NCBI GenBank assembly: GCA_902599995.1
Contig: CACKHN010000001.1
Span: 1-48,502 of the forward strand
DNA from: an uncultured Pelagibacteraceae bacterium
GTDB taxonomy: Bacteria; Pseudomonadota; Alphaproteobacteria; Pelagibacterales; Pelagibacteraceae
DNA length: 48,502 nt
Direction: 5' to 3'
In this document: piece after piece, positions 1 through 48,502 of the stretch
Position numbering within the stretch: position 1 is the first letter of the stretch
Layout of the letters: each line of letters begins with the position of its first letter
Translations under genes and position numbers: made by a program
Notes under the pieces: generated by a model
Databases searched by the model: none
Told to the model about the DNA's origin: nothing
What the model saw: the letters and a program-made list of their open reading frames with translations, nothing else

Positions 1-1167
1 ACTTCTCGATTTGCTGCCTTAGCAAATGGAACAGGTATACATTCTGATGACTACGATGATACTCAATTAGCTGTACAAAAAGATAGAGTTTATGGATTAT
101 TGACACACCCTACTGCCCCATGCCTACCAAGCGCATATGCAGAGGGAGAGTTAAAGAAAATTAGTGGAAAAGAGTTCTTAAATGCCTACTTAGTAGGTGT
201 TGACGTAGAATGTAAAGTTTCTGAAGCAATGTCTCCAAGACATTATCAGCATGGTTTTCATTCAACATCCACATGTGGAACTTTAGCCTCAGCTGCAGCT
301 GCAGCAAAAATCCGTGGCTATAATGTTTCTCAAATTCAACAATCCTTAGCAGTGGCTGCAACTTTGAGCGCAGGGTTAAGAGAAAATTTTGGTACAATGA
401 CTAAACCCTTACATGCTGGAAGAGCAGCTGAAAGTGGAGTTGTCGCTTGTGATCTTGTGGGCTTAGGTTGGACTGCTACTGATAAAATTTTAGAGTCTCC
501 GAGAGGGTTTTTTCAAGCTCATGGAGGGGGTTATAATTTAAAATCTATTAAAGGTCAGCTTGGAAGACCATGGACTTTTTCAAAACCTGGTGTTTCAATT
601 AAACCCCATCCCTGTGGTTCATTAACCCATCCCGGAATGACAAAAATGTTAGAATTAATTTTGAAGCACGATATAAAACCACATGATGTAATTAAAGTTG
701 ATGTTGGAACTAATCATAATATGCAAAATGCATTAATTCATCATAGACCAACTAATGAGTTTCAAGCTAAATTTAGTATGGAATATTCTATGGCAATTTT
801 GCTAGTTCAGAGAAGAGCATATATTCCAGAATATCAAGATAAAAGAATTAACAAACCGGATGTTCAAAACATGCTTAGAAAAATAAACTTTTATAAAAAT
901 AAAATAGCTGAAGCAGCTGGTTACGACAAAATGACTACAATTATTGATATTTATCTTAAAAATGGCAAAAAAATTTCAGGTAGAGGAGATTTTGGCAAAG
1001 GAAGTCCAATGATACCTATGACATACGATGAAGTAGCAGATAAGTTTATGGGTTGTTGTGAATTTGCAAAATGGCCAACAAAGAAGGCGAAGGCAATTAT
1101 TCAAGCTGTTAGTAAATTAGAAAAAATGAAAGATATTTCTAAATTGAGTAGGCTTTTATCCAAATAA
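1..1167 (+). CDS. MmgE/PrpD family protein, 5' end cut by window edge
   Basis: The reading frame is open from base 1, so the gene starts upstream of the window; 388 residues and the stop are visible. The Asp-rich motif DDYDDT near visible residues 16-21 and the KPLHAG motif (K135, H138) match the MmgE/PrpD superfamily. That superfamily includes 2-methylcitrate dehydratase, cis-aconitate decarboxylase and iminodisuccinate epimerase, all acting on small di- or tricarboxylates in the cytoplasm. It is the first of four family members in the window's left 18 kb and lies on the same strand as the TcuA-like gene that follows. The exact substrate cannot be told. An internal ATG at base 100 would omit the Asp motif and is not the real start. 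Confidence 0.9.
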   Translation, partial: TSRFAALANGTGIHSDDYDDTQLAVQKDRVYGLLTHPTAPCLPSAYAEGELKKISGKEFLNAYLVGVDVECKVSEAMSPRHYQHGFHSTSTCGTLASAAAAAKIRGYNVSQIQQSLAVAATLSAGLRENFGTMTKPLHAGRAAESGVVACDLVGLGWTATDKILESPRGFFQAHGGGYNLKSIKGQLGRPWTFSKPGVSIKPHPCGSLTHPGMTKMLELILKHDIKPHDVIKVDVGTNHNMQNALIHHRPTNEFQAKFSMEYSMAILLVQRRAYIPEYQDKRINKPDVQNMLRKINFYKNKIAEAAGYDKMTTIIDIYLKNGKKISGRGDFGKGSPMIPMTYDEVADKFMGCCEFAKWPTKKAKAIIQAVSKLEKMKDISKLSRLLSK

Positions 1168-1180
1168 AATCACATTTTTA

Positions 1181-1207
1181 TGTTAGCGATTAATTAAATC
1201 GCTAACA
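1181..1207 (+). terminator. 11-bp stem, 5-base loop hairpin after the MmgE/PrpD gene
   Basis: TGTTAGCGATT (1181-1191) pairs perfectly with AATCGCTAACA (1197-1207) across the loop AATTA. It sits 14 bases after the stop codon of the upstream gene. The bases after it are only moderately T-rich, so it could be a weak intrinsic terminator, an mRNA 3' end stabiliser, or an operator for the tcuA-like gene downstream. Confidence 0.55.
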
Positions 1208-1273
1208 CATTTCATATTATTAATTATATTTCAAATAAAGTAGGTTGTTTTATATTGTGAAATAAGATTTATC

Positions 1274-1286
1274 TTTTTTTTTTTTT
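1274..1286 (+). repeat. 13-base poly-T tract upstream of the tcuA-like gene
   Basis: A run of 13 T residues lies 21 bases before the GTG start at 1308. It is a long homopolymer in a non-coding leader. It could change length by slippage, or act as the T-tract of a weak terminator. Confidence 0.6.
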
Positions 1287-1307
1287 AAAAGAATATAAAT
1301 AAAAATT

Positions 1308-2777
1308 GTGAAAAATTATGATGTAATTGTTGTTGGAGCAGGTAACGCTGCATTGTCTGCTGCTCTCTCTGCAAAAGATAATGGTGCAGAAAAAGTTTTA
1401 GTATTGGAGAAAGCCTCCTCTAAAGAAAAAGGTGGAAACAGCAGATATACAAACGGTGCTTATAGGTTTGCTTACAATGACTTTTCAGATTTAAAAAAAG
1501 TAATACCAAATTTAAAAAATTCTAACAGTATAGATTATGGAAAATATAGTGTCGCTGATTTTTTAAGAGACATGAATAAAGTTACAGACGGAAAAACAGA
1601 TAAAAAATTATCTAAAATCCTAACATCAAAAAGTTTTGAAACAATTCATTGGTTAAGTAAAAAAGGTTTAAAATTTACACCCATTAAAGGAAGACAATCT
1701 TTCAAAGTCAATGGTGTGATGAGATATTGGGGAGGCTTGACTTTAGAGGTAAATGGTCAAGGTGAAAAACTAATAGACTCCATGCTTAAGATTATAAAAA
1801 AAAATAAAATTGAAATTCTTTATGATACAGCTGCAACTGATTTAATTTATGAAGATAATATTATTAAGGGCGTTGAAGTTATAAGTAAAAATAAACCAAA
1901 GACGATTACTGCAAAATCCGTAGTTTTAGCTTGTGGAGGCTTTGAGTCCAGTCCTGAAATGAGAACAAGATATCTTGGTCCAGGATGGGAAATGGCAAAA
2001 GTCAGAGGAACAAAACATAACACTGGTGATGGATTAAGTATGGCGTTAAAAATAGGTGCCTCACCCTATGGAAATTGGTCTGGTTGCCATGCAGTATTTC
2101 ACGATATGAATGGACCTGAGTTTAGTGATTTAAAGATAAGTAATAAATATCGAAAAATTAGTTATCCATGGGGAATTGTTTTAAATGCTAATGGAGAGAG
2201 ATTTGTTGACGAAGGAGAAGATTTTAGAAATTTTACTTATGCAAAATTTGGAAAAGAAGTCATAAAACAACCAAATCAAATTGGATGGCAAATTTTTGAT
2301 CATAAAGTGAGACATATGCTTTATCCAGAGTATGATGTTAAGTCTGCTACGATGGTTAGAGCTAACTCAATTAAAGAGTTACTTAAAAAAATATCAAGTA
2401 TAAATTCGCAGAAAGCTCTAAAAACTATAAATGATTTTAACAAAGCTGTTAAAGAAGAAGTTAAATATGATCCAACAATTAAAGATGGAAGATGTACAGA
2501 GGGTTTAGCACTTAACAAAAGTAATTGGGCAAATAAAATAGATAAAGCTCCTTTTTATGCTTATGGAGTTACATGTGGAATTACTTTCACTTTTGGTGGA
2601 TTAAGAGTAAATCAGAAATGCCAAGTGTTAAATAAAGTCATGAAGCCTATCAAAGGACTTTTTGCTGCTGGAGAAATGGTAGGTGGTATTTTTTATTTTA
2701 ACTATCCAGGTGGTAGTGGTTTAACTTCAGGTGCAGTGTTTGGTAAGATAGCAGGCAAGTACTCTGCTAAACTTTAA
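1308..2777 (+). CDS. tcuA: FAD-dependent tricarballylate dehydrogenase-like (TcuA family)
   Basis: A 489-residue flavoprotein of the fumarate reductase/succinate dehydrogenase flavoprotein superfamily. The N-terminus has a dinucleotide-binding motif of the form VVGAGNAAL (residues 8-16) and a GGNSRYTNGAYR stretch near residue 43 typical of TcuA proteins. The C-terminus has the FAD-contacting GLFAAGEMVGG and NYPGGSGL motifs. TcuA of Salmonella oxidises tricarballylate to cis-aconitate, an assignment that fits the nearby aconitase, PrpF and tricarboxylate transporter. The usual electron-transfer partner TcuB is not in the window. The start is GTG; no better start precedes the FAD motif. Its 3' end overlaps the convergent dehydrogenase by 11 bases. 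The substrate could equally be another dicarboxylic or 3-ketosteroid-like acid. Confidence 0.75.
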   Translation: MKNYDVIVVGAGNAALSAALSAKDNGAEKVLVLEKASSKEKGGNSRYTNGAYRFAYNDFSDLKKVIPNLKNSNSIDYGKYSVADFLRDMNKVTDGKTDKKLSKILTSKSFETIHWLSKKGLKFTPIKGRQSFKVNGVMRYWGGLTLEVNGQGEKLIDSMLKIIKKNKIEILYDTAATDLIYEDNIIKGVEVISKNKPKTITAKSVVLACGGFESSPEMRTRYLGPGWEMAKVRGTKHNTGDGLSMALKIGASPYGNWSGCHAVFHDMNGPEFSDLKISNKYRKISYPWGIVLNANGERFVDEGEDFRNFTYAKFGKEVIKQPNQIGWQIFDHKVRHMLYPEYDVKSATMVRANSIKELLKKISSINSQKALKTINDFNKAVKEEVKYDPTIKDGRCTEGLALNKSNWANKIDKAPFYAYGVTCGITFTFGGLRVNQKCQVLNKVMKPIKGLFAAGEMVGGIFYFNYPGGSGLTSGAVFGKIAGKYSAKL

Positions 2778-3828
2778 ATGGACTTCTTACATCATATTTT
2801 TTAGATAATTTCTCTAGTTCTTTAATAGTTTCTTTAGAGAGCAAAATTCCTTTTTTTGAGTTTACATTTTGATTATTAAATTCAGGCTCACCAGGATGTA
2901 GTATTTTTTTAAAGCCTTTTGCTTTTTTAAGTTTTTTTACCTCCTTAATTCCAAATTCTATTTTTTTTATAAAGTTCGTGTGTGATTGAAATAGATCAGT
3001 TCTAAGACAAATCATCAAATGACCTACATTTGAAGCTCCAGAAAAGTCATTAATTGCATTTTTAACTTTACCACTATGATTTGCACCTGTAAAAATTCCA
3101 GCTACTATATCCATCATCCATGATAATCCAGCACCTTTCATTCCTCCAAAAGGTAACATGATTCCTTTAAAAGCTTTTGCCCCATCATTCGTGGGTTTTC
3201 CAAATTTATCCAATGCATACCCAAAAGGTATTTTAATATTATTTTGAGCAGCAAATTTTAACTTTCCTCTCGCAACAGAAGAAGATGCCATATCAAGTAT
3301 AAAAGGTTTATTGATTTTTTTTGTAGGACAGCCAAATGCAAAAGGACTTGTGCCAAAGAAAGGTGCCATCGCTCCATGAGGTGGCAAGGCTTTTGATGCG
3401 TTAGTAAATACCCAAGCAATACATTTATTTTTTGCAGCAATTTCTAAATAATTTGCTGCCATTCCAAAATGGTTGCTTTCACTTATTCCTACCAAACCAA
3501 TCCCATTTTTTTTTGCTAGAGAGACGCATTTTTTTATTCCTTCATTGGCGGCTATATAACCCAGACCATTATCACCTGACAAATGAAAAATATTATTAGT
3601 TATTTTTTTAAATTTCAGTATTGGATTAATTTTAGCTGATTTTTTTTCAATCCTTTTTATATAAATTGGTAATCTAACAATCCCGTGTGACCAAACACCT
3701 CTTTCATCTGCTCTCACTATTAAATTTGCAACTGTTTTTGAATTTAAGTTATTTAAGCCAACTTTTTTTAGAACCTTAAATGCAAACTTGATTAAATCTG
3801 TTTTTTTATATCTTTTTTTAATATTCAT
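2767..3828 (-). CDS. Ldh2-family (malate/L-lactate/ureidoglycolate) dehydrogenase
   Basis: A 353-residue NAD(P)-dependent oxidoreductase of the Ldh2/MDH2/DlgD family, which oxidises 2-hydroxy acids with a fold distinct from classical lactate dehydrogenases. The diagnostic SHGIVRLPIY stretch (H48) and the conserved SNHFGMAANY motif (H120) are present, and the glycine-rich PFGGMKGAGLSWMMD segment follows. Family members include sulfolactate, malate, ureidoglycolate and 2,3-diketo-L-gulonate enzymes, so the name covers the family only. It is transcribed divergently from the aconitase gene across an 83-base region with a palindromic operator candidate, which suggests shared control. Its 3' end overlaps the tcuA-like gene by 11 bases. 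Confidence 0.85.
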   Translation of the reverse strand: MNIKKRYKKTDLIKFAFKVLKKVGLNNLNSKTVANLIVRADERGVWSHGIVRLPIYIKRIEKKSAKINPILKFKKITNNIFHLSGDNGLGYIAANEGIKKCVSLAKKNGIGLVGISESNHFGMAANYLEIAAKNKCIAWVFTNASKALPPHGAMAPFFGTSPFAFGCPTKKINKPFILDMASSSVARGKLKFAAQNNIKIPFGYALDKFGKPTNDGAKAFKGIMLPFGGMKGAGLSWMMDIVAGIFTGANHSGKVKNAINDFSGASNVGHLMICLRTDLFQSHTNFIKKIEFGIKEVKKLKKAKGFKKILHPGEPEFNNQNVNSKKGILLSKETIKELEKLSKKYDVRSPFKV

Positions 3829-3853
3829 ATTTTTAACTGTTATAACCTGATGT

Positions 3854-3895
3854 TTTAAAATATAGAAAATACTTTATATAATCTTTTAAAGTATT
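3854..3895 (+). promoter_or_regulatory. Aconitase promoter with a 9-bp inverted repeat around the -10 box
   Basis: A perfect -10 box TATAAT (3877-3882) stands 17 bases after a weak -35 TTTAAA (3854-3859), which puts the transcript start about 20 bases before the ATG at 3912. The arms AATACTTTA (3868-3876) and TAAAGTATT (3887-3895) are an exact inverted repeat whose 10-base spacer begins with the -10 box. A dimeric repressor bound there would block RNA polymerase. The site lies between divergent genes, so it may control both. Confidence 0.6.
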
Positions 3896-3911
3896 AAATT
3901 AAATAAAAACC

Positions 3912-6539
3912 ATGATTTTTAAAAGTTTCAAAAAAATTGCTATTGATAATAAAGAATATGATTTTGCAGATATCAGCAAAATTAAGGATATAGAAAAAAT
4001 ACCTTATACCTATAGAATTTTGTTAGAAAATATAATTAGACAGAATCTTTTGGGTCGTAATGATAATGCTGAAGCTCAAATAAAATCAATTTTAGAAAAA
4101 CGATTAGGTGAAGCAATTAATTTTGCTCCAAATAGAATTTTAAGTCATGACATTTTAGGTAAAGTTATGTTGGTAGATTTTATTGCCTATAGAGAAGCCC
4201 TTCAAAAAAAAGGAATTGATTCTAAAGATATTCAACCAGATGTACCTGTAGATTTGGTTATTGATCATTCTTTGCAGGTTGATTATTTTGGAAATGATAA
4301 AGCTGAAATTGAAAACTTAAAAAAAGAGTATGAAAGAAATTCTGAGAGATTTTCTTTTTTAAGATGGTGTTCTAAATTTTTGGATAAAGTTAATGTAATT
4401 CCACCAGGGGTTGGTATTTGTCATCAGGTAAATATTGAATATTTATCTAAAGTCGTATGGAGAGAAAAAAAGAAAGATCTAAATCTTATTCATCCAGATA
4501 CTTGCATAGGAACTGATAGTCATACTCCAATGGTAAATGCTATAGGTGTTTTAGGTTGGGGTGTTGGTGGAGTTGAGGCAGAAATTTCTATGCTTGGAAA
4601 AACAATACCTATGACTGTGCCAGAGATAGTTGGGGTAAATTTAAAGAACCAACTTAAGGAAGGAATAACTTCAACAGACTTAGTTTTATATATTACAAAA
4701 TTATTAAGAAAAAATAAGGTTGTTGGAAGCTTTATTGAATTTTGTGGAGAAGGAGTTGAAAGTCTTACTGTTGGGGATAGAGCAACTATTTCAAATATGG
4801 CACCAGAGTATGGGGCAACTGCAGTCCTATTTCCTGTTGACAATTCAACTTTAGAGTATTTGCGTATGACAGGAAGAACAGACGAAGAAATTCAAGTTGT
4901 TGAAGAATATTCAAAACATCAAAAACTATGGCGAAGATCTGATATTACTCCAGACTATAACAGAGTTTTAAACCTTGATTTATTCTCAATAGAACCTTGT
5001 GTGTCAGGACCCAAAAATCCTGAGGATAAAATTAATTTAAATAAGTTTTCAAATGAAATTAATTCTCACTCAAACATGCTTTACAGTCAAGATTTACGGG
5101 AGGATGAATTTGAAGTACCTAATCTTGATTACAAAGTAAAAGATGCAGACATAATGATTGCGGCAATAACAAGCTGTACAAACACTGCAAATCCAAAAAA
5201 TGTTATTGCAGCAGGTTTGATTGCGAAAAAATTAGTTAAACTAGGTTTTAAAAAAAATAATAAAGTAAAAACATCTTTTGCACCGGGTAGCAAAGTTACA
5301 GCAGAGATTTTAAGTAAATCTGGTTTGCAAAAATATTTAGATCAATTAGGTTTTAATGTAGTTGGTTTTGGATGTACAACTTGTAACGGCAGCTCAGGAC
5401 CTTTAGACGAAAACTTAGCAAATACTATAGAAAAAGAAAAAATTTTTTCAGTTGCAGTGCTTTCAGGAAATAGAAATTTCCAAGGGAGAATACATCCAAA
5501 TATAAGAGCTTCATACTTGGCATCCCCTGGATTAGTGGTAATGTTTTCTATAATAGGTAATGTCAAAATTAATCTTTTAAGTGACAGTTTAGGAAAAAGT
5601 TCTAATGATCAAAATATTTTTTTGAAGGATGTTTGGCCTTCAAATATAGAAGTGGATAAAATTGTAAATGAGTTTTACAAAGCAGAAACTTTTAGAGAAA
5701 AGTATGATCAGGTGTATCAGGGAGGAAGTTTATGGGAAAATTTAAATGTTTCAAATTCTCAAGATTATGACTGGCCTGATAGTACTTATATAAAAAAACC
5801 TCCATACTTAAAATATGCAGAAGATAATCAAACTAATGATATAGAACTAGCCCGACCACTAGTATTACTTGGTGACTCTGTCACTACAGACCATATTTCT
5901 CCCTCTAGTGTTATAACAAAAGGAACAGCAGCTTGGGATTACTTAACAAAACTTGGATTAGACTCTAAAGATTTTAATAATTATTTAACTCGAAGAGCCA
6001 ATCATGAAATTGTAGAAAGATCTACTTTTGCTAGTTTAAGACTAAGAAATTTAATGGTACCCAATCAGGAAGGAAGTCTTACAATTAAATATCCAGAAAA
6101 TAAAGTAACGAGAATTTATGAAGCTGCAGTTCAATATAAAAAAGAGAAAAAAGAAATTATAGTTATAGCAGGCGAAAATTATGGATGTGGATCGTCAAGA
6201 GATGTAGCCGCTAAAGGACCATTATTAATTGGTGTAAGAGCAATAGTTGCAAAAGGATTTGAAAGAATTCATAGATCAAATTTAATTGGAATGGGATTGC
6301 TCCCTTTAGAATTTGAAAATGGACAAGGTATCAATGAGCTAAATATTGAAAGTTCAGATCAGTTTAGCTTATTAGGGTTAAATGATATTACAAATGAAAA
6401 TAAAAAAGTGCTCATGAAAATACATAAACAAACAGGTGATATTATTGAAGTTACACTTAATGCTAGATTAGATGTTCCAGAAGAGTTAAATTTTTGGAAA
6501 AATGGTGGGATTTTGCCTACAGCTTATAAGGAGGCTTAG
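3912..6539 (+). CDS. acnA: Aconitase, AcnA/AcnD family
   Basis: An 875-residue Fe-S hydro-lyase close to the usual AcnA/AcnD length (about 865-890). The three cluster cysteines are visible: C422 in SCTNTANPKN, and C488 and C491 in GCTTCNGSSG. The N-terminal IPPGVGICHQVN and GVLGWGVGGVEAE stretches are AcnA-like, while DTCIGTDSHTP resembles AcnD (2-methylcitrate to 2-methyl-trans-aconitate). A C-terminal swivel domain with NYGCGSSRDVA is intact. It is followed after 5 bases by prpF, the arrangement seen for acnD-prpF. The enzyme could be the cell's TCA aconitase, a dedicated paralogue for the tricarboxylate made by this cluster, or AcnD. Its family is certain; its exact substrate is inferred. 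Confidence 0.9.
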   Translation: MIFKSFKKIAIDNKEYDFADISKIKDIEKIPYTYRILLENIIRQNLLGRNDNAEAQIKSILEKRLGEAINFAPNRILSHDILGKVMLVDFIAYREALQKKGIDSKDIQPDVPVDLVIDHSLQVDYFGNDKAEIENLKKEYERNSERFSFLRWCSKFLDKVNVIPPGVGICHQVNIEYLSKVVWREKKKDLNLIHPDTCIGTDSHTPMVNAIGVLGWGVGGVEAEISMLGKTIPMTVPEIVGVNLKNQLKEGITSTDLVLYITKLLRKNKVVGSFIEFCGEGVESLTVGDRATISNMAPEYGATAVLFPVDNSTLEYLRMTGRTDEEIQVVEEYSKHQKLWRRSDITPDYNRVLNLDLFSIEPCVSGPKNPEDKINLNKFSNEINSHSNMLYSQDLREDEFEVPNLDYKVKDADIMIAAITSCTNTANPKNVIAAGLIAKKLVKLGFKKNNKVKTSFAPGSKVTAEILSKSGLQKYLDQLGFNVVGFGCTTCNGSSGPLDENLANTIEKEKIFSVAVLSGNRNFQGRIHPNIRASYLASPGLVVMFSIIGNVKINLLSDSLGKSSNDQNIFLKDVWPSNIEVDKIVNEFYKAETFREKYDQVYQGGSLWENLNVSNSQDYDWPDSTYIKKPPYLKYAEDNQTNDIELARPLVLLGDSVTTDHISPSSVITKGTAAWDYLTKLGLDSKDFNNYLTRRANHEIVERSTFASLRLRNLMVPNQEGSLTIKYPENKVTRIYEAAVQYKKEKKEIIVIAGENYGCGSSRDVAAKGPLLIGVRAIVAKGFERIHRSNLIGMGLLPLEFENGQGINELNIESSDQFSLLGLNDITNENKKVLMKIHKQTGDIIEVTLNARLDVPEELNFWKNGGILPTAYKEA

Positions 6540-6544
6540 GATTA

Positions 6545-7678
6545 ATGGCACAAAGATGGATCAAGGCTACATATTATCGAGGTGGAACAAGTAAAGGTGT
6601 TTTCTTTCAAAAGAAAGATTTACCTACCTCAAATCAAAAAGAGTTAAATGATTTGTTTTTAAAAGTTATTGGAAGTCCAGACTTTAACAAAAGACAGTTA
6701 AATGGAATGGGTGGTGGTGTATCATCAGTTTCTAAGTGTGTTATTATAAGTCCATCAGATCGAGATGATGCTGATGTTGACTATAACTTTATTCAGATTG
6801 CTATAGATAAACCTATTGCAGAATGGAATAATAATTGTGGTAATTTATCAGGTGCAGTTGGACCCTATGCAATTCAAGAGGGTATAATTAAACCAAAAGA
6901 AGGTGAAAATAAAATAAGAATTTACCAAGTTAATACTAACAAAATCATCCATTCAACTTTTAATGTTAAAGATGGAAAACCATTAATCGAAGGTGACTAT
7001 TCGATTGCGGGAGTTCATGGAACTGGATCCAAAGTTAGATTAGATTATTTAGAACCTGGAGGGTCTGGAACAGGAAAACTTCTCCCTACGGGAAATGTAA
7101 TTGATGAAATAGAAATTAAAGATTTTGGCAAAATTAATGTAAGTATTATTGACGCCGCAACACCTCTTGTATATTTGCTTGCAGAGGATATTGGTTTAGA
7201 AGGTACAGAAACACCAGATGTACTTGATGCACAAATTGATAAAATGAATTTAATACAAAAAATAAGACGAAAGTCTGCACATATTATTGGTTTATCAAAA
7301 TCGGAAGATGATGCACCAATGAACACACCTAGAATTGGAATTGTAACTTCTGCAAAAGATTATGTTAGTTTGGATGGAACCAAAATTAATTCTAAAGATC
7401 AAGATATTACAACTAGAATGTTTTCAATGGAAAAAACTCATAAAGCAATAATGGGTACTGCCGGAGTGAATATTGGTGTTGCTGCTGCAATTGAGGGTAC
7501 TATCCCAAATAATGTGAAAAGAAAAGACTCTAACCCAATGGAACTACGCGCAGGAAATCCATCAGGAATAATGACAGCGGGAGCTGTTATCGAAAGTAAA
7601 GAAGGAAAGCCCTTTGCAAAATCTGCAATTTTTTATAGAACATTCAGACCACTTATGCGTGGTGAAGTTTTGGTCTAA
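6545..7678 (+). CDS. prpF: PrpF-family aconitate isomerase
   Basis: A 377-residue protein with a two-domain diaminopimelate epimerase-like fold. Visible motifs are YRGGTSKGVFF (residues 11-21), NGMGGGVSSVSK ending at K64, and NCGNLSGAVGP with C98; Lys and Cys at these places are the active-site residues described for PrpF. PrpF isomerises 2-methyl-trans-aconitate to the cis form after AcnD and can act on trans-aconitate; relatives include 4-oxalomesaconate tautomerase. The five-base gap to the aconitase gene suggests co-translation. Its 3' end overlaps the convergent TauD-like gene by 4 bases, with no terminator between them. Confidence 0.85.
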   Translation: MAQRWIKATYYRGGTSKGVFFQKKDLPTSNQKELNDLFLKVIGSPDFNKRQLNGMGGGVSSVSKCVIISPSDRDDADVDYNFIQIAIDKPIAEWNNNCGNLSGAVGPYAIQEGIIKPKEGENKIRIYQVNTNKIIHSTFNVKDGKPLIEGDYSIAGVHGTGSKVRLDYLEPGGSGTGKLLPTGNVIDEIEIKDFGKINVSIIDAATPLVYLLAEDIGLEGTETPDVLDAQIDKMNLIQKIRRKSAHIIGLSKSEDDAPMNTPRIGIVTSAKDYVSLDGTKINSKDQDITTRMFSMEKTHKAIMGTAGVNIGVAAAIEGTIPNNVKRKDSNPMELRAGNPSGIMTAGAVIESKEGKPFAKSAIFYRTFRPLMRGEVLV

Positions 7679-8523
7679 GAAATTCTTATATCTCCACTTA
7701 TTTGAGTTCTATGCATAACCCGTCTAGTATTTGGGTCAAATGAGTCTCTTTTGTGTAAGACAAAAAGATTTTTCCACATCAACACTTCGTTATTTTGCCA
7801 TCGATGGGTAAAGGTATATTTTTCTTGCGTAGCATGTAACCATAATTCATTTAGTAGACTCTCACTTTCATCAATAGTCATTCCAACTATATAAGCATGT
7901 GGTCTTCTGCCAAGAAAAAGTGATTTTTTTTGAGTAGTAGGATCTTTAAAAATAATTGGATGTTTTGCTCCTGGCGTTAGAGATGGATCAGCATTTTCTT
8001 TGTACCCTTTTCTTAATTGTCCAGCACTATTATGTGAGGCATCATGAATTAAAATTTTACCATCAATTTTTTTTATTAAGCGCTCAGGCATATCCTCATA
8101 AGCAGCAATCATATTAGAAAAGTGTGTATCACCTTGATTTTTTGGTACTTCTAACGAGTACAAAATTGCACCTTTTGGCGGAATTTCATTATAGGTCATA
8201 TCAGCATGCCATGTGGCCTCGCCATCACCAAGAATACCAATTGGTTTTCCTTTTTCTTTAACATTTGATATTACGTTTATTTCTGGGTATTCAGGTGAAA
8301 AATTTATCCCATATGGATTAGGTGCAGGTAAGTCTAAATTTCCAAAGTATTTACTAAATTTTAATAATTGTGGATCATTTAATTTTTGATTTTTAAATGT
8401 CAAAACTAAATTTTCATCCCAAGCTTTTTGGATAAAATTAATCTGATCTACTTTTAAATCTTTTGATAAATCAATATTTACAATTTCAGCTGATAAAGCT
8501 TTTTTACTTTTAATTAAATTCAT
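7675..8523 (-). CDS. TauD/TfdA-family Fe(II)/2-oxoglutarate dioxygenase
   Basis: A 282-residue protein with the iron-binding facial triad of this family: H106 and D108 in ATWHADMTY, and the distal H271 in RRVMHRTQ, followed by arginines that can bind 2-oxoglutarate. TauD-type enzymes hydroxylate the carbon next to a sulfonate, releasing sulfite; others attack aryloxyacids, carnitine precursors or clavaminate-type substrates. It is the last gene of a minus-strand run prpD, mmgE, tauE, tauD-like. The preceding gene encodes a TauE/SafE exporter, often linked to sulfite or sulfoacetate efflux, so desulfonation of an organosulfonate is one possibility. No substrate is proven. Confidence 0.85.
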   Translation of the reverse strand: MNLIKSKKALSAEIVNIDLSKDLKVDQINFIQKAWDENLVLTFKNQKLNDPQLLKFSKYFGNLDLPAPNPYGINFSPEYPEINVISNVKEKGKPIGILGDGEATWHADMTYNEIPPKGAILYSLEVPKNQGDTHFSNMIAAYEDMPERLIKKIDGKILIHDASHNSAGQLRKGYKENADPSLTPGAKHPIIFKDPTTQKKSLFLGRRPHAYIVGMTIDESESLLNELWLHATQEKYTFTHRWQNNEVLMWKNLFVLHKRDSFDPNTRRVMHRTQISGDIRIS

Positions 8524-8557
8524 AATTACTCATAATATATAAATTAGTTTTCATTAA

Positions 8558-9319
8558 TTACAAATAAGGCTCTAAACCTACATAAATTAATCTAAGCGCG
8601 CCAAATAGTAGTATGATGGTTAATACTTTTTTAAAATATTTCTCTCCTTTAGAGACTAAAACAAGCTTGCCTATAAAAGTCCCAACAAAGCCAACTAAAA
8701 TCATTAATCCAACTAGAAATATATATTCCTCAAAAGCAAAACCTATAAAAAAAAATGCTAATGATTTAAATAAATGTTGAAAAGTCATTAAAGAACCATG
8801 TGTGACCACATGTTTAACTGGATTAAAGTTAAAATTTTTAATCAACGCTGATATTAATGGACCTGAAGCACCAAATAACATCGACAATGTTGATGATACT
8901 GCCCCACCAAAAAAAATATACTTTTTTCCAAGTTTTGGAAATTTACCAAAGATAGAATAAAGTATAAATAACCCAACCCCTACCTGTCCAATTGAGGGAT
9001 CTAATACTTCATAAATATTTACTCCCAAATATGATCCTATTAAACTACCAATAATGAACGGAAGAATAACACTTTTATCTAAATCTTTAACTGAGACAAA
9101 AATTCTTGCAAAATTTGACCCTAATTGAACTATTCCATGAACAGGTATTAACGCAAGTGGTGGTACAACAAATGATAAACCCACTAACATTAGAATTCCA
9201 CCACCAAGACTTAAGGCAGTGGATATAAAAGAACAAATTAAATTTAGAATTATTAAAAAAACTGCTGCATATATTGAAATTGTTTCAGGTAAAAGAGATG
9301 AAAAGTCCATTAATCTCAA
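8558..9319 (-). CDS. TauE/SafE family anion exporter (left copy)
   Basis: A 253-residue integral membrane protein with about seven or eight hydrophobic helices. It carries the two-repeat TauE/SafE (DUF81) pattern, with SLGGGILMLVGL near residues 37-48 and GAVSSTLSMLFGASGPLISA in the second repeat. The family exports sulfite, sulfoacetate or other organic anions. The gene overlaps the upstream MmgE/PrpD gene by four bases (ATGA), so the two are probably translationally coupled, and the TauD-like dioxygenase follows after 34 bases. A second, clearly different member of the family lies at 17419-18192 on the other arm of the cluster. Confidence 0.85.
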   Translation of the reverse strand: MRLMDFSSLLPETISIYAAVFLIILNLICSFISTALSLGGGILMLVGLSFVVPPLALIPVHGIVQLGSNFARIFVSVKDLDKSVILPFIIGSLIGSYLGVNIYEVLDPSIGQVGVGLFILYSIFGKFPKLGKKYIFFGGAVSSTLSMLFGASGPLISALIKNFNFNPVKHVVTHGSLMTFQHLFKSLAFFFIGFAFEEYIFLVGLMILVGFVGTFIGKLVLVSKGEKYFKKVLTIILLFGALRLIYVGLEPYL

Positions 9320-10662
9320 AGATTAAGATCACACAACTTAACTAATTCACTAGCATTAAATTCTTTATGTAAAATTAAATCAATAATATCATCGGTTTGA
9401 GATGTTTTAAAAACTGAAAACAATCTTTTTGATTTCGCAATAATATCCTTTTCTTCCATGGGGTTATCTGGGGTTCCACGAACAGACTTTGCATGGTAAA
9501 ATAGTTTTTTATCATTATTTAAGATAATTGTAATTTTAGACTGCCTTTCTGGTCTAGCAATTGCTAATTCCTCACTTGAAATAGATTTAATTTTTTTTCT
9601 CAAACTTACTACTTCCGAGTCGTTGAATAGTTTTTCATCATGTGCCTCTTCATATCCCATAGTTTTTTTTATTAAATGAACGGCAATTAAATGTTGTGCA
9701 CTGATAGATGGAATTTCTCTATCATTAACAATGTGAAAACGATCAGCTGGTATTTCTACTGTTAATTCTTTTATATCTTTGTAATTAAAGTCATTATTTT
9801 GAAGTAAATACTCTATTGCATCCATCATGGATTGAATTGGTGAGCCTACAGACCATTTTTTTAATGAAGCATTATCAATTTCAAAATTTTCACCTAATTT
9901 TTCGTTTAACAGTTCAGGTTTAGCATTGTGAGCAAAGCCTGCATGAAATCCCCTTTCTCCTAAGATCGGATCTCTCACAGATGTAAAATTATCTTTAGCA
10001 AATAATGCTGAATAAATGGCATTTCTTGATGTCATTCCAGAAAATACAAATGCTTTCTCAATATGATCAGGATCTCTATTCCAACATGCTAATCCTGAAG
10101 CTTGTTGAACAGTATATGAAATCAAATAATTGCATTGTTCGTGAGTTAATTTTAATAACGCACCAGCAGAAGCTGCACTTCCAAAAATTGGTCCTATACT
10201 GTGAGTTGCAAAAATACTAGTTTTAGGTGTTTTATATCCAAGGCTTGTTGTAAACCTAACGCCAACATCATAACCCAAAGCAATACCTTTAAAAATTTCC
10301 TCACTGCTAAGATTTTCTTTCTCTGCGATTGCCAGTGTTGTTGGAATTATTGCGCAACCTGGATGAAATCTTCCTTTTGTATGTGAGTCATCAGTTTCGT
10401 TGGCATGAGCAGCCATACCATTTGAAAATGCAGCGTTTATTGCCGAAACTTTAATATTATTACCTAATAAAGTGGCCTCCTGTACTCCGCCTTGATTTTT
10501 TGAAAAATTAAAACCTTTTTGCCCAGGAGGCAAAAGCCTCCCTGTAAGTATAGAAACAATCGCATCTAGTAAATGAAAACGTGTTTTGATTTTAGTTTTT
10601 TCAGGTAGATTATTACTTAAAGCTGTTGAAATATATTTTGTTAAATCATCCTGGATTTTCAT
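9316..10662 (-). CDS. MmgE/PrpD family protein (second of four)
   Basis: A 448-residue protein with the N-terminal helical domain of MmgE/PrpD, the acidic motif ETDDSH (D91, D92), FHPG at residues 99-102 and the EKAFVFSGM stretch where other members have K-x-x-H-x-G. That change marks a different subfamily from the copy at 16063-17412. The family covers dehydratases, decarboxylases and epimerases of small carboxylates. It starts at the stop codon of prpD (TAATG, one-base overlap) and ends overlapping the TauE gene by four bases, so it sits in the middle of a tight operon. The product is a cytoplasmic enzyme of unknown substrate. Confidence 0.88.
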   Translation of the reverse strand: MKIQDDLTKYISTALSNNLPEKTKIKTRFHLLDAIVSILTGRLLPPGQKGFNFSKNQGGVQEATLLGNNIKVSAINAAFSNGMAAHANETDDSHTKGRFHPGCAIIPTTLAIAEKENLSSEEIFKGIALGYDVGVRFTTSLGYKTPKTSIFATHSIGPIFGSAASAGALLKLTHEQCNYLISYTVQQASGLACWNRDPDHIEKAFVFSGMTSRNAIYSALFAKDNFTSVRDPILGERGFHAGFAHNAKPELLNEKLGENFEIDNASLKKWSVGSPIQSMMDAIEYLLQNNDFNYKDIKELTVEIPADRFHIVNDREIPSISAQHLIAVHLIKKTMGYEEAHDEKLFNDSEVVSLRKKIKSISSEELAIARPERQSKITIILNNDKKLFYHAKSVRGTPDNPMEEKDIIAKSKRLFSVFKTSQTDDIIDLILHKEFNASELVKLCDLNL

Positions 10663-12173
10663 TAGAAAATACCTTTTATATTATTTTTTTTGAAGTCTAA
10701 ATGTTTTTCTTTGCAGACTATATTTAAAGTTTTTATTTCATTTGATTTTAATTTTTCCAGATTACCAATTAAATTTATAAATCTATTTTCTTCTTGTTTA
10801 TGAATTATATTTTTAGTCAAAATTTTCATTTTATTAATATATTCATCTCTTCCAAAAGGAGTTTTTCCATTTGGATGAGCATTGGCAAATTCTAGTTGGT
10901 CAATTATTTTTAGTCCATTCATTAGCTCTATTTCTACTTTTGCTCCTTGTGCTTTTTTTAAAGGATCAGGTTCATCATAATACTTTTTATTCCAACTTTT
11001 ACTTTCAAAGGTTTTTATTTTTCTCCATAATTTAATCGTATCAAGTTTATTTTTTCTTTTTTTAGAATAACTTTTTTCGTGGTGCCAAGCTCCATCTTCC
11101 AAAGCAACTGCAAAAATATACATTGCTGAATGGTCAAGAGTTTCTCTTGATGCTTTAGGACTATACTTTTCATTATCATTGCTCCCACTACCCATCACAA
11201 TATGGGTATATTTTTTTGAATAAATATTGATTTTTTTTATCTGCTTTATATTTTTAATTTTTTTTCTCATCTTAAATGCTAAATCAATTAAAGCATTTCC
11301 ATGATAACCTGCTGAATGTTCTTTTGTAAAAGTTCCTAAAATTCCATTTCTAGATTCATTTTTTTCAGGTAGATTAATTTTTATATTTTTGTTTTCTTTT
11401 TCTAATAAAATTGAAATGATACCATAATCACCCTCCCAAACTGGACTTGGTGATTTATCACCTCTGATTGCTCTATCAATTGCATCTATTGCATTTTTAC
11501 CAACTAACCCAGGAGCATAAGCTTTCCAGCTAGATAAGTTTCCTTTTCTTCCTTGTCTTGTAAAAATAGACGTGTGTGCACTCCACTGAATCGCTTGATA
11601 AATTGTTTCTATATCTAACTTTAAAAGTCTACCAATTCCACTAGTAATTGCTGGACCTAAATGTCCTACATGATCAATCTTATTTGGATTAAGAGCAATT
11701 GACATTGATAACCTTAATTGTGTTTCATAACTTGTTGCAATAGCTTTTATTAAATCTTTACCATTACAATTTCTTTGCTGCGCTACTGCTAAAATAGTTG
11801 GTATGCAGTCTCCAGGATGGCAAGTTTCTTTAGCCATTATATTGTCATGAAAATCTAATTCTCTCACTGCTACTGCATTTGCCCAAGCTGCCCACTGACA
11901 ATCAAATTTTTTTTTTGAATTTAATCCAATTAAAGTCGCACCACTTCTATTTTCAAACTGCATCGCTTGTGCTCTAGCAATTTTAACTGCCTCCCTATTT
12001 AAAGCAGCAACTGCAACACCTGCATTGTCAATAATCCTATTGCCAACCATCTCAATTACATCTTTGTTTAAATTCCATTCTTCAGAAGCCATCTTAGCAA
12101 TTAGCCAAGCTAGGTGATTTTTTTTAACTGTTTTTTTTCCCGGTTTTTGAAGTTTAATTGGATGTGTTTTCAT
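10662..12173 (-). CDS. prpD: 2-methylcitrate dehydratase (PrpD)
   Basis: A 503-residue protein, slightly longer than E. coli PrpD. It has the PrpD-specific RELDFHD motif (104-110), CHPGD (118-122), SSWKAYAPG in mid-protein, and the C-terminal SRETLDHSAMYIFAVAL and AHPNGKTPFGR segments seen in PrpD rather than in general MmgE proteins. PrpD dehydrates 2-methylcitrate to 2-methyl-cis-aconitate in propionate catabolism and can act on related tricarboxylates. No prpB or prpC lies in the window; prpE is 34 kb away at 45886-47784. It is the first gene of a minus-strand operon that diverges from the tctCBA transporter. The family is very likely; the substrate is probable. Confidence 0.82.
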   Translation of the reverse strand: MKTHPIKLQKPGKKTVKKNHLAWLIAKMASEEWNLNKDVIEMVGNRIIDNAGVAVAALNREAVKIARAQAMQFENRSGATLIGLNSKKKFDCQWAAWANAVAVRELDFHDNIMAKETCHPGDCIPTILAVAQQRNCNGKDLIKAIATSYETQLRLSMSIALNPNKIDHVGHLGPAITSGIGRLLKLDIETIYQAIQWSAHTSIFTRQGRKGNLSSWKAYAPGLVGKNAIDAIDRAIRGDKSPSPVWEGDYGIISILLEKENKNIKINLPEKNESRNGILGTFTKEHSAGYHGNALIDLAFKMRKKIKNIKQIKKINIYSKKYTHIVMGSGSNDNEKYSPKASRETLDHSAMYIFAVALEDGAWHHEKSYSKKRKNKLDTIKLWRKIKTFESKSWNKKYYDEPDPLKKAQGAKVEIELMNGLKIIDQLEFANAHPNGKTPFGRDEYINKMKILTKNIIHKQEENRFINLIGNLEKLKSNEIKTLNIVCKEKHLDFKKNNIKGIF

Positions 12174-12198
12174 AAGTTAACTAAATAAATGAATTATG

Positions 12199-12213
12199 TT
12201 TCATAATATGAAA
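12199..12213. promoter_or_regulatory. Palindrome between prpD and tctC (operator candidate)
   Basis: TTTCAT (12199-12204), spacer AAT, ATGAAA (12208-12213) is a perfect inverted repeat in the 120-base region between divergent prpD and tctC. It lies 26 bases before the prpD start and about 80 bases before tctC, where a regulator of both arms could bind. No convincing sigma-70 pair was found beside it. Confidence 0.4.
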
Positions 12214-12281
12214 TGACATTTTACATATTGAACTTAACTCTATTAATGTGTTAACGTTTGTCAATTTTAATAAAACTAACT

Positions 12282-12289
12282 GAGAGGGA
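12282..12289 (+). promoter_or_regulatory. Strong ribosome binding site of tctC
   Basis: GAGAGGGA ends four bases before the ATG at 12294. This decides the start: the longer frame from a TTG at 12258 would run through this site and add 12 residues ahead of a good signal peptide. The same GAGAGGGA motif precedes proteorhodopsin, which suggests high expression. Confidence 0.75.
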
Positions 12290-12293
12290 AATT

Positions 12294-13283
12294 ATGTTCA
12301 AACTAAATTTGAAAAAGTTTTTTGCTTTTTTTTCTTTATTCGCTCTTACTTACACATCGATAGCTAGTACATCAGTAGTTGCTGAAACTTTTGCTACTAA
12401 AGAGTGTGATCCAATACAAGTTGTGATTCATGCTTCTTATGGTGGAGGAACAGATACAACTGCCAGAATGATGTCTATCAGATCTAGAAGAACTCTAAAA
12501 GCTGATATGCAAATCGTAGGTAAAAGAGGTGGATCAGGAGCTAAAGCTCAAAACTACACTTTAACAAGACCAAAAGATGGTTGTACAATTATGGCTTTAA
12601 CAGAGTCACACTTATACACTATGGCTAGAGGCAAATCTAACATGAAGATCGATGATCTTGTTGGTGTTGCTAGAGCTATGGAAGAGCCAACTTTTATCGT
12701 AGTTAATGCTCAAAATAAAGAGTTAAGTACTATTAAAAAGTTCATTAAAAGATCAAAAGAAAAACCGATCATAACTGCAATAGCATCTATTGGTGGTACT
12801 GAGCACATTGGAATGTATAACTATTCGACAGTTGCTGATGTTCCATTTAAAGCTGTCTCATTTGGATCTGGAGCTCAAAGTTTGCAAGCTTTAGCATCTG
12901 GTAAAGTTGAAGCATCTTTATTAAACCCATCTGAAGCTGCAGCTTTGATTGAAGACAAAAAAATTAAAGCAATTCTTTTGTTACATGACAAAAAAATGGC
13001 AGACTATCCAAAAGTGCCAACCTCATACGAAATGGGTCACGAAGTTAAAGTTGTGACTACAAGAGGATATGCTGTGCTAAAAGGAACGCCTCAAGACAGA
13101 ATTGATGCGCTTTCTAAAGGTATGGTTAAAGCTATGAAGCATGACACTTTCGCAAATTATCTTAAAGGCGCATCTCTAGACCCTGCAACTAGCCCAGCTG
13201 GTACAGAGGTTTGGGACAAGCAACTTAAAGAAAATTATGCAAAAGCTGCTGAGGCATTAAAAGGATTAGGTTTAACTAATTAA
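12294..13283 (+). CDS. tctC: Tripartite tricarboxylate transporter, periplasmic binding protein (TctC)
   Basis: A 329-residue secreted solute-binding protein. The N-terminus is a basic stretch followed by a hydrophobic signal peptide ending near VVAETFA. The family's first-domain motif is seen in VVIHASYGGGTDTTARMM, followed by GKRGGSGAKAQNY. TctC-type proteins bind citrate, tricarballylate, terephthalate or other carboxylates and deliver them to TctAB. Its ATG is preceded by a strong ribosome binding site. The tctB start overlaps its stop (TAATG). It heads the plus-strand arm tctC-tctB-tctA-SDR-mmgE-tauE and diverges from prpD, so the ligand is probably the substrate of this cluster. Confidence 0.92.
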   Translation: MFKLNLKKFFAFFSLFALTYTSIASTSVVAETFATKECDPIQVVIHASYGGGTDTTARMMSIRSRRTLKADMQIVGKRGGSGAKAQNYTLTRPKDGCTIMALTESHLYTMARGKSNMKIDDLVGVARAMEEPTFIVVNAQNKELSTIKKFIKRSKEKPIITAIASIGGTEHIGMYNYSTVADVPFKAVSFGSGAQSLQALASGKVEASLLNPSEAAALIEDKKIKAILLLHDKKMADYPKVPTSYEMGHEVKVVTTRGYAVLKGTPQDRIDALSKGMVKAMKHDTFANYLKGASLDPATSPAGTEVWDKQLKENYAKAAEALKGLGLTN

Positions 13284-13813
13284 TGTCAGACGAAAAAAAA
13301 ACTTTTGACTTTGCGCCCAAAACATTGGGCGCAGGGTTTATTCATAAAAAAGACTTAGTACTTGCAATCATATTAGTCGCTTTCGGGGCATTTATGTACT
13401 ATGAAGCTGGAAAATTTCCAGAAGCCCCTGCTATTTTAGGAGATACTTTAAATGCAGATGTATTTCCAAAAATGCTTATTACAATATTATTTATTCTAGT
13501 TGCGATTATACCTTTTGAGTTCAAAATTACTCCAGCAAAAATAGCAAAAATAGATAAAGATAGAGGTGATAGAACATTACCAATAACTTGGTTCACAATA
13601 GTTCTGTTACTTGTAATAGTTTCTTTTGCTGAATTTTTAGGTGCAGTTGTAACAATGTTTATTACTTGTTTAGCCTTACCTCTTCTTTGGGGAGAAAGAA
13701 ATTATATAGCAGTAGCTATATATTCAGTTGTGTTTCCTGGTTTTGTTTATTTATTATTCAATAAATTGCTAGGATTATATTTTAACCCTGGAATACTCGA
13801 ATTACTTAAATAA
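13283..13813 (+). CDS. tctB: Tripartite tricarboxylate transporter, small membrane subunit (TctB)
   Basis: A 176-residue membrane protein with about four hydrophobic helices (roughly residues 27-43, 58-74, 101-135 and 141-168) and the LGxYF-like end (LGLYFNPGILELLK) found in TctB. It is the poorly conserved small subunit that works with TctA in the inner membrane. It starts in the tctC stop codon and is followed by tctA after 5 bases. Position and topology, more than sequence, identify it. Confidence 0.88.
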   Translation: MSDEKKTFDFAPKTLGAGFIHKKDLVLAIILVAFGAFMYYEAGKFPEAPAILGDTLNADVFPKMLITILFILVAIIPFEFKITPAKIAKIDKDRGDRTLPITWFTIVLLLVIVSFAEFLGAVVTMFITCLALPLLWGERNYIAVAIYSVVFPGFVYLLFNKLLGLYFNPGILELLK

Positions 13814-13818
13814 AAATT

Positions 13819-15309
13819 ATGGAAGACGTAATAAGAGGATTTGTATTATTGATGGAGGTTCAAAACCTCTTATTGATTTTTGGTGGAGTTTTGGTTGGTG
13901 TATTAGTTGGCGCTTTACCTGGATTAAGTTCACCTATGGCTATTGCTTTGTTAATGCCATTTACGATAAGTCTTGATCCTGTTGCATCTATATCAATGAT
14001 GGCTGCATTATATTGTGCAGGAACCTTCGGTGGATCAATTACTGCAATACTTATCAATGCACCAGGAGCGCCTCCTGCGGTTGCTACTGCTTTAGATGGT
14101 TATCAAATGGCAAAAAATGGTGAGCCTGGAAGAGCTTTAGGTCTAGCGGCAGTTTCCAGCGTATTAGGTGGAATATTTGCAATTGTAATATTTTTATTTG
14201 CTACACCTTTACTTGCTGACATAGCTTTAAAATTTGGACCAGTAGAATATTTTGGTTTATCAGTTTTTGCGTTATCTATGTTAGCTGCTATGAGTGGAAA
14301 ATCATCCATAAGAAATCTTGTAGCAGGAGCTTTAGGGGTATTCGTATCAACAATTGGAGTTCACCTAGCTACAGGGGTTGAAAGATATGATTTTGGAGTT
14401 CAGGAATTAACCGAAGGTATTAAATTTGTACCAGTCCTAATTGGACTTTTTGCAATGTCAGAATTATTAACACAATCTAAAACTTTAAATGCTGCAGTTG
14501 AAAGAATGTCTGCAAGAGCTTTAAGACTACCCACATTTGCTGAATTAAAAAGTTTAAAAGGTACCATACTAAGATCTTCAGGTCTTGGAACATTTATTGG
14601 AATATTACCAGCAGAGGGTTCAACAGTTGCGGCTATGATGGGATACAATGAAGCTAAAAGATTTTCAAAAACACCTGAAAAATTTGGTACAGGATGTGCC
14701 GAGGGAATAGTTGGACCAGAGGCTGCAAATAATGCGGCTGCAGGAGGAGCTATGGTTCCAACACTTGCACTAGGAATACCTGGAAGTGGAACTACAGCTT
14801 TAATTTTAGCAGCATTAGTTATGCATGGTTTTAGGCCAGGTCCTTATCTAATAACAGAAACTCCACATCTGGTTTATGCAATTTTTGGAGCTATGCTATT
14901 TGCTAACTTTGCATTTTTGGGAATCGGATTAGCAGGTGCTAGATTTTTCTCTTATGTAACTTTTATTCCTAAAAGATTTCTATGGCCTTCAGTATTTATA
15001 TTTTCTTTAATTGGTTCATACGCTTATAGTTCAGCTATTTTCGATGTATGGGTTATGTTGATATCTGGAATAATTGGTTATTTTGCTTTAAGAAATGGAT
15101 TTTCACCTGCTCCTTTTGTTATGGGTTTAATTTTAGGAAAAATGGTTGAAGAAACTTTCACTCAATCAATGGTTATTTATGAGAGTAATTTCATGAACTT
15201 CTTTGACAGTGGAGTATTTATTTTATTTATGGTATTGACTGTAATTAGTTTATCAACACCATTTTGGGGTCAAATACGCTCTAAATTAAAACCTAAACCA
15301 GTTGAATAA
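13819..15309 (+). CDS. tctA: Tripartite tricarboxylate transporter, large permease (TctA)
   Basis: A 496-residue inner membrane permease with about 11-12 hydrophobic segments. The hallmark TctA signatures are present: GALPGLSSPMAIALLMPFT near the N-terminus, YCAGTFGGSITAILINAPG next, and GGAMVPTLALGIPGSGTTA in the second half. It carries the substrate using the ion gradient once TctC delivers it. It follows tctB closely, and its last 8 bases overlap the TTG start of the SDR gene. The transporter appears complete. Confidence 0.95.
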   Translation: MEDVIRGFVLLMEVQNLLLIFGGVLVGVLVGALPGLSSPMAIALLMPFTISLDPVASISMMAALYCAGTFGGSITAILINAPGAPPAVATALDGYQMAKNGEPGRALGLAAVSSVLGGIFAIVIFLFATPLLADIALKFGPVEYFGLSVFALSMLAAMSGKSSIRNLVAGALGVFVSTIGVHLATGVERYDFGVQELTEGIKFVPVLIGLFAMSELLTQSKTLNAAVERMSARALRLPTFAELKSLKGTILRSSGLGTFIGILPAEGSTVAAMMGYNEAKRFSKTPEKFGTGCAEGIVGPEAANNAAAGGAMVPTLALGIPGSGTTALILAALVMHGFRPGPYLITETPHLVYAIFGAMLFANFAFLGIGLAGARFFSYVTFIPKRFLWPSVFIFSLIGSYAYSSAIFDVWVMLISGIIGYFALRNGFSPAPFVMGLILGKMVEETFTQSMVIYESNFMNFFDSGVFILFMVLTVISLSTPFWGQIRSKLKPKPVE

Positions 15310-16066
15310 AAAATTCACCAAAAATAAAGTTGTTGTTATAACTGGTGGTGCCAAAAAAATAGGTAGATCGACCGCATTAAAACTTGCAGAGCAAGGATTT
15401 AATATTTTAATTCATACAGGTGGTAAGAGCATTAATGATGCAAAGACAACTGTAAAATTAGTCAAAGAATATAAAGTAAATAGTAATTTTATTAGCGGTG
15501 ATCTTGACAATATTAAAACAATTAAAAAAATTAAAATTGCAGCAGAGAAATTGGGTGTTCCATCTATTTTAATCAATAATGCTGGCTTAAGAATTTATGA
15601 TAATTTTGAAAAGATAAAATATAAAGACTGGAAAAAAGTGATGTCAGTAAATGTTGATGCTTCCTTTCTTTGTGCTCAAGCTCTCATTGGACATATGACA
15701 AAACAAAAATGGGGAAGAATTATAAATGTAGGAGGTTTATCTGCACATATTGGAGCCAAAGAAAGAGCTCATGTTGTAACTTCTAAAGCTGCTCTTGTTG
15801 GGTTAACAAAAGCTATCAGTATGGAGTTTTTAGAAAAAGGAATTACTAGTAATTGTGTAGTTCCTGGTTTCATTGAGGATTTTGACTCAAAAGAAAAAAA
15901 GCTTAAAGGTCACTGGTTGCGCCATCCACAAACCCCTAATCTAGTATTGAAAAGATTTGGTACTCCTGACGAAGTTGCTGAGGTAATTGTTAATCTTTGT
16001 AAAAAAGAAGCTAGTTATATTAATGGACAGACACTTCACGTAAATGGTGGTACTTATACCCCATGA
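15302..16066 (+). CDS. SDR-fold protein lacking the catalytic Ser and Tyr
   Basis: A 254-residue short-chain dehydrogenase/reductase with a nucleotide-binding TGGAKKIGRS loop (14-23), NNAG (92-95) and N117 of the catalytic tetrad. In the active site, the YxxxK lysine is K162, but the expected Tyr is V158 (AHVVTSK), and the expected Ser 13 residues earlier is G145 (INVGGLS). The codon is GTT, two changes from TAT, so a simple sequencing error is unlikely. The protein may be a non-oxidoreductase SDR, use another acid/base such as H157, or be a binding protein. The start is TTG, overlapping tctA by 8 bases; its stop overlaps the next gene by four bases (ATGA). Confidence 0.85.
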   Translation: MNKKFTKNKVVVITGGAKKIGRSTALKLAEQGFNILIHTGGKSINDAKTTVKLVKEYKVNSNFISGDLDNIKTIKKIKIAAEKLGVPSILINNAGLRIYDNFEKIKYKDWKKVMSVNVDASFLCAQALIGHMTKQKWGRIINVGGLSAHIGAKERAHVVTSKAALVGLTKAISMEFLEKGITSNCVVPGFIEDFDSKEKKLKGHWLRHPQTPNLVLKRFGTPDEVAEVIVNLCKKEASYINGQTLHVNGGTYTP

Positions 16067-17412
16067 CAATTGCAGAAGAATTCTCGAGTTGGAGCAAAAG
16101 CTTAGACGTAAAAGATATTCCAGAAAAAACCCAATTTACATTAAAATTCTTATTAAAGGATATCTGTGGAATTATTTTATCAGCAAGGAATGAGGATTAT
16201 GTAAAAAGTTTAGTTGAAACCTATAAAGGATCAGGAAACTTAATTTCTTTAGGTCACAGTGAGAGATTTGACTTATTTTCATCGGCCATAATAGCTGGTA
16301 CTGCAGCACATGGTGAGGATTTTGATGATACTTTTGAGGGAAATCCAATGCATGTAGGGGCCACAATGATTCCAGCGATGCTTTCAGCAGCTCAGAAATT
16401 TAATCTTGATGGTGATCAAATTTTAAAGGGACTAGCTGTTGGATCAGAGTTAATTTGTAGATTGGCTTTGGTAGCACCGACCGCAATGCATAAACAATCT
16501 TTTCATCCAACTGCTGTTTGTGGAACTTTTGGTGTTGCTGCAGGTTTATCATCCGTATTAGATCTATCAGAAAAACAGATGATTTCAGCTTTAGGAGTAG
16601 CAGGTAGCTTTACCTCTGGTATCATTGAATATCTTGCTGAAGGATCATGGACTAAAAGAGTTCATCCAGGTTGGTCAGCAAACTCCGGAATGAATGCTAC
16701 ACTGATTGCAAAATCTGGTTTTTATGGACCACGGACTGTATTTGAGGGTAAGCATGGTTTCTTTGAGGCCTTTGCATTAAAAGAGATTGAGAGAGATTAT
16801 TCTCATTTAACCAATGAATTAGGTAAAAGATGGGAAAATCAAAATTTAGCTTTTAAACCATTTGCCTGTGGAACCATGGCACAACCTTTTGTCGATTGTG
16901 CTATTAAAATTAGGAAAAAAATCAAAAATTTAGATGAAATTTCTTCTATTACTGCAAAAGTTGGTGAGGGTACTGTCCACAGATTATGGGAACCTTTGAA
17001 AGAAAAAAGGCAACCATCAACACCTTACTCAGCCAAATTTTCAGTCCCATATTGTGTAGCTGTAGGATTTATTAGAGGAGATGCTGGTTTAAACGAATTT
17101 AATGAAAAAAGTATAAATGACAAAGAAATTTTAAACTTAGCAAGTAAGGTAAATTACGAAATAGATCCAAATAATGAATATCCAAAAAATTATACTGGAA
17201 CACTGATTTGTAAAACTTCTAATAATGAATTTACCGAACATCAACCTTGCTTTAGAGGCGGTGTTAAAGAGCCATTAACCAAAGATGATATTGATAAAAA
17301 ATATAATGCAAATTTAAATTATTCCAAAATTTCAGAAGAAAATAAAAAAAATTTAAATGATTTTATTGAAACTCTATTTAATAGACCCGATTTTTCTAAA
17401 ATAACTTTTTAA
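16063..17412 (+). CDS. MmgE/PrpD family protein (fourth)
   Basis: A 449-residue family member with the canonical acidic motif GEDFDDT (D86, D88, D89), HVGA around H97 and the K-R-V-H-P-G motif (K198, H201). This form is closest to the cis-aconitate decarboxylase / iminodisuccinate epimerase type of active site, but the residues alone do not name the reaction. Its ATG overlaps the SDR stop (ATGA), so it is probably made with the SDR and TctCBA. It differs clearly from the three other copies in the window. Cytoplasmic, acting on the acid that TctCBA imports, is the simplest inference. Confidence 0.88.
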   Translation: MTIAEEFSSWSKSLDVKDIPEKTQFTLKFLLKDICGIILSARNEDYVKSLVETYKGSGNLISLGHSERFDLFSSAIIAGTAAHGEDFDDTFEGNPMHVGATMIPAMLSAAQKFNLDGDQILKGLAVGSELICRLALVAPTAMHKQSFHPTAVCGTFGVAAGLSSVLDLSEKQMISALGVAGSFTSGIIEYLAEGSWTKRVHPGWSANSGMNATLIAKSGFYGPRTVFEGKHGFFEAFALKEIERDYSHLTNELGKRWENQNLAFKPFACGTMAQPFVDCAIKIRKKIKNLDEISSITAKVGEGTVHRLWEPLKEKRQPSTPYSAKFSVPYCVAVGFIRGDAGLNEFNEKSINDKEILNLASKVNYEIDPNNEYPKNYTGTLICKTSNNEFTEHQPCFRGGVKEPLTKDDIDKKYNANLNYSKISEENKKNLNDFIETLFNRPDFSKITF

Positions 17413-17418
17413 TCTTAC

Positions 17419-18192
17419 ATGGAAACTGATTTTGATATAGGTGCGTTATTTGCTAGTCTTGGAGTAATTGAGCTTACAATATTAATATTAACTGCTTTTT
17501 TTGCATCTGTCGTTTCAGGAATATCTGGATATGGGGGAGGTATGACCCTTGGTTTATTAGTATCACCTTTTATACCTGTAAAATTATTAGTACCTTTAAT
17601 GTCAGTGTTTGTTTTGTTTTCAAATGTATCGAGAATGTATTATTACAGAAAAAATATATTTTGGAAAAAAGGTATTTACTTTGCGATAATTTCTACCCCA
17701 TTCTTGATTGTAGGTACAAATTTCTACGCATCAGTGTCTGAAAAAACTTTATATTTCTGTTTGGGGTTTGGGTTAGCTTTCATTGTAATTCTAAGAAGAG
17801 TATTTAAGAAAATTAATCTTACTATTGGTTGGGTAGGATTAGGAGTAATGGCTGTATTTTATGGAACTTTAAGTGGTGTTATCCTTGGGCCAGGTTCTGT
17901 TTTACTAACAGCCCTAGCTGCAAATGGACTAGTAGGACCTCAAATTATAGGTACCGACTCCTTTATAACACTTATAAATGTAATCATACGCCTCATATCG
18001 TATTGGAATTTGGGGTTACTGAACCTTGATGCGCTATACGTAGGTTCAATGATAGGTATAGTTGCAATATTTGGATCATATACTGCAAAAAAAATTGCCG
18101 ATAAGTTAGGAGTTAAAATGCACACAATTATTATTGAGGTGTGCGTAGTTATAGGTGGAAGTGCAATGATTTATAAAGCCTTAACTTTTTAA
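17419..18192 (+). CDS. TauE/SafE family anion exporter (right copy)
   Basis: A 257-residue membrane protein with about seven or eight helices. Its repeats are marked by SGISGYGGGMTLGLLVSPF near residue 35 and SGVILGPGSVLLTALAANG near residue 152. TauE/SafE proteins export sulfite or organic anions. It ends the plus-strand arm that starts at tctC and overlaps the convergent rhodanese gene by four bases. Both arms of the cluster thus end with an MmgE/PrpD plus TauE pair, although the two exporters are different in sequence. Confidence 0.85.
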   Translation: METDFDIGALFASLGVIELTILILTAFFASVVSGISGYGGGMTLGLLVSPFIPVKLLVPLMSVFVLFSNVSRMYYYRKNIFWKKGIYFAIISTPFLIVGTNFYASVSEKTLYFCLGFGLAFIVILRRVFKKINLTIGWVGLGVMAVFYGTLSGVILGPGSVLLTALAANGLVGPQIIGTDSFITLINVIIRLISYWNLGLLNLDALYVGSMIGIVAIFGSYTAKKIADKLGVKMHTIIIEVCVVIGGSAMIYKALTF

Positions 18193-19439
18193 AAGTTTCT
18201 ATAAACTTTATAAATAATATGCTCAGGATTTTTTAGATTAAAACTATTCGCTGAAATCCAAGGGTATCGACATCCCCATTTATTAATTATAGGTATCAGT
18301 GAGTGCTCCCAATTTAAATATCCTCTTGAATGATGTTTATTTCCAAGATGTCTTTTGGAGAAGAAATATGTGGGTTCAATTTTGTTTGTTTGATACTTTT
18401 TATTCATAGATCTTGGTTTTTTAACCTGCCAAATTGCATTAAAACCCATACGTCTTAACCAAATTACTGAAAATAATGATGAGGAAGGAACAAAAGAATA
18501 TACAAAGATTTTTGACAAGGTAGATGCAATAAATTTGTCTGTGTTTTGTATCAAAGTTGTTGCATGCAAGTTCCTCCATCCCTTAATATTTTTAAAATTC
18601 TTTATTTCAGAATTTATTTGAAAAAAGTAATTATTTGAATCATGAACAATTTTAGTAGTTTTAGGTATTTTAAATTTTTTTGAGATTTCTTTAGATAACT
18701 TTAAATCTTTATCTAAATTAATTTTTGTTTTTTTGAGCTGAGATTTATTATTAAAAACTCTTTTATTTCCTGATAAAACCCAGTTTTGTGTACCACCATT
18801 TAAAACATATTTTTTATTTTTAAAATTAAAATCTTTTAAAGTTTGATAAGCTATAATACTTCTAGTTCGGCCTGCACAATGTACTATATAAGTTTTGTTA
18901 TTGTTTAAATTATTATTTAAAAAAATTGGTAATTCTCCTCCTGAGCAATGATGTGAAAAAGGAAGACTAAATTTTTCAAATTCAATCTTAGGCCGTGTAT
19001 CGATTTGAAAAAAGTTATTTGTTTTGTGTATCTTTTTTAATTCTTTTGGAAAAATATTTTTTATTTTTGATGACTTCTCTACCCATTCACCAAAAGCCTT
19101 GGAAAAGGTATATTCTCCTTTCCAAAATGGTAATTTATTTTCAAACCATGTCTGATAGTCTCCTTCAATTGTAAAATAATTTTTAAAGTTAAATTTATTA
19201 AGTATTTTAAAAACTTTTTTTTTATTAGATTCATTTTCAATTCCAATTAATAAAATTATAGTTTTATTGTTAGGGACTAAATCAATTATATTTTCATTGA
19301 GTTTTACAATCTCACAATTAATCGAACCAAATGCAAAACCTTGAACGTATTTTTCTCTTTTTCTAACATCTATAAAAGCAATATTTTTATTTTTAGATCT
19401 CAGGATTTTGACTGCCTTGGAAATACTTATTTCATTCAT
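18189..19439 (-). CDS. Multi-domain rhodanese-like sulfurtransferase
   Basis: A 416-residue cytoplasmic protein without a signal peptide. An N-terminal rhodanese-like domain (about 1-110, FIDVRKREKY) has no active cysteine. A second domain (about 115-230) has the loop CAGRTRS with C188, the persulfide-forming residue. The segment from about 290 to 340 resembles a third rhodanese-like fold, and the C-terminal 80 residues, rich in Trp, His and Tyr, are unrecognised. Rhodaneses move sulfane sulfur from donors such as thiosulfate. Its nearness to TauE genes hints at handling of sulfur released nearby, but it is convergent to them and may be unrelated. Confidence 0.75.
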   Translation of the reverse strand: MNEISISKAVKILRSKNKNIAFIDVRKREKYVQGFAFGSINCEIVKLNENIIDLVPNNKTIILLIGIENESNKKKVFKILNKFNFKNYFTIEGDYQTWFENKLPFWKGEYTFSKAFGEWVEKSSKIKNIFPKELKKIHKTNNFFQIDTRPKIEFEKFSLPFSHHCSGGELPIFLNNNLNNNKTYIVHCAGRTRSIIAYQTLKDFNFKNKKYVLNGGTQNWVLSGNKRVFNNKSQLKKTKINLDKDLKLSKEISKKFKIPKTTKIVHDSNNYFFQINSEIKNFKNIKGWRNLHATTLIQNTDKFIASTLSKIFVYSFVPSSSLFSVIWLRRMGFNAIWQVKKPRSMNKKYQTNKIEPTYFFSKRHLGNKHHSRGYLNWEHSLIPIINKWGCRYPWISANSFNLKNPEHIIYKVYRNF

Positions 19440-19505
19440 ATATTGTATAATAAAAAAGTTTTATTAAATTAAATATAGTTATTTATATTTTTTATAACCT
19501 TGTGG

Positions 19506-19511
19506 TATAAT
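19506..19511 (+). promoter_or_regulatory. Extended -10 promoter of pxpA
   Basis: TGGTATAAT (19503-19511) is an extended -10 element with a perfect TATAAT. The -35 place 17 bases upstream (19483-19488, TTATAT) is weak, as is common with extended -10 promoters. Transcription would begin about 19518, only a few bases before the ATG at 19523, so the message would be nearly leaderless. Confidence 0.6.
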
Positions 19512-19522
19512 TTAAAAAAAAT

Positions 19523-20296
19523 ATGGAAATAAATATAAATTGTGATTTAGGTGAAAAATCGGTCCATCATTCAAATAAAAACGACCCTGATTTACTAGCA
19601 ATTGTAAATTCTGCCAGTGTTGCATGCGGTTATCATGCTGGTGACGACCAAACTATGAGTGAAGTTGTTCAGATATCAAAAAAAAATGGAGTAAGTATTG
19701 GAGCTCATCCCTCTTTTAAAGATTTAGAAAATTTTGGAAGAAAAAGAATGAATTTATCTAAAAGCGAGATTGAAAAATTGATAATTGAACAGTACGAAAT
19801 TTTACAAAAAATTGCTGAAATTCACGGAGAAAAAGTAACTCATATTAAGCCTCATGGTGCATTAAATAATATGGCTTGCGAGGACTTGGATTTATCAAAG
19901 ATACTTGCAAAAACAATTTATGATATTGATAAAGATTTAATTTACTTAGTGTTAACAGGTTCAAAAATGGAAATTGCTGCAAAAGAAATAGATATGAAGA
20001 TAGCTTGTGAAATATTTGCTGATAGAACGTATGATGATGAAGGTAACCTTGTTTCAAGGAAATTACCTCATGCTTTAATTACTAATCCATCTCAAGCTAA
20101 AAAACATGTTTTGAGTATGATTCAAAATCAGTCAATCAATTGTCACAGTGGTAAACAAATTCCTTGCGAAATAGACTCTATCTGTGTACACGGTGATAAC
20201 AACAGTTCTCTTTCAACTGCAAATGCAATTAAAGAATTGTTGATAGAAAATAAATTTGAATTAAAACCTTTAACAAAAATGAAAAAATTTAGCTAA
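19523..20296 (+). CDS. pxpA: 5-oxoprolinase subunit A (LamB/YcsF family)
   Basis: A 257-residue protein of the LamB/YcsF family. The diagnostic N-terminal NCDLGE (residues 5-10), ACGYHAGDD (34-42), IGAHPSF and HIKPHGAL motifs are all present, and the C-terminal CVHGDN segment is intact. PxpA works with PxpB and PxpC to open 5-oxoproline to glutamate using ATP. The partner genes are not in this window, so either they are elsewhere or the protein acts alone. Its stop overlaps the next gene's start by one base (TAATG). Confidence 0.9.
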   Translation: MEININCDLGEKSVHHSNKNDPDLLAIVNSASVACGYHAGDDQTMSEVVQISKKNGVSIGAHPSFKDLENFGRKRMNLSKSEIEKLIIEQYEILQKIAEIHGEKVTHIKPHGALNNMACEDLDLSKILAKTIYDIDKDLIYLVLTGSKMEIAAKEIDMKIACEIFADRTYDDEGNLVSRKLPHALITNPSQAKKHVLSMIQNQSINCHSGKQIPCEIDSICVHGDNNSSLSTANAIKELLIENKFELKPLTKMKKFS

Positions 20297-20784
20297 TGAT
20301 TAAAAATTTTATTATTATTTTATTATTCCTACTATTTACAACAAAAACTTTTTCAGCTGGATCAGATGATAACAGTTCTAAAGTCAAATCGAATTATGAT
20401 CAGGCAGTAGTACTAATTAAGTCTGCAAAAAAATTAGAAAAAAAAGGTAAAACCGAAAAAGCTAATAAAAAATATGAAAAAGCACAAAAACTGTTAATTA
20501 AATACAACAAGAAAAAACCAAACCAACCAGATACGCTAAACTACTTAGGTTTTACTACAAGAAAACTTGGTGATTTTGAAAATGGAGAAAAATATTATCT
20601 TTTAGGACTAGAAATAGATCCAAACCATAAAGGTATAAATGAGTATTTAGGTGAATTATATGTTGCTACAAAAAGGATGAATTTAGCAAAAGAAAGATTA
20701 AAAGTTTTAGAAACTTGTAATTGTAAAGAATACAATGAGTTAAAGGGTGTCATAGATGGCATAAAAAAATCTAAATATTATTAA
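20296..20784 (+). CDS. Periplasmic TPR-repeat protein
   Basis: A 162-residue protein. The first 21 residues form a signal peptide that ends at a Phe-Ser-Ala site. A lysine-rich helical stretch follows (about 36-78). Residues about 80-155 carry two TPR-like helix pairs: DTLNYLGFTTRKLGDFENGE, then HKGINEYLGELYVATKRM. TPRs bind other proteins, but no partner is identifiable. It is coupled to pxpA upstream by a one-base overlap and followed by the TerC-family gene after two bases, so the three form an operon. No family-specific function is recognised. Confidence 0.75.
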   Translation: MIKNFIIILLFLLFTTKTFSAGSDDNSSKVKSNYDQAVVLIKSAKKLEKKGKTEKANKKYEKAQKLLIKYNKKKPNQPDTLNYLGFTTRKLGDFENGEKYYLLGLEIDPNHKGINEYLGELYVATKRMNLAKERLKVLETCNCKEYNELKGVIDGIKKSKYY

Positions 20785-20786
20785 AT

Positions 20787-21401
20787 TTGATTGAACAGCT
20801 AATAATTTTAACTCAGATTATATTCATAGATATAATTCTAGCTGCTGACAATGCTATTATCATAGGTCTAATAGCAGCAAATTTTGTTCCTAAAAATAGA
20901 AAAAAAATAATCTTATGGGGTGTTGCTGGTGCTTTAGTTTTTAAAGTTGTTTTTGCAATTTTTGCTACTTACTTATTTAAATTTTATTTTATTAAAATTT
21001 TGGGAGGCCTTTTATTAATATGGATCGTTAATGATTTAAGAAAGGATTTAGTCGAAATTAAAAAAGTTAAAAAATCCCCTACCAAGAAATCAAAAGAACC
21101 ATCTTTTATTAAGAGTGTTTATAAGGTTTTATTTGCAGATATCACAATTAGTTTTGATAATGTCATTGGTGTGGTTGGTGCAGCTAAAGGATACTTCGGT
21201 TTCATGATTTTTGGTTTAGTTTTATCTGTTGTCTTAACAGGTGCTTTAGCAACTTATATGGCCAAGTACATTCAAGAACATATCTGGATTGCATATGTAG
21301 GATTAATATTTATTTTGATTGTTGGTCTTCAATTAATTATAGGTGGATTGGTAGATTTAGAAATACTAAATATTAATGAGGAATTCAAAAAATACTTTTA
21401 A
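20787..21401 (+). CDS. TerC-family integral membrane protein (probable metal exporter)
   Basis: A 204-residue membrane protein with about six to seven helices and the paired TerC signatures IILAADNAIIIG (about 17-28) and ADITISFDNVIGV (about 115-127), whose acidic residues line the ion path. Relatives (YjbE, Alx, YkoY) export manganese or calcium. A basic loop, rich in Lys, Ser and Pro, separates the two halves. The start is TTG at 20787, chosen because it directly precedes the first helix and no ATG is available. The gene ends one base before the convergent panB stop. Confidence 0.85.
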   Translation: MIEQLIILTQIIFIDIILAADNAIIIGLIAANFVPKNRKKIILWGVAGALVFKVVFAIFATYLFKFYFIKILGGLLLIWIVNDLRKDLVEIKKVKKSPTKKSKEPSFIKSVYKVLFADITISFDNVIGVVGAAKGYFGFMIFGLVLSVVLTGALATYMAKYIQEHIWIAYVGLIFILIVGLQLIIGGLVDLEILNINEEFKKYF

Positions 21402-22169
21402 TTAGTAAGAGTGTTTTTTTAGAGGAAATTTATTGCTTCTCACTTCTCTTGCATAATTTAAAACAGCTTTAGAAATATCTTTTCTTATATTTGTGTATTT
21501 TTTGACAAATCTAACATTGATTGGATTAAGTCCTATCAAGTCATCAAGTACAAGTATTTGACCATCACAGTTATTTGAGGAACCAATACCAATTGTTGGA
21601 ATATCTACACTATTAGTTATTTTTTTAGCTAAAGAACTTTCAATACATTCTAGAACTATTGAGAAAGCTCCACACTTCTCAAGCAGTTTTGCATCTTTTA
21701 GAATGCTTTCTCTTTCACTATCTTTCTTTCCTTTGTATTTAAAAGACCTATCTGATTGAGGTAGCAGTCCTAAATGTCCTAATACTGGAATTTTATTTTT
21801 AACTAAAGTTGTAACAATTTTAGAAATTTTTTTTCCCCCTTCTAATTTAACTCCGTCACATTTAGTTTTTAACATAACTTGTTTTGCGTTTTTTAATGCT
21901 TCTTTTGAATTTCTGTAAGTATTATATGGCATATCGACAATCATTAGACTTTTTTTGATACCCATCCTAACACTCTTGGAATGTTCTATCATAGTTTTTA
22001 ATGTTACTTCTCGAGTAGATTTATAATTGTATAAAACTGAGCCTAAAGAGTCTCCTACTAATACAAGATCACAATAATTATCAAGAACAGTAGCTATATT
22101 TTTTGAATATGCACTTAAACTTACGATCTTATTTTTGTTTTTCTTTTTAATAAATTTTTCTATTTTCAT
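21402..22169 (-). CDS. panB: 3-methyl-2-oxobutanoate hydroxymethyltransferase
   Basis: A 255-residue TIM-barrel enzyme that transfers a one-carbon unit from methylene-tetrahydrofolate to alpha-ketoisovalerate, giving ketopantoate for pantothenate and coenzyme A. The metal- and substrate-binding motifs are visible: VGDSLGSVLYNY, VDMPYNTY, GVKLEGG, PVLGHLGLLPQS and the C-terminal IGIGSSNNCDGQILV. Length is near the usual 260-265. panC, the common partner, is not beside it in this window. It is the last gene of the minus-strand run guaB, TPR, guaA, gloA, panB. Confidence 0.92.
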   Translation of the reverse strand: MKIEKFIKKKNKNKIVSLSAYSKNIATVLDNYCDLVLVGDSLGSVLYNYKSTREVTLKTMIEHSKSVRMGIKKSLMIVDMPYNTYRNSKEALKNAKQVMLKTKCDGVKLEGGKKISKIVTTLVKNKIPVLGHLGLLPQSDRSFKYKGKKDSERESILKDAKLLEKCGAFSIVLECIESSLAKKITNSVDIPTIGIGSSNNCDGQILVLDDLIGLNPINVRFVKKYTNIRKDISKAVLNYAREVRSNKFPLKKHSY

Positions 22170-22186
22170 CTCGGTATACTTTTAAT

Positions 22187-22606
22187 TTACCAAGATCCAG
22201 TATTTTCCATAGAAGCCCAAGGTTCTTTTGGTTCCAAACTTCCTTCTTGAAGGATTTCTATTGAAATTTTATCTGGCGATCTGACAAATGCCATATGACC
22301 GTCTCTTGGAGGTCTATTGATAGTGTAACCCATATCCATCAGCCTTTGACAAGTTTGATAAATATTATCTACACGATAAGCTAGATGACCAAAATTTCTT
22401 GAACCTTCCCCAAGTTCGTCTCCATCCCAATTATAAGTTAATTCAATTTCTGCTTTATCGTCATTTGGTGCCGCAAGGAAAATGAGTGTATACCTACCCT
22501 TTTCATCTTCCATTCTTCTTGTTTCCTTTAGCCCAAGGCCTTCACAAAAAAATCTTAAAGACTCTTTTACATCTTTGATTCTAATCATTGTGTGTAAATA
22601 TTTCAT
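22187..22606 (-). CDS. gloA: Lactoylglutathione lyase (glyoxalase I)
   Basis: A 139-residue vicinal oxygen chelate protein with two beta-alpha-beta-beta-beta repeats. The likely metal ligands are visible: H5 (YLHTMIRI), Glu in IELTYNWD, His in NFGHLAYRV and Glu in SIEILQEG. RFFCEGLGLKETRR matches the glyoxalase I start. It converts the hemithioacetal of methylglyoxal and glutathione to S-lactoylglutathione. Length matches bacterial GloA. It lies in an apparent operon between guaA and panB, 22 bases after guaA. Confidence 0.93.
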   Translation of the reverse strand: MKYLHTMIRIKDVKESLRFFCEGLGLKETRRMEDEKGRYTLIFLAAPNDDKAEIELTYNWDGDELGEGSRNFGHLAYRVDNIYQTCQRLMDMGYTINRPPRDGHMAFVRSPDKISIEILQEGSLEPKEPWASMENTGSW

Positions 22607-22628
22607 AGATCTACCTTATAGTTTAAAA

Positions 22629-24191
22629 CTATTCTAATTCAATAGTGCTTGGAGGTTTCGTAGTAATATCGTAAACTACTCTGTTTATACCTCGAATACT
22701 ATTAACTATTTTATTGGAAATGGTTTGCAAAAAAGATTTTCTAAATTCGTAAAAATCGGCTGTCATCCCATCCTCAGATGTTATAGCTCTTAACAAGCAA
22801 AGATACTCATAAGTTCTATTATCACCCATTACTCCCACAGTTTTAACTGGGAGAAGTGCAGCATATGCTTGCCATATTTTGTGATATAAACCATGATCTT
22901 TTAATGCTTGAATAAAAAAATAATCAGCTTCTTTTAAAATTTTTATTTTTTCATTGGTAATAATACCTGGCATTCTAATTGCTAAACCAGGACCAGGAAA
23001 AGGATGCCTAGAAATTATTTCTTTATTTAAATTCAATTCTAAGCCTAATTTTCTTACCTCATCTTTAAACAGAAGCTTTAATGGTTCAACTAATTTCAAA
23101 TTCATTTTCTTTGGTAAACCTCCTACATTATGATGAGATTTAATTTTAGAGGTTTGGCTTCCAGTAACCGATCTACTTTCAATTAAATCAGGGTATAGTG
23201 TTCCTTGTGCCAAAAAACTTACATTCTTGATTTTTTGGGCATAACGTTCAAATATTTTAATAAATAGATTTCCAATTATTTTTCTTTTCTTTTCTGGATC
23301 AGAAACATTTTTTAATTTTGATAAAAATTCTTTCTCTGCATTTACATAAATTAAATTAATTTTTAATCGTTTCTTAAAAGTCTTTATAACTTGTATTTCC
23401 TCATTTTTTCTAAGTAGTCCCGTATTTACAAAAATACAATATAATTTTTTCCCTATTGCTTTATTTAATAATTGAGCAACTACACTACTATCCACACCTC
23501 CTGATAATGCACAAATGACCTTGTTGGTTCCAACTTGTGATTGAACTTCTTTAATTAATTTCAATTTTTGATCTTTAGAAGACCAATTTCTTTTTATTTT
23601 ACATATTAAAAAAATGAAGTTACTTATTAATTTTTTTCCATTTTCTGTATGAGTTACTTCAGGATGAAACTGTATACCAAAAAAATTTTTGGTTTTATTT
23701 TCAACAATTGCAAACTTAGAATTTGTGCTAGATGCAATAACCTTAAAATTTAAAGGTAGCAAAGATACTTGATCTGCGTGGCTCATCCAGACTTTTTTTG
23801 TTCTTTTAACCCCAAAAAAATTTTTCGTTAAAAGACTTTCATGCTTTTTATAAATGTTAGCCAAACCAAATTCTCTATGTTTTGATTGTTTAACTTTGCC
23901 ACCATTTAATTTAGAAAGTATTTGATGACCAAAACAAATTCCCAAAATTGGAAGATTAAGATCTAATATTTTCTTATTAAATGAATATTTGTTAATTTGG
24001 TATACATTTAACGGACCTCCAGATAGAATTATTCCTCTCACACTTTTATTGATATTCCTAATCCTAATTTTTTTGTGACTTACAATTTCTGAGTAAACTC
24101 CTAGTTCTCTTATTCTACGAGCTATTAATTGTGTAAATTGAGAACCAAAATCTATAATCAAGATTTTATCTAGATTTTGGTCAAGACTCAT
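22629..24191 (-). CDS. guaA: GMP synthase (glutamine-hydrolysing)
   Basis: A 520-residue, two-domain enzyme that makes GMP from XMP with ATP and glutamine. The glutamine amidotransferase domain has the nucleophile C86 in GICFGHQ and its His-Glu pair in QFHPEV. The ATP pyrophosphatase domain has the P-loop ALSGGVDSS. The C-terminus ends PPSTIELE, the normal dimer-domain tail. It overlaps the TPR gene by 11 bases and follows guaB in the same operon, so the two steps from IMP to GMP are encoded together. Confidence 0.97.
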
Positions 24192-24618
24192 TTTTGGGAT
24201 CTATATTTTTTAATGATTCTTCTATATTTTTATTTTCATCACATAATTTCTTACAAACTTTTGAGAATGTTTTTGAAAGATTTTTAACCTTGTCATAGTT
24301 AGATTTTTCAATAGATATTTTCATCATCATTAATATAGCTTCTTCATTATCTGGTTCGATTAATAATGCTGTTTCTAAGTTATTTTCCTCTTTTCTTTGA
24401 TTTTCCTTATGATTATATATTTTAGCCAAATATAGATATGAAATCGCATCTTTAGGGTTAAAAACTATATTTCTTTCAAACAAAAATCTTGCATCATCAT
24501 ACTTTTCGTTTTCATAAAATTTTAATGCCTCATTAAAAAAATTATCGTTACTAAAAGATAATGATTGCACAAATAAAAGTGTAATTGAAACTATAGTTAT
24601 TTTGAGAATTCTAAACAT
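24181..24618 (-). CDS. TPR-repeat protein inside the guaB-guaA operon
   Basis: A 145-residue protein with an N-terminal signal peptide or membrane anchor (about residues 5-23) and two to three TPR-like helix pairs: [21 protein letters not shown], then [21 protein letters not shown]. It starts in the guaB stop codon (TAATG) and overlaps guaA by 11 bases, so it is very likely co-translated. TPR proteins bind partners. With a secretion signal it would act in the periplasm, which makes a direct link to GMP synthesis unlikely. Function unknown. Confidence 0.75.
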
Positions 24619-25694
24619 TAATATTTACTTTCATTTTTTACCACATCGACATTGTGAACCATACTTTCATAAAAACCAGCTTTTGTGATTTTAACAAAAT
24701 TAGGTTTGTCTCTAAGTCTTGTGATATTTTTTGAACCTAGATATCCCATAGATGATCTTAAGCCTCCAACTAATTTATAAATTATACTACCTACATCTCC
24801 TTTGTATTTAACATATCCTTCAACACCTTCTGCTACATATTTGGACACATCCTTTTGTTTCTTTTGGAAATATCTATCTGCTGAACCTTTATTCATAGCT
24901 CCAACAGATCCCATGCCACGAAAACTTTTATATAATTTACCATTTTTTTTAATTAACTTTCCTGGAGTTTCGTTTGTTCCAGCAAACAAAGATCCTATCA
25001 TTACTGCGTCAGCACCTGCAGCAAATGCTTTTGCTAAATCACCAGAATATTTAATTCCTCCGTCTGAAATTATTTTTACTTTTTTATTTTTAATTCCATT
25101 TCTTACTGATAAAATTGCACTTAATTGTGGAACTCCAATTCCAGCCACCAATCTTGTTGTGCAAATAGATCCAGGTCCAATTCCAACTTTAATAATGTCA
25201 ACTCCTAATTTGATTAAAAATTTTGCAGCCTGTGGGGTTGCAATATTACCAGCACATAAAGCTATCTTATTTTTTTTTATTTTTTTTACGTATTTGATTA
25301 TTTCACCAACTTTTTTGGTATGACCATGGGCTGTGTCTACTACAATTAGATCTACACCCTCTTTAATGATTTCTTTAGCTCTAACAAACTCTTTTTCAGA
25401 CGCTCCTATTGCTGCCCCAACTTTTAAAGAAAGTTTTTTTACTTTTTTAATCTCTAAAACTTGTTGGTTGATATCAAGATTACGATGGATTACTCCAATA
25501 CCACCTGCTTTTGCTAATGCTATAGCCATTTTACTCTCTGTAACAGTGTCCATTGCTGACGACAAAAGTGGAACTTTTAACTTAAGATAATTTGTTAATG
25601 ATACACTTGTATCAACCTCAGAAGGCATTATTTCTGAGTAATTTGGCGCTAGAGTAACATCATCAAAGGTAAGTGCTTCTTTTATAGAAACCAT
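24618..25694 (-). CDS. guaB: IMP dehydrogenase lacking the CBS (Bateman) domain
   Basis: A 358-residue protein; typical GuaB is about 485-500. The TIM barrel is complete: the NAD-loop cysteine C178 in GPGSICTT, ADAVMIGSLFAGT (229-241), and FRGMGSVGAM and the flap KGSADRY (269-275). After IHRNLDINQQVLEIKKVKK (69-87) the sequence goes straight to the barrel segment LSLKVGAAIG, so both CBS motifs that normally sit in this loop are missing. It makes XMP from IMP, the committed step to GMP. Loss of the Bateman domain should remove nucleotide feedback through that module. Sequence on both sides of the loss is intact, so this is a natural short form. Confidence 0.93.
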   Translation of the reverse strand: MVSIKEALTFDDVTLAPNYSEIMPSEVDTSVSLTNYLKLKVPLLSSAMDTVTESKMAIALAKAGGIGVIHRNLDINQQVLEIKKVKKLSLKVGAAIGASEKEFVRAKEIIKEGVDLIVVDTAHGHTKKVGEIIKYVKKIKKNKIALCAGNIATPQAAKFLIKLGVDIIKVGIGPGSICTTRLVAGIGVPQLSAILSVRNGIKNKKVKIISDGGIKYSGDLAKAFAAGADAVMIGSLFAGTNETPGKLIKKNGKLYKSFRGMGSVGAMNKGSADRYFQKKQKDVSKYVAEGVEGYVKYKGDVGSIIYKLVGGLRSSMGYLGSKNITRLRDKPNFVKITKAGFYESMVHNVDVVKNESKY

Positions 25695-25731
25695 AATCTT
25701 TTATATACGATTCCTTTTAAATTAAAAGTCT

Positions 25732-26343
25732 CTATCTAATTTTTCTACAGATTATAAAGCTCTCTTTAGAATTTTTACGACTAGATTTTGGTTTAAAAAC
25801 CTTAACTTCTTTAAAATTTTTTTTACCTTCAGTAACTATTTCATTAAATGTTCCTCCCATAAATATTTTTGAGATAAAGAAACCATCATTTTTAATGATA
25901 TTTTTTGCAAATATCATTGCTTCTTTACAGAGCTCTCCTGTTTGAATTGAATCAATATTTTTAATACCTGTGGTATTTACAGCCATATCAGACATTACCA
26001 CATCAGCTTTGTGGTTAAGATTTTTTTTAATTTCATCTTGGGTTTTATTCTTTGTAAAATCACCCTGAATTTGAATACTAGTTCCAATCATCTCCATTTT
26101 TTTTAAGTCTATTGAGATCAATTTTCCATTTTTTATTAGCTTTGAAGCATATTGAGACCAGCTACCTGGTGCTGCCCCAATATCAACAACGCACAAACCG
26201 CCTTTAAATATTTTAAATTTCTCATTAATCTCTATTAATTTATATGCTGATCTAGCCCTGTATCCATCAACTTTAGATTGTCTAACATAAGTATCTCTTC
26301 TTTGTTTATTAACCCAATTTTTTGAAGTTTTATTTTTTTTCAA
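25732..26343 (-). CDS. rlmE: 23S rRNA (uridine-2'-O)-methyltransferase (RlmE/FtsJ)
   Basis: A 203-residue SAM-dependent methyltransferase, near the usual 209. Motif I is VVDIGAAPGSWSQY, and the K-D-K-E catalytic set is visible as K in RSAYKL, D in SDMAVNTTG, K in FISKIFMGG and E in SKESFIICRK. It methylates U2552 of 23S rRNA in the A-loop, a late step of large-subunit assembly. The start is TTG (complement of 26341-26343), which abuts the glycosyltransferase stop codon with no gap. No SD is obvious, so it is probably read through from upstream. Confidence 0.94.
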   Translation of the reverse strand: MKKNKTSKNWVNKQRRDTYVRQSKVDGYRARSAYKLIEINEKFKIFKGGLCVVDIGAAPGSWSQYASKLIKNGKLISIDLKKMEMIGTSIQIQGDFTKNKTQDEIKKNLNHKADVVMSDMAVNTTGIKNIDSIQTGELCKEAMIFAKNIIKNDGFFISKIFMGGTFNEIVTEGKKNFKEVKVFKPKSSRKNSKESFIICRKIR

Positions 26344-27255
26344 TTAATTATTAAATCTTAAACTTTTATTAACGCTTTTTCCTTGAATAGTTTGAATATC
26401 TATTTCAATTTCTTTGTTTAATCTCATATCTTTATTATCTTTCCAAATTCCGGCCGCAAGGTGCATGATACCAATCTTACTATTTGGCAAAAATGGTTCT
26501 ACAAAAGTATTATTCTCTTCATCGAACTTTGGTAAAAGGTTGCTCGTTATCCAATTACAGTTTAATGGCAAGAATTCAGTTATAACATTATCTATATAAA
26601 CAGACATATTCATTGCTAGTTGTTCAGATCCAAAAATATCTCCTGACTTTAAAGTCTGTATTAAATTTCCTTGCCAGACTTTCCAAATTGAAGACTCTTT
26701 TTCCAAAGAAAAAACTCCAATATTAATATGTGGAGCAAATGCTAACTTCCTTGCTTTATCATAGCTAATTTTAGATTTAACAGCGTGCTTAAAATTTTGC
26801 GATTTAACAAGTGCAAGCTTACCAAAAATCCAATTTACTTTGGAAGTTATTTTATAACCAGGTCCTATAGTTTGAGTAATACCGAGCTTACTGTCATCAC
26901 ACGCTTTAAAATAAAGTTCAACAGCCTTCCAATCATTTACCCAAGCATCACAATCTATCCAAAGATATTTATTGTAATTTGGGAAATATTTTGGGAGGAA
27001 TGCTCTAGAAACTTGACTTTTTAACCATTCACGCCCTTTTATTTTGCTGTCAGGAACTTGGATATCCCATTCTGCTTGTTTTATTTCATCCACTTTTGAT
27101 GACAAATTTTTCTTTTGTTCGTCAGTTAAGCCTGCATCTAAAATACAAATTGCGATTTCATGGCTATTTTCAAACCTTTTTATTGAATTAATCAACTCAT
27201 CTAATAAAGGATAATAATTAGTGTCTGCTAGGGAAACAATGACATTTTTTTTCAT
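26344..27255 (-). CDS. GT-A fold glycosyltransferase
   Basis: A 303-residue cytoplasmic protein resembling GT8 and related retaining glycosyltransferases. It begins NVIVSLADTNYYPLLDELINS, a typical nucleotide-sugar binding start, and has the metal-binding DxD motif as D101-C-D103 in LWIDCDAWV. The His-containing MHLAAGIWK near residue 276 is a usual closing motif of these folds. It starts in the pssA stop codon (TAATG) and is directly followed by rlmE, so it belongs to the psd-pssA operon. It could glycosylate a lipid or a cell-surface glycan. The acceptor is unknown. Confidence 0.75.
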   Translation of the reverse strand: MKKNVIVSLADTNYYPLLDELINSIKRFENSHEIAICILDAGLTDEQKKNLSSKVDEIKQAEWDIQVPDSKIKGREWLKSQVSRAFLPKYFPNYNKYLWIDCDAWVNDWKAVELYFKACDDSKLGITQTIGPGYKITSKVNWIFGKLALVKSQNFKHAVKSKISYDKARKLAFAPHINIGVFSLEKESSIWKVWQGNLIQTLKSGDIFGSEQLAMNMSVYIDNVITEFLPLNCNWITSNLLPKFDEENNTFVEPFLPNSKIGIMHLAAGIWKDNKDMRLNKEIEIDIQTIQGKSVNKSLRFNN

Positions 27256-28061
27256 TACAATATATCTTCAAGATCATCATCCTCGTCTATAAACTTTTGA
27301 TCATCATTCTTCTTTTTCAACTTTTTATAGTGGATATAGCTAAAAGGAAGCAAAGTTAAATAAATCATTGAACTTAATGCTATAATATCAAACGGATAAA
27401 TTAATAGAAAACCAAAGAATAGAACTATTCCGAATAGTAAAAAAATTGTTGTTTTTCTTTGAATAACAATCTTTTTAAATGAATAGCTTGGAACCTTACT
27501 TATTAAAAGTAATGAAGTTGTGATGAAAAAAATTGGGACTATTACATTATAATTTATTTCAAAGAGATTAAAATTAGATAGACTAATTATCAAAGGCGTT
27601 AAAACTAAAATTCCACCTGCTGGTGAGGGAACCCCCTCAAAAAAATTATCTCTCCATGATGGTTCTTGACCTGAGTTAACATTAAATCTAGCAAGTCTTA
27701 AGGCCACACAAATCACATAGATTAGACAAATTAACCAACCAAATCTTCCAAGAGTATTCAAACTCCAAAAATACATTATAAATGCTGGAGCCACTCCAAA
27801 ACTAATCATATCAGTTAGTGAGTCTAATTCTTTTCCAACTTTAGATGTTCCTTTTATTAATCTAGCAATTCTTCCATCTAAACCGTCAATAATAGCAGCT
27901 AAAATTATTGCAATAATTGCAAATTCAAATCTTCCATCTAAAGCAAATCTAATTGAAGTCAAACCAATACATACACCTATAAGAGTAAGCATATTGGGTA
28001 AAATTACTCTTGCATTTTTTTTGCTTGGAACAATTTTAAAATTGTTTTTAGGTTGTTGCAT
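27255..28061 (-). CDS. pssA: CDP-diacylglycerol-serine O-phosphatidyltransferase
   Basis: A 268-residue inner membrane enzyme with the CDP-alcohol phosphatidyltransferase signature D62-G63-x2-A66-R67-x8-G76-x3-D80-x3-D84, the metal- and CDP-binding site. About six to seven helices follow, with a charged, Asp-rich C-terminal tail. It makes phosphatidylserine from CDP-diacylglycerol and serine. psd is immediately upstream with two bases between them, so the two successive steps to phosphatidylethanolamine are encoded together. This is the membrane-bound type II enzyme. Confidence 0.94.
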   Translation of the reverse strand: MQQPKNNFKIVPSKKNARVILPNMLTLIGVCIGLTSIRFALDGRFEFAIIAIILAAIIDGLDGRIARLIKGTSKVGKELDSLTDMISFGVAPAFIMYFWSLNTLGRFGWLICLIYVICVALRLARFNVNSGQEPSWRDNFFEGVPSPAGGILVLTPLIISLSNFNLFEINYNVIVPIFFITTSLLLISKVPSYSFKKIVIQRKTTIFLLFGIVLFFGFLLIYPFDIIALSSMIYLTLLPFSYIHYKKLKKKNDDQKFIDEDDDLEDIL

Positions 28062-28063
28062 AA

Positions 28064-28756
28064 TTATTTCTTAGCTAATAAAGTTTCTCCAGAAATAGCT
28101 GTTTGACCAACTTTAACCAATGGCTCATAATTCTCGTAGTAAATATCTGCTCTACTTCCAAATCTTATCATTCCAATTCTATCACCTTGATTAAGTTCTT
28201 GATCCTTATCTGTTTCACACACAATTCTCCTTGCCACAAGACCTGCAATTTGAACTACAACAATGTGATTGCCATGTTTATCTGTTATTTTATAATAATT
28301 TCTCTCATTATCTTCGCTCGCTTTATCTAAAGAAGCGTTTAAAAATTTTCCTGGTTTATATAAAATTTCCTCAATTTTACCAGAGCATGGCGTTCTGTTA
28401 ACGTGACAATCAAAAACATTCATAAAAATGCTAATCTTTTTAAATTTTTTATTTTCAAGACTAAGTTCTTTTGGACCGTCAACTTCCTCAACTTTAATTA
28501 TCTCCCCATCAGCTGGGCTTACAAGATAATCATCATTTCCTATAATTACTCTTTCGGGGTCTCTAAAAAAATAATAAACCCAGATTGTTAATAGCAATCC
28601 AATCAAACCTAGGAAATTATTTACTATGAATAAAATTATAGTTATGAAAGCTGCTATAACTAAAAACTTATATCCTTCTGTATGGATCTTTGGAAATATC
28701 TTGCTAAACATAATTCTACTAATTGCTAATTTTGGATTAATATGTATATAAACCAT
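28064..28756 (-). CDS. psd: Phosphatidylserine decarboxylase, short form
   Basis: A 230-residue proenzyme of the compact Psd type (E. coli Psd is 322). Two hydrophobic helices span about residues 30-62. The self-cleavage site is FGSR with G200-S201; Ser becomes the pyruvoyl group. Other Psd motifs include VSPADGEIIKVEE (about 85-97) and FMNVFDCHVNRTPCSG (about 111-126). It converts phosphatidylserine to phosphatidylethanolamine at the inner membrane. Its start faces icd across only 32 bases, so their promoters must overlap. Confidence 0.94.
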   Translation of the reverse strand: MVYIHINPKLAISRIMFSKIFPKIHTEGYKFLVIAAFITIILFIVNNFLGLIGLLLTIWVYYFFRDPERVIIGNDDYLVSPADGEIIKVEEVDGPKELSLENKKFKKISIFMNVFDCHVNRTPCSGKIEEILYKPGKFLNASLDKASEDNERNYYKITDKHGNHIVVVQIAGLVARRIVCETDKDQELNQGDRIGMIRFGSRADIYYENYEPLVKVGQTAISGETLLAKK

Positions 28757-28788
28757 GCAAATTCAATTAATAACGAAAAAATATTTTA

Positions 28789-30003
28789 ATGAGTAAAATC
28801 AAGGTTAATAATCCAGTTGTTGAGCTAGATGGTGACGAAATGACTCGGATTATATGGGAGTTTATTAAAAAAAAACTCATTTTACCTTACATCGACTTAG
28901 GCATTGAATACTACGATTTAGGCATGAAAAGTAGAGACAACACTGATGATCAAATAACTATAGACTCTGCTAATGCTATAAAAAAAATTGGTGTTGGAAT
29001 TAAGTGTGCAACTATTACACCAGATGAAGCTAGAGTTGAGGAGTTTGATTTAAAAAAAATGTGGCGATCTCCTAATGGAACCATAAGAAATATTATTGGT
29101 GGCACAGTTTTTAGAGAACCAATAATATGTAAAAATATACCAAAACTTGTTCCTTCTTGGACAGATCCAGTGATTATAGGAAGACATGCTTTTGGAGATC
29201 AGTACAGAGCAACTGATTTTAAAGTTCCTGGTAAAGGAAAAATGGAAGTTAAGTGGACATCTGAAGACGGTAAAGATGAAATAAAATATGAGGTTTTCAA
29301 CTTCACTGGTCCTGGCGTAGCACTTTCTATGTATAACTTAGATAAATCTATTGAGGATTTTGCAAGATCTTGTTTTAGTTATGGCCTTATTAAAAAATGG
29401 CCAGTTTACATGTCTACAAAAAATACAATTCTAAAACAATACGATGGTAGATTTAAAGATATTTTCCAAGAAATATTTGAGAAAGAATACAAAGATGAGT
29501 TTGAAAAAAATAATCTTACTTACGAACACAGGTTAATTGATGATATGGTTGCGTGTGCAATGAAATGGAGTGGTAAATATATTTGGGCTTGTAAAAATTA
29601 TGATGGTGATGTGCAGTCTGATACTATGGCTCAAGGCTATGGTTCACTGGGTTTAATGACTAGTACTCTTTTAACACCAGATGGAAAAGTTATGGAAGCA
29701 GAAGCTGCTCATGGAACGGTGACAAGACATTATAGGATGCATCAACAAGGTAAAGAGACTTCAACAAATCCTATTGCATCTATCTTTGCTTGGACTAGAG
29801 GATTAGCTCACCGAGGAAAACTTGATGGTAACGATGAGTTAATTAAATTTGCTCAAACAATTGAAAAAGTTTGTATAGAGTGTGTTGAAAACGGAGCTAT
29901 GACAAAAGATTTAGCAATACTAATTGGTCCTTCAAGCAAATACTTAACGACAAATCAATTTTTAGATGAAATTGATGGCAACCTAAAAGCGAAATTAAAT
30001 TAA
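28789..30003 (+). CDS. icd: NADP-dependent isocitrate dehydrogenase (eukaryote-like type)
   Basis: A 404-residue protein with the N-terminal [13 protein letters not shown] motif and [12 protein letters not shown] near residue 77, typical of the homodimeric eukaryote-like isocitrate dehydrogenase rather than the E. coli type. The phosphate/substrate segment [17 protein letters not shown] and the C-terminal [12 protein letters not shown] nucleotide motif are intact. It converts isocitrate to 2-oxoglutarate and makes NADPH, the step after aconitase. It faces psd (32-base gap), and its 3' end overlaps alaS by 9 bases. Confidence 0.96.
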
Positions 30004-32661
30004 AGCCTTAAGTTTTTCAAAAGCATCTTCAATTTTTGACTGATCCTGGCCACCAGCTTGAGCAAAATCTTTTCTTCCTCCACCACCCTGACCACCAATA
30101 ATCTCTGAACCAATTTTAACAAATTCAACAGCATTATATTTATTTGTTAAACTGTCTGTTACGCCAACAGCTATTCCAACTTTATCATCTTTGCTTGCAA
30201 AAACTACTACAATACCTTTAGATAAATCTTTTTTACCTTGATCGACTAATTTTCTTAACTCTTTAGGAGGAAGATCATCAACTTTTTGAAGTCTTAATTT
30301 TATTCCATTAATATCTTGGTCTTTAATAATATTTTTTGATTTGTCATTTAAAATTGAATTTACAGAAAGTGTTTCTAATTGTTTTGTTAAATTTTTAATT
30401 AAATTTTTTTGATCTGAATGATCTTTGCTAGGTTTCCCTCCAAGCTTGGTGATTTGTTCACTTAAATCTTTAATGGTTTCATAGTCTTTTTCAGAGGATA
30501 TTGCTGAAAGTCTTTCTTTATTTTTCAAATAATCCTCTAATTGTTTCTCTCGTAAAGCCTCTATTCTTCTTACACCAGCAGCTATGGATGATTGGCTGAC
30601 TATTTTAAATTTTCCAATATCCCCAGTATTTCTAACATGGGTTCCACCACATAATTCTGTGGAGAAATACTTTCCATCTTCATCTCCCATAGAGAGCACT
30701 CTCACTTCGTCACCATATTTTTCACCAAATAAAGCTAAAGCTCCGTTTTCTACAGCTTCGTCTGGTGTCATTAACCTAGTTTTTACATCTGACTTTTTTG
30801 AAACCATATTATTTACAAAATTCTCTATTTTATCAATTTCATCATTTTGAATAGGTTTCATATGGCTAAAATCAAATCTCAGTCTGCTAGGCTCTACAAG
30901 GGAACCTTTTTGGGTTACGTGATTACCTAATACTCTTCTCAAAGATTCGTGTAAAAGATGAGTTGCAGAATGATAAGCTCTAGTATCATCTCTCCTTTCA
31001 ACATTTATCTTCATTTCAACACTATCTTTTAGCTTTATTGAACCACTAACCACTTTTCCGTAATGCACAAATAAGTCCCCAAGTTTTTTTTGAACATCTG
31101 TCACCTCAAATTTAAATTCATTTGATACAATCTCACCAGTATCCCCTACTTGACCTCCAGACTCTCCATAAAACGGTGTTTGGTTTACTATGATCATTCC
31201 TTCATCATTTTCTTTCAATTGATGAACTTCCTTATTGTCTTTCAACAAAGACAAAACAACACCTTCTGCTTGATTTGTTTCATAACCCAAAAATTCTGTT
31301 GGTTCTAATCTATCTTTAATCCCAAACCAAATATCTTCAACAGCAGCATCCCCTGAACCTTTCCAATTTTTTTTAGCAAGCTCTCTGCTTTCTTTCATCA
31401 AAGAATTAAACTTATCTGTATCAATGGACATTGATTTATTTCTTAAAATATCTTCAGTAAGATCTAATGGAAATCCGTAAGTATCATATAATTTAAATGC
31501 CACCTCACCCGGTAATACTTTATCAATTTTGGAAATTTCATCATTCAAAATTTTAATTCCTCTATCAAGAAGAACTAGAAATTTTTCCTCTTCCATTCTT
31601 AAAGTTTCTACAATTAAAGACTCAGCTCTTATAAGTTCTGGATAATTTCCTGACATTTCTTTTTTGAGAGTATCAAACAAATTATGAAAAACTGGTTCCT
31701 TGGATCCTAGTAAGTGTGAGTGTCTCATTCCTCTTCTCATAATTCTTCTAAGCACATATCCTCTTCCTTCATTAGAAGGTAAAACACCCTCTGCAATTAA
31801 AAAAGAGCTTGCTCTCAAGTGATCAGCAATTACTCTGAAACTTGCAAGATTAGATTTATCTGATTTAACTTTTACAATTTCAGATGCTGAACTAATTATT
31901 TTTTTAAAATGATCTGTTTCATAGTTATCATGTGAACCCTGCAATAAAGCAGCTATTCTCTCTAATCCCATTCCAGTATCAACTGATGGTTTTGGAAGAT
32001 TAATTCTTTTATCTTTTGTAACTTGTTCATACTGCATAAAGACCAAGTTCCAAATTTCTATAAATCTATCTCCATCCTCATCTTTAGAACCAGGTAAGCC
32101 TCCTGGTAAATGATCTCCATGGTCAAAAAAGATTTCAGAACAAGGGCCACATGGACCTGTCTCTCCCATTGACCAAAAATTGTCTGATGTTGCTATTCTA
32201 ATAATTCGATCATCGCTAAAACCCGCTATTTTCTTCCAAAAATTGAAGGCCTCGTCATCTTCGTGAAATACAGTTACATAAAGCCGGTCTTTATCTATGC
32301 CAAAATCTTTTGTAATTAAATCCCAAGCGTAGTGAATTGCTTGTTCTTTAAAATAATCTCCAAAAGAAAAGTTTCCTAACATCTCAAAGAAAGTGTGATG
32401 ACGAGGTGTATAACCAACATTTTCAAGGTCATTATGTTTTCCTCCTGCCCTTACACATTTTTGAGAAGTAGTTGCTCTTAGATAATCTCTTTTTTCTAAA
32501 CCTGTGAATACATTTTTAAACTGAACCATGCCAGAGTTGGCAAACATCAATGTAGGGTCGTTATTGGGAACTAAATTGCTAGACTCTACAATCTTATGAT
32601 CGTTCTTTTCAAAATACTTTAGAAAAGTATTTCTTATTTCATTTAAGGTTTTGTCAGCCAT
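29995..32661 (-). CDS. alaS: Alanyl-tRNA synthetase
   Basis: An 888-residue class II synthetase of normal length. The catalytic domain has [14 protein letters not shown] (motif 2 area) and [13 protein letters not shown] (about 303-315). The editing domain shows the zinc-binding HSATHLLHE and CGGTHV. The C-terminal domain ends with [16 protein letters not shown]. It charges tRNA-Ala and edits mischarged Ser/Gly. The start is 50 bases past the recA terminator; the 3' end overlaps icd by 9 bases. Confidence 0.97.
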
Positions 32662-32710
32662 ATTTTTAAAATACAGCTTTTTTATTCTATGTCTAGGTAT
32701 CGATAGGGAA

Positions 32711-32737
32711 AAAAGGCGCTTAAATTAAGCGCCTTTT
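32711..32737 (-). terminator. Intrinsic terminator of recA
   Basis: AAAAGGCGCTTA (32711-32722) and TAAGCGCCTTTT (32726-32737) form a 12-bp GC-cored stem with an AAT loop, 19 bases beyond the recA stop. Read on the minus strand it is followed by a T run and lies before the alaS start, so it ends recA transcription. It is symmetric enough to work on both strands. Confidence 0.9.
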
Positions 32738-32755
32738 ATTAATAAAGATGACCTA

Positions 32756-33910
32756 TTAATTCTTTTTAGATGGAGGAGTAGCTTCAGCTTTTACAGCCTC
32801 TTCTTTTTCAGCTACCTTCTTTTCTTTCTCTAATTTTTCAGGATCGATTGGATTTCCTTCTATTTTCTTAGAAATTACTCCTGCTTTCTCCCTAATAGCC
32901 ATTTCAATTTCTGCAGCAACTTTAGGATTTTGAGCTAAATAAGTCTTGGCATTCTCCCTACCTTGACCAATTTTCTCACCTTTATAAGCATACCATGCTC
33001 CTGATTTTTCAATTATGTCTGCTTTTGAACCAAGATCGACGAGTTCACCCATCTTGCTAATTCCTCTTCCATACATCAAGTCAAATTCTACAACTTTAAA
33101 CGGTGGAGCAACTTTGTTTTTAACTACTTTAACTCTTGTTGAGTTACCAATAATTTCATCTTTATCTTTAATGGCACCAATTCTTCTAATGTCCATTCTA
33201 ACTGATGAATAAAATTTAAGTGCGTTTCCACCTGATGTTGTTTCAGGACTTCCAAACATAACTCCAATTTTCATTCTGATTTGGTTAATAAAAATCATCA
33301 TTGTATTTGTGTTAGAAATCGAACCAGTTAATTTTCTTAAAGCCTGACTCATTAATCTTGATTGAAGACCAACATGGTGATCTCCCATCTCTCCTTCGAT
33401 TTCAGCTTTTGGAGTTAAAGCTGCAACAGAGTCGATAACAATTACTGAAATAGAGCCTGATTTCACTAGTGTATCAGCAATTTCTAAAGCTTGTTCACCA
33501 GCATCAGGTTGTGAAATTAAAAGTTCTTCAGTATTGACACCTAATTTTTTTGCATAAACTGGATCTAAAGCGTGCTCTGCATCAACAAATGCACAAATTC
33601 CTCCTGCTTTTTGAGCTTCAGCAACAACTTGTAATGCTAATGTAGTTTTTCCAGATGACTCTGGTCCATAAACTTCAATAATTCTTCCTTTAGGCAATCC
33701 ACCTATTCCTAATGCTAAATCTAAACTTAAAGATCCTGTGGATATTGACTCAATATCCATAGCTCTTTTTTCACCAAGCTTCATTACAGAACCTTTTCCA
33801 AAATTATCTGTAATTTGAGCTATTGCAGCATCTAATGCTTTATTTTTCTCTTTATTGTCCAATTCTTGATCTTTAGTAGATTTAACTACTTTTAGTTTAC
33901 TTTTAGTCAT
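32756..33910 (-). CDS. recA: RecA recombinase
   Basis: A 384-residue protein; the core is standard. Walker A is GPESSGKTT (82-90), the Walker B/DSV region is [14 protein letters not shown], and the loop region [26 protein letters not shown] is present. A short 20-residue basic extension precedes the usual start, and a Lys/Glu-rich tail follows the core. It pairs homologous DNA and, as an active filament, triggers LexA and UmuD self-cleavage. The ATG has an AGAGG ribosome site. A one-mismatch LexA box lies about 51 bases upstream, and a terminator follows the gene. Confidence 0.98.
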
Positions 33911-33960
33911 TTTTTGCCTCTTTTATTAAATTTTTTAACACTCGAATCATGTATTTAAAT

Positions 33961-33975
33961 GTACACATTTTGTTC
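33961..33975 (-). promoter_or_regulatory. LexA box-like operator upstream of recA (one mismatch)
   Basis: On the minus strand the sequence is GAAC-AAAATGT-GTAC, one base from the alphaproteobacterial consensus GAAC-N7-GAAC, which is matched exactly at umuD in this window. It is 51 bases before the recA ATG, a position that suits repression. Confidence 0.6.
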
Positions 33976-34017
33976 TCATTGGCAATATGTTTATTTACAA
34001 GTCAAAAAGTCAAATAA

Positions 34018-35310
34018 TTACCTAAGATTTAGATATTGGCTATTTAAAAGCCCCACTGCTTTTAAGAGATTATATTGGGCCATCAGGTGGTTTTTCTCAG
34101 AATCTGCTAATGATATTTGAGCAGTGAGTAATAATGCATTTGATTGGATAACATCAAGAGTTGTTCTAGATCCTCTTTCGTACTCTGCCATAACTCCCTC
34201 ATATGCTATTTGAGATGCACCAACTTGTACTTTCACAGAGTTTAAAAAACTTTCTGAAGATTGTAAGCTTGACCATGCACTTGCTACATTAGTTTCGTTA
34301 GTTCTAACAGCATCATCTAATAATAATCTTTTTCGTGTAGTTAAGCTGGAATTTTTGTTAATTGTTGATCTTTTTTTTCCACCAGAATAAAAAGGCCAAC
34401 TTAAAGTAGCTTTTAAAGTATCTTTTTCTCGCTCATCAATAGTTGAAGTAAGATCATCTGAGTACGACCTTTCAAAAGATAAGGATGCTGAAGGCTTTAA
34501 ATCAGATTCTGATATTGCTAAATCTTTTTCAGACTTTTCTAAATCTAGCTTTGCAATTAAAATATCAGGATTGTTTTGTTTAGAGAGATTTATTGCCTCA
34601 TCAAGAGTATTTGGAATACTAACAATTGCATTTGAATTTTTTTGTAATTGGTTTGGATCACTAATTTTACCAATTATATTTTCATAATTAAGTTTACTAA
34701 TTAATAAATCACTTTTTGCTTTTGCAAATTGAGCTTGCGCTCCTGCAAGTGAAGACTCAGATTGCGCTAAATCTGTATTTGTTATTTGTCCTCGATCTCT
34801 TCGAATTTGATCATTTTCAACTTGTCTTATTAATAAATTTAAATTTTTTGAGTTAATATTTAGAGTTTCTCTAGCTAAAATTAAGTTTGTGAATGCATCT
34901 ATTGCATTATGCAATATATCTTGTTCTTTTTTAACTAATTCTGCTTTTGCTAAATCTAAAGCAGTAATATTTTTTTGAAGCGTTATATCTCTTCCATAAT
35001 CTAATATTGTTTGCTCTAATTTTATAGAGGTTGTAAATGGATCAACATCACTAATAGTTGCGTCTCCACCACTCTGGTTAGTAAGTTTGTTTGTATTCTC
35101 AATGCTTTTAGATCCACTTAATGTGATAGAAGGTTTGTAGTCAGCTTTGGAGATATTTATATCTTCTTCTGAAGCCCTAATGTTTTCTCTTTCCGCATTT
35201 AATTGAATATTATTTTTATAAGTTTGGTTTAATGCATCATATAACGTAACTGAAAATGCATTACTAAAATAAAATAATGATAAACTAATTAGTGCTAATA
35301 TTTTTTTCAT
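34018..35310 (-). CDS. tolC: TolC-family outer membrane efflux/secretion channel
   Basis: A 430-residue outer membrane protein with a signal peptide (about 1-20). The two-fold TolC repeat is recognisable: the N-terminal LYDALNQTYKNNIQLNAER and its partner near residue 237, LDEAINLSKQNNPDILIAK, each leading into long coiled-coil helices. Charged, leucine-rich helices predict the periplasmic barrel. TolC trimers serve type I secretion or RND efflux. No membrane fusion protein or pump gene is beside it. It overlaps the upstream kinase gene by four bases (ATGA). Confidence 0.88.
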   Translation of the reverse strand: MKKILALISLSLFYFSNAFSVTLYDALNQTYKNNIQLNAERENIRASEEDINISKADYKPSITLSGSKSIENTNKLTNQSGGDATISDVDPFTTSIKLEQTILDYGRDITLQKNITALDLAKAELVKKEQDILHNAIDAFTNLILARETLNINSKNLNLLIRQVENDQIRRDRGQITNTDLAQSESSLAGAQAQFAKAKSDLLISKLNYENIIGKISDPNQLQKNSNAIVSIPNTLDEAINLSKQNNPDILIAKLDLEKSEKDLAISESDLKPSASLSFERSYSDDLTSTIDEREKDTLKATLSWPFYSGGKKRSTINKNSSLTTRKRLLLDDAVRTNETNVASAWSSLQSSESFLNSVKVQVGASQIAYEGVMAEYERGSRTTLDVIQSNALLLTAQISLADSEKNHLMAQYNLLKAVGLLNSQYLNLR

Positions 35311-36236
35311 TTGGTTTTGTATACAGCAGATTTTATTTGATGGTTATGATTTAAATTTAAAATTATTGAGGCATATTTAGGCATATTCTTAAACATATTT
35401 TGAGTAATTCTCTGATAAGTTTGCATAAAATTGATTACATCACCTTTAGTCATAATTTTATGTCTACTTTTCTTCTTAGTTTTAAGCCATAGTTTTTTCT
35501 CCTGCTTTAAACGCCATTTTTGTAACAAACTAAAATTTTTTGCTTTTAAATAAATCATACAATTTAGCTGTGTGTATAATTTTTTATATTTTGTTTTTAA
35601 TTGATGATTTACATATTTTCTCCAAATTAAATTTTGATCATTAATTTTCTCAATAGAATTTATAGGTTTTTTTAAAGTTTTATTTATCTCTGCTCTAGCA
35701 CCAACACACCAACCTTCAAATATTATTATGTCAGGTTGTTGACTAATATTATACCAGTTCTTTTTTGGAGACCTATCATCTATAGCTTTATTAAAATTTG
35801 GGAGTTTCAATTTTTTAAAGCGTTTAATCTTAGTTTTTTTAAAAAAATCTAACATCATCTTAATATCATGGGTGCCTGGTACTCCCCTTGTCATTAACAT
35901 TGGATGAATTTTTTTTGATAAATTTACTCTTTCTTTTCTTGTTTTGTAAAAATCATCGATTGAAATTTTAAATACTTTAAGTTTAAAATATTTTTCTAGT
36001 ATAATCTTAATAACCGAGCTAATTGTGGTTTTGCCAGTTCCTTGTCCTCCAGCTAAACCTATAAAGTAAGGTTTTTTCTTATCGGCTTTTTTTGCAATCC
36101 AAAAACATATTGGGATCAAAAAAGATTTTATCATCTTCTCTTTATTTTTAAATTTCTCATTAACGGTTTCTTGAGATGTAATGAACTTCATACAGTCATT
36201 TTTTACCTTACTAAAACAAAGACTTTCAGATTGCAT
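35307..36236 (-). CDS. D-glycerate 3-kinase-like P-loop kinase
   Basis: A 309-residue protein with the Walker A loop GGQGTGKTT (63-71) and the paired motif KISIDDFYKTRKER. MTRGVPGTHDIKMMLDFF and IIFEGWCVGAR follow, as in plant/cyanobacterial-type D-glycerate 3-kinase (phosphoribulokinase/uridine kinase fold). The enzyme phosphorylates D-glycerate to 3-phosphoglycerate, as in photorespiration or serine-cycle metabolism. Its stop overlaps the TolC start by four bases, an unusual pairing. The ATG at 36236 has no clear ribosome site, and a second Met is available at residue 16. Confidence 0.8.
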   Translation of the reverse strand: MQSESLCFSKVKNDCMKFITSQETVNEKFKNKEKMIKSFLIPICFWIAKKADKKKPYFIGLAGGQGTGKTTISSVIKIILEKYFKLKVFKISIDDFYKTRKERVNLSKKIHPMLMTRGVPGTHDIKMMLDFFKKTKIKRFKKLKLPNFNKAIDDRSPKKNWYNISQQPDIIIFEGWCVGARAEINKTLKKPINSIEKINDQNLIWRKYVNHQLKTKYKKLYTQLNCMIYLKAKNFSLLQKWRLKQEKKLWLKTKKKSRHKIMTKGDVINFMQTYQRITQNMFKNMPKYASIILNLNHNHQIKSAVYKTK

Positions 36237-36264
36237 AAAAATTATACTTTTATTTATCCTTTAT

Positions 36265-36813
36265 TTATAAATCAACTCTAAACATTATTTCGTTTCTTTT
36301 TAACATTGGTAGAGTAAATGGTGAATTGTAAGAAGCCCTTATTGGAGGACTTAAAATTGCGATTTTATCTTTTTTAAGCTCATTTTCTAAAATCTCTTTA
36401 TTTTTTAAAAAATTATTATCCGAAGACCTCCCTGAATATTTTATGACTGCATAATATCCACCTTCTATAGTTAGAATTTTTATATCCGGATTAGATGGCT
36501 TTGGCGCACTGTCTTTGTTAAATTTTGATGGTAAGTAAAACTGCATTGTAACATTTCCGTTCTTAACCTCTTGAGTTACTGGAACTGTCATTTTAATTTC
36601 TTTTTTTTGTTCATTATTTCCTGAAATATAATTAAATAATTTTTTAAAACCATTGCCTTGTGTCGAACTAGTTTCGATTACCAAACGATCAAAATATTTT
36701 CTTATTTCATAGTTTTTTTTTTCACTTATTGTCTCGTAGTTTGCTTCTTCGTATGCCATTGTTTGAAAACTTAATGTTAATGTTGAAATTAAGATTAATA
36801 AAATTTTTTTCAT
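36265..36813 (-). CDS. SOUL-family haem-binding protein
   Basis: A 182-residue protein with a cleavable signal peptide (about 1-20, ending TMAYEEA), followed by a complete SOUL domain. Visible family features are YEIRKYFDRLVIETS at its start, IKMTVPVTQEV mid-domain, MQFYLPSKF, and the C-terminal PPIRASYNSPFTLPMLKRNE. SOUL proteins bind haem or other tetrapyrroles, and in bacteria occur as periplasmic proteins of unclear role. It diverges from umuD over a 162-base regulatory region, so it may share or neighbour SOS control. Confidence 0.87.
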   Translation of the reverse strand: MKKILLILISTLTLSFQTMAYEEANYETISEKKNYEIRKYFDRLVIETSSTQGNGFKKLFNYISGNNEQKKEIKMTVPVTQEVKNGNVTMQFYLPSKFNKDSAPKPSNPDIKILTIEGGYYAVIKYSGRSSDNNFLKNKEILENELKKDKIAILSPPIRASYNSPFTLPMLKRNEIMFRVDL

Positions 36814-36844
36814 TTTCGATTATTTAAGCTATCTCTGGTTGAAG

Positions 36845-36853
36845 TTATCCACA
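36845..36853 (+). promoter_or_regulatory. Consensus DnaA box
   Basis: TTATCCACA matches the strong DnaA box of E. coli exactly. It is single, 32 bases before the SOUL gene's start, in the SOUL-umuD intergenic region. Lone boxes of this sort can mark DnaA-regulated promoters. An origin would need several boxes and an AT-rich unwinding element, which are not seen. Confidence 0.55.
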
Positions 36854-36882
36854 ACCATACAAAATGTAGTTTAAATGTTCAC

Positions 36883-36904
36883 CTTTTGATTCACTTTTGA
36901 TTCA
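36883..36904 (+). repeat. Two perfect adjacent 11-bp direct repeats, CTTTTGATTCA
   Basis: The 11-mer occurs at 36883-36893 and again at 36894-36904 with no gap. Its period of 11 bp is about one helix turn, so it would show two equal sites on the same DNA face. Each copy contains a GATTC (GANTC) site. It lies upstream of the umuD promoter. Confidence 0.75.
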
Positions 36905-36960
36905 GTTACAGACTCAAAATACAACCTATTGACTGCATTATATAACTGCGCTACAAATAA

Positions 36961-36975
36961 GAACAAAACAAGAAC
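36961..36975 (+). promoter_or_regulatory. Consensus LexA box abutting the umuD start codon
   Basis: GAAC-AAAACAA-GAAC is an exact copy of the alphaproteobacterial LexA operator (GTTC-N7-GTTC read on the other strand). Its last base is followed immediately by the ATG at 36976. A possible -35 TTGACT at 36929-36934 with a -10 TACAAA at 36952-36957 (17-base spacer) would place transcription start at or within the box, so the message would be almost leaderless. Confidence 0.88.
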
Positions 36976-37371
36976 ATGAAGCTAACAATCCCTTATTATC
37001 TACATAAAGCAGGCGCTGGTTTTCCCTCCCCTGCCACCGATTATATCGAAGAAGATATTGATTTGAACATGCATTTAATAAGAAATGTTCCAGCTACTTT
37101 CATCATCAGAGTTCAGGGTAAATCCATGGTCGATGTTGGAATTAATGATGGAGATTTATTGGTCGTTGATAAAAGTTTGAAACCAAAAAACTTTTCAACA
37201 GTGATTGCTAATGTTCATGATGAGTTAGTAGTAAAAACTTTAGTTCAAGAGCGAGATAAAAAATTTTTAACTTCAGGATCTAAAGAATTTGCTGACAGAA
37301 TTTTAATTAATGAAGAAGAAGATATTTTTATTTGGGGAGTAGTGACTTATGTCATCCATTCTACGTACTAA
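36976..37371 (+). CDS. umuD: UmuD, SOS mutagenesis protein (LexA-type autoprotease)
   Basis: A 131-residue protein. The cleavage site is A14-G15 before FPSPATDY, equivalent to the Cys-Gly site of E. coli UmuD. The catalytic pair is S50 in VQGKSMVD and K87 in LVVKTL. After RecA-assisted cleavage, the shorter form joins UmuC as DNA polymerase V. Length matches E. coli UmuD (139). It lies under a perfect LexA box, and umuC overlaps its last 23 bases in another frame. Confidence 0.95.
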   Translation: MKLTIPYYLHKAGAGFPSPATDYIEEDIDLNMHLIRNVPATFIIRVQGKSMVDVGINDGDLLVVDKSLKPKNFSTVIANVHDELVVKTLVQERDKKFLTSGSKEFADRILINEEEDIFIWGVVTYVIHSTY

Positions 37372-38626
37372 AAAGATAGCATTAGTTGATTGTAATTCTT
37401 TTTATGTTTCTTGTGAAAGATTATTCAACCCTAAAATAAGAAAAAAACCTGTTGTTGTTTTGTCTAATAATGACGGCTGTATTATCTCTAGATCCAATGA
37501 AGCAAAAGCTTTAGGAATTAAAATGGGTGAACCTTATTTTAAAGGAAAAGATATTATTATTAAAAATAATGTTGAAGTTTTCTCATCAAATTATTCTTTG
37601 TATGGAGATTTATCTAGAAGAGTGATGCGAACTCTTAAAAGATTTAATTCAGAAATAGAAGTCTATTCAATTGATGAAGCCTTTTTAAATTTATCAAATT
37701 TTCCTGACAAAGATATAGAGAAAGTTGGTAAAGAAATCAGAGAAACCGTTTTACAGTGGACAGGTATTCCAACTAGTATTGGAATTGCCAAAACAAAAAC
37801 TTTAAGTAAAGTTGCAAACCATATTGCAAAGAAAAAGCAATCAGGGGTGACTAGTTTAATTGGTATAGAAAATCTAGATCCTATTTTAGAAAAAGTCGAA
37901 ATTAACGATGTTTGGGGTGTTGGCAGACAACTAACTAAGTTTTATCAAAAGCATGGAATTTATAATGCTAAACAATTAAAAAATAAATCAAATACGTGGA
38001 TCAAGAAAAGTTCAAATGTTTTAAGCTCGAGAACAGCAATGGAGCTTAGAGGAGTGCCTTGTATAGGTTTAGAGACAACCACAACAAAAAGAAAAAGTTG
38101 TGTTGTTTCAAGATCATTTGGAAAAAGAATTGAAATGTTCCAAGAGTTAAAAGAAGCAGTTGCAAATTATTGTTTAAACGCATCTGAAAAAATTAGATCA
38201 GAATCATTAGTTGCAAAAGCAATCACAGTATTTGTTAGAACCAGTCCTTTTCAAAGAAACTATGGATACTACTCAAATGCAAAGACAGTTGATTTTCCTA
38301 TTGCAACTAACAACAGTATTGAAATAGTTAAGACAGCGATTTCAATACTTGAAAGCATATTTAAAAATGGATACCGTTATCAAAAAGCAGGGGTTATGCT
38401 CACAGGATTATCCAGTGCTGGTGACAAAACAAATCTATTTACCTCTGAAAAAGATGAGAAAATAAACAGTTTAATGCGATCAATTGATAATACTAATCAT
38501 CGATACGGAAGATCTACTTTAAGTGTTGCAAGTGCAGGAGTTCATAAAAAATGGAATATGCGAAGACAGTATTCTTCTAAAATCGATACAGCTGATTTTT
38601 ATTGTTTGCCAACAATTAAAGGTTGA
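37349..38626 (+). CDS. umuC: UmuC, Y-family DNA polymerase V catalytic subunit
   Basis: A 425-residue protein (E. coli UmuC is 422). The catalytic carboxylates are D14 in LVDCNSFY and D109-E110 in YSIDEAF. SNYSLYGDLSRR in the finger region is typical of UmuC. A clamp-binding-like KTNLF lies near residue 362. The C-terminal GRSTLSVASAGVHKKW stretch is the usual UmuC tail. The ATG at 37349 is the only start codon before the catalytic Asp, so the 23-base overlap with umuD is real. Its 3' end overlaps the convergent amidohydrolase by 28 bases. Confidence 0.96.
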   Translation: MSSILRTKKIALVDCNSFYVSCERLFNPKIRKKPVVVLSNNDGCIISRSNEAKALGIKMGEPYFKGKDIIIKNNVEVFSSNYSLYGDLSRRVMRTLKRFNSEIEVYSIDEAFLNLSNFPDKDIEKVGKEIRETVLQWTGIPTSIGIAKTKTLSKVANHIAKKKQSGVTSLIGIENLDPILEKVEINDVWGVGRQLTKFYQKHGIYNAKQLKNKSNTWIKKSSNVLSSRTAMELRGVPCIGLETTTTKRKSCVVSRSFGKRIEMFQELKEAVANYCLNASEKIRSESLVAKAITVFVRTSPFQRNYGYYSNAKTVDFPIATNNSIEIVKTAISILESIFKNGYRYQKAGVMLTGLSSAGDKTNLFTSEKDEKINSLMRSIDNTNHRYGRSTLSVASAGVHKKWNMRRQYSSKIDTADFYCLPTIKG

Positions 38627-39765
38627 TTAAGATTAATTTTAAAAAGTTTAGCTGCATTTTTATAGGCAATTTTTTCTCGCACTTCTGGGCTTAAGGATCC
38701 AATCATCAAACGAACATGCTTCATATAGTGTTCCACAAAAACATCATGTGCCGGGCTTTTACCTAATTTTTGATCAGAACCAAAAAAATATCTATCAGAA
38801 TATTTTTCCATCGATTTTGCCCAAACCTCGTGTAATTTAAATCTATAATCATTTGGAATATGCAAATCCTCAAAGCCCCAAAGAGAAGACCAATGAAATG
38901 CTAATTTCCAGTCAGTATATGTATTAGGACAATAATCAAAAATTTCTTCAAGGTCTTTTGTTGGCATCATTCCTGTATGAGCTATCACAATTTTTGCGTT
39001 GGGGTATTTTTCACATTTTTTTTTATAAAAATTTTTAAACTCTGTTAATCTATCTATCCCATCTAATTCATGAAAAGGCTCCAGGTGTAAATTAATGGGC
39101 ATACGGTGTTCATTGACAAATTTGAACGCCTTATCAATAATTGGGTGTTTAAGATCTAAATCTAACTTATGTTGATACCCACCATAAGGGGGGGTTTTTT
39201 TCTTTTTATTATAGTGAACCAGTCCAGTTTCTCCCAATCCATAACATTGTCCTTTTTTAAATCTTTTAATAGTTTTTTTAAACTCTTTATTGACTTCTGA
39301 GTTCTTATATTTTTTTTTATTTGCTGCCATTCCAATAAAATTTGAATGACAATTAGTTAAGACATTCTGATGCTTTGCAGCAAAATCGTAATAATAATTC
39401 CACTTATCTTTTGCTTTGTAAGTGTTTGGAGTTGCCATAATTACAGACATAAAAACATTTGCCTTGTTTGTTAACATTGGCAAATCATCTATAAAATACT
39501 CAGTTCCTTTATCTACAGCTTTTTCGGTGGATTTTCTTGGATGTGTATGACCATCTATTATAGGTCCTAAATAAGGTTTATTTGTATCTCTTACCTCAAG
39601 ATTATTAAGTTTATAACTGTCTAAAAGTTTTTTTGCTTCTTCACGACTTTCAGTTTTTCCAAACATAATTCTTTCATAACCCCAGTGATCAAATTTATAG
39701 TGTTCATCAAAACTGTTGGCAAACGTTGGTAAAATTAAAAAAATAAAAAATAAAATTTTTCTCAT
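38599..39765 (-). CDS. Secreted metal-dependent amidohydrolase-like protein
   Basis: A 388-residue protein with a signal peptide (about 1-18, ending FANS). Metal-dependent hydrolase motifs follow the TIM-barrel order: HxH as H73-T-H75 in IDGHTHPRK, a Glu in GLGETGLVHY, LHLEPFHE, IVIAHTGMM and GSDQK near residue 330. This matches the amidohydrolase 2 / TatD-like superfamily but no named subfamily. Substrate unknown; periplasmic location is inferred from the signal peptide. It is followed by no minus-strand gene, and its last 28 bases lie in umuC. Confidence 0.78.
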   Translation of the reverse strand: MRKILFFIFLILPTFANSFDEHYKFDHWGYERIMFGKTESREEAKKLLDSYKLNNLEVRDTNKPYLGPIIDGHTHPRKSTEKAVDKGTEYFIDDLPMLTNKANVFMSVIMATPNTYKAKDKWNYYYDFAAKHQNVLTNCHSNFIGMAANKKKYKNSEVNKEFKKTIKRFKKGQCYGLGETGLVHYNKKKKTPPYGGYQHKLDLDLKHPIIDKAFKFVNEHRMPINLHLEPFHELDGIDRLTEFKNFYKKKCEKYPNAKIVIAHTGMMPTKDLEEIFDYCPNTYTDWKLAFHWSSLWGFEDLHIPNDYRFKLHEVWAKSMEKYSDRYFFGSDQKLGKSPAHDVFVEHYMKHVRLMIGSLSPEVREKIAYKNAAKLFKINLNQPLIVGKQ

Positions 39766-39784
39766 TTTAACAAAACAATTTAAA

Positions 39785-40657
39785 TTATTTTATTTTATCA
39801 ATATCGTGGATGTTTGTTAAACAATTGTTAAATTCATCAATATTTTCTCTCAGAGCTAAACTAGAAATTGAATAAATCATAATCAGCAATAAAACTAAGG
39901 GTAAAGAGGTAATTACTGAAGCATTGCTTTTTATAAGCAAAATATAAAAAACAATAAATAAAGCAGACCTAATTAAGACCGTTTTTCTATAAACACTTAT
40001 TATTGATAGTGAATGTTTTAACAAATTAAAAAAGCTCATTTGTGAGGGTCCAAAATATCTAGTACCTCTAACAGAGGGTGAAGATACTAAACGTTTTTCT
40101 ACTTTTTTTAACGAACCTGAAAAACTACTCCAGGTAGCCTTTTCTTTTAGCATTTTTTCAATTGTTGATTTAGATAAACAAGTAAAGTTTCCAAATTTAA
40201 TTGATTGGCCTGTGAATGCTAAAGTCAAAAACTTGTGAAACTTGTAACATATTTGGAAAATGAATCCCTCTGACCGCTTCACTCTCTCGCCTACGATCGA
40301 TTGTTCACCTTCATGTTTGGAAAGTTCAATAAAATTTTTGATTTCTTCAGGTCTATCTTCCCCATCCCCATCCATTGGTATTACATAATCAAATTCTTTT
40401 TTTTCATAAATATATTTTAATCCAGAAGCAATAGACCTTGCGTGTCCTCTATTTTGTTTCATGTTGATGATTTCAAAAGAATGAATATTTTCTAAATTTG
40501 GGTAATTGTCTTCAATTTGTTGAGAAGAGGCATCATTGATAACTATAATTGATACTTCATTGCTTATACTATTTAGCTCATTATTAATATTTTCAACTAA
40601 TTTTGTTAACGACTCTCTATCGTTATAAATAGGAATTAAAATTGTATACTTTTTCAT
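39785..40657 (-). CDS. Family 2 glycosyltransferase (dolichol/undecaprenyl-phosphate sugar type)
   Basis: A 290-residue GT2 enzyme. The GT-A start is ILIPIYNDRESLTKLV, and the metal-binding stretch is MDGDGEDRPEEI near residue 95. Two C-terminal hydrophobic helices (about 227-240 and 247-267) anchor it to the inner membrane. Such enzymes charge a lipid phosphate carrier with a sugar, which a GT39-like enzyme then transfers outside. The next gene upstream, four bases away, is such a GT39 enzyme, which supports this reading. The sugar and acceptor are unknown. Confidence 0.85.
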   Translation of the reverse strand: MKKYTILIPIYNDRESLTKLVENINNELNSISNEVSIIVINDASSQQIEDNYPNLENIHSFEIINMKQNRGHARSIASGLKYIYEKKEFDYVIPMDGDGEDRPEEIKNFIELSKHEGEQSIVGERVKRSEGFIFQICYKFHKFLTLAFTGQSIKFGNFTCLSKSTIEKMLKEKATWSSFSGSLKKVEKRLVSSPSVRGTRYFGPSQMSFFNLLKHSLSIISVYRKTVLIRSALFIVFYILLIKSNASVITSLPLVLLLIMIYSISSLALRENIDEFNNCLTNIHDIDKIK

Positions 40658-40660
40658 AAA

Positions 40661-41983
40661 TTATCTTGACCCGACGCAGATACTATCAAGGCACATATAA
40701 TCTTTCAATTGATCTAGTTTATCTCTAACCACCATACCTTCCCAAACTGGTCTTGATTTTAAATGATAAGATAAATTACCAGCATTCCATTCATTACCTA
40801 AAACTACATTAATTTTTGAGTTAAATTGTTGATCCCAAGCATATTGAGTTTTAATAGCAATTTCTTTTCCTGGATAATCTGTTCTCTTATCGTCCTTTGA
40901 AATTGATATGTAAGCATAAAGTCCAGGAGACAAAAAGAAAAAGAACACAAATCCAATCACAAATGGTTTTAATTTTTTTATATTGATTTGAATTTGAAGC
41001 ATATAAACAAATAAAGTTCCAATAAATAAATAAAACGGGGTCATCCACATTGTTCTAATTTTTGATCCAGTTATAACTGAAGTTAAAAACATTAAAAAAA
41101 TTGGTAAAACATTTATGGATAATAAAAAAAGTAATTTTTTATCTTTGATATTAACTTTAAATTTTAATTTTTGAACTAACAACCAAGTTAAAATTAAAAA
41201 TGGAATTAATATTCCAATTTGTTTGCCTATAAAAATTAGAGGATATTGAATATGATTTATTAGACTTGATTGTTCTAAACCAGTTCTTGCAAGACCATAA
41301 GTAATTGTAATAAACTCATTGTTAGTAAGCCAAATAAAATGAGGGACCAAAACAACTAAAAATACCTCAGCGGTTATCAAATATTTAAAATCAAACTTTC
41401 TATCTTTTTTAATAAAGATTAGATAAATAAATAACAATTCAATAGATACTAAAAGATAAAGAAATAAGTATTTCGATAAAAAACCAAAAGCTGCGAACAA
41501 GCCTACTAGAAAACAGTCAGAAAAGTTAATGTTTTTTCCACTAAAAATTTTCCATGAATAATAAGCCGTAAGCGACCAGAATGGAAGTTGGCAAACATTT
41601 ACGTTAAATTCTGGAGAAGTAAAATTATAAAAATAAATCGTTTCAATTAATAAAACTGAAATTAAGCCTAGCAACTCATTTTTTAAGATTTCTTCAGAAA
41701 GCTTGAAGACATAATAAAATGAAATAATTACAAAAATTTGGCTGAGCAAATAATAGACCCAATCCTGTGAACCAAAAATTTGATAAAAAATTTCTGGAAA
41801 AAAAGCACTCATAGGTGGGTGTTTATTAAATCCCCAATCTAAGTTACTTCCCCAAGCTAAAGCCTCAATCGTGTCTAGGGGTAAGTTTTGATTAGTTAAT
41901 GTTGGTATTAAAGTCCAGAATATTAGATGAGCTGTAACAAAAATATAAAAAACATTATTTATATTTTTGCTATTAATAGTCAT
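40661..41983 (-). CDS. Polytopic glycosyltransferase, GT39/ArnT-PMT superfamily
   Basis: A 440-residue inner membrane protein with about ten or more helices. An acidic first extracytoplasmic loop follows helix 1, with DTIEALAWGSNLDWGFNKHP around residue 37, which is the pattern of PMT/ArnT-like lipid-phosphate-sugar transferases. The C-terminal soluble part contains a motif-poor region ending CLDSICVGSR. It likely glycosylates a cell-envelope glycolipid or protein using the sugar carrier made by the next gene. It diverges from dksA. Confidence 0.82.
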   Translation of the reverse strand: MTINSKNINNVFYIFVTAHLIFWTLIPTLTNQNLPLDTIEALAWGSNLDWGFNKHPPMSAFFPEIFYQIFGSQDWVYYLLSQIFVIISFYYVFKLSEEILKNELLGLISVLLIETIYFYNFTSPEFNVNVCQLPFWSLTAYYSWKIFSGKNINFSDCFLVGLFAAFGFLSKYLFLYLLVSIELLFIYLIFIKKDRKFDFKYLITAEVFLVVLVPHFIWLTNNEFITITYGLARTGLEQSSLINHIQYPLIFIGKQIGILIPFLILTWLLVQKLKFKVNIKDKKLLFLLSINVLPIFLMFLTSVITGSKIRTMWMTPFYLFIGTLFVYMLQIQINIKKLKPFVIGFVFFFFLSPGLYAYISISKDDKRTDYPGKEIAIKTQYAWDQQFNSKINVVLGNEWNAGNLSYHLKSRPVWEGMVVRDKLDQLKDYMCLDSICVGSR

Positions 41984-42012
41984 TTATAAATATTTATATC
42001 AAATCAGGTTGC

Positions 42013-42040
42013 TTGACACCCCTAATTTGCTGAATATACT
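42013..42040 (+). promoter_or_regulatory. Consensus sigma-70 promoter of dksA
   Basis: A perfect -35 box TTGACA (42013-42018), a 16-base spacer and -10 TATACT (42035-42040) precede dksA. The start of transcription should be near 42047 and the ATG is at 42061, giving a very short leader. Confidence 0.85.
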
Positions 42041-42060
42041 CCGGAGCTCAAAATTGATCT

Positions 42061-42588
42061 ATGCCAAAGACTACTAAAGCAAAGAAAAAAAAAGTTACTA
42101 AGCCAAAAACTAAGGTTATCAGCAAAACAAAAAAAGCTGCTGCAAAAGCTTCAATTAAAATTTCAAAAACCCCAATTAAAATTTCAAAAAATTATATACC
42201 TAAAGATACTGAAAAATATATGTGCGAAAAACATAAAGTTTTTTTTAGAATTAAGTTGAATGAGTGGAAAAAAGAATTGGTAAAAGCAAACAATGAAGCA
42301 CTTTACAATGGCAGTATGGATGACAACAGTATTTCGGCTGATATTGTTGACCAAGCAAGTTCTTATACTGATAAAAATGTGGAAATGAAAGCGATTAATA
42401 GACAGATAAAACTAATTTCAGAGATTGATAAAGCCTTAATGAGAATTAGAGATGATACTTATGGATATTGTTTAGATACCGCGGAACCAATTGGATTAAA
42501 AAGATTGATGGCAAGACCTGTTGCAAAATACACTATAGCTGCTCAGGAAAAGCACGAAAAGGATGAGAAAGTTCACGCTGATGACTAA
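42061..42588 (+). CDS. dksA: DksA/TraR-family transcription factor with one zinc-site Cys left
   Basis: A 175-residue protein with a very basic N-terminal extension (about residues 1-45; Lys-rich, with two IKISK units), then the DksA coiled coil. The coiled-coil tip DIVDQAS has D94, D97 and A99 at the places of E. coli D71, D74 and A76. Of the four zinc-finger positions only C137 is a Cys; the others are T140, T158 and A161. Single-Cys DksA forms are known in Alphaproteobacteria. It binds the RNA polymerase secondary channel with ppGpp. The two following tiny ORFs are coupled to its end. Confidence 0.93.
   Translation: MPKTTKAKKKKVTKPKTKVISKTKKAAAKASIKISKTPIKISKNYIPKDTEKYMCEKHKVFFRIKLNEWKKELVKANNEALYNGSMDDNSISADIVDQASSYTDKNVEMKAINRQIKLISEIDKALMRIRDDTYGYCLDTAEPIGLKRLMARPVAKYTIAAQEKHEKDEKVHADD
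42152..42190 (+). repeat. In-frame 21-base tandem repeat in dksA
   Basis: CAATTAAAATTTCAAAAA occurs at 42152-42169 and again at 42173-42190, a period of 21 bases (seven codons). It encodes two IKISK units in the lysine-rich N-terminal extension. Such repeats can gain or lose units without breaking the frame. Confidence 0.85.
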
Positions 42589-42709
42589 AAAAAATAAAAG
42601 AAAATCTGCATATCAAAATTCTATCTCTTTTTTATTTGCAAAAAAATATATCTATTTCTATTATCCATTTATTTGGGCAATTTTAATACTTTACTTATTT
42701 CTTAAATGA
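42581..42709 (+). CDS. 42-residue putative single-pass membrane protein
   Basis: The ORF starts with ATG inside the last 8 bases of dksA (frame shifted) and encodes 42 residues. A basic N-terminus (MTKKNKRKSA) is followed by an aromatic/hydrophobic stretch, KYIYFYYPFIWAILILYLF (residues 22-40), typical of a single helix with its N-terminus in the cytoplasm. Its stop overlaps the next ORF's ATG (ATGA). The tight coupling at both ends supports that it is translated. No known family is recognised. Confidence 0.6.
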   Translation: MTKKNKRKSAYQNSISFLFAKKYIYFYYPFIWAILILYLFLK

Positions 42710-42801
42710 ACAAAAAATTAATTCTTATAATCATTATAGTTCTAGCAATTGAATTATCTGGAATGGGAATTTTTAGTTCGTTGTATAGATTGGTAAGCTA
42801 A
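42706..42801 (+). CDS. 31-residue putative membrane microprotein
   Basis: The ATG overlaps the previous ORF's stop by four bases (ATGA). The product is KLILIIIIVLAIELSGMGIF (residues 4-23) with a short polar tail, a single hydrophobic helix or an uncleaved signal anchor. It ends two bases before the GST stop on the other strand, so it fills the last space of this gap. It lies under the dksA promoter by position. No homologue can be named, and chance ORFs of this size do occur. Confidence 0.5.
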   Translation: MNKKLILIIIIVLAIELSGMGIFSSLYRLVS

Positions 42802-42803
42802 AT

Positions 42804-43433
42804 TTAAGGCTTAGGTATAACCGCATTTTCATCCATGAAAGCATATCCCTTGATTACAGCTTCACGTTCAGAAACTTCAGAATACCATCTGGATAAATTT
42901 TGATATTTTTTAAGCCCAATATCGTGCCATTCGTGTCTGGCTATCCATGGCCACGTCGCAATATCAGCAATTGAGTAATTTTCACCCGCTAAATATTTAT
43001 TTTTTGATAAATGGTCTTCTAAAACTTTATAAATACTTTTAGTCATTTCAAAATATCTTTTTTCCCCAACTTCACTCAAACCTTTATTAAAACGGTAAAA
43101 ATAATGGTATTGACCTATCATTGGTCCAACCAAACCCATTTGAGCCATCAGCCACTGATCAATATTTAACTTATTCTCTTTATCATAAAACTTACCACTT
43201 CTTTCTGATAGATAAATCAAGATTGCCCCTGACTCGAACACTGCTTGATTATTATTTGAATGATCAATAATTGTTGGTATTTTTGCAAAAGGGCTAATCT
43301 TCTTAAATTCAGGTTTAAATTGATCTCCTTTAGCTAGATCTAATTTTGTAACTTTGTAATCATACCCTATCTCCTCCAACATAATACTTATTTTTTTTCC
43401 ATTTGGAGTATCAGATGAAAACAATTCAATCAT
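42804..43433 (-). CDS. Glutathione S-transferase, YfcG/Nu-class-like
   Basis: A 209-residue protein from the ATG at 43431-43433. A frame from 43484 adds 17 residues inside the reductase gene and is rejected. The thioredoxin-like N-domain begins IELFSSDTPNGKKISIMLEE, in which the TPNGKK motif matches YfcG-type GSTs. FESGAILIYL is the glutathione site (cis-Pro and Ser), and the C-domain ends YSIADIATWPW. Such enzymes reduce disulfides and act on electrophiles. Its start overlaps the reductase stop by 8 bases, so it belongs to the ferredoxin-reductase operon. Confidence 0.9.
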   Translation of the reverse strand: MIELFSSDTPNGKKISIMLEEIGYDYKVTKLDLAKGDQFKPEFKKISPFAKIPTIIDHSNNNQAVFESGAILIYLSERSGKFYDKENKLNIDQWLMAQMGLVGPMIGQYHYFYRFNKGLSEVGEKRYFEMTKSIYKVLEDHLSKNKYLAGENYSIADIATWPWIARHEWHDIGLKKYQNLSRWYSEVSEREAVIKGYAFMDENAVIPKP

Positions 43434-44445
43434 TTTTGACACCAAGTCTTTCCTGAGCAGCTTTCGAAGTGGTAGTAAACTCAAATCTTAATTTTTCATC
43501 TGGTTTGGCGTACTTGAAGCATCCTCTTGCAGCTAAAGCACCCTCATGAAAGCCTGATAAAATTAATTTTAATTTGCCTGGATAAGAGCAAATATCGCCA
43601 ATTGCAAATATACCATCAATATTAGTTTCAAAATTTTCTGTATTCACTTCAATTTTTTTTTTATCAATATTTAATCCCCAATCTAATATTGGGCCCAGTT
43701 GCATGATTAAACCAAAGAAACCAAGCACATAATCAGATTTTATTTCTTTTATTTCCCCTTCATCGTGTTTGATTTTAACTGAGTTAATTTTATCTTCACC
43801 TGAAACAGAATTTAATTGATATTTGGTATATAAATTTATTTTACCCTGATTATTTAACTCTTTGACTTTTTGCACACTCACCTCTGCCCCACTAAATCCA
43901 TCTCTGCGATGTATTAAATTTACTTTAGAGTTATTAGAAAGCTCTATAGCCCAATCTAATGCAGAGTCTCCTCCACCAAAAATAGAAATTGTTTTATCTT
44001 TAAAAATTGATTTATCTTTAACTGAATAGAACAAAGTATTTCCCTCATATTTTTCGCAACCTTTTACTGGGAATTTTCTTGGTTCAAAGGAACCTACCCC
44101 TCCTGCAATAACGATACTTGCAACATCAAACTGTTTGTTATCACTTGTTTTGACTTGCCAACGATCCTTAACTTTTTTAATTTCTTCCACTCTTTGGTTT
44201 AAATGAAAATTAAAATTAAAGGGTTTAATTTGTTTTAAAAGATTATTTGTTAATTCTTTACCAGTACATTCTGGAATTGCTGGAATATCATAGATAGGTT
44301 TGTCAGGATAAAGCTCTATGCATTGTCCTCCTGCTTTATCTAAGTTGTCGACGATTTCACAACCAAGACCAATTATTCCTAGTTGGTGAGCACAAAACAA
44401 ACCTGTTGGACCTGCTCCAATAATTAGTACATCTGTTTTATTCAT
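43426..44445 (-). CDS. Ferredoxin--NADP reductase, thioredoxin reductase-like
   Basis: A 339-residue two-dinucleotide-domain flavoprotein. The FAD motif is VLIIGAGPTGLFCAHQL (6-22), KAGGQCIELYP follows, and the NADP motif is ISIFGGGDSALDWAIEL in mid-protein. The C-terminal FAD segment is DGIFAIGDICSYPGK. It has no CxxC redox pair, which sets the FNR2 type apart from thioredoxin reductase. It moves electrons between NADPH and ferredoxin. One base separates it from the ferredoxin gene, and it overlaps the GST by 8 bases. Confidence 0.93.
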   Translation of the reverse strand: MNKTDVLIIGAGPTGLFCAHQLGIIGLGCEIVDNLDKAGGQCIELYPDKPIYDIPAIPECTGKELTNNLLKQIKPFNFNFHLNQRVEEIKKVKDRWQVKTSDNKQFDVASIVIAGGVGSFEPRKFPVKGCEKYEGNTLFYSVKDKSIFKDKTISIFGGGDSALDWAIELSNNSKVNLIHRRDGFSGAEVSVQKVKELNNQGKINLYTKYQLNSVSGEDKINSVKIKHDEGEIKEIKSDYVLGFFGLIMQLGPILDWGLNIDKKKIEVNTENFETNIDGIFAIGDICSYPGKLKLILSGFHEGALAARGCFKYAKPDEKLRFEFTTTSKAAQERLGVKND

Positions 44446-44766
44446 CTAACCTTGCTTTGATGGAATGTTTACAACCAAACCATCTAAATTATCAGAGACA
44501 ATAAGCTGACAACTTAATCGACTATTTTTTTTTGGTTCAAATGCCATATCTAACATATCTTCTTCTCCATCTTCTTTTGCAGGAAGTTTATCCAGCCACT
44601 CTTCATCGACGTACACATGGCATGTTGAACATGACATCCCTCCACCGCAATCGGCATCGATACCTGGAATATCGTTTTGAATTGCTCCCTCCATTACAGT
44701 TAATCCATTTTGAACTTCAATAATATGAGTTTTGTCATCATGGGTTTTGTAAGTAATTTTTGGCAT
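44446..44766 (-). CDS. 2Fe-2S ferredoxin (adrenodoxin type)
   Basis: A 106-residue ferredoxin with the 2Fe-2S ligands C40, C46, C49 and C86 ([10 protein letters not shown] and SRLSCQ), the C-x5-C-x2-C...C pattern of the adrenodoxin/Fdx class. Acidic residues around [18 protein letters not shown] match the partner-docking helix. It probably accepts electrons from the reductase encoded one base downstream. It lies between proteorhodopsin and the reductase on the same strand. Confidence 0.95.
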
Positions 44767-44847
44767 AATTTATATATAGGCTGTTATCTCAATTGAGCAA
44801 GTAAGTAAAATTGTACAGAGTGAATTTTAAATATTTTAGACAAAAAA

Positions 44848-44876
44848 AAGGGCAGATATAAAATATACCTGCCCTT
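44848..44876 (-). terminator. Intrinsic terminator of proteorhodopsin
   Basis: On the minus strand AAGGGCAGGTATA pairs with TATATCTGCCCTT around a three-base loop (one G-U pair), then a T run at 44842-44847. It starts 22 bases after the proteorhodopsin stop and separates it from the ferredoxin operon. Confidence 0.92.
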
Positions 44877-44898
44877 AATTTAAACTTTTTAAAGTAAA

Positions 44899-45672
44899 CT
44901 ACTTAGCTCTTTTTCCAGAAACACTAGTTGCAGCTGCCCAGATTACTAGACCAAATGCAATTTTGTTAATGAAGTCAGCTAAGTTGTAAACAACGTTAAG
45001 TGAGTCAGCATCTACTCCACCTGTTAAGTAACCAAAAATGTAACCTAAAGGGTAAATAGCCCAACCTACTGTAACAATCATTCTCATTGCACCAAAAGCA
45101 GTTACAAGAGCTTTGCTTCCACTTTTTGCTGCAGCTTTTCCAGCTTCACCTGAGAATACTTCATAAAGAATGTATATCCAACCTGCCATTCCGACAATAA
45201 AGCCAAGAGTAGCGTTGATGTATCCAGCTTCACCTAAGTATCCACCGATTAACATTACTAATGAACCAATTAGCAATCTCCAGAACATTCCAGAATTTGC
45301 TTTACCAATTGCTGCAAGAATTAAATAGAATTCTACCATCTGTAATGGCACAGTAATTAACCAGTCAATATATCTGTAAACAGTTGGTGAGTCTCCAGTA
45401 GCAACCCATACTTCTCTCATGTACATGTAGTGTATGAATGCAATACCAGTTACTAGCCCAGCAACAATAACTGAAGTTCTCCAGCCTGCTGCTACGTTAC
45501 CAACTTCCATGAAAAAGAAAGCAGTCGCTGCTAACATCCCCATAGAGATGATCCAGAACGAAATTCCTACGAAATCATCCTGATTCAACATGGTTGCGTC
45601 TGCTGCAATAGCTATACCTGAAAATCCAATCAGGGCCATAGCTGCTAAAGCAAACAATTTAAGTTTATTCAT
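44899..45672 (-). CDS. Proteorhodopsin, blue-absorbing type
   Basis: A 257-residue retinal protein with a signal peptide (about 1-24) and seven helices. Key residues: H81 (counter-ion partner), proton acceptor D103 in YIDWL, proton donor E114 in VEFYL and retinal Lys K237 in DFINKIAFG. The spectral-tuning residue, L in green forms, is Q111 (TVPLQMVEF), which indicates blue absorption. It pumps protons out using light and makes membrane potential. The ribosome site GAGAGGGAG (45679-45687) is strong and a terminator follows, pointing to separate, high expression. No retinal synthesis gene is in the window. Confidence 0.97.
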   Translation of the reverse strand: MNKLKLFALAAMALIGFSGIAIAADATMLNQDDFVGISFWIISMGMLAATAFFFMEVGNVAAGWRTSVIVAGLVTGIAFIHYMYMREVWVATGDSPTVYRYIDWLITVPLQMVEFYLILAAIGKANSGMFWRLLIGSLVMLIGGYLGEAGYINATLGFIVGMAGWIYILYEVFSGEAGKAAAKSGSKALVTAFGAMRMIVTVGWAIYPLGYIFGYLTGGVDADSLNVVYNLADFINKIAFGLVIWAAATSVSGKRAK

Positions 45673-45705
45673 AAAAAACTCCCTCTCTAGTTAGTTTTTA
45701 TTTTT

Positions 45706-45743
45706 TAGTTTATATAAACTAGACTTAAGCTTCCTTAAGTCAA
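45706..45743 (-). promoter_or_regulatory. Proteorhodopsin promoter region with two palindromes
   Basis: The perfect 16-bp palindrome TAGTTTATATAAACTA (45706-45721) directly adjoins an inverted repeat GACTTAAG-CTTC-CTTAAGTC (45722-45741). A -35-like TTGACT (minus strand, 45743-45738) overlaps the second; a -10-like TAGTTT (45721-45716), 16 bases away, lies in the first. The promoter is thus probably inside the palindromes, which then are operator or hairpin candidates. Confidence 0.45.
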
Positions 45744-45772
45744 AGTAGTCGTTAAATAGCAAATAAAAATGG

Positions 45773-45789
45773 ATTTGCGAAGAGCAAAT
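45773..45789. repeat. Third small inverted repeat in the proteorhodopsin-prpE gap
   Basis: ATTTGC (45773-45778) and GCAAAT (45784-45789) form a 6-bp stem with a five-base loop, in the 213-base gap between divergent proteorhodopsin and prpE. It is 32 bases past the 8-bp inverted repeat. The rest of the gap is AT-rich, with no other clear element. Confidence 0.5.
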
Positions 45790-45885
45790 TGTCACTAATT
45801 AACATTGATTTTACTTAATTTTTAAAATTAAATACAATTTATAAGTTAAAAACCAAATAAATTACTAAAATCGAATCGAATTAAC

Positions 45886-47784
45886 ATGTCGGATAAATTC
45901 AATCAAATTTATGATCATTCAATAAAAAATCCTGAAAAATTTTGGCAAGAAGCAGCTGAAGACATCTTTTGGTTTAAAAAACCGACAAAAATTTTAAATC
46001 AATCTAACCCTCCTTTCTATAAATGGTTTGAAGATGGAGTAACTAACACTTGTTACAACGCCTTAGACATTCATATCGATCAAGGTAGAGGAAAAAATAC
46101 TGCTCTAATCTATGACAGCCCAATTACAGGTAACAAAAGTAAGTTCACTTACGAAGAACTTAGGGCCAAAGTTGCAAAATTTGCTGGAGCATTAAAAGCT
46201 CAAGGAGTGAATAAGGGTGATCGAGTTATTATTTATATGCCAATGATCCCTGAAGCAGTGATTGCGATGCTTGGGTGTGCAAGAATTGGAGCAATCCACT
46301 CAGTTGTCTTTGGTGGATTTGCTTCTAATGAACTTGCAAGCAGAATTGATGATAGTAAAGCAAAATTATTGGTTACTGCCTCTTGTGGTTTTGAGCCTGG
46401 AAGAACAGTTGAATACAAACCCTTAGTTGATGAAGCAATCAAAATTGCAAATCACAAAATTGAAAAGATGATTTTATTCCAACGACCAGGTCATGAAGTA
46501 AAATTAAATTCACCCTTTGAAGCAAGTTGGGAAGAAGTGGTGTCTAATGCAGAAGCTACTGATTGTGTTGAAATGAACTCCAATGAATTTGCATATATTT
46601 TATATACCTCTGGAACAACTGGAACTCCTAAAGGAATAGTAAGAGATGTTGGAGGTCATATAGTTGCTCTGAAATGGACCATGAAAAATATTTACAATAT
46701 TGATACTAATGATATCTGGTGGTCTGCGAGTGATATTGGATGGATTGTTGGACACTCATATATTGTTTACGCCCCATTGTTTAAAGGCTGCACCACAGTT
46801 TTATTTGAAGGTAAGCCAGTTGGAACTCCAGATGCTGGAGCCTTTTGGAAAATTATTTCAGACTATAAAGTTAAATCTTTATTTACTGCCCCAACTGCAT
46901 TTAGGGCAATCAAGAAAGAGGACCCGAATGGTAAGTTTTTTTCAAAGTATGATCTAAGTAATTTTGAGAGTTTATTTTTAGCAGGTGAAAGAGCTGATCC
47001 AGATACAATCAAATGGGCTGAAAATTTACTTAAAGTTCCAGTCATTGATCATTGGTGGCAAACTGAAACAAGTTGGGCAATCAGTTCAAATTGTACTGGG
47101 ATAGAAATGATGGAAACAAAATATGGCTCAGCTTGCAAAGCTGTTCCTGGTTATGATGTAAAAATCATAAAACCAGATCAATCTTTAGCTAAACCAAATG
47201 AAATGGGTGACATTGTAGTGAAGCTACCTTTGCCTCCTGGAACATTCCCTACTCTATGGAATGCAGACAAAAGATATAAAGAAAATTACATGTCCAATTA
47301 TGATGGCTACTATCAAACTTATGATGCAGGACACATTGACGATGATGGCTACATTTGGATTATGTCTCGAACAGATGACATAATTAATGTTGCTGGTCAT
47401 AGATTATCAACTGGAGCAATAGAAGAAGTTTTGTCTGAACATCAATCTGTCGCTGAATGTGCTGTGTTAGGGATCGCCGATAAATTAAAAGGTCAATTAC
47501 CAATTGGCTTGGTAGTTCTCAAATCTGGAGTAGATAAAGATAATGAAACAATCTCTAAAGAGTGTATTCAAATGGTTAGGGCAAAAATTGGACCTGTTGC
47601 TGCATTTAAAGTTGCAATAGTTATTAAAAGGCTACCTAAAACAAGATCAGGTAAAATTTTAAGAGGAACAATTAGAAAAATTGCAGATAATGTTGAATAT
47701 AAAGTTCCTCCAACCATAGATGATCCAGCGATATTGACTGAAATAAAAGAGGATTTAATCAAAAATAAAATTCTTAATGGTTAA
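45886..47784 (+). CDS. prpE: Propionate--CoA ligase
   Basis: A 632-residue AMP-forming acyl-CoA synthetase. The phosphate-binding motif is YTSGTTGTPKG (240-250), WWQTETSW is the A5 motif and the catalytic lysine is K590 in TRSGKILRG. The stretch TASCGFEPGRTVEYKPLVDE is typical of PrpE rather than acetyl-CoA synthetase. It activates propionate to propionyl-CoA, the entry to the methylcitrate route for which prpD and prpF lie 34-40 kb away. It diverges from proteorhodopsin, and its end overlaps the SMR gene by 8 bases. Confidence 0.9.
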   Translation: MSDKFNQIYDHSIKNPEKFWQEAAEDIFWFKKPTKILNQSNPPFYKWFEDGVTNTCYNALDIHIDQGRGKNTALIYDSPITGNKSKFTYEELRAKVAKFAGALKAQGVNKGDRVIIYMPMIPEAVIAMLGCARIGAIHSVVFGGFASNELASRIDDSKAKLLVTASCGFEPGRTVEYKPLVDEAIKIANHKIEKMILFQRPGHEVKLNSPFEASWEEVVSNAEATDCVEMNSNEFAYILYTSGTTGTPKGIVRDVGGHIVALKWTMKNIYNIDTNDIWWSASDIGWIVGHSYIVYAPLFKGCTTVLFEGKPVGTPDAGAFWKIISDYKVKSLFTAPTAFRAIKKEDPNGKFFSKYDLSNFESLFLAGERADPDTIKWAENLLKVPVIDHWWQTETSWAISSNCTGIEMMETKYGSACKAVPGYDVKIIKPDQSLAKPNEMGDIVVKLPLPPGTFPTLWNADKRYKENYMSNYDGYYQTYDAGHIDDDGYIWIMSRTDDIINVAGHRLSTGAIEEVLSEHQSVAECAVLGIADKLKGQLPIGLVVLKSGVDKDNETISKECIQMVRAKIGPVAAFKVAIVIKRLPKTRSGKILRGTIRKIADNVEYKVPPTIDDPAILTEIKEDLIKNKILNG

Positions 47785-48109
47785 AACATATATATTTTTA
47801 GTAGGGGCAATATTTTGTGAGGTTGCTGGGACCATGCTGTTACCAGTATCTCAAAATTTTACAAAGCTTATCCCAACAGTTGCACTTTCAGTTTTTTATC
47901 TTTGCGCATTTTATCTTCTAACTTTTGTGGTAAATAAGCTCCCAATTGCAATTGTCTACGCCACATGGAGTGGTCTTGGAATTTTTACAATTGCGATATT
48001 AGGCTATATCTTCTTCAAGCAAACTCTAGCTTGGCAGGCTATTGTTGGCTTATTTTTAATTGTCATTGGTGTGATTCTGGTAAATAGCTTTACTGTTAAA
48101 CTTAACTAA
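47777..48109 (+). CDS. Small multidrug resistance (SMR/EmrE) family transporter
   Basis: A 110-residue protein with four hydrophobic helices and the essential membrane glutamate E15 in AIFCEVAGT. The motif IAIVYATWSGLGIFTIAILG (helix 3) is the family hallmark. SMR proteins exchange protons for cationic drugs, guanidinium or polyamines. It overlaps prpE by 8 bases, hence likely co-translated. The C-terminus overlaps the dihydroorotase 3' end by 8 bases. Confidence 0.9.
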   Translation: MVKTYIFLVGAIFCEVAGTMLLPVSQNFTKLIPTVALSVFYLCAFYLLTFVVNKLPIAIVYATWSGLGIFTIAILGYIFFKQTLAWQAIVGLFLIVIGVILVNSFTVKLN

Positions 48110-48502
48110 ACTTTAAAGGTATCCCTTCAGGATCTTCTAATATTTTACCATCTTCCATTTTGATATTTCCAGCAACAATTGTATGTGTAGGTGTACCTTT
48201 AAATTTGTAACCATTAAATGGAGACCATGCACATTTACTCTCAATATTTTCATTTTTAATTTCTATTGTTTTGTTCATATCTACAATTGTAAAATCAGCA
48301 TCATAACCTACTCTAATAAATCCTTTATTCTGGATACCAAAAATTTTTACAGGATTTTCACAAACTAGATTAATTAATTGAGTTAATGATAATTTCCCAT
48401 CGTTTACATGATTTAACATCACTGGCATTAAAGTTTGAACTCCTGGCATACCTGAAGGAGTTTCTGGATAAACTTTATCTTTATTCACTTTTAAATGAGG
48501 AG
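48102..48502 (-). CDS. pyrC: Dihydroorotase, C-terminal part; 5' end beyond window
   Basis: The minus-strand frame is open to the end of the window, so the gene starts beyond base 48502; 132 complete codons plus the stop are visible. PSGMPGVQTLMPVMLNHV is the type I dihydroorotase active-site stretch; NPVKIFGI, GYDADFTIVD and GTPTHTIVAG follow in the usual order. It closes carbamoyl-aspartate to dihydroorotate in pyrimidine synthesis. Allantoinase or hydantoinase relatives are less likely because of the PSGMPGVQT motif. The apparent GTG start at 48488 is not the real start. Confidence 0.85.
   Translation of the reverse strand, partial: PHLKVNKDKVYPETPSGMPGVQTLMPVMLNHVNDGKLSLTQLINLVCENPVKIFGIQNKGFIRVGYDADFTIVDMNKTIEIKNENIESKCAWSPFNGYKFKGTPTHTIVAGNIKMEDGKILEDPEGIPLKFS

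Follow-up and report, generated by a model that had tools for sequence, protein, structure and literature searches.

The part of PMC5690661 available to us describes how an AcnD-PrpF branch stands in for PrpD in the 2-methylcitrate cycle of Shewanella oneidensis. The island described here lies at the start of the window (the whole 48,502-nucleotide stretch of DNA analysed, from an uncultured Pelagibacteraceae bacterium) and resembles that arrangement, as far as it is set out there, in that an aconitase-family protein (AcnA2) adjoins PrpF, with prpB and prpC present and prpD absent. Some AcnD-type residues occur in AcnA2, and the catalytic Lys and Cys of PrpF are retained. However, AcnA2 shares only 43-44% identity with AcnD, fails the AcnD model and forms a separate clade, and AcnA2-PrpF is part of a carboxylate island at a distance from prpBC, and not of a prp operon. 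The island also shares with TcuABC systems a TcuA-type flavoprotein near aconitase-family and PrpF genes, but differs in that no TcuB scores above cut-off in any of 10 genomes. A third likeness is to the MmgE/PrpD isomerases (IDS epimerase and methylsuccinate isomerase; PMC12290011, PMC7347537), whose active-site residues, the Tyr that serves as second base among them, are kept in MmgE1 as far as the available parts of those sources describe them; PDB relatives were compared directly and methylsuccinate isomerase by description. With a probability of roughly 0.7, we read the locus as an island that has probably passed from one SAR11 lineage to another and that has two separable parts: AcnA2-PrpF, replacing PrpD (Part A), and a transporter-fed catabolism (Part B).

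Gene content and recurrence of the island

A preliminary description of this DNA had listed, within 18 kb, four MmgE/PrpD proteins, a TcuA-type flavoprotein, an Ldh2 dehydrogenase, an aconitase-PrpF pair and a complete TctCBA transporter, and open reading frames and protein families agree with it (Table 1). All three transporter subunits (TctA, TctB and TctC) were detected in the window with Pfam, and the MmgE_PrpD_N and MmgE_PrpD_C domains scored above the Pfam cut-off in all four window proteins, which are the only MmgE/PrpD proteins seen in their own genome (79% complete). The description had overlooked four further genes of the island, for a dioxygenase of TauD type, an SDR and two TauE proteins. 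Since the window begins at a contig end, the N-terminus of MmgE1 is missing and the island continues outward. In G121, whose nine proteins from MmgE3 to MmgE1 are 100% identical (rounded) to those of the window, an IclR regulator, an isocitrate-lyase/PEP-mutase-family lyase, an AbrB-family membrane protein and an alpha/beta hydrolase lie beyond MmgE1.

Table 1. Features of the island, with window positions and the basis of each assignment.
Feature	Position	Strand	Basis
MmgE1 (MmgE/PrpD, isomerase/epimerase-type active site)	1..1167	+	Pfam N and C domains; 5' end cut by contig
TcuA-type FAD dehydrogenase	1308..2777	+	NF006130, 556.9 bits (cut-off 369)
Ldh2-family 2-hydroxyacid dehydrogenase	2767..3828	-	PF02615, 341.5 bits
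AcnA2, divergent second aconitase, AcnA-type; proposed AcnD-like 2-methylcitrate dehydratase	3912..6539	+	41-47% to AcnA; separate clade; prpD absence
PrpF, putative methylaconitate isomerase working with AcnA2	6545..7678	+	PF04303, 355.7 bits, above Pfam cut-off
TauD/TfdA-family 2-oxoglutarate dioxygenase	7675..8523	-	PF02668, 179.4 bits
TauE1, TSUP-family (TauE/SafE) membrane protein	8558..9319	-	PF01925, 60 bits
MmgE2, MmgE/PrpD member, active-site positions altered	9316..10662	-	Pfam N and C domains
MmgE3, PrpD paralogue	10662..12173	-	Pfam N and C domains; NF042438, 609.2 bits (cut-off 950)
TctC solute receptor	12258..13283	+	PF03401, 65.2 bits
TctB small permease subunit	13283..13813	+	PF07331, 52.7 bits
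TctA large permease subunit	13819..15309	+	PF01970, 492.4 bits
SDR dehydrogenase	15302..16066	+	PF13561, 144.9 bits
MmgE4, MmgE/PrpD member after TctCBA(-SDR)	16063..17412	+	Pfam N and C domains
TauE2, TSUP-family (TauE/SafE) membrane protein	17419..18192	+	PF01925, 77.4 bits

Most of the block was found again at 19 SAR11 loci, several of which end at contig ends or at the 10-kb flank, and the gene grouping is therefore more than chance. TauE1 is absent from L038 and L051, TauD from the island's second arrangement and AcnA2-PrpF from L098, and there are inversions and partial rearrangement. The expectation that related SAR11 genomes keep the set together thus held for most of the genes, though with these losses and inversions and in few genomes: MmgE4 is present in 9 of 397 genomes of the order, the window's own included, and in 4 of 13 genera. 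The locus, a carboxylate-catabolism island equipped with a TTT transporter and wide in scope for SAR11, stands as a conserved, though rare, block. No description of the cluster appeared among the matches listed in the PMC literature (open-licence full text). The available part of PMC10030771 does not mention tricarboxylate, tctA, PrpD, methylcitrate, propionate or aconitase; taurine occurs there four times and citrate a single time, where other IIIa isolates were given it as a carbon source. None of six terms looked for occurs in the available part of PMC12636525.

AcnA2-PrpF can occur without the TcuA/MmgE/TTT genes, and these without AcnA2-PrpF. From among the window's island genes, G137 has retained AcnA2 and PrpF, with TcuA, Ldh2, TctCBA and MmgE missing; in G136, TcuA, Ldh2, MmgE1-4 and TctCBA are present and AcnA2-PrpF is missing.

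AcnA2-PrpF and the absence of prpD

AcnA2 is a second, deeply divergent aconitase paralogue with some AcnD-type residues. It scores above the AcnA equivalog TIGR01341 (1037 against 945 bits) but below the AcnD equivalog TIGR02333 (827.1 against 1419.85), and because of this shortfall we say that it works like AcnD, not that it is AcnD. DHSL, TDSHTP, CTTCN, R[AS]TF and NA/DA positions are common to AcnA2 and AcnD and are not found in the AcnA sequences shown. An earlier tree joined the two at 95/86 with a long-branch warning; in the final tree (midpoint rooting; alpha_L250, a wrong ORF, and Caballeronia_M1242 left out) AcnA2 forms its own clade apart from AcnD. A recent SAR11 duplication of AcnA is disfavoured by the 41-47% identity to every AcnA compared and by an AU test (p = 0.00015) done on a quick tree with long branches. 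We also rejected a housekeeping role, because 11 of 16 cluster genomes carry LeuC, ordinary AcnA and AcnA2 together (the ordinary AcnA of G131 in this count being a contig-end fragment); LeuC and AcnA2 alone were detected in the window's own incomplete genome. The second SAR11 'AcnA' is probably misannotated and not a spare TCA-cycle enzyme. PrpF scores below its equivalog TIGR02334 (329.2 against 440.55 bits). Residues equivalent to the catalytic Lys73 and Cys107 are conserved in the 10 PrpF-family proteins aligned, and PrpF adjoins AcnA2 in the window and its relatives and is kept together with it in G137.

AcnA2 and prpD are mutually exclusive in the genomes read. At the HAD-prpB-prpC locus, prpD is absent and prpB and prpC are kept in 11/11 AcnA2 genomes, and prpD is present at 10/10 comparison prp loci (the prpBC of G136 lies outside this reading). 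A PrpD orthologue (at least 74% identity) was found in none of 19 AcnA2 genomes, in both island genomes without intact AcnA2 (G030 and G136) and in 13 of 17 others, five of which had AcnA2 tested (G004, G012, G073, G074 and G138); most genomes compared are incomplete assemblies. G030, a 100-contig assembly, keeps prpD, and only about 45 C-terminal residues of AcnA2 beside PrpF. G137 is complete, a single contig of 1,211,322 bp that was read as 62 stretches, and contains AcnA1-AcnA2-PrpF and prpBC, with no convincing MmgE/PrpD gene across the whole genome. On a tree of four neighbouring proteins AcnA2 and prpD each change twice, in identical patterns, which means few independent events; here the AcnA2 state was tested in 7 of the 10 prpD-bearing genomes and assumed for G054, G062 and G070, the last being the nearest prpD-bearing genome to the window group.

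Because prpD is missing from the AcnA2 genomes read, because of the gene content of G137, and because prpD persists in the two island genomes lacking intact AcnA2, AcnA2-PrpF is most likely an AcnD/PrpF-like substitute for PrpD. The tracking of prpD absence by AcnA2 points to the methylcitrate cycle. AcnA2 would dehydrate 2-methylcitrate and PrpF would isomerise the product to 2-methyl-cis-aconitate, so that the pair would do the work of the missing PrpD; an ordinary aconitase would then hydrate 2-methyl-cis-aconitate and chromosomal PrpB would cleave the product. SAR11 dominates surface-ocean heterotrophy, and its disposal of propionate bears on its growth and on the dissolved organic matter it uses. 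If this reading is true, a catabolic island that is rare and apparently mobile has at least twice exchanged a core-pathway dehydratase, and a gene that seemed to belong to a tricarballylate route acts in propionate metabolism instead.

The island has probably moved between SAR11 lineages, judging from protein identities and tree position. Its proteins average 81-83% identity to those of HIMB114 and G127, against 67-70% for prp-locus neighbours (a small sample of 6-9 proteins), but the comparison with G134 shows no such excess (p = 0.33). Moreover, the window lineage nests among prpD-carrying genomes. More tentatively, AcnA2 could be a third class of Fe-S aconitase-family 2-methylcitrate enzyme, confined to SAR11 as sampled and carried on a transferable island, whose arrival makes prpD redundant, with recipients deleting prpD and keeping prpBC. 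An accessory island would thereby rewire a core propionate pathway.

We regard it as unlikely that prpD was lost for unrelated reasons, with an ordinary aconitase dehydrating 2-methylcitrate or the cycle being broken. Streamlined genomes lose genes readily, and two changes on the tree are few. However, prpB and prpC are retained in every AcnA2 genome read (11/11), two further island genomes without intact AcnA2 still carry prpD, and Salmonella AcnA and AcnB do not perform this step according to the available part of PMC5690661.

A probable transporter-fed module of the island

The remaining genes appear to form a module of their own, fed by the transporter and directed at a substituted succinate or tricarboxylate. 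TctCBA, MmgE1-4, the TcuA-type flavoprotein, Ldh2, SDR, TauD and TauE would take up and catabolise such an external substrate, and MmgE1 would serve as epimerase or isomerase. Part B may also feed Part A, if a propionate or propionyl unit is released from the substrate by the island's isocitrate-lyase-family enzyme. Similar TTT-MmgE/PrpD cassettes occur on plasmids: TctCBA adjoins an MmgE4 relative, with an SDR and further MmgE genes, in Paracoccus versutus, P. yeei and Neorhizobium, and lies close by an MmgE4 relative in Pacificitalea (seven regions viewed: four with TTT, two without and one unannotated). Unlike the island, those four annotated regions list no aconitase or PrpF, and the partners are MR_MLE, CaiB, enoyl-CoA hydratase and tartrate dehydrogenase. 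PDB sequence searches with the island proteins settled no substrate.

The preliminary description had instead proposed a single route, in which TcuA converts tricarballylate to aconitate, PrpF interconverts the trans and cis forms and aconitase makes isocitrate; TctCBA would import the tricarballylate. The TcuA-like assignment itself holds, the protein lying well above the NF006130 cut-off, although under another TcuA model, TIGR02485 (244.2 against 372.55 bits). A Shinella plasmid carries tcuB-tcuA-acnA-TauE-PrpF with Ldh, D-2-hydroxyacid dehydrogenase, IsoDH and TTT genes, and a Hydrogenophaga plasmid carries TctC-tcuA-leuCD-TctC-PrpF, so that TcuA, aconitase-family and PrpF sets do exist. 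Even so, the linear route is doubtful. TcuB (TIGR02484) was above cut-off in 0/10 genomes, the window's own incomplete one included, with three weak partial matches at 35 bits, and likewise in 0/14 control genomes. AcnA2 is unlike ordinary AcnA and tracks the absence of prpD, G137 and G136 each have only one of AcnA2-PrpF and TcuA, and four of the five plasmid TcuA relatives viewed have no neighbouring aconitase-PrpF. Shinella and Rhodococcus plasmids group ordinary AcnA with PrpF and TTT genes, and use of aconitate by aconitase-PrpF pairs is therefore possible.

Few reactions are known for the MmgE/PrpD family, and MmgE1-4 add to it four conserved, uncharacterised members that are clearly distinct. 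The closest PDB sequence to a complete MmgE1 orthologue (L043) is IDS epimerase, and the His/Asp/His/Tyr/His/Lys/Lys set is present in 16/16 MmgE1 sequences (rows below 70% identity having been dropped beforehand). MmgE2 has no His at the His152 position (Phe or Ala, depending on the alignment) and Glu at the Lys202 position in 16/16, the next residue being Lys. In MmgE4, His takes the place of Tyr148 in 76 of 77 homologues. MmgE3 is 52% identical to the SAR11 PrpD of G012 (52-56% in ORF BLAST). It is the closest window member to PrpD and occurs in 16 of the 19 AcnA2 genomes without prpD, as would be expected had MmgE3 taken PrpD's place in the methylcitrate cycle and AcnA2-PrpF some other role. 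We consider this improbable: G137 has prpBC but no convincing MmgE/PrpD gene, and G030 and G136 still carry prpD despite having MmgE3. MmgE3 falls below three PrpD equivalogs (NF042438, Table 1; NF006943, 83.8 against 575 bits; TIGR02330, 70.7 against 458).

Least probable of all is the degradation of a sulfonated carboxylate by Part B, with TauD or an MmgE enzyme freeing sulfite and TauE exporting it, since PF04295 (presumably the SuyB domain of SuyB-type sulfo-lyases) is absent in 8/10 genomes, the window's own included, and lies away from the island in the other two, Ldh2 is far under the cut-off of its nearest model, the L-sulfolactate dehydrogenase NF040650 (244.4 against 500 bits), TauD and TauE are broad families, and TauE has no match in SAR116 loci and one edge match (29%, L114) in gammaproteobacterial loci. 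A sulfolactate pathway was likewise rejected, there being no SuyB-type domain near the island. In favour of a sulfonate are the presence of TauD, two TauE proteins and this Ldh2, a PF03601 membrane protein (a family we take to be linked to the export of sulfate or sulfite) that HIMB114 carries between TauE1 and MmgE2, weak TauE2 matches (25-28%) near the MmgE4-type loci L088, L093, L095 and L096, and the import of sulfolactate by SlcHFG, a TTT, as described in the available part of PMC5812351. The best PDB match of Ldh2 is 2x06, and TauD relatives precede TctCBA-MmgE4 in SAR116 and Litoricola loci.

The island and its recurrence in SAR11

The 143,340 bp contig that begins with the window (G000:C1) belongs to a genome of 947 kb in 23 contigs (79% complete); the closest named relatives are Pelagibacteraceae. 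The carboxylic-acid genes of the preliminary description proved real; the island holds 15 genes, each with a family assigned, and those that the description had omitted are TauD, an SDR and two TauE proteins. G+C content is 32.2% in the island and 30.3% in the remainder of the window. MmgE1 is truncated by the contig end. In genome G121, MmgE3, MmgE2, TauE1, TauD, PrpF, AcnA2, Ldh2, TcuA and MmgE1 are 100% identical (rounded) to those of the window, and beyond MmgE1 the island goes on with IclR, an isocitrate-lyase/PEP-mutase-family lyase (172 bits against TIGR02317, cut-off 354.4), AbrB and an alpha/beta hydrolase. Judging by flanking genes, of which the PxpB and PxpC likeness was seen by eye, the island looks as though it had split a 5-oxoprolinase locus (see table).

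Features with coordinates in the window and in compared loci
Feature	Position	Remark
Island	window 1-18192	
AcnA2	window 3912-6539 (+)	divergent second aconitase
Rhodanese-like protein	window 18189-19439	416 aa; adjoins island; 59% relative also near other island end in G127
PxpA/YcsF gene	window 19523-20296	right flank of island
Two genes resembling PxpB and PxpC	G121, L210:16588-18199	left of island; by eye
PF03601 membrane protein	HIMB114, L203:11585-12595 (searched as L042:2244-3254)	between TauE1 and MmgE2
Protein of similar size	G130, L205:14427-15455	position equivalent to PF03601 protein
PrpD	G136, L213:8958-10463	beside ordinary AcnA (AcnA1); prpB and prpC not in stretch read

Most of the gene set, sought in related SAR11 genomes, was found again in 19 SAR11 loci (18 titled Pelagibacteraceae and one from strain HIMB114), as viewed within 10-kb flanks and contig ends. 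These are among 80 loci found by searching with MmgE4, the best 80 of its 357 relatives. TauE1 is absent from L038 and L051. In a second arrangement (L043, L045, L048, L049; cut in L044 and L052), MmgE1-TcuA-Ldh2-AcnA2-PrpF is inverted on the other side and TauD is missing; L098 shows this arrangement without AcnA2-PrpF. The left part of the HIMB114 island is larger than that of the window, adding a D-2-hydroxyacid dehydrogenase, a thioesterase, an isocitrate-dehydrogenase-family enzyme, a second TctA-like permease (30% to TctA) and a PrpF relative resembling 4-oxalomesaconate tautomerase (434.3 bits vs 440); AcnA1-AcnA2-PrpF stand in tandem there. MmgE4 occurs in 9/397 genomes of the order, including its own (E 1e-60). 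Any MmgE/PrpD gene was found in 57/121 close genomes, mostly one apiece, with four each in G000 (the window's own genome) and G030.

AcnA2-PrpF and the missing prpD

The usual locus in ordinary Pelagibacter is HAD-prpD-prpB-prpC, and prpD was present in 10/10 comparison loci. PrpC is present in 13/14 genomes searched, and at 95% identity in the window's own genome, whose locus reads HAD-prpB-prpC, with prpD missing. This holds for all 11 genomes with AcnA2 whose locus was read (G000, G121, G122, G124, G126, G127, G130, G131, G132, G134, G137), three of which have a small gene between HAD and prpB; when the locus was searched by tblastn for remnants of PrpD in 10 of the 11, a single chance-level match came up (E 8.7). 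Among 38 chosen genomes, PrpD orthologues (≥74% identity) were found in 0/19 with AcnA2 (partial in G048 and G135), in 2/2 island genomes without intact AcnA2 (G030, G136) and in 13/17 others, these 13 being the head of the search results rather than a random sample, with AcnA2 status tested in G012 and G138 only. G004, G063, G073 and G074 had neither a PrpD orthologue nor a family match in the MmgE/PrpD search. That AcnA2-PrpF probably substitutes for PrpD is the best-supported new point of the analysis.

AcnA2 itself is divergent. In an aconitase-family search of 73 genomes the window's protein scored 468.8 bits, all others among the matches listed scoring at least 534. AcnA2-type proteins were found in 15/16 cluster genomes, in one case truncated by a contig end, the exception being G136; 11 of the 16 have three family members. 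Identity to SAR11 AcnA1 and to AcnA of E. coli, Rhizobium, Shinella and Rhodococcus is 41-47%; those proteins share 55-62% with each other in the rows shown, close pairs aside. In a sample of 289 genomes of the class, only the window's own genome and G137 gave matches above 60%, and the rest of those listed, best first, reached at most 48%. AcnA2 sequences form a single clade; on a quick tree with long branches, grouping those of SAR11 with SAR11 AcnA1 was rejected (p 0.00015). AcnA2 retains the cluster cysteines, GNRNF and SSRD, and bears AcnD-type letters at DHSL, TDSHTP, CTTCN, R[AS]TF and NA/DA, one sequence having RSGF.

In Shewanella, AcnD dehydrates 2-methylcitrate; PrpF turns what results into 2-methyl-cis-aconitate, which is then hydrated by an aconitase. 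The same source describes Salmonella AcnA and AcnB as performing the final hydration only (PMC5690661). Residues equivalent to K73 and C107 are present in the island PrpF. Together with AcnA1 and PrpB, AcnA2-PrpF would close the methylcitrate cycle, as read from the genomes.

Three genomes serve as natural tests. G137, a single contig of 1,211,322 bp with a listed completeness of 100%, retains AcnA1-AcnA2-PrpF (AcnA2 65%, PrpF 67%) and prpBC; adjoining are a D-2-hydroxyacid dehydrogenase (70%) and a thioesterase (81%), both in the larger HIMB114 island. TcuA, Ldh2, TctABC, TauE and MmgE had no tblastn match there at 1e-20. For TauD and SDR the matches, at other places in the genome, were no closer than family level (29-34%), and there was one of 37% for the island lyase. 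No convincing MmgE/PrpD turned up in G137 either by relaxed tblastn (at best a piece of 139 residues, E 0.048) or with a profile built from 138 MmgE/PrpD sequences (at best an ORF of ~100 residues, E 0.006); the profile recovered five expected proteins in control loci, which were among its own source sequences. G030 has MmgE1-3, PrpF, a C-terminal AcnA2 remnant and prpD. The G136 island has MmgE1-4, TcuA, Ldh2 and TctCBA and lacks AcnA2 and PrpF; the position of its PrpD suggests that the gene was regained or relocated. These gene contents indicate that AcnA2-PrpF accounts for the missing prpD and that MmgE3 and the transporter part do not.

Island proteins of the window average 81.1% identity to HIMB114 (n = 15) against 70.3% for prp-locus neighbours (n = 9), and 82.9% (n = 14) against 67.3% (n = 6) to G127, but G134 shows no such excess (72.2, n = 14, vs 69.0, n = 8). 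The window's lineage is nested among prpD-carrying genomes. Taken with the HIMB114 and G127 identities, this points to, but does not prove, arrival of the island by transfer followed by loss of prpD.

The MmgE proteins and related gene sets

MmgE/PrpD enzymes are thought to work on a succinate backbone via an enolate (PMC12290011), and Tyr is the proposed second base of IDS epimerase (PMC7347537). MmgE1 retains all compared active-site positions, including this Tyr, and on that basis is predicted to be an epimerase or isomerase. MmgE4 has His there (76/77), and MmgE2 differs at ≥2 active-site positions. MmgE3 is similar to PrpD; two His columns are offset by one residue in one alignment of the two, and another lines up the first His. 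The ligands known for TTT transporters extend from citrate to sulfolactate and terephthalate (PMC5812351). In L117-L120 (G011, G010, G027, G039) an MmgE1 orthologue (82-83%) is the last gene of a different TctCBA operon, which adjoins or lies near prpCBD; MmgE1 can thus have its own transporter.

The preliminary description had read these genes as a coherent route from tricarballylate through TcuA, PrpF and aconitase to isocitrate. Its strongest support comes from gene sets named as in the records' annotation: a Shinella plasmid (tcuB, tcuA, acnA, TauE, PrpF, AbrB, Ldh, D-2-hydroxyacid dehydrogenase, IsoDH, tautomerase and TTT genes), a Rhodococcus plasmid (lyase, acnA, citrate symporter, AbrB, PrpF, TctBA) and Hydrogenophaga (TctC-tcuA-leuCD-TctC-PrpF). 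However, 4/5 plasmid relatives of the window TcuA viewed lack a neighbouring aconitase-PrpF. The aconitases on the Shinella and Rhodococcus plasmids are of the ordinary AcnA type. Overall the preliminary interpretation is partly supported.

SAR116 loci carry TauD-TctCBA-MmgE4, L054 additionally an MR_MLE enzyme. Litoricola (L099) also has LeuCD-like proteins, MR_MLE, a PrpB-like lyase, CaiB and an enoyl-CoA hydratase. Other genes lie upstream of TauD-TctCBA-MmgE4 in some SAR116 loci (L083, L084, L086, L087, L089); those in L083 encode an FAD monooxygenase and two proteins of the glyoxalase/extradiol-dioxygenase family. Of seven plasmid regions viewed around MmgE4 relatives, two lack TTT genes, one is unannotated and four combine TctCBA, SDR and further MmgE genes. 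The Pacificitalea manganoxidans plasmid (L196) holds five MmgE/PrpD genes and two TctA permeases in 25 kb, along with tartrate dehydrogenase and PdxA-like genes.
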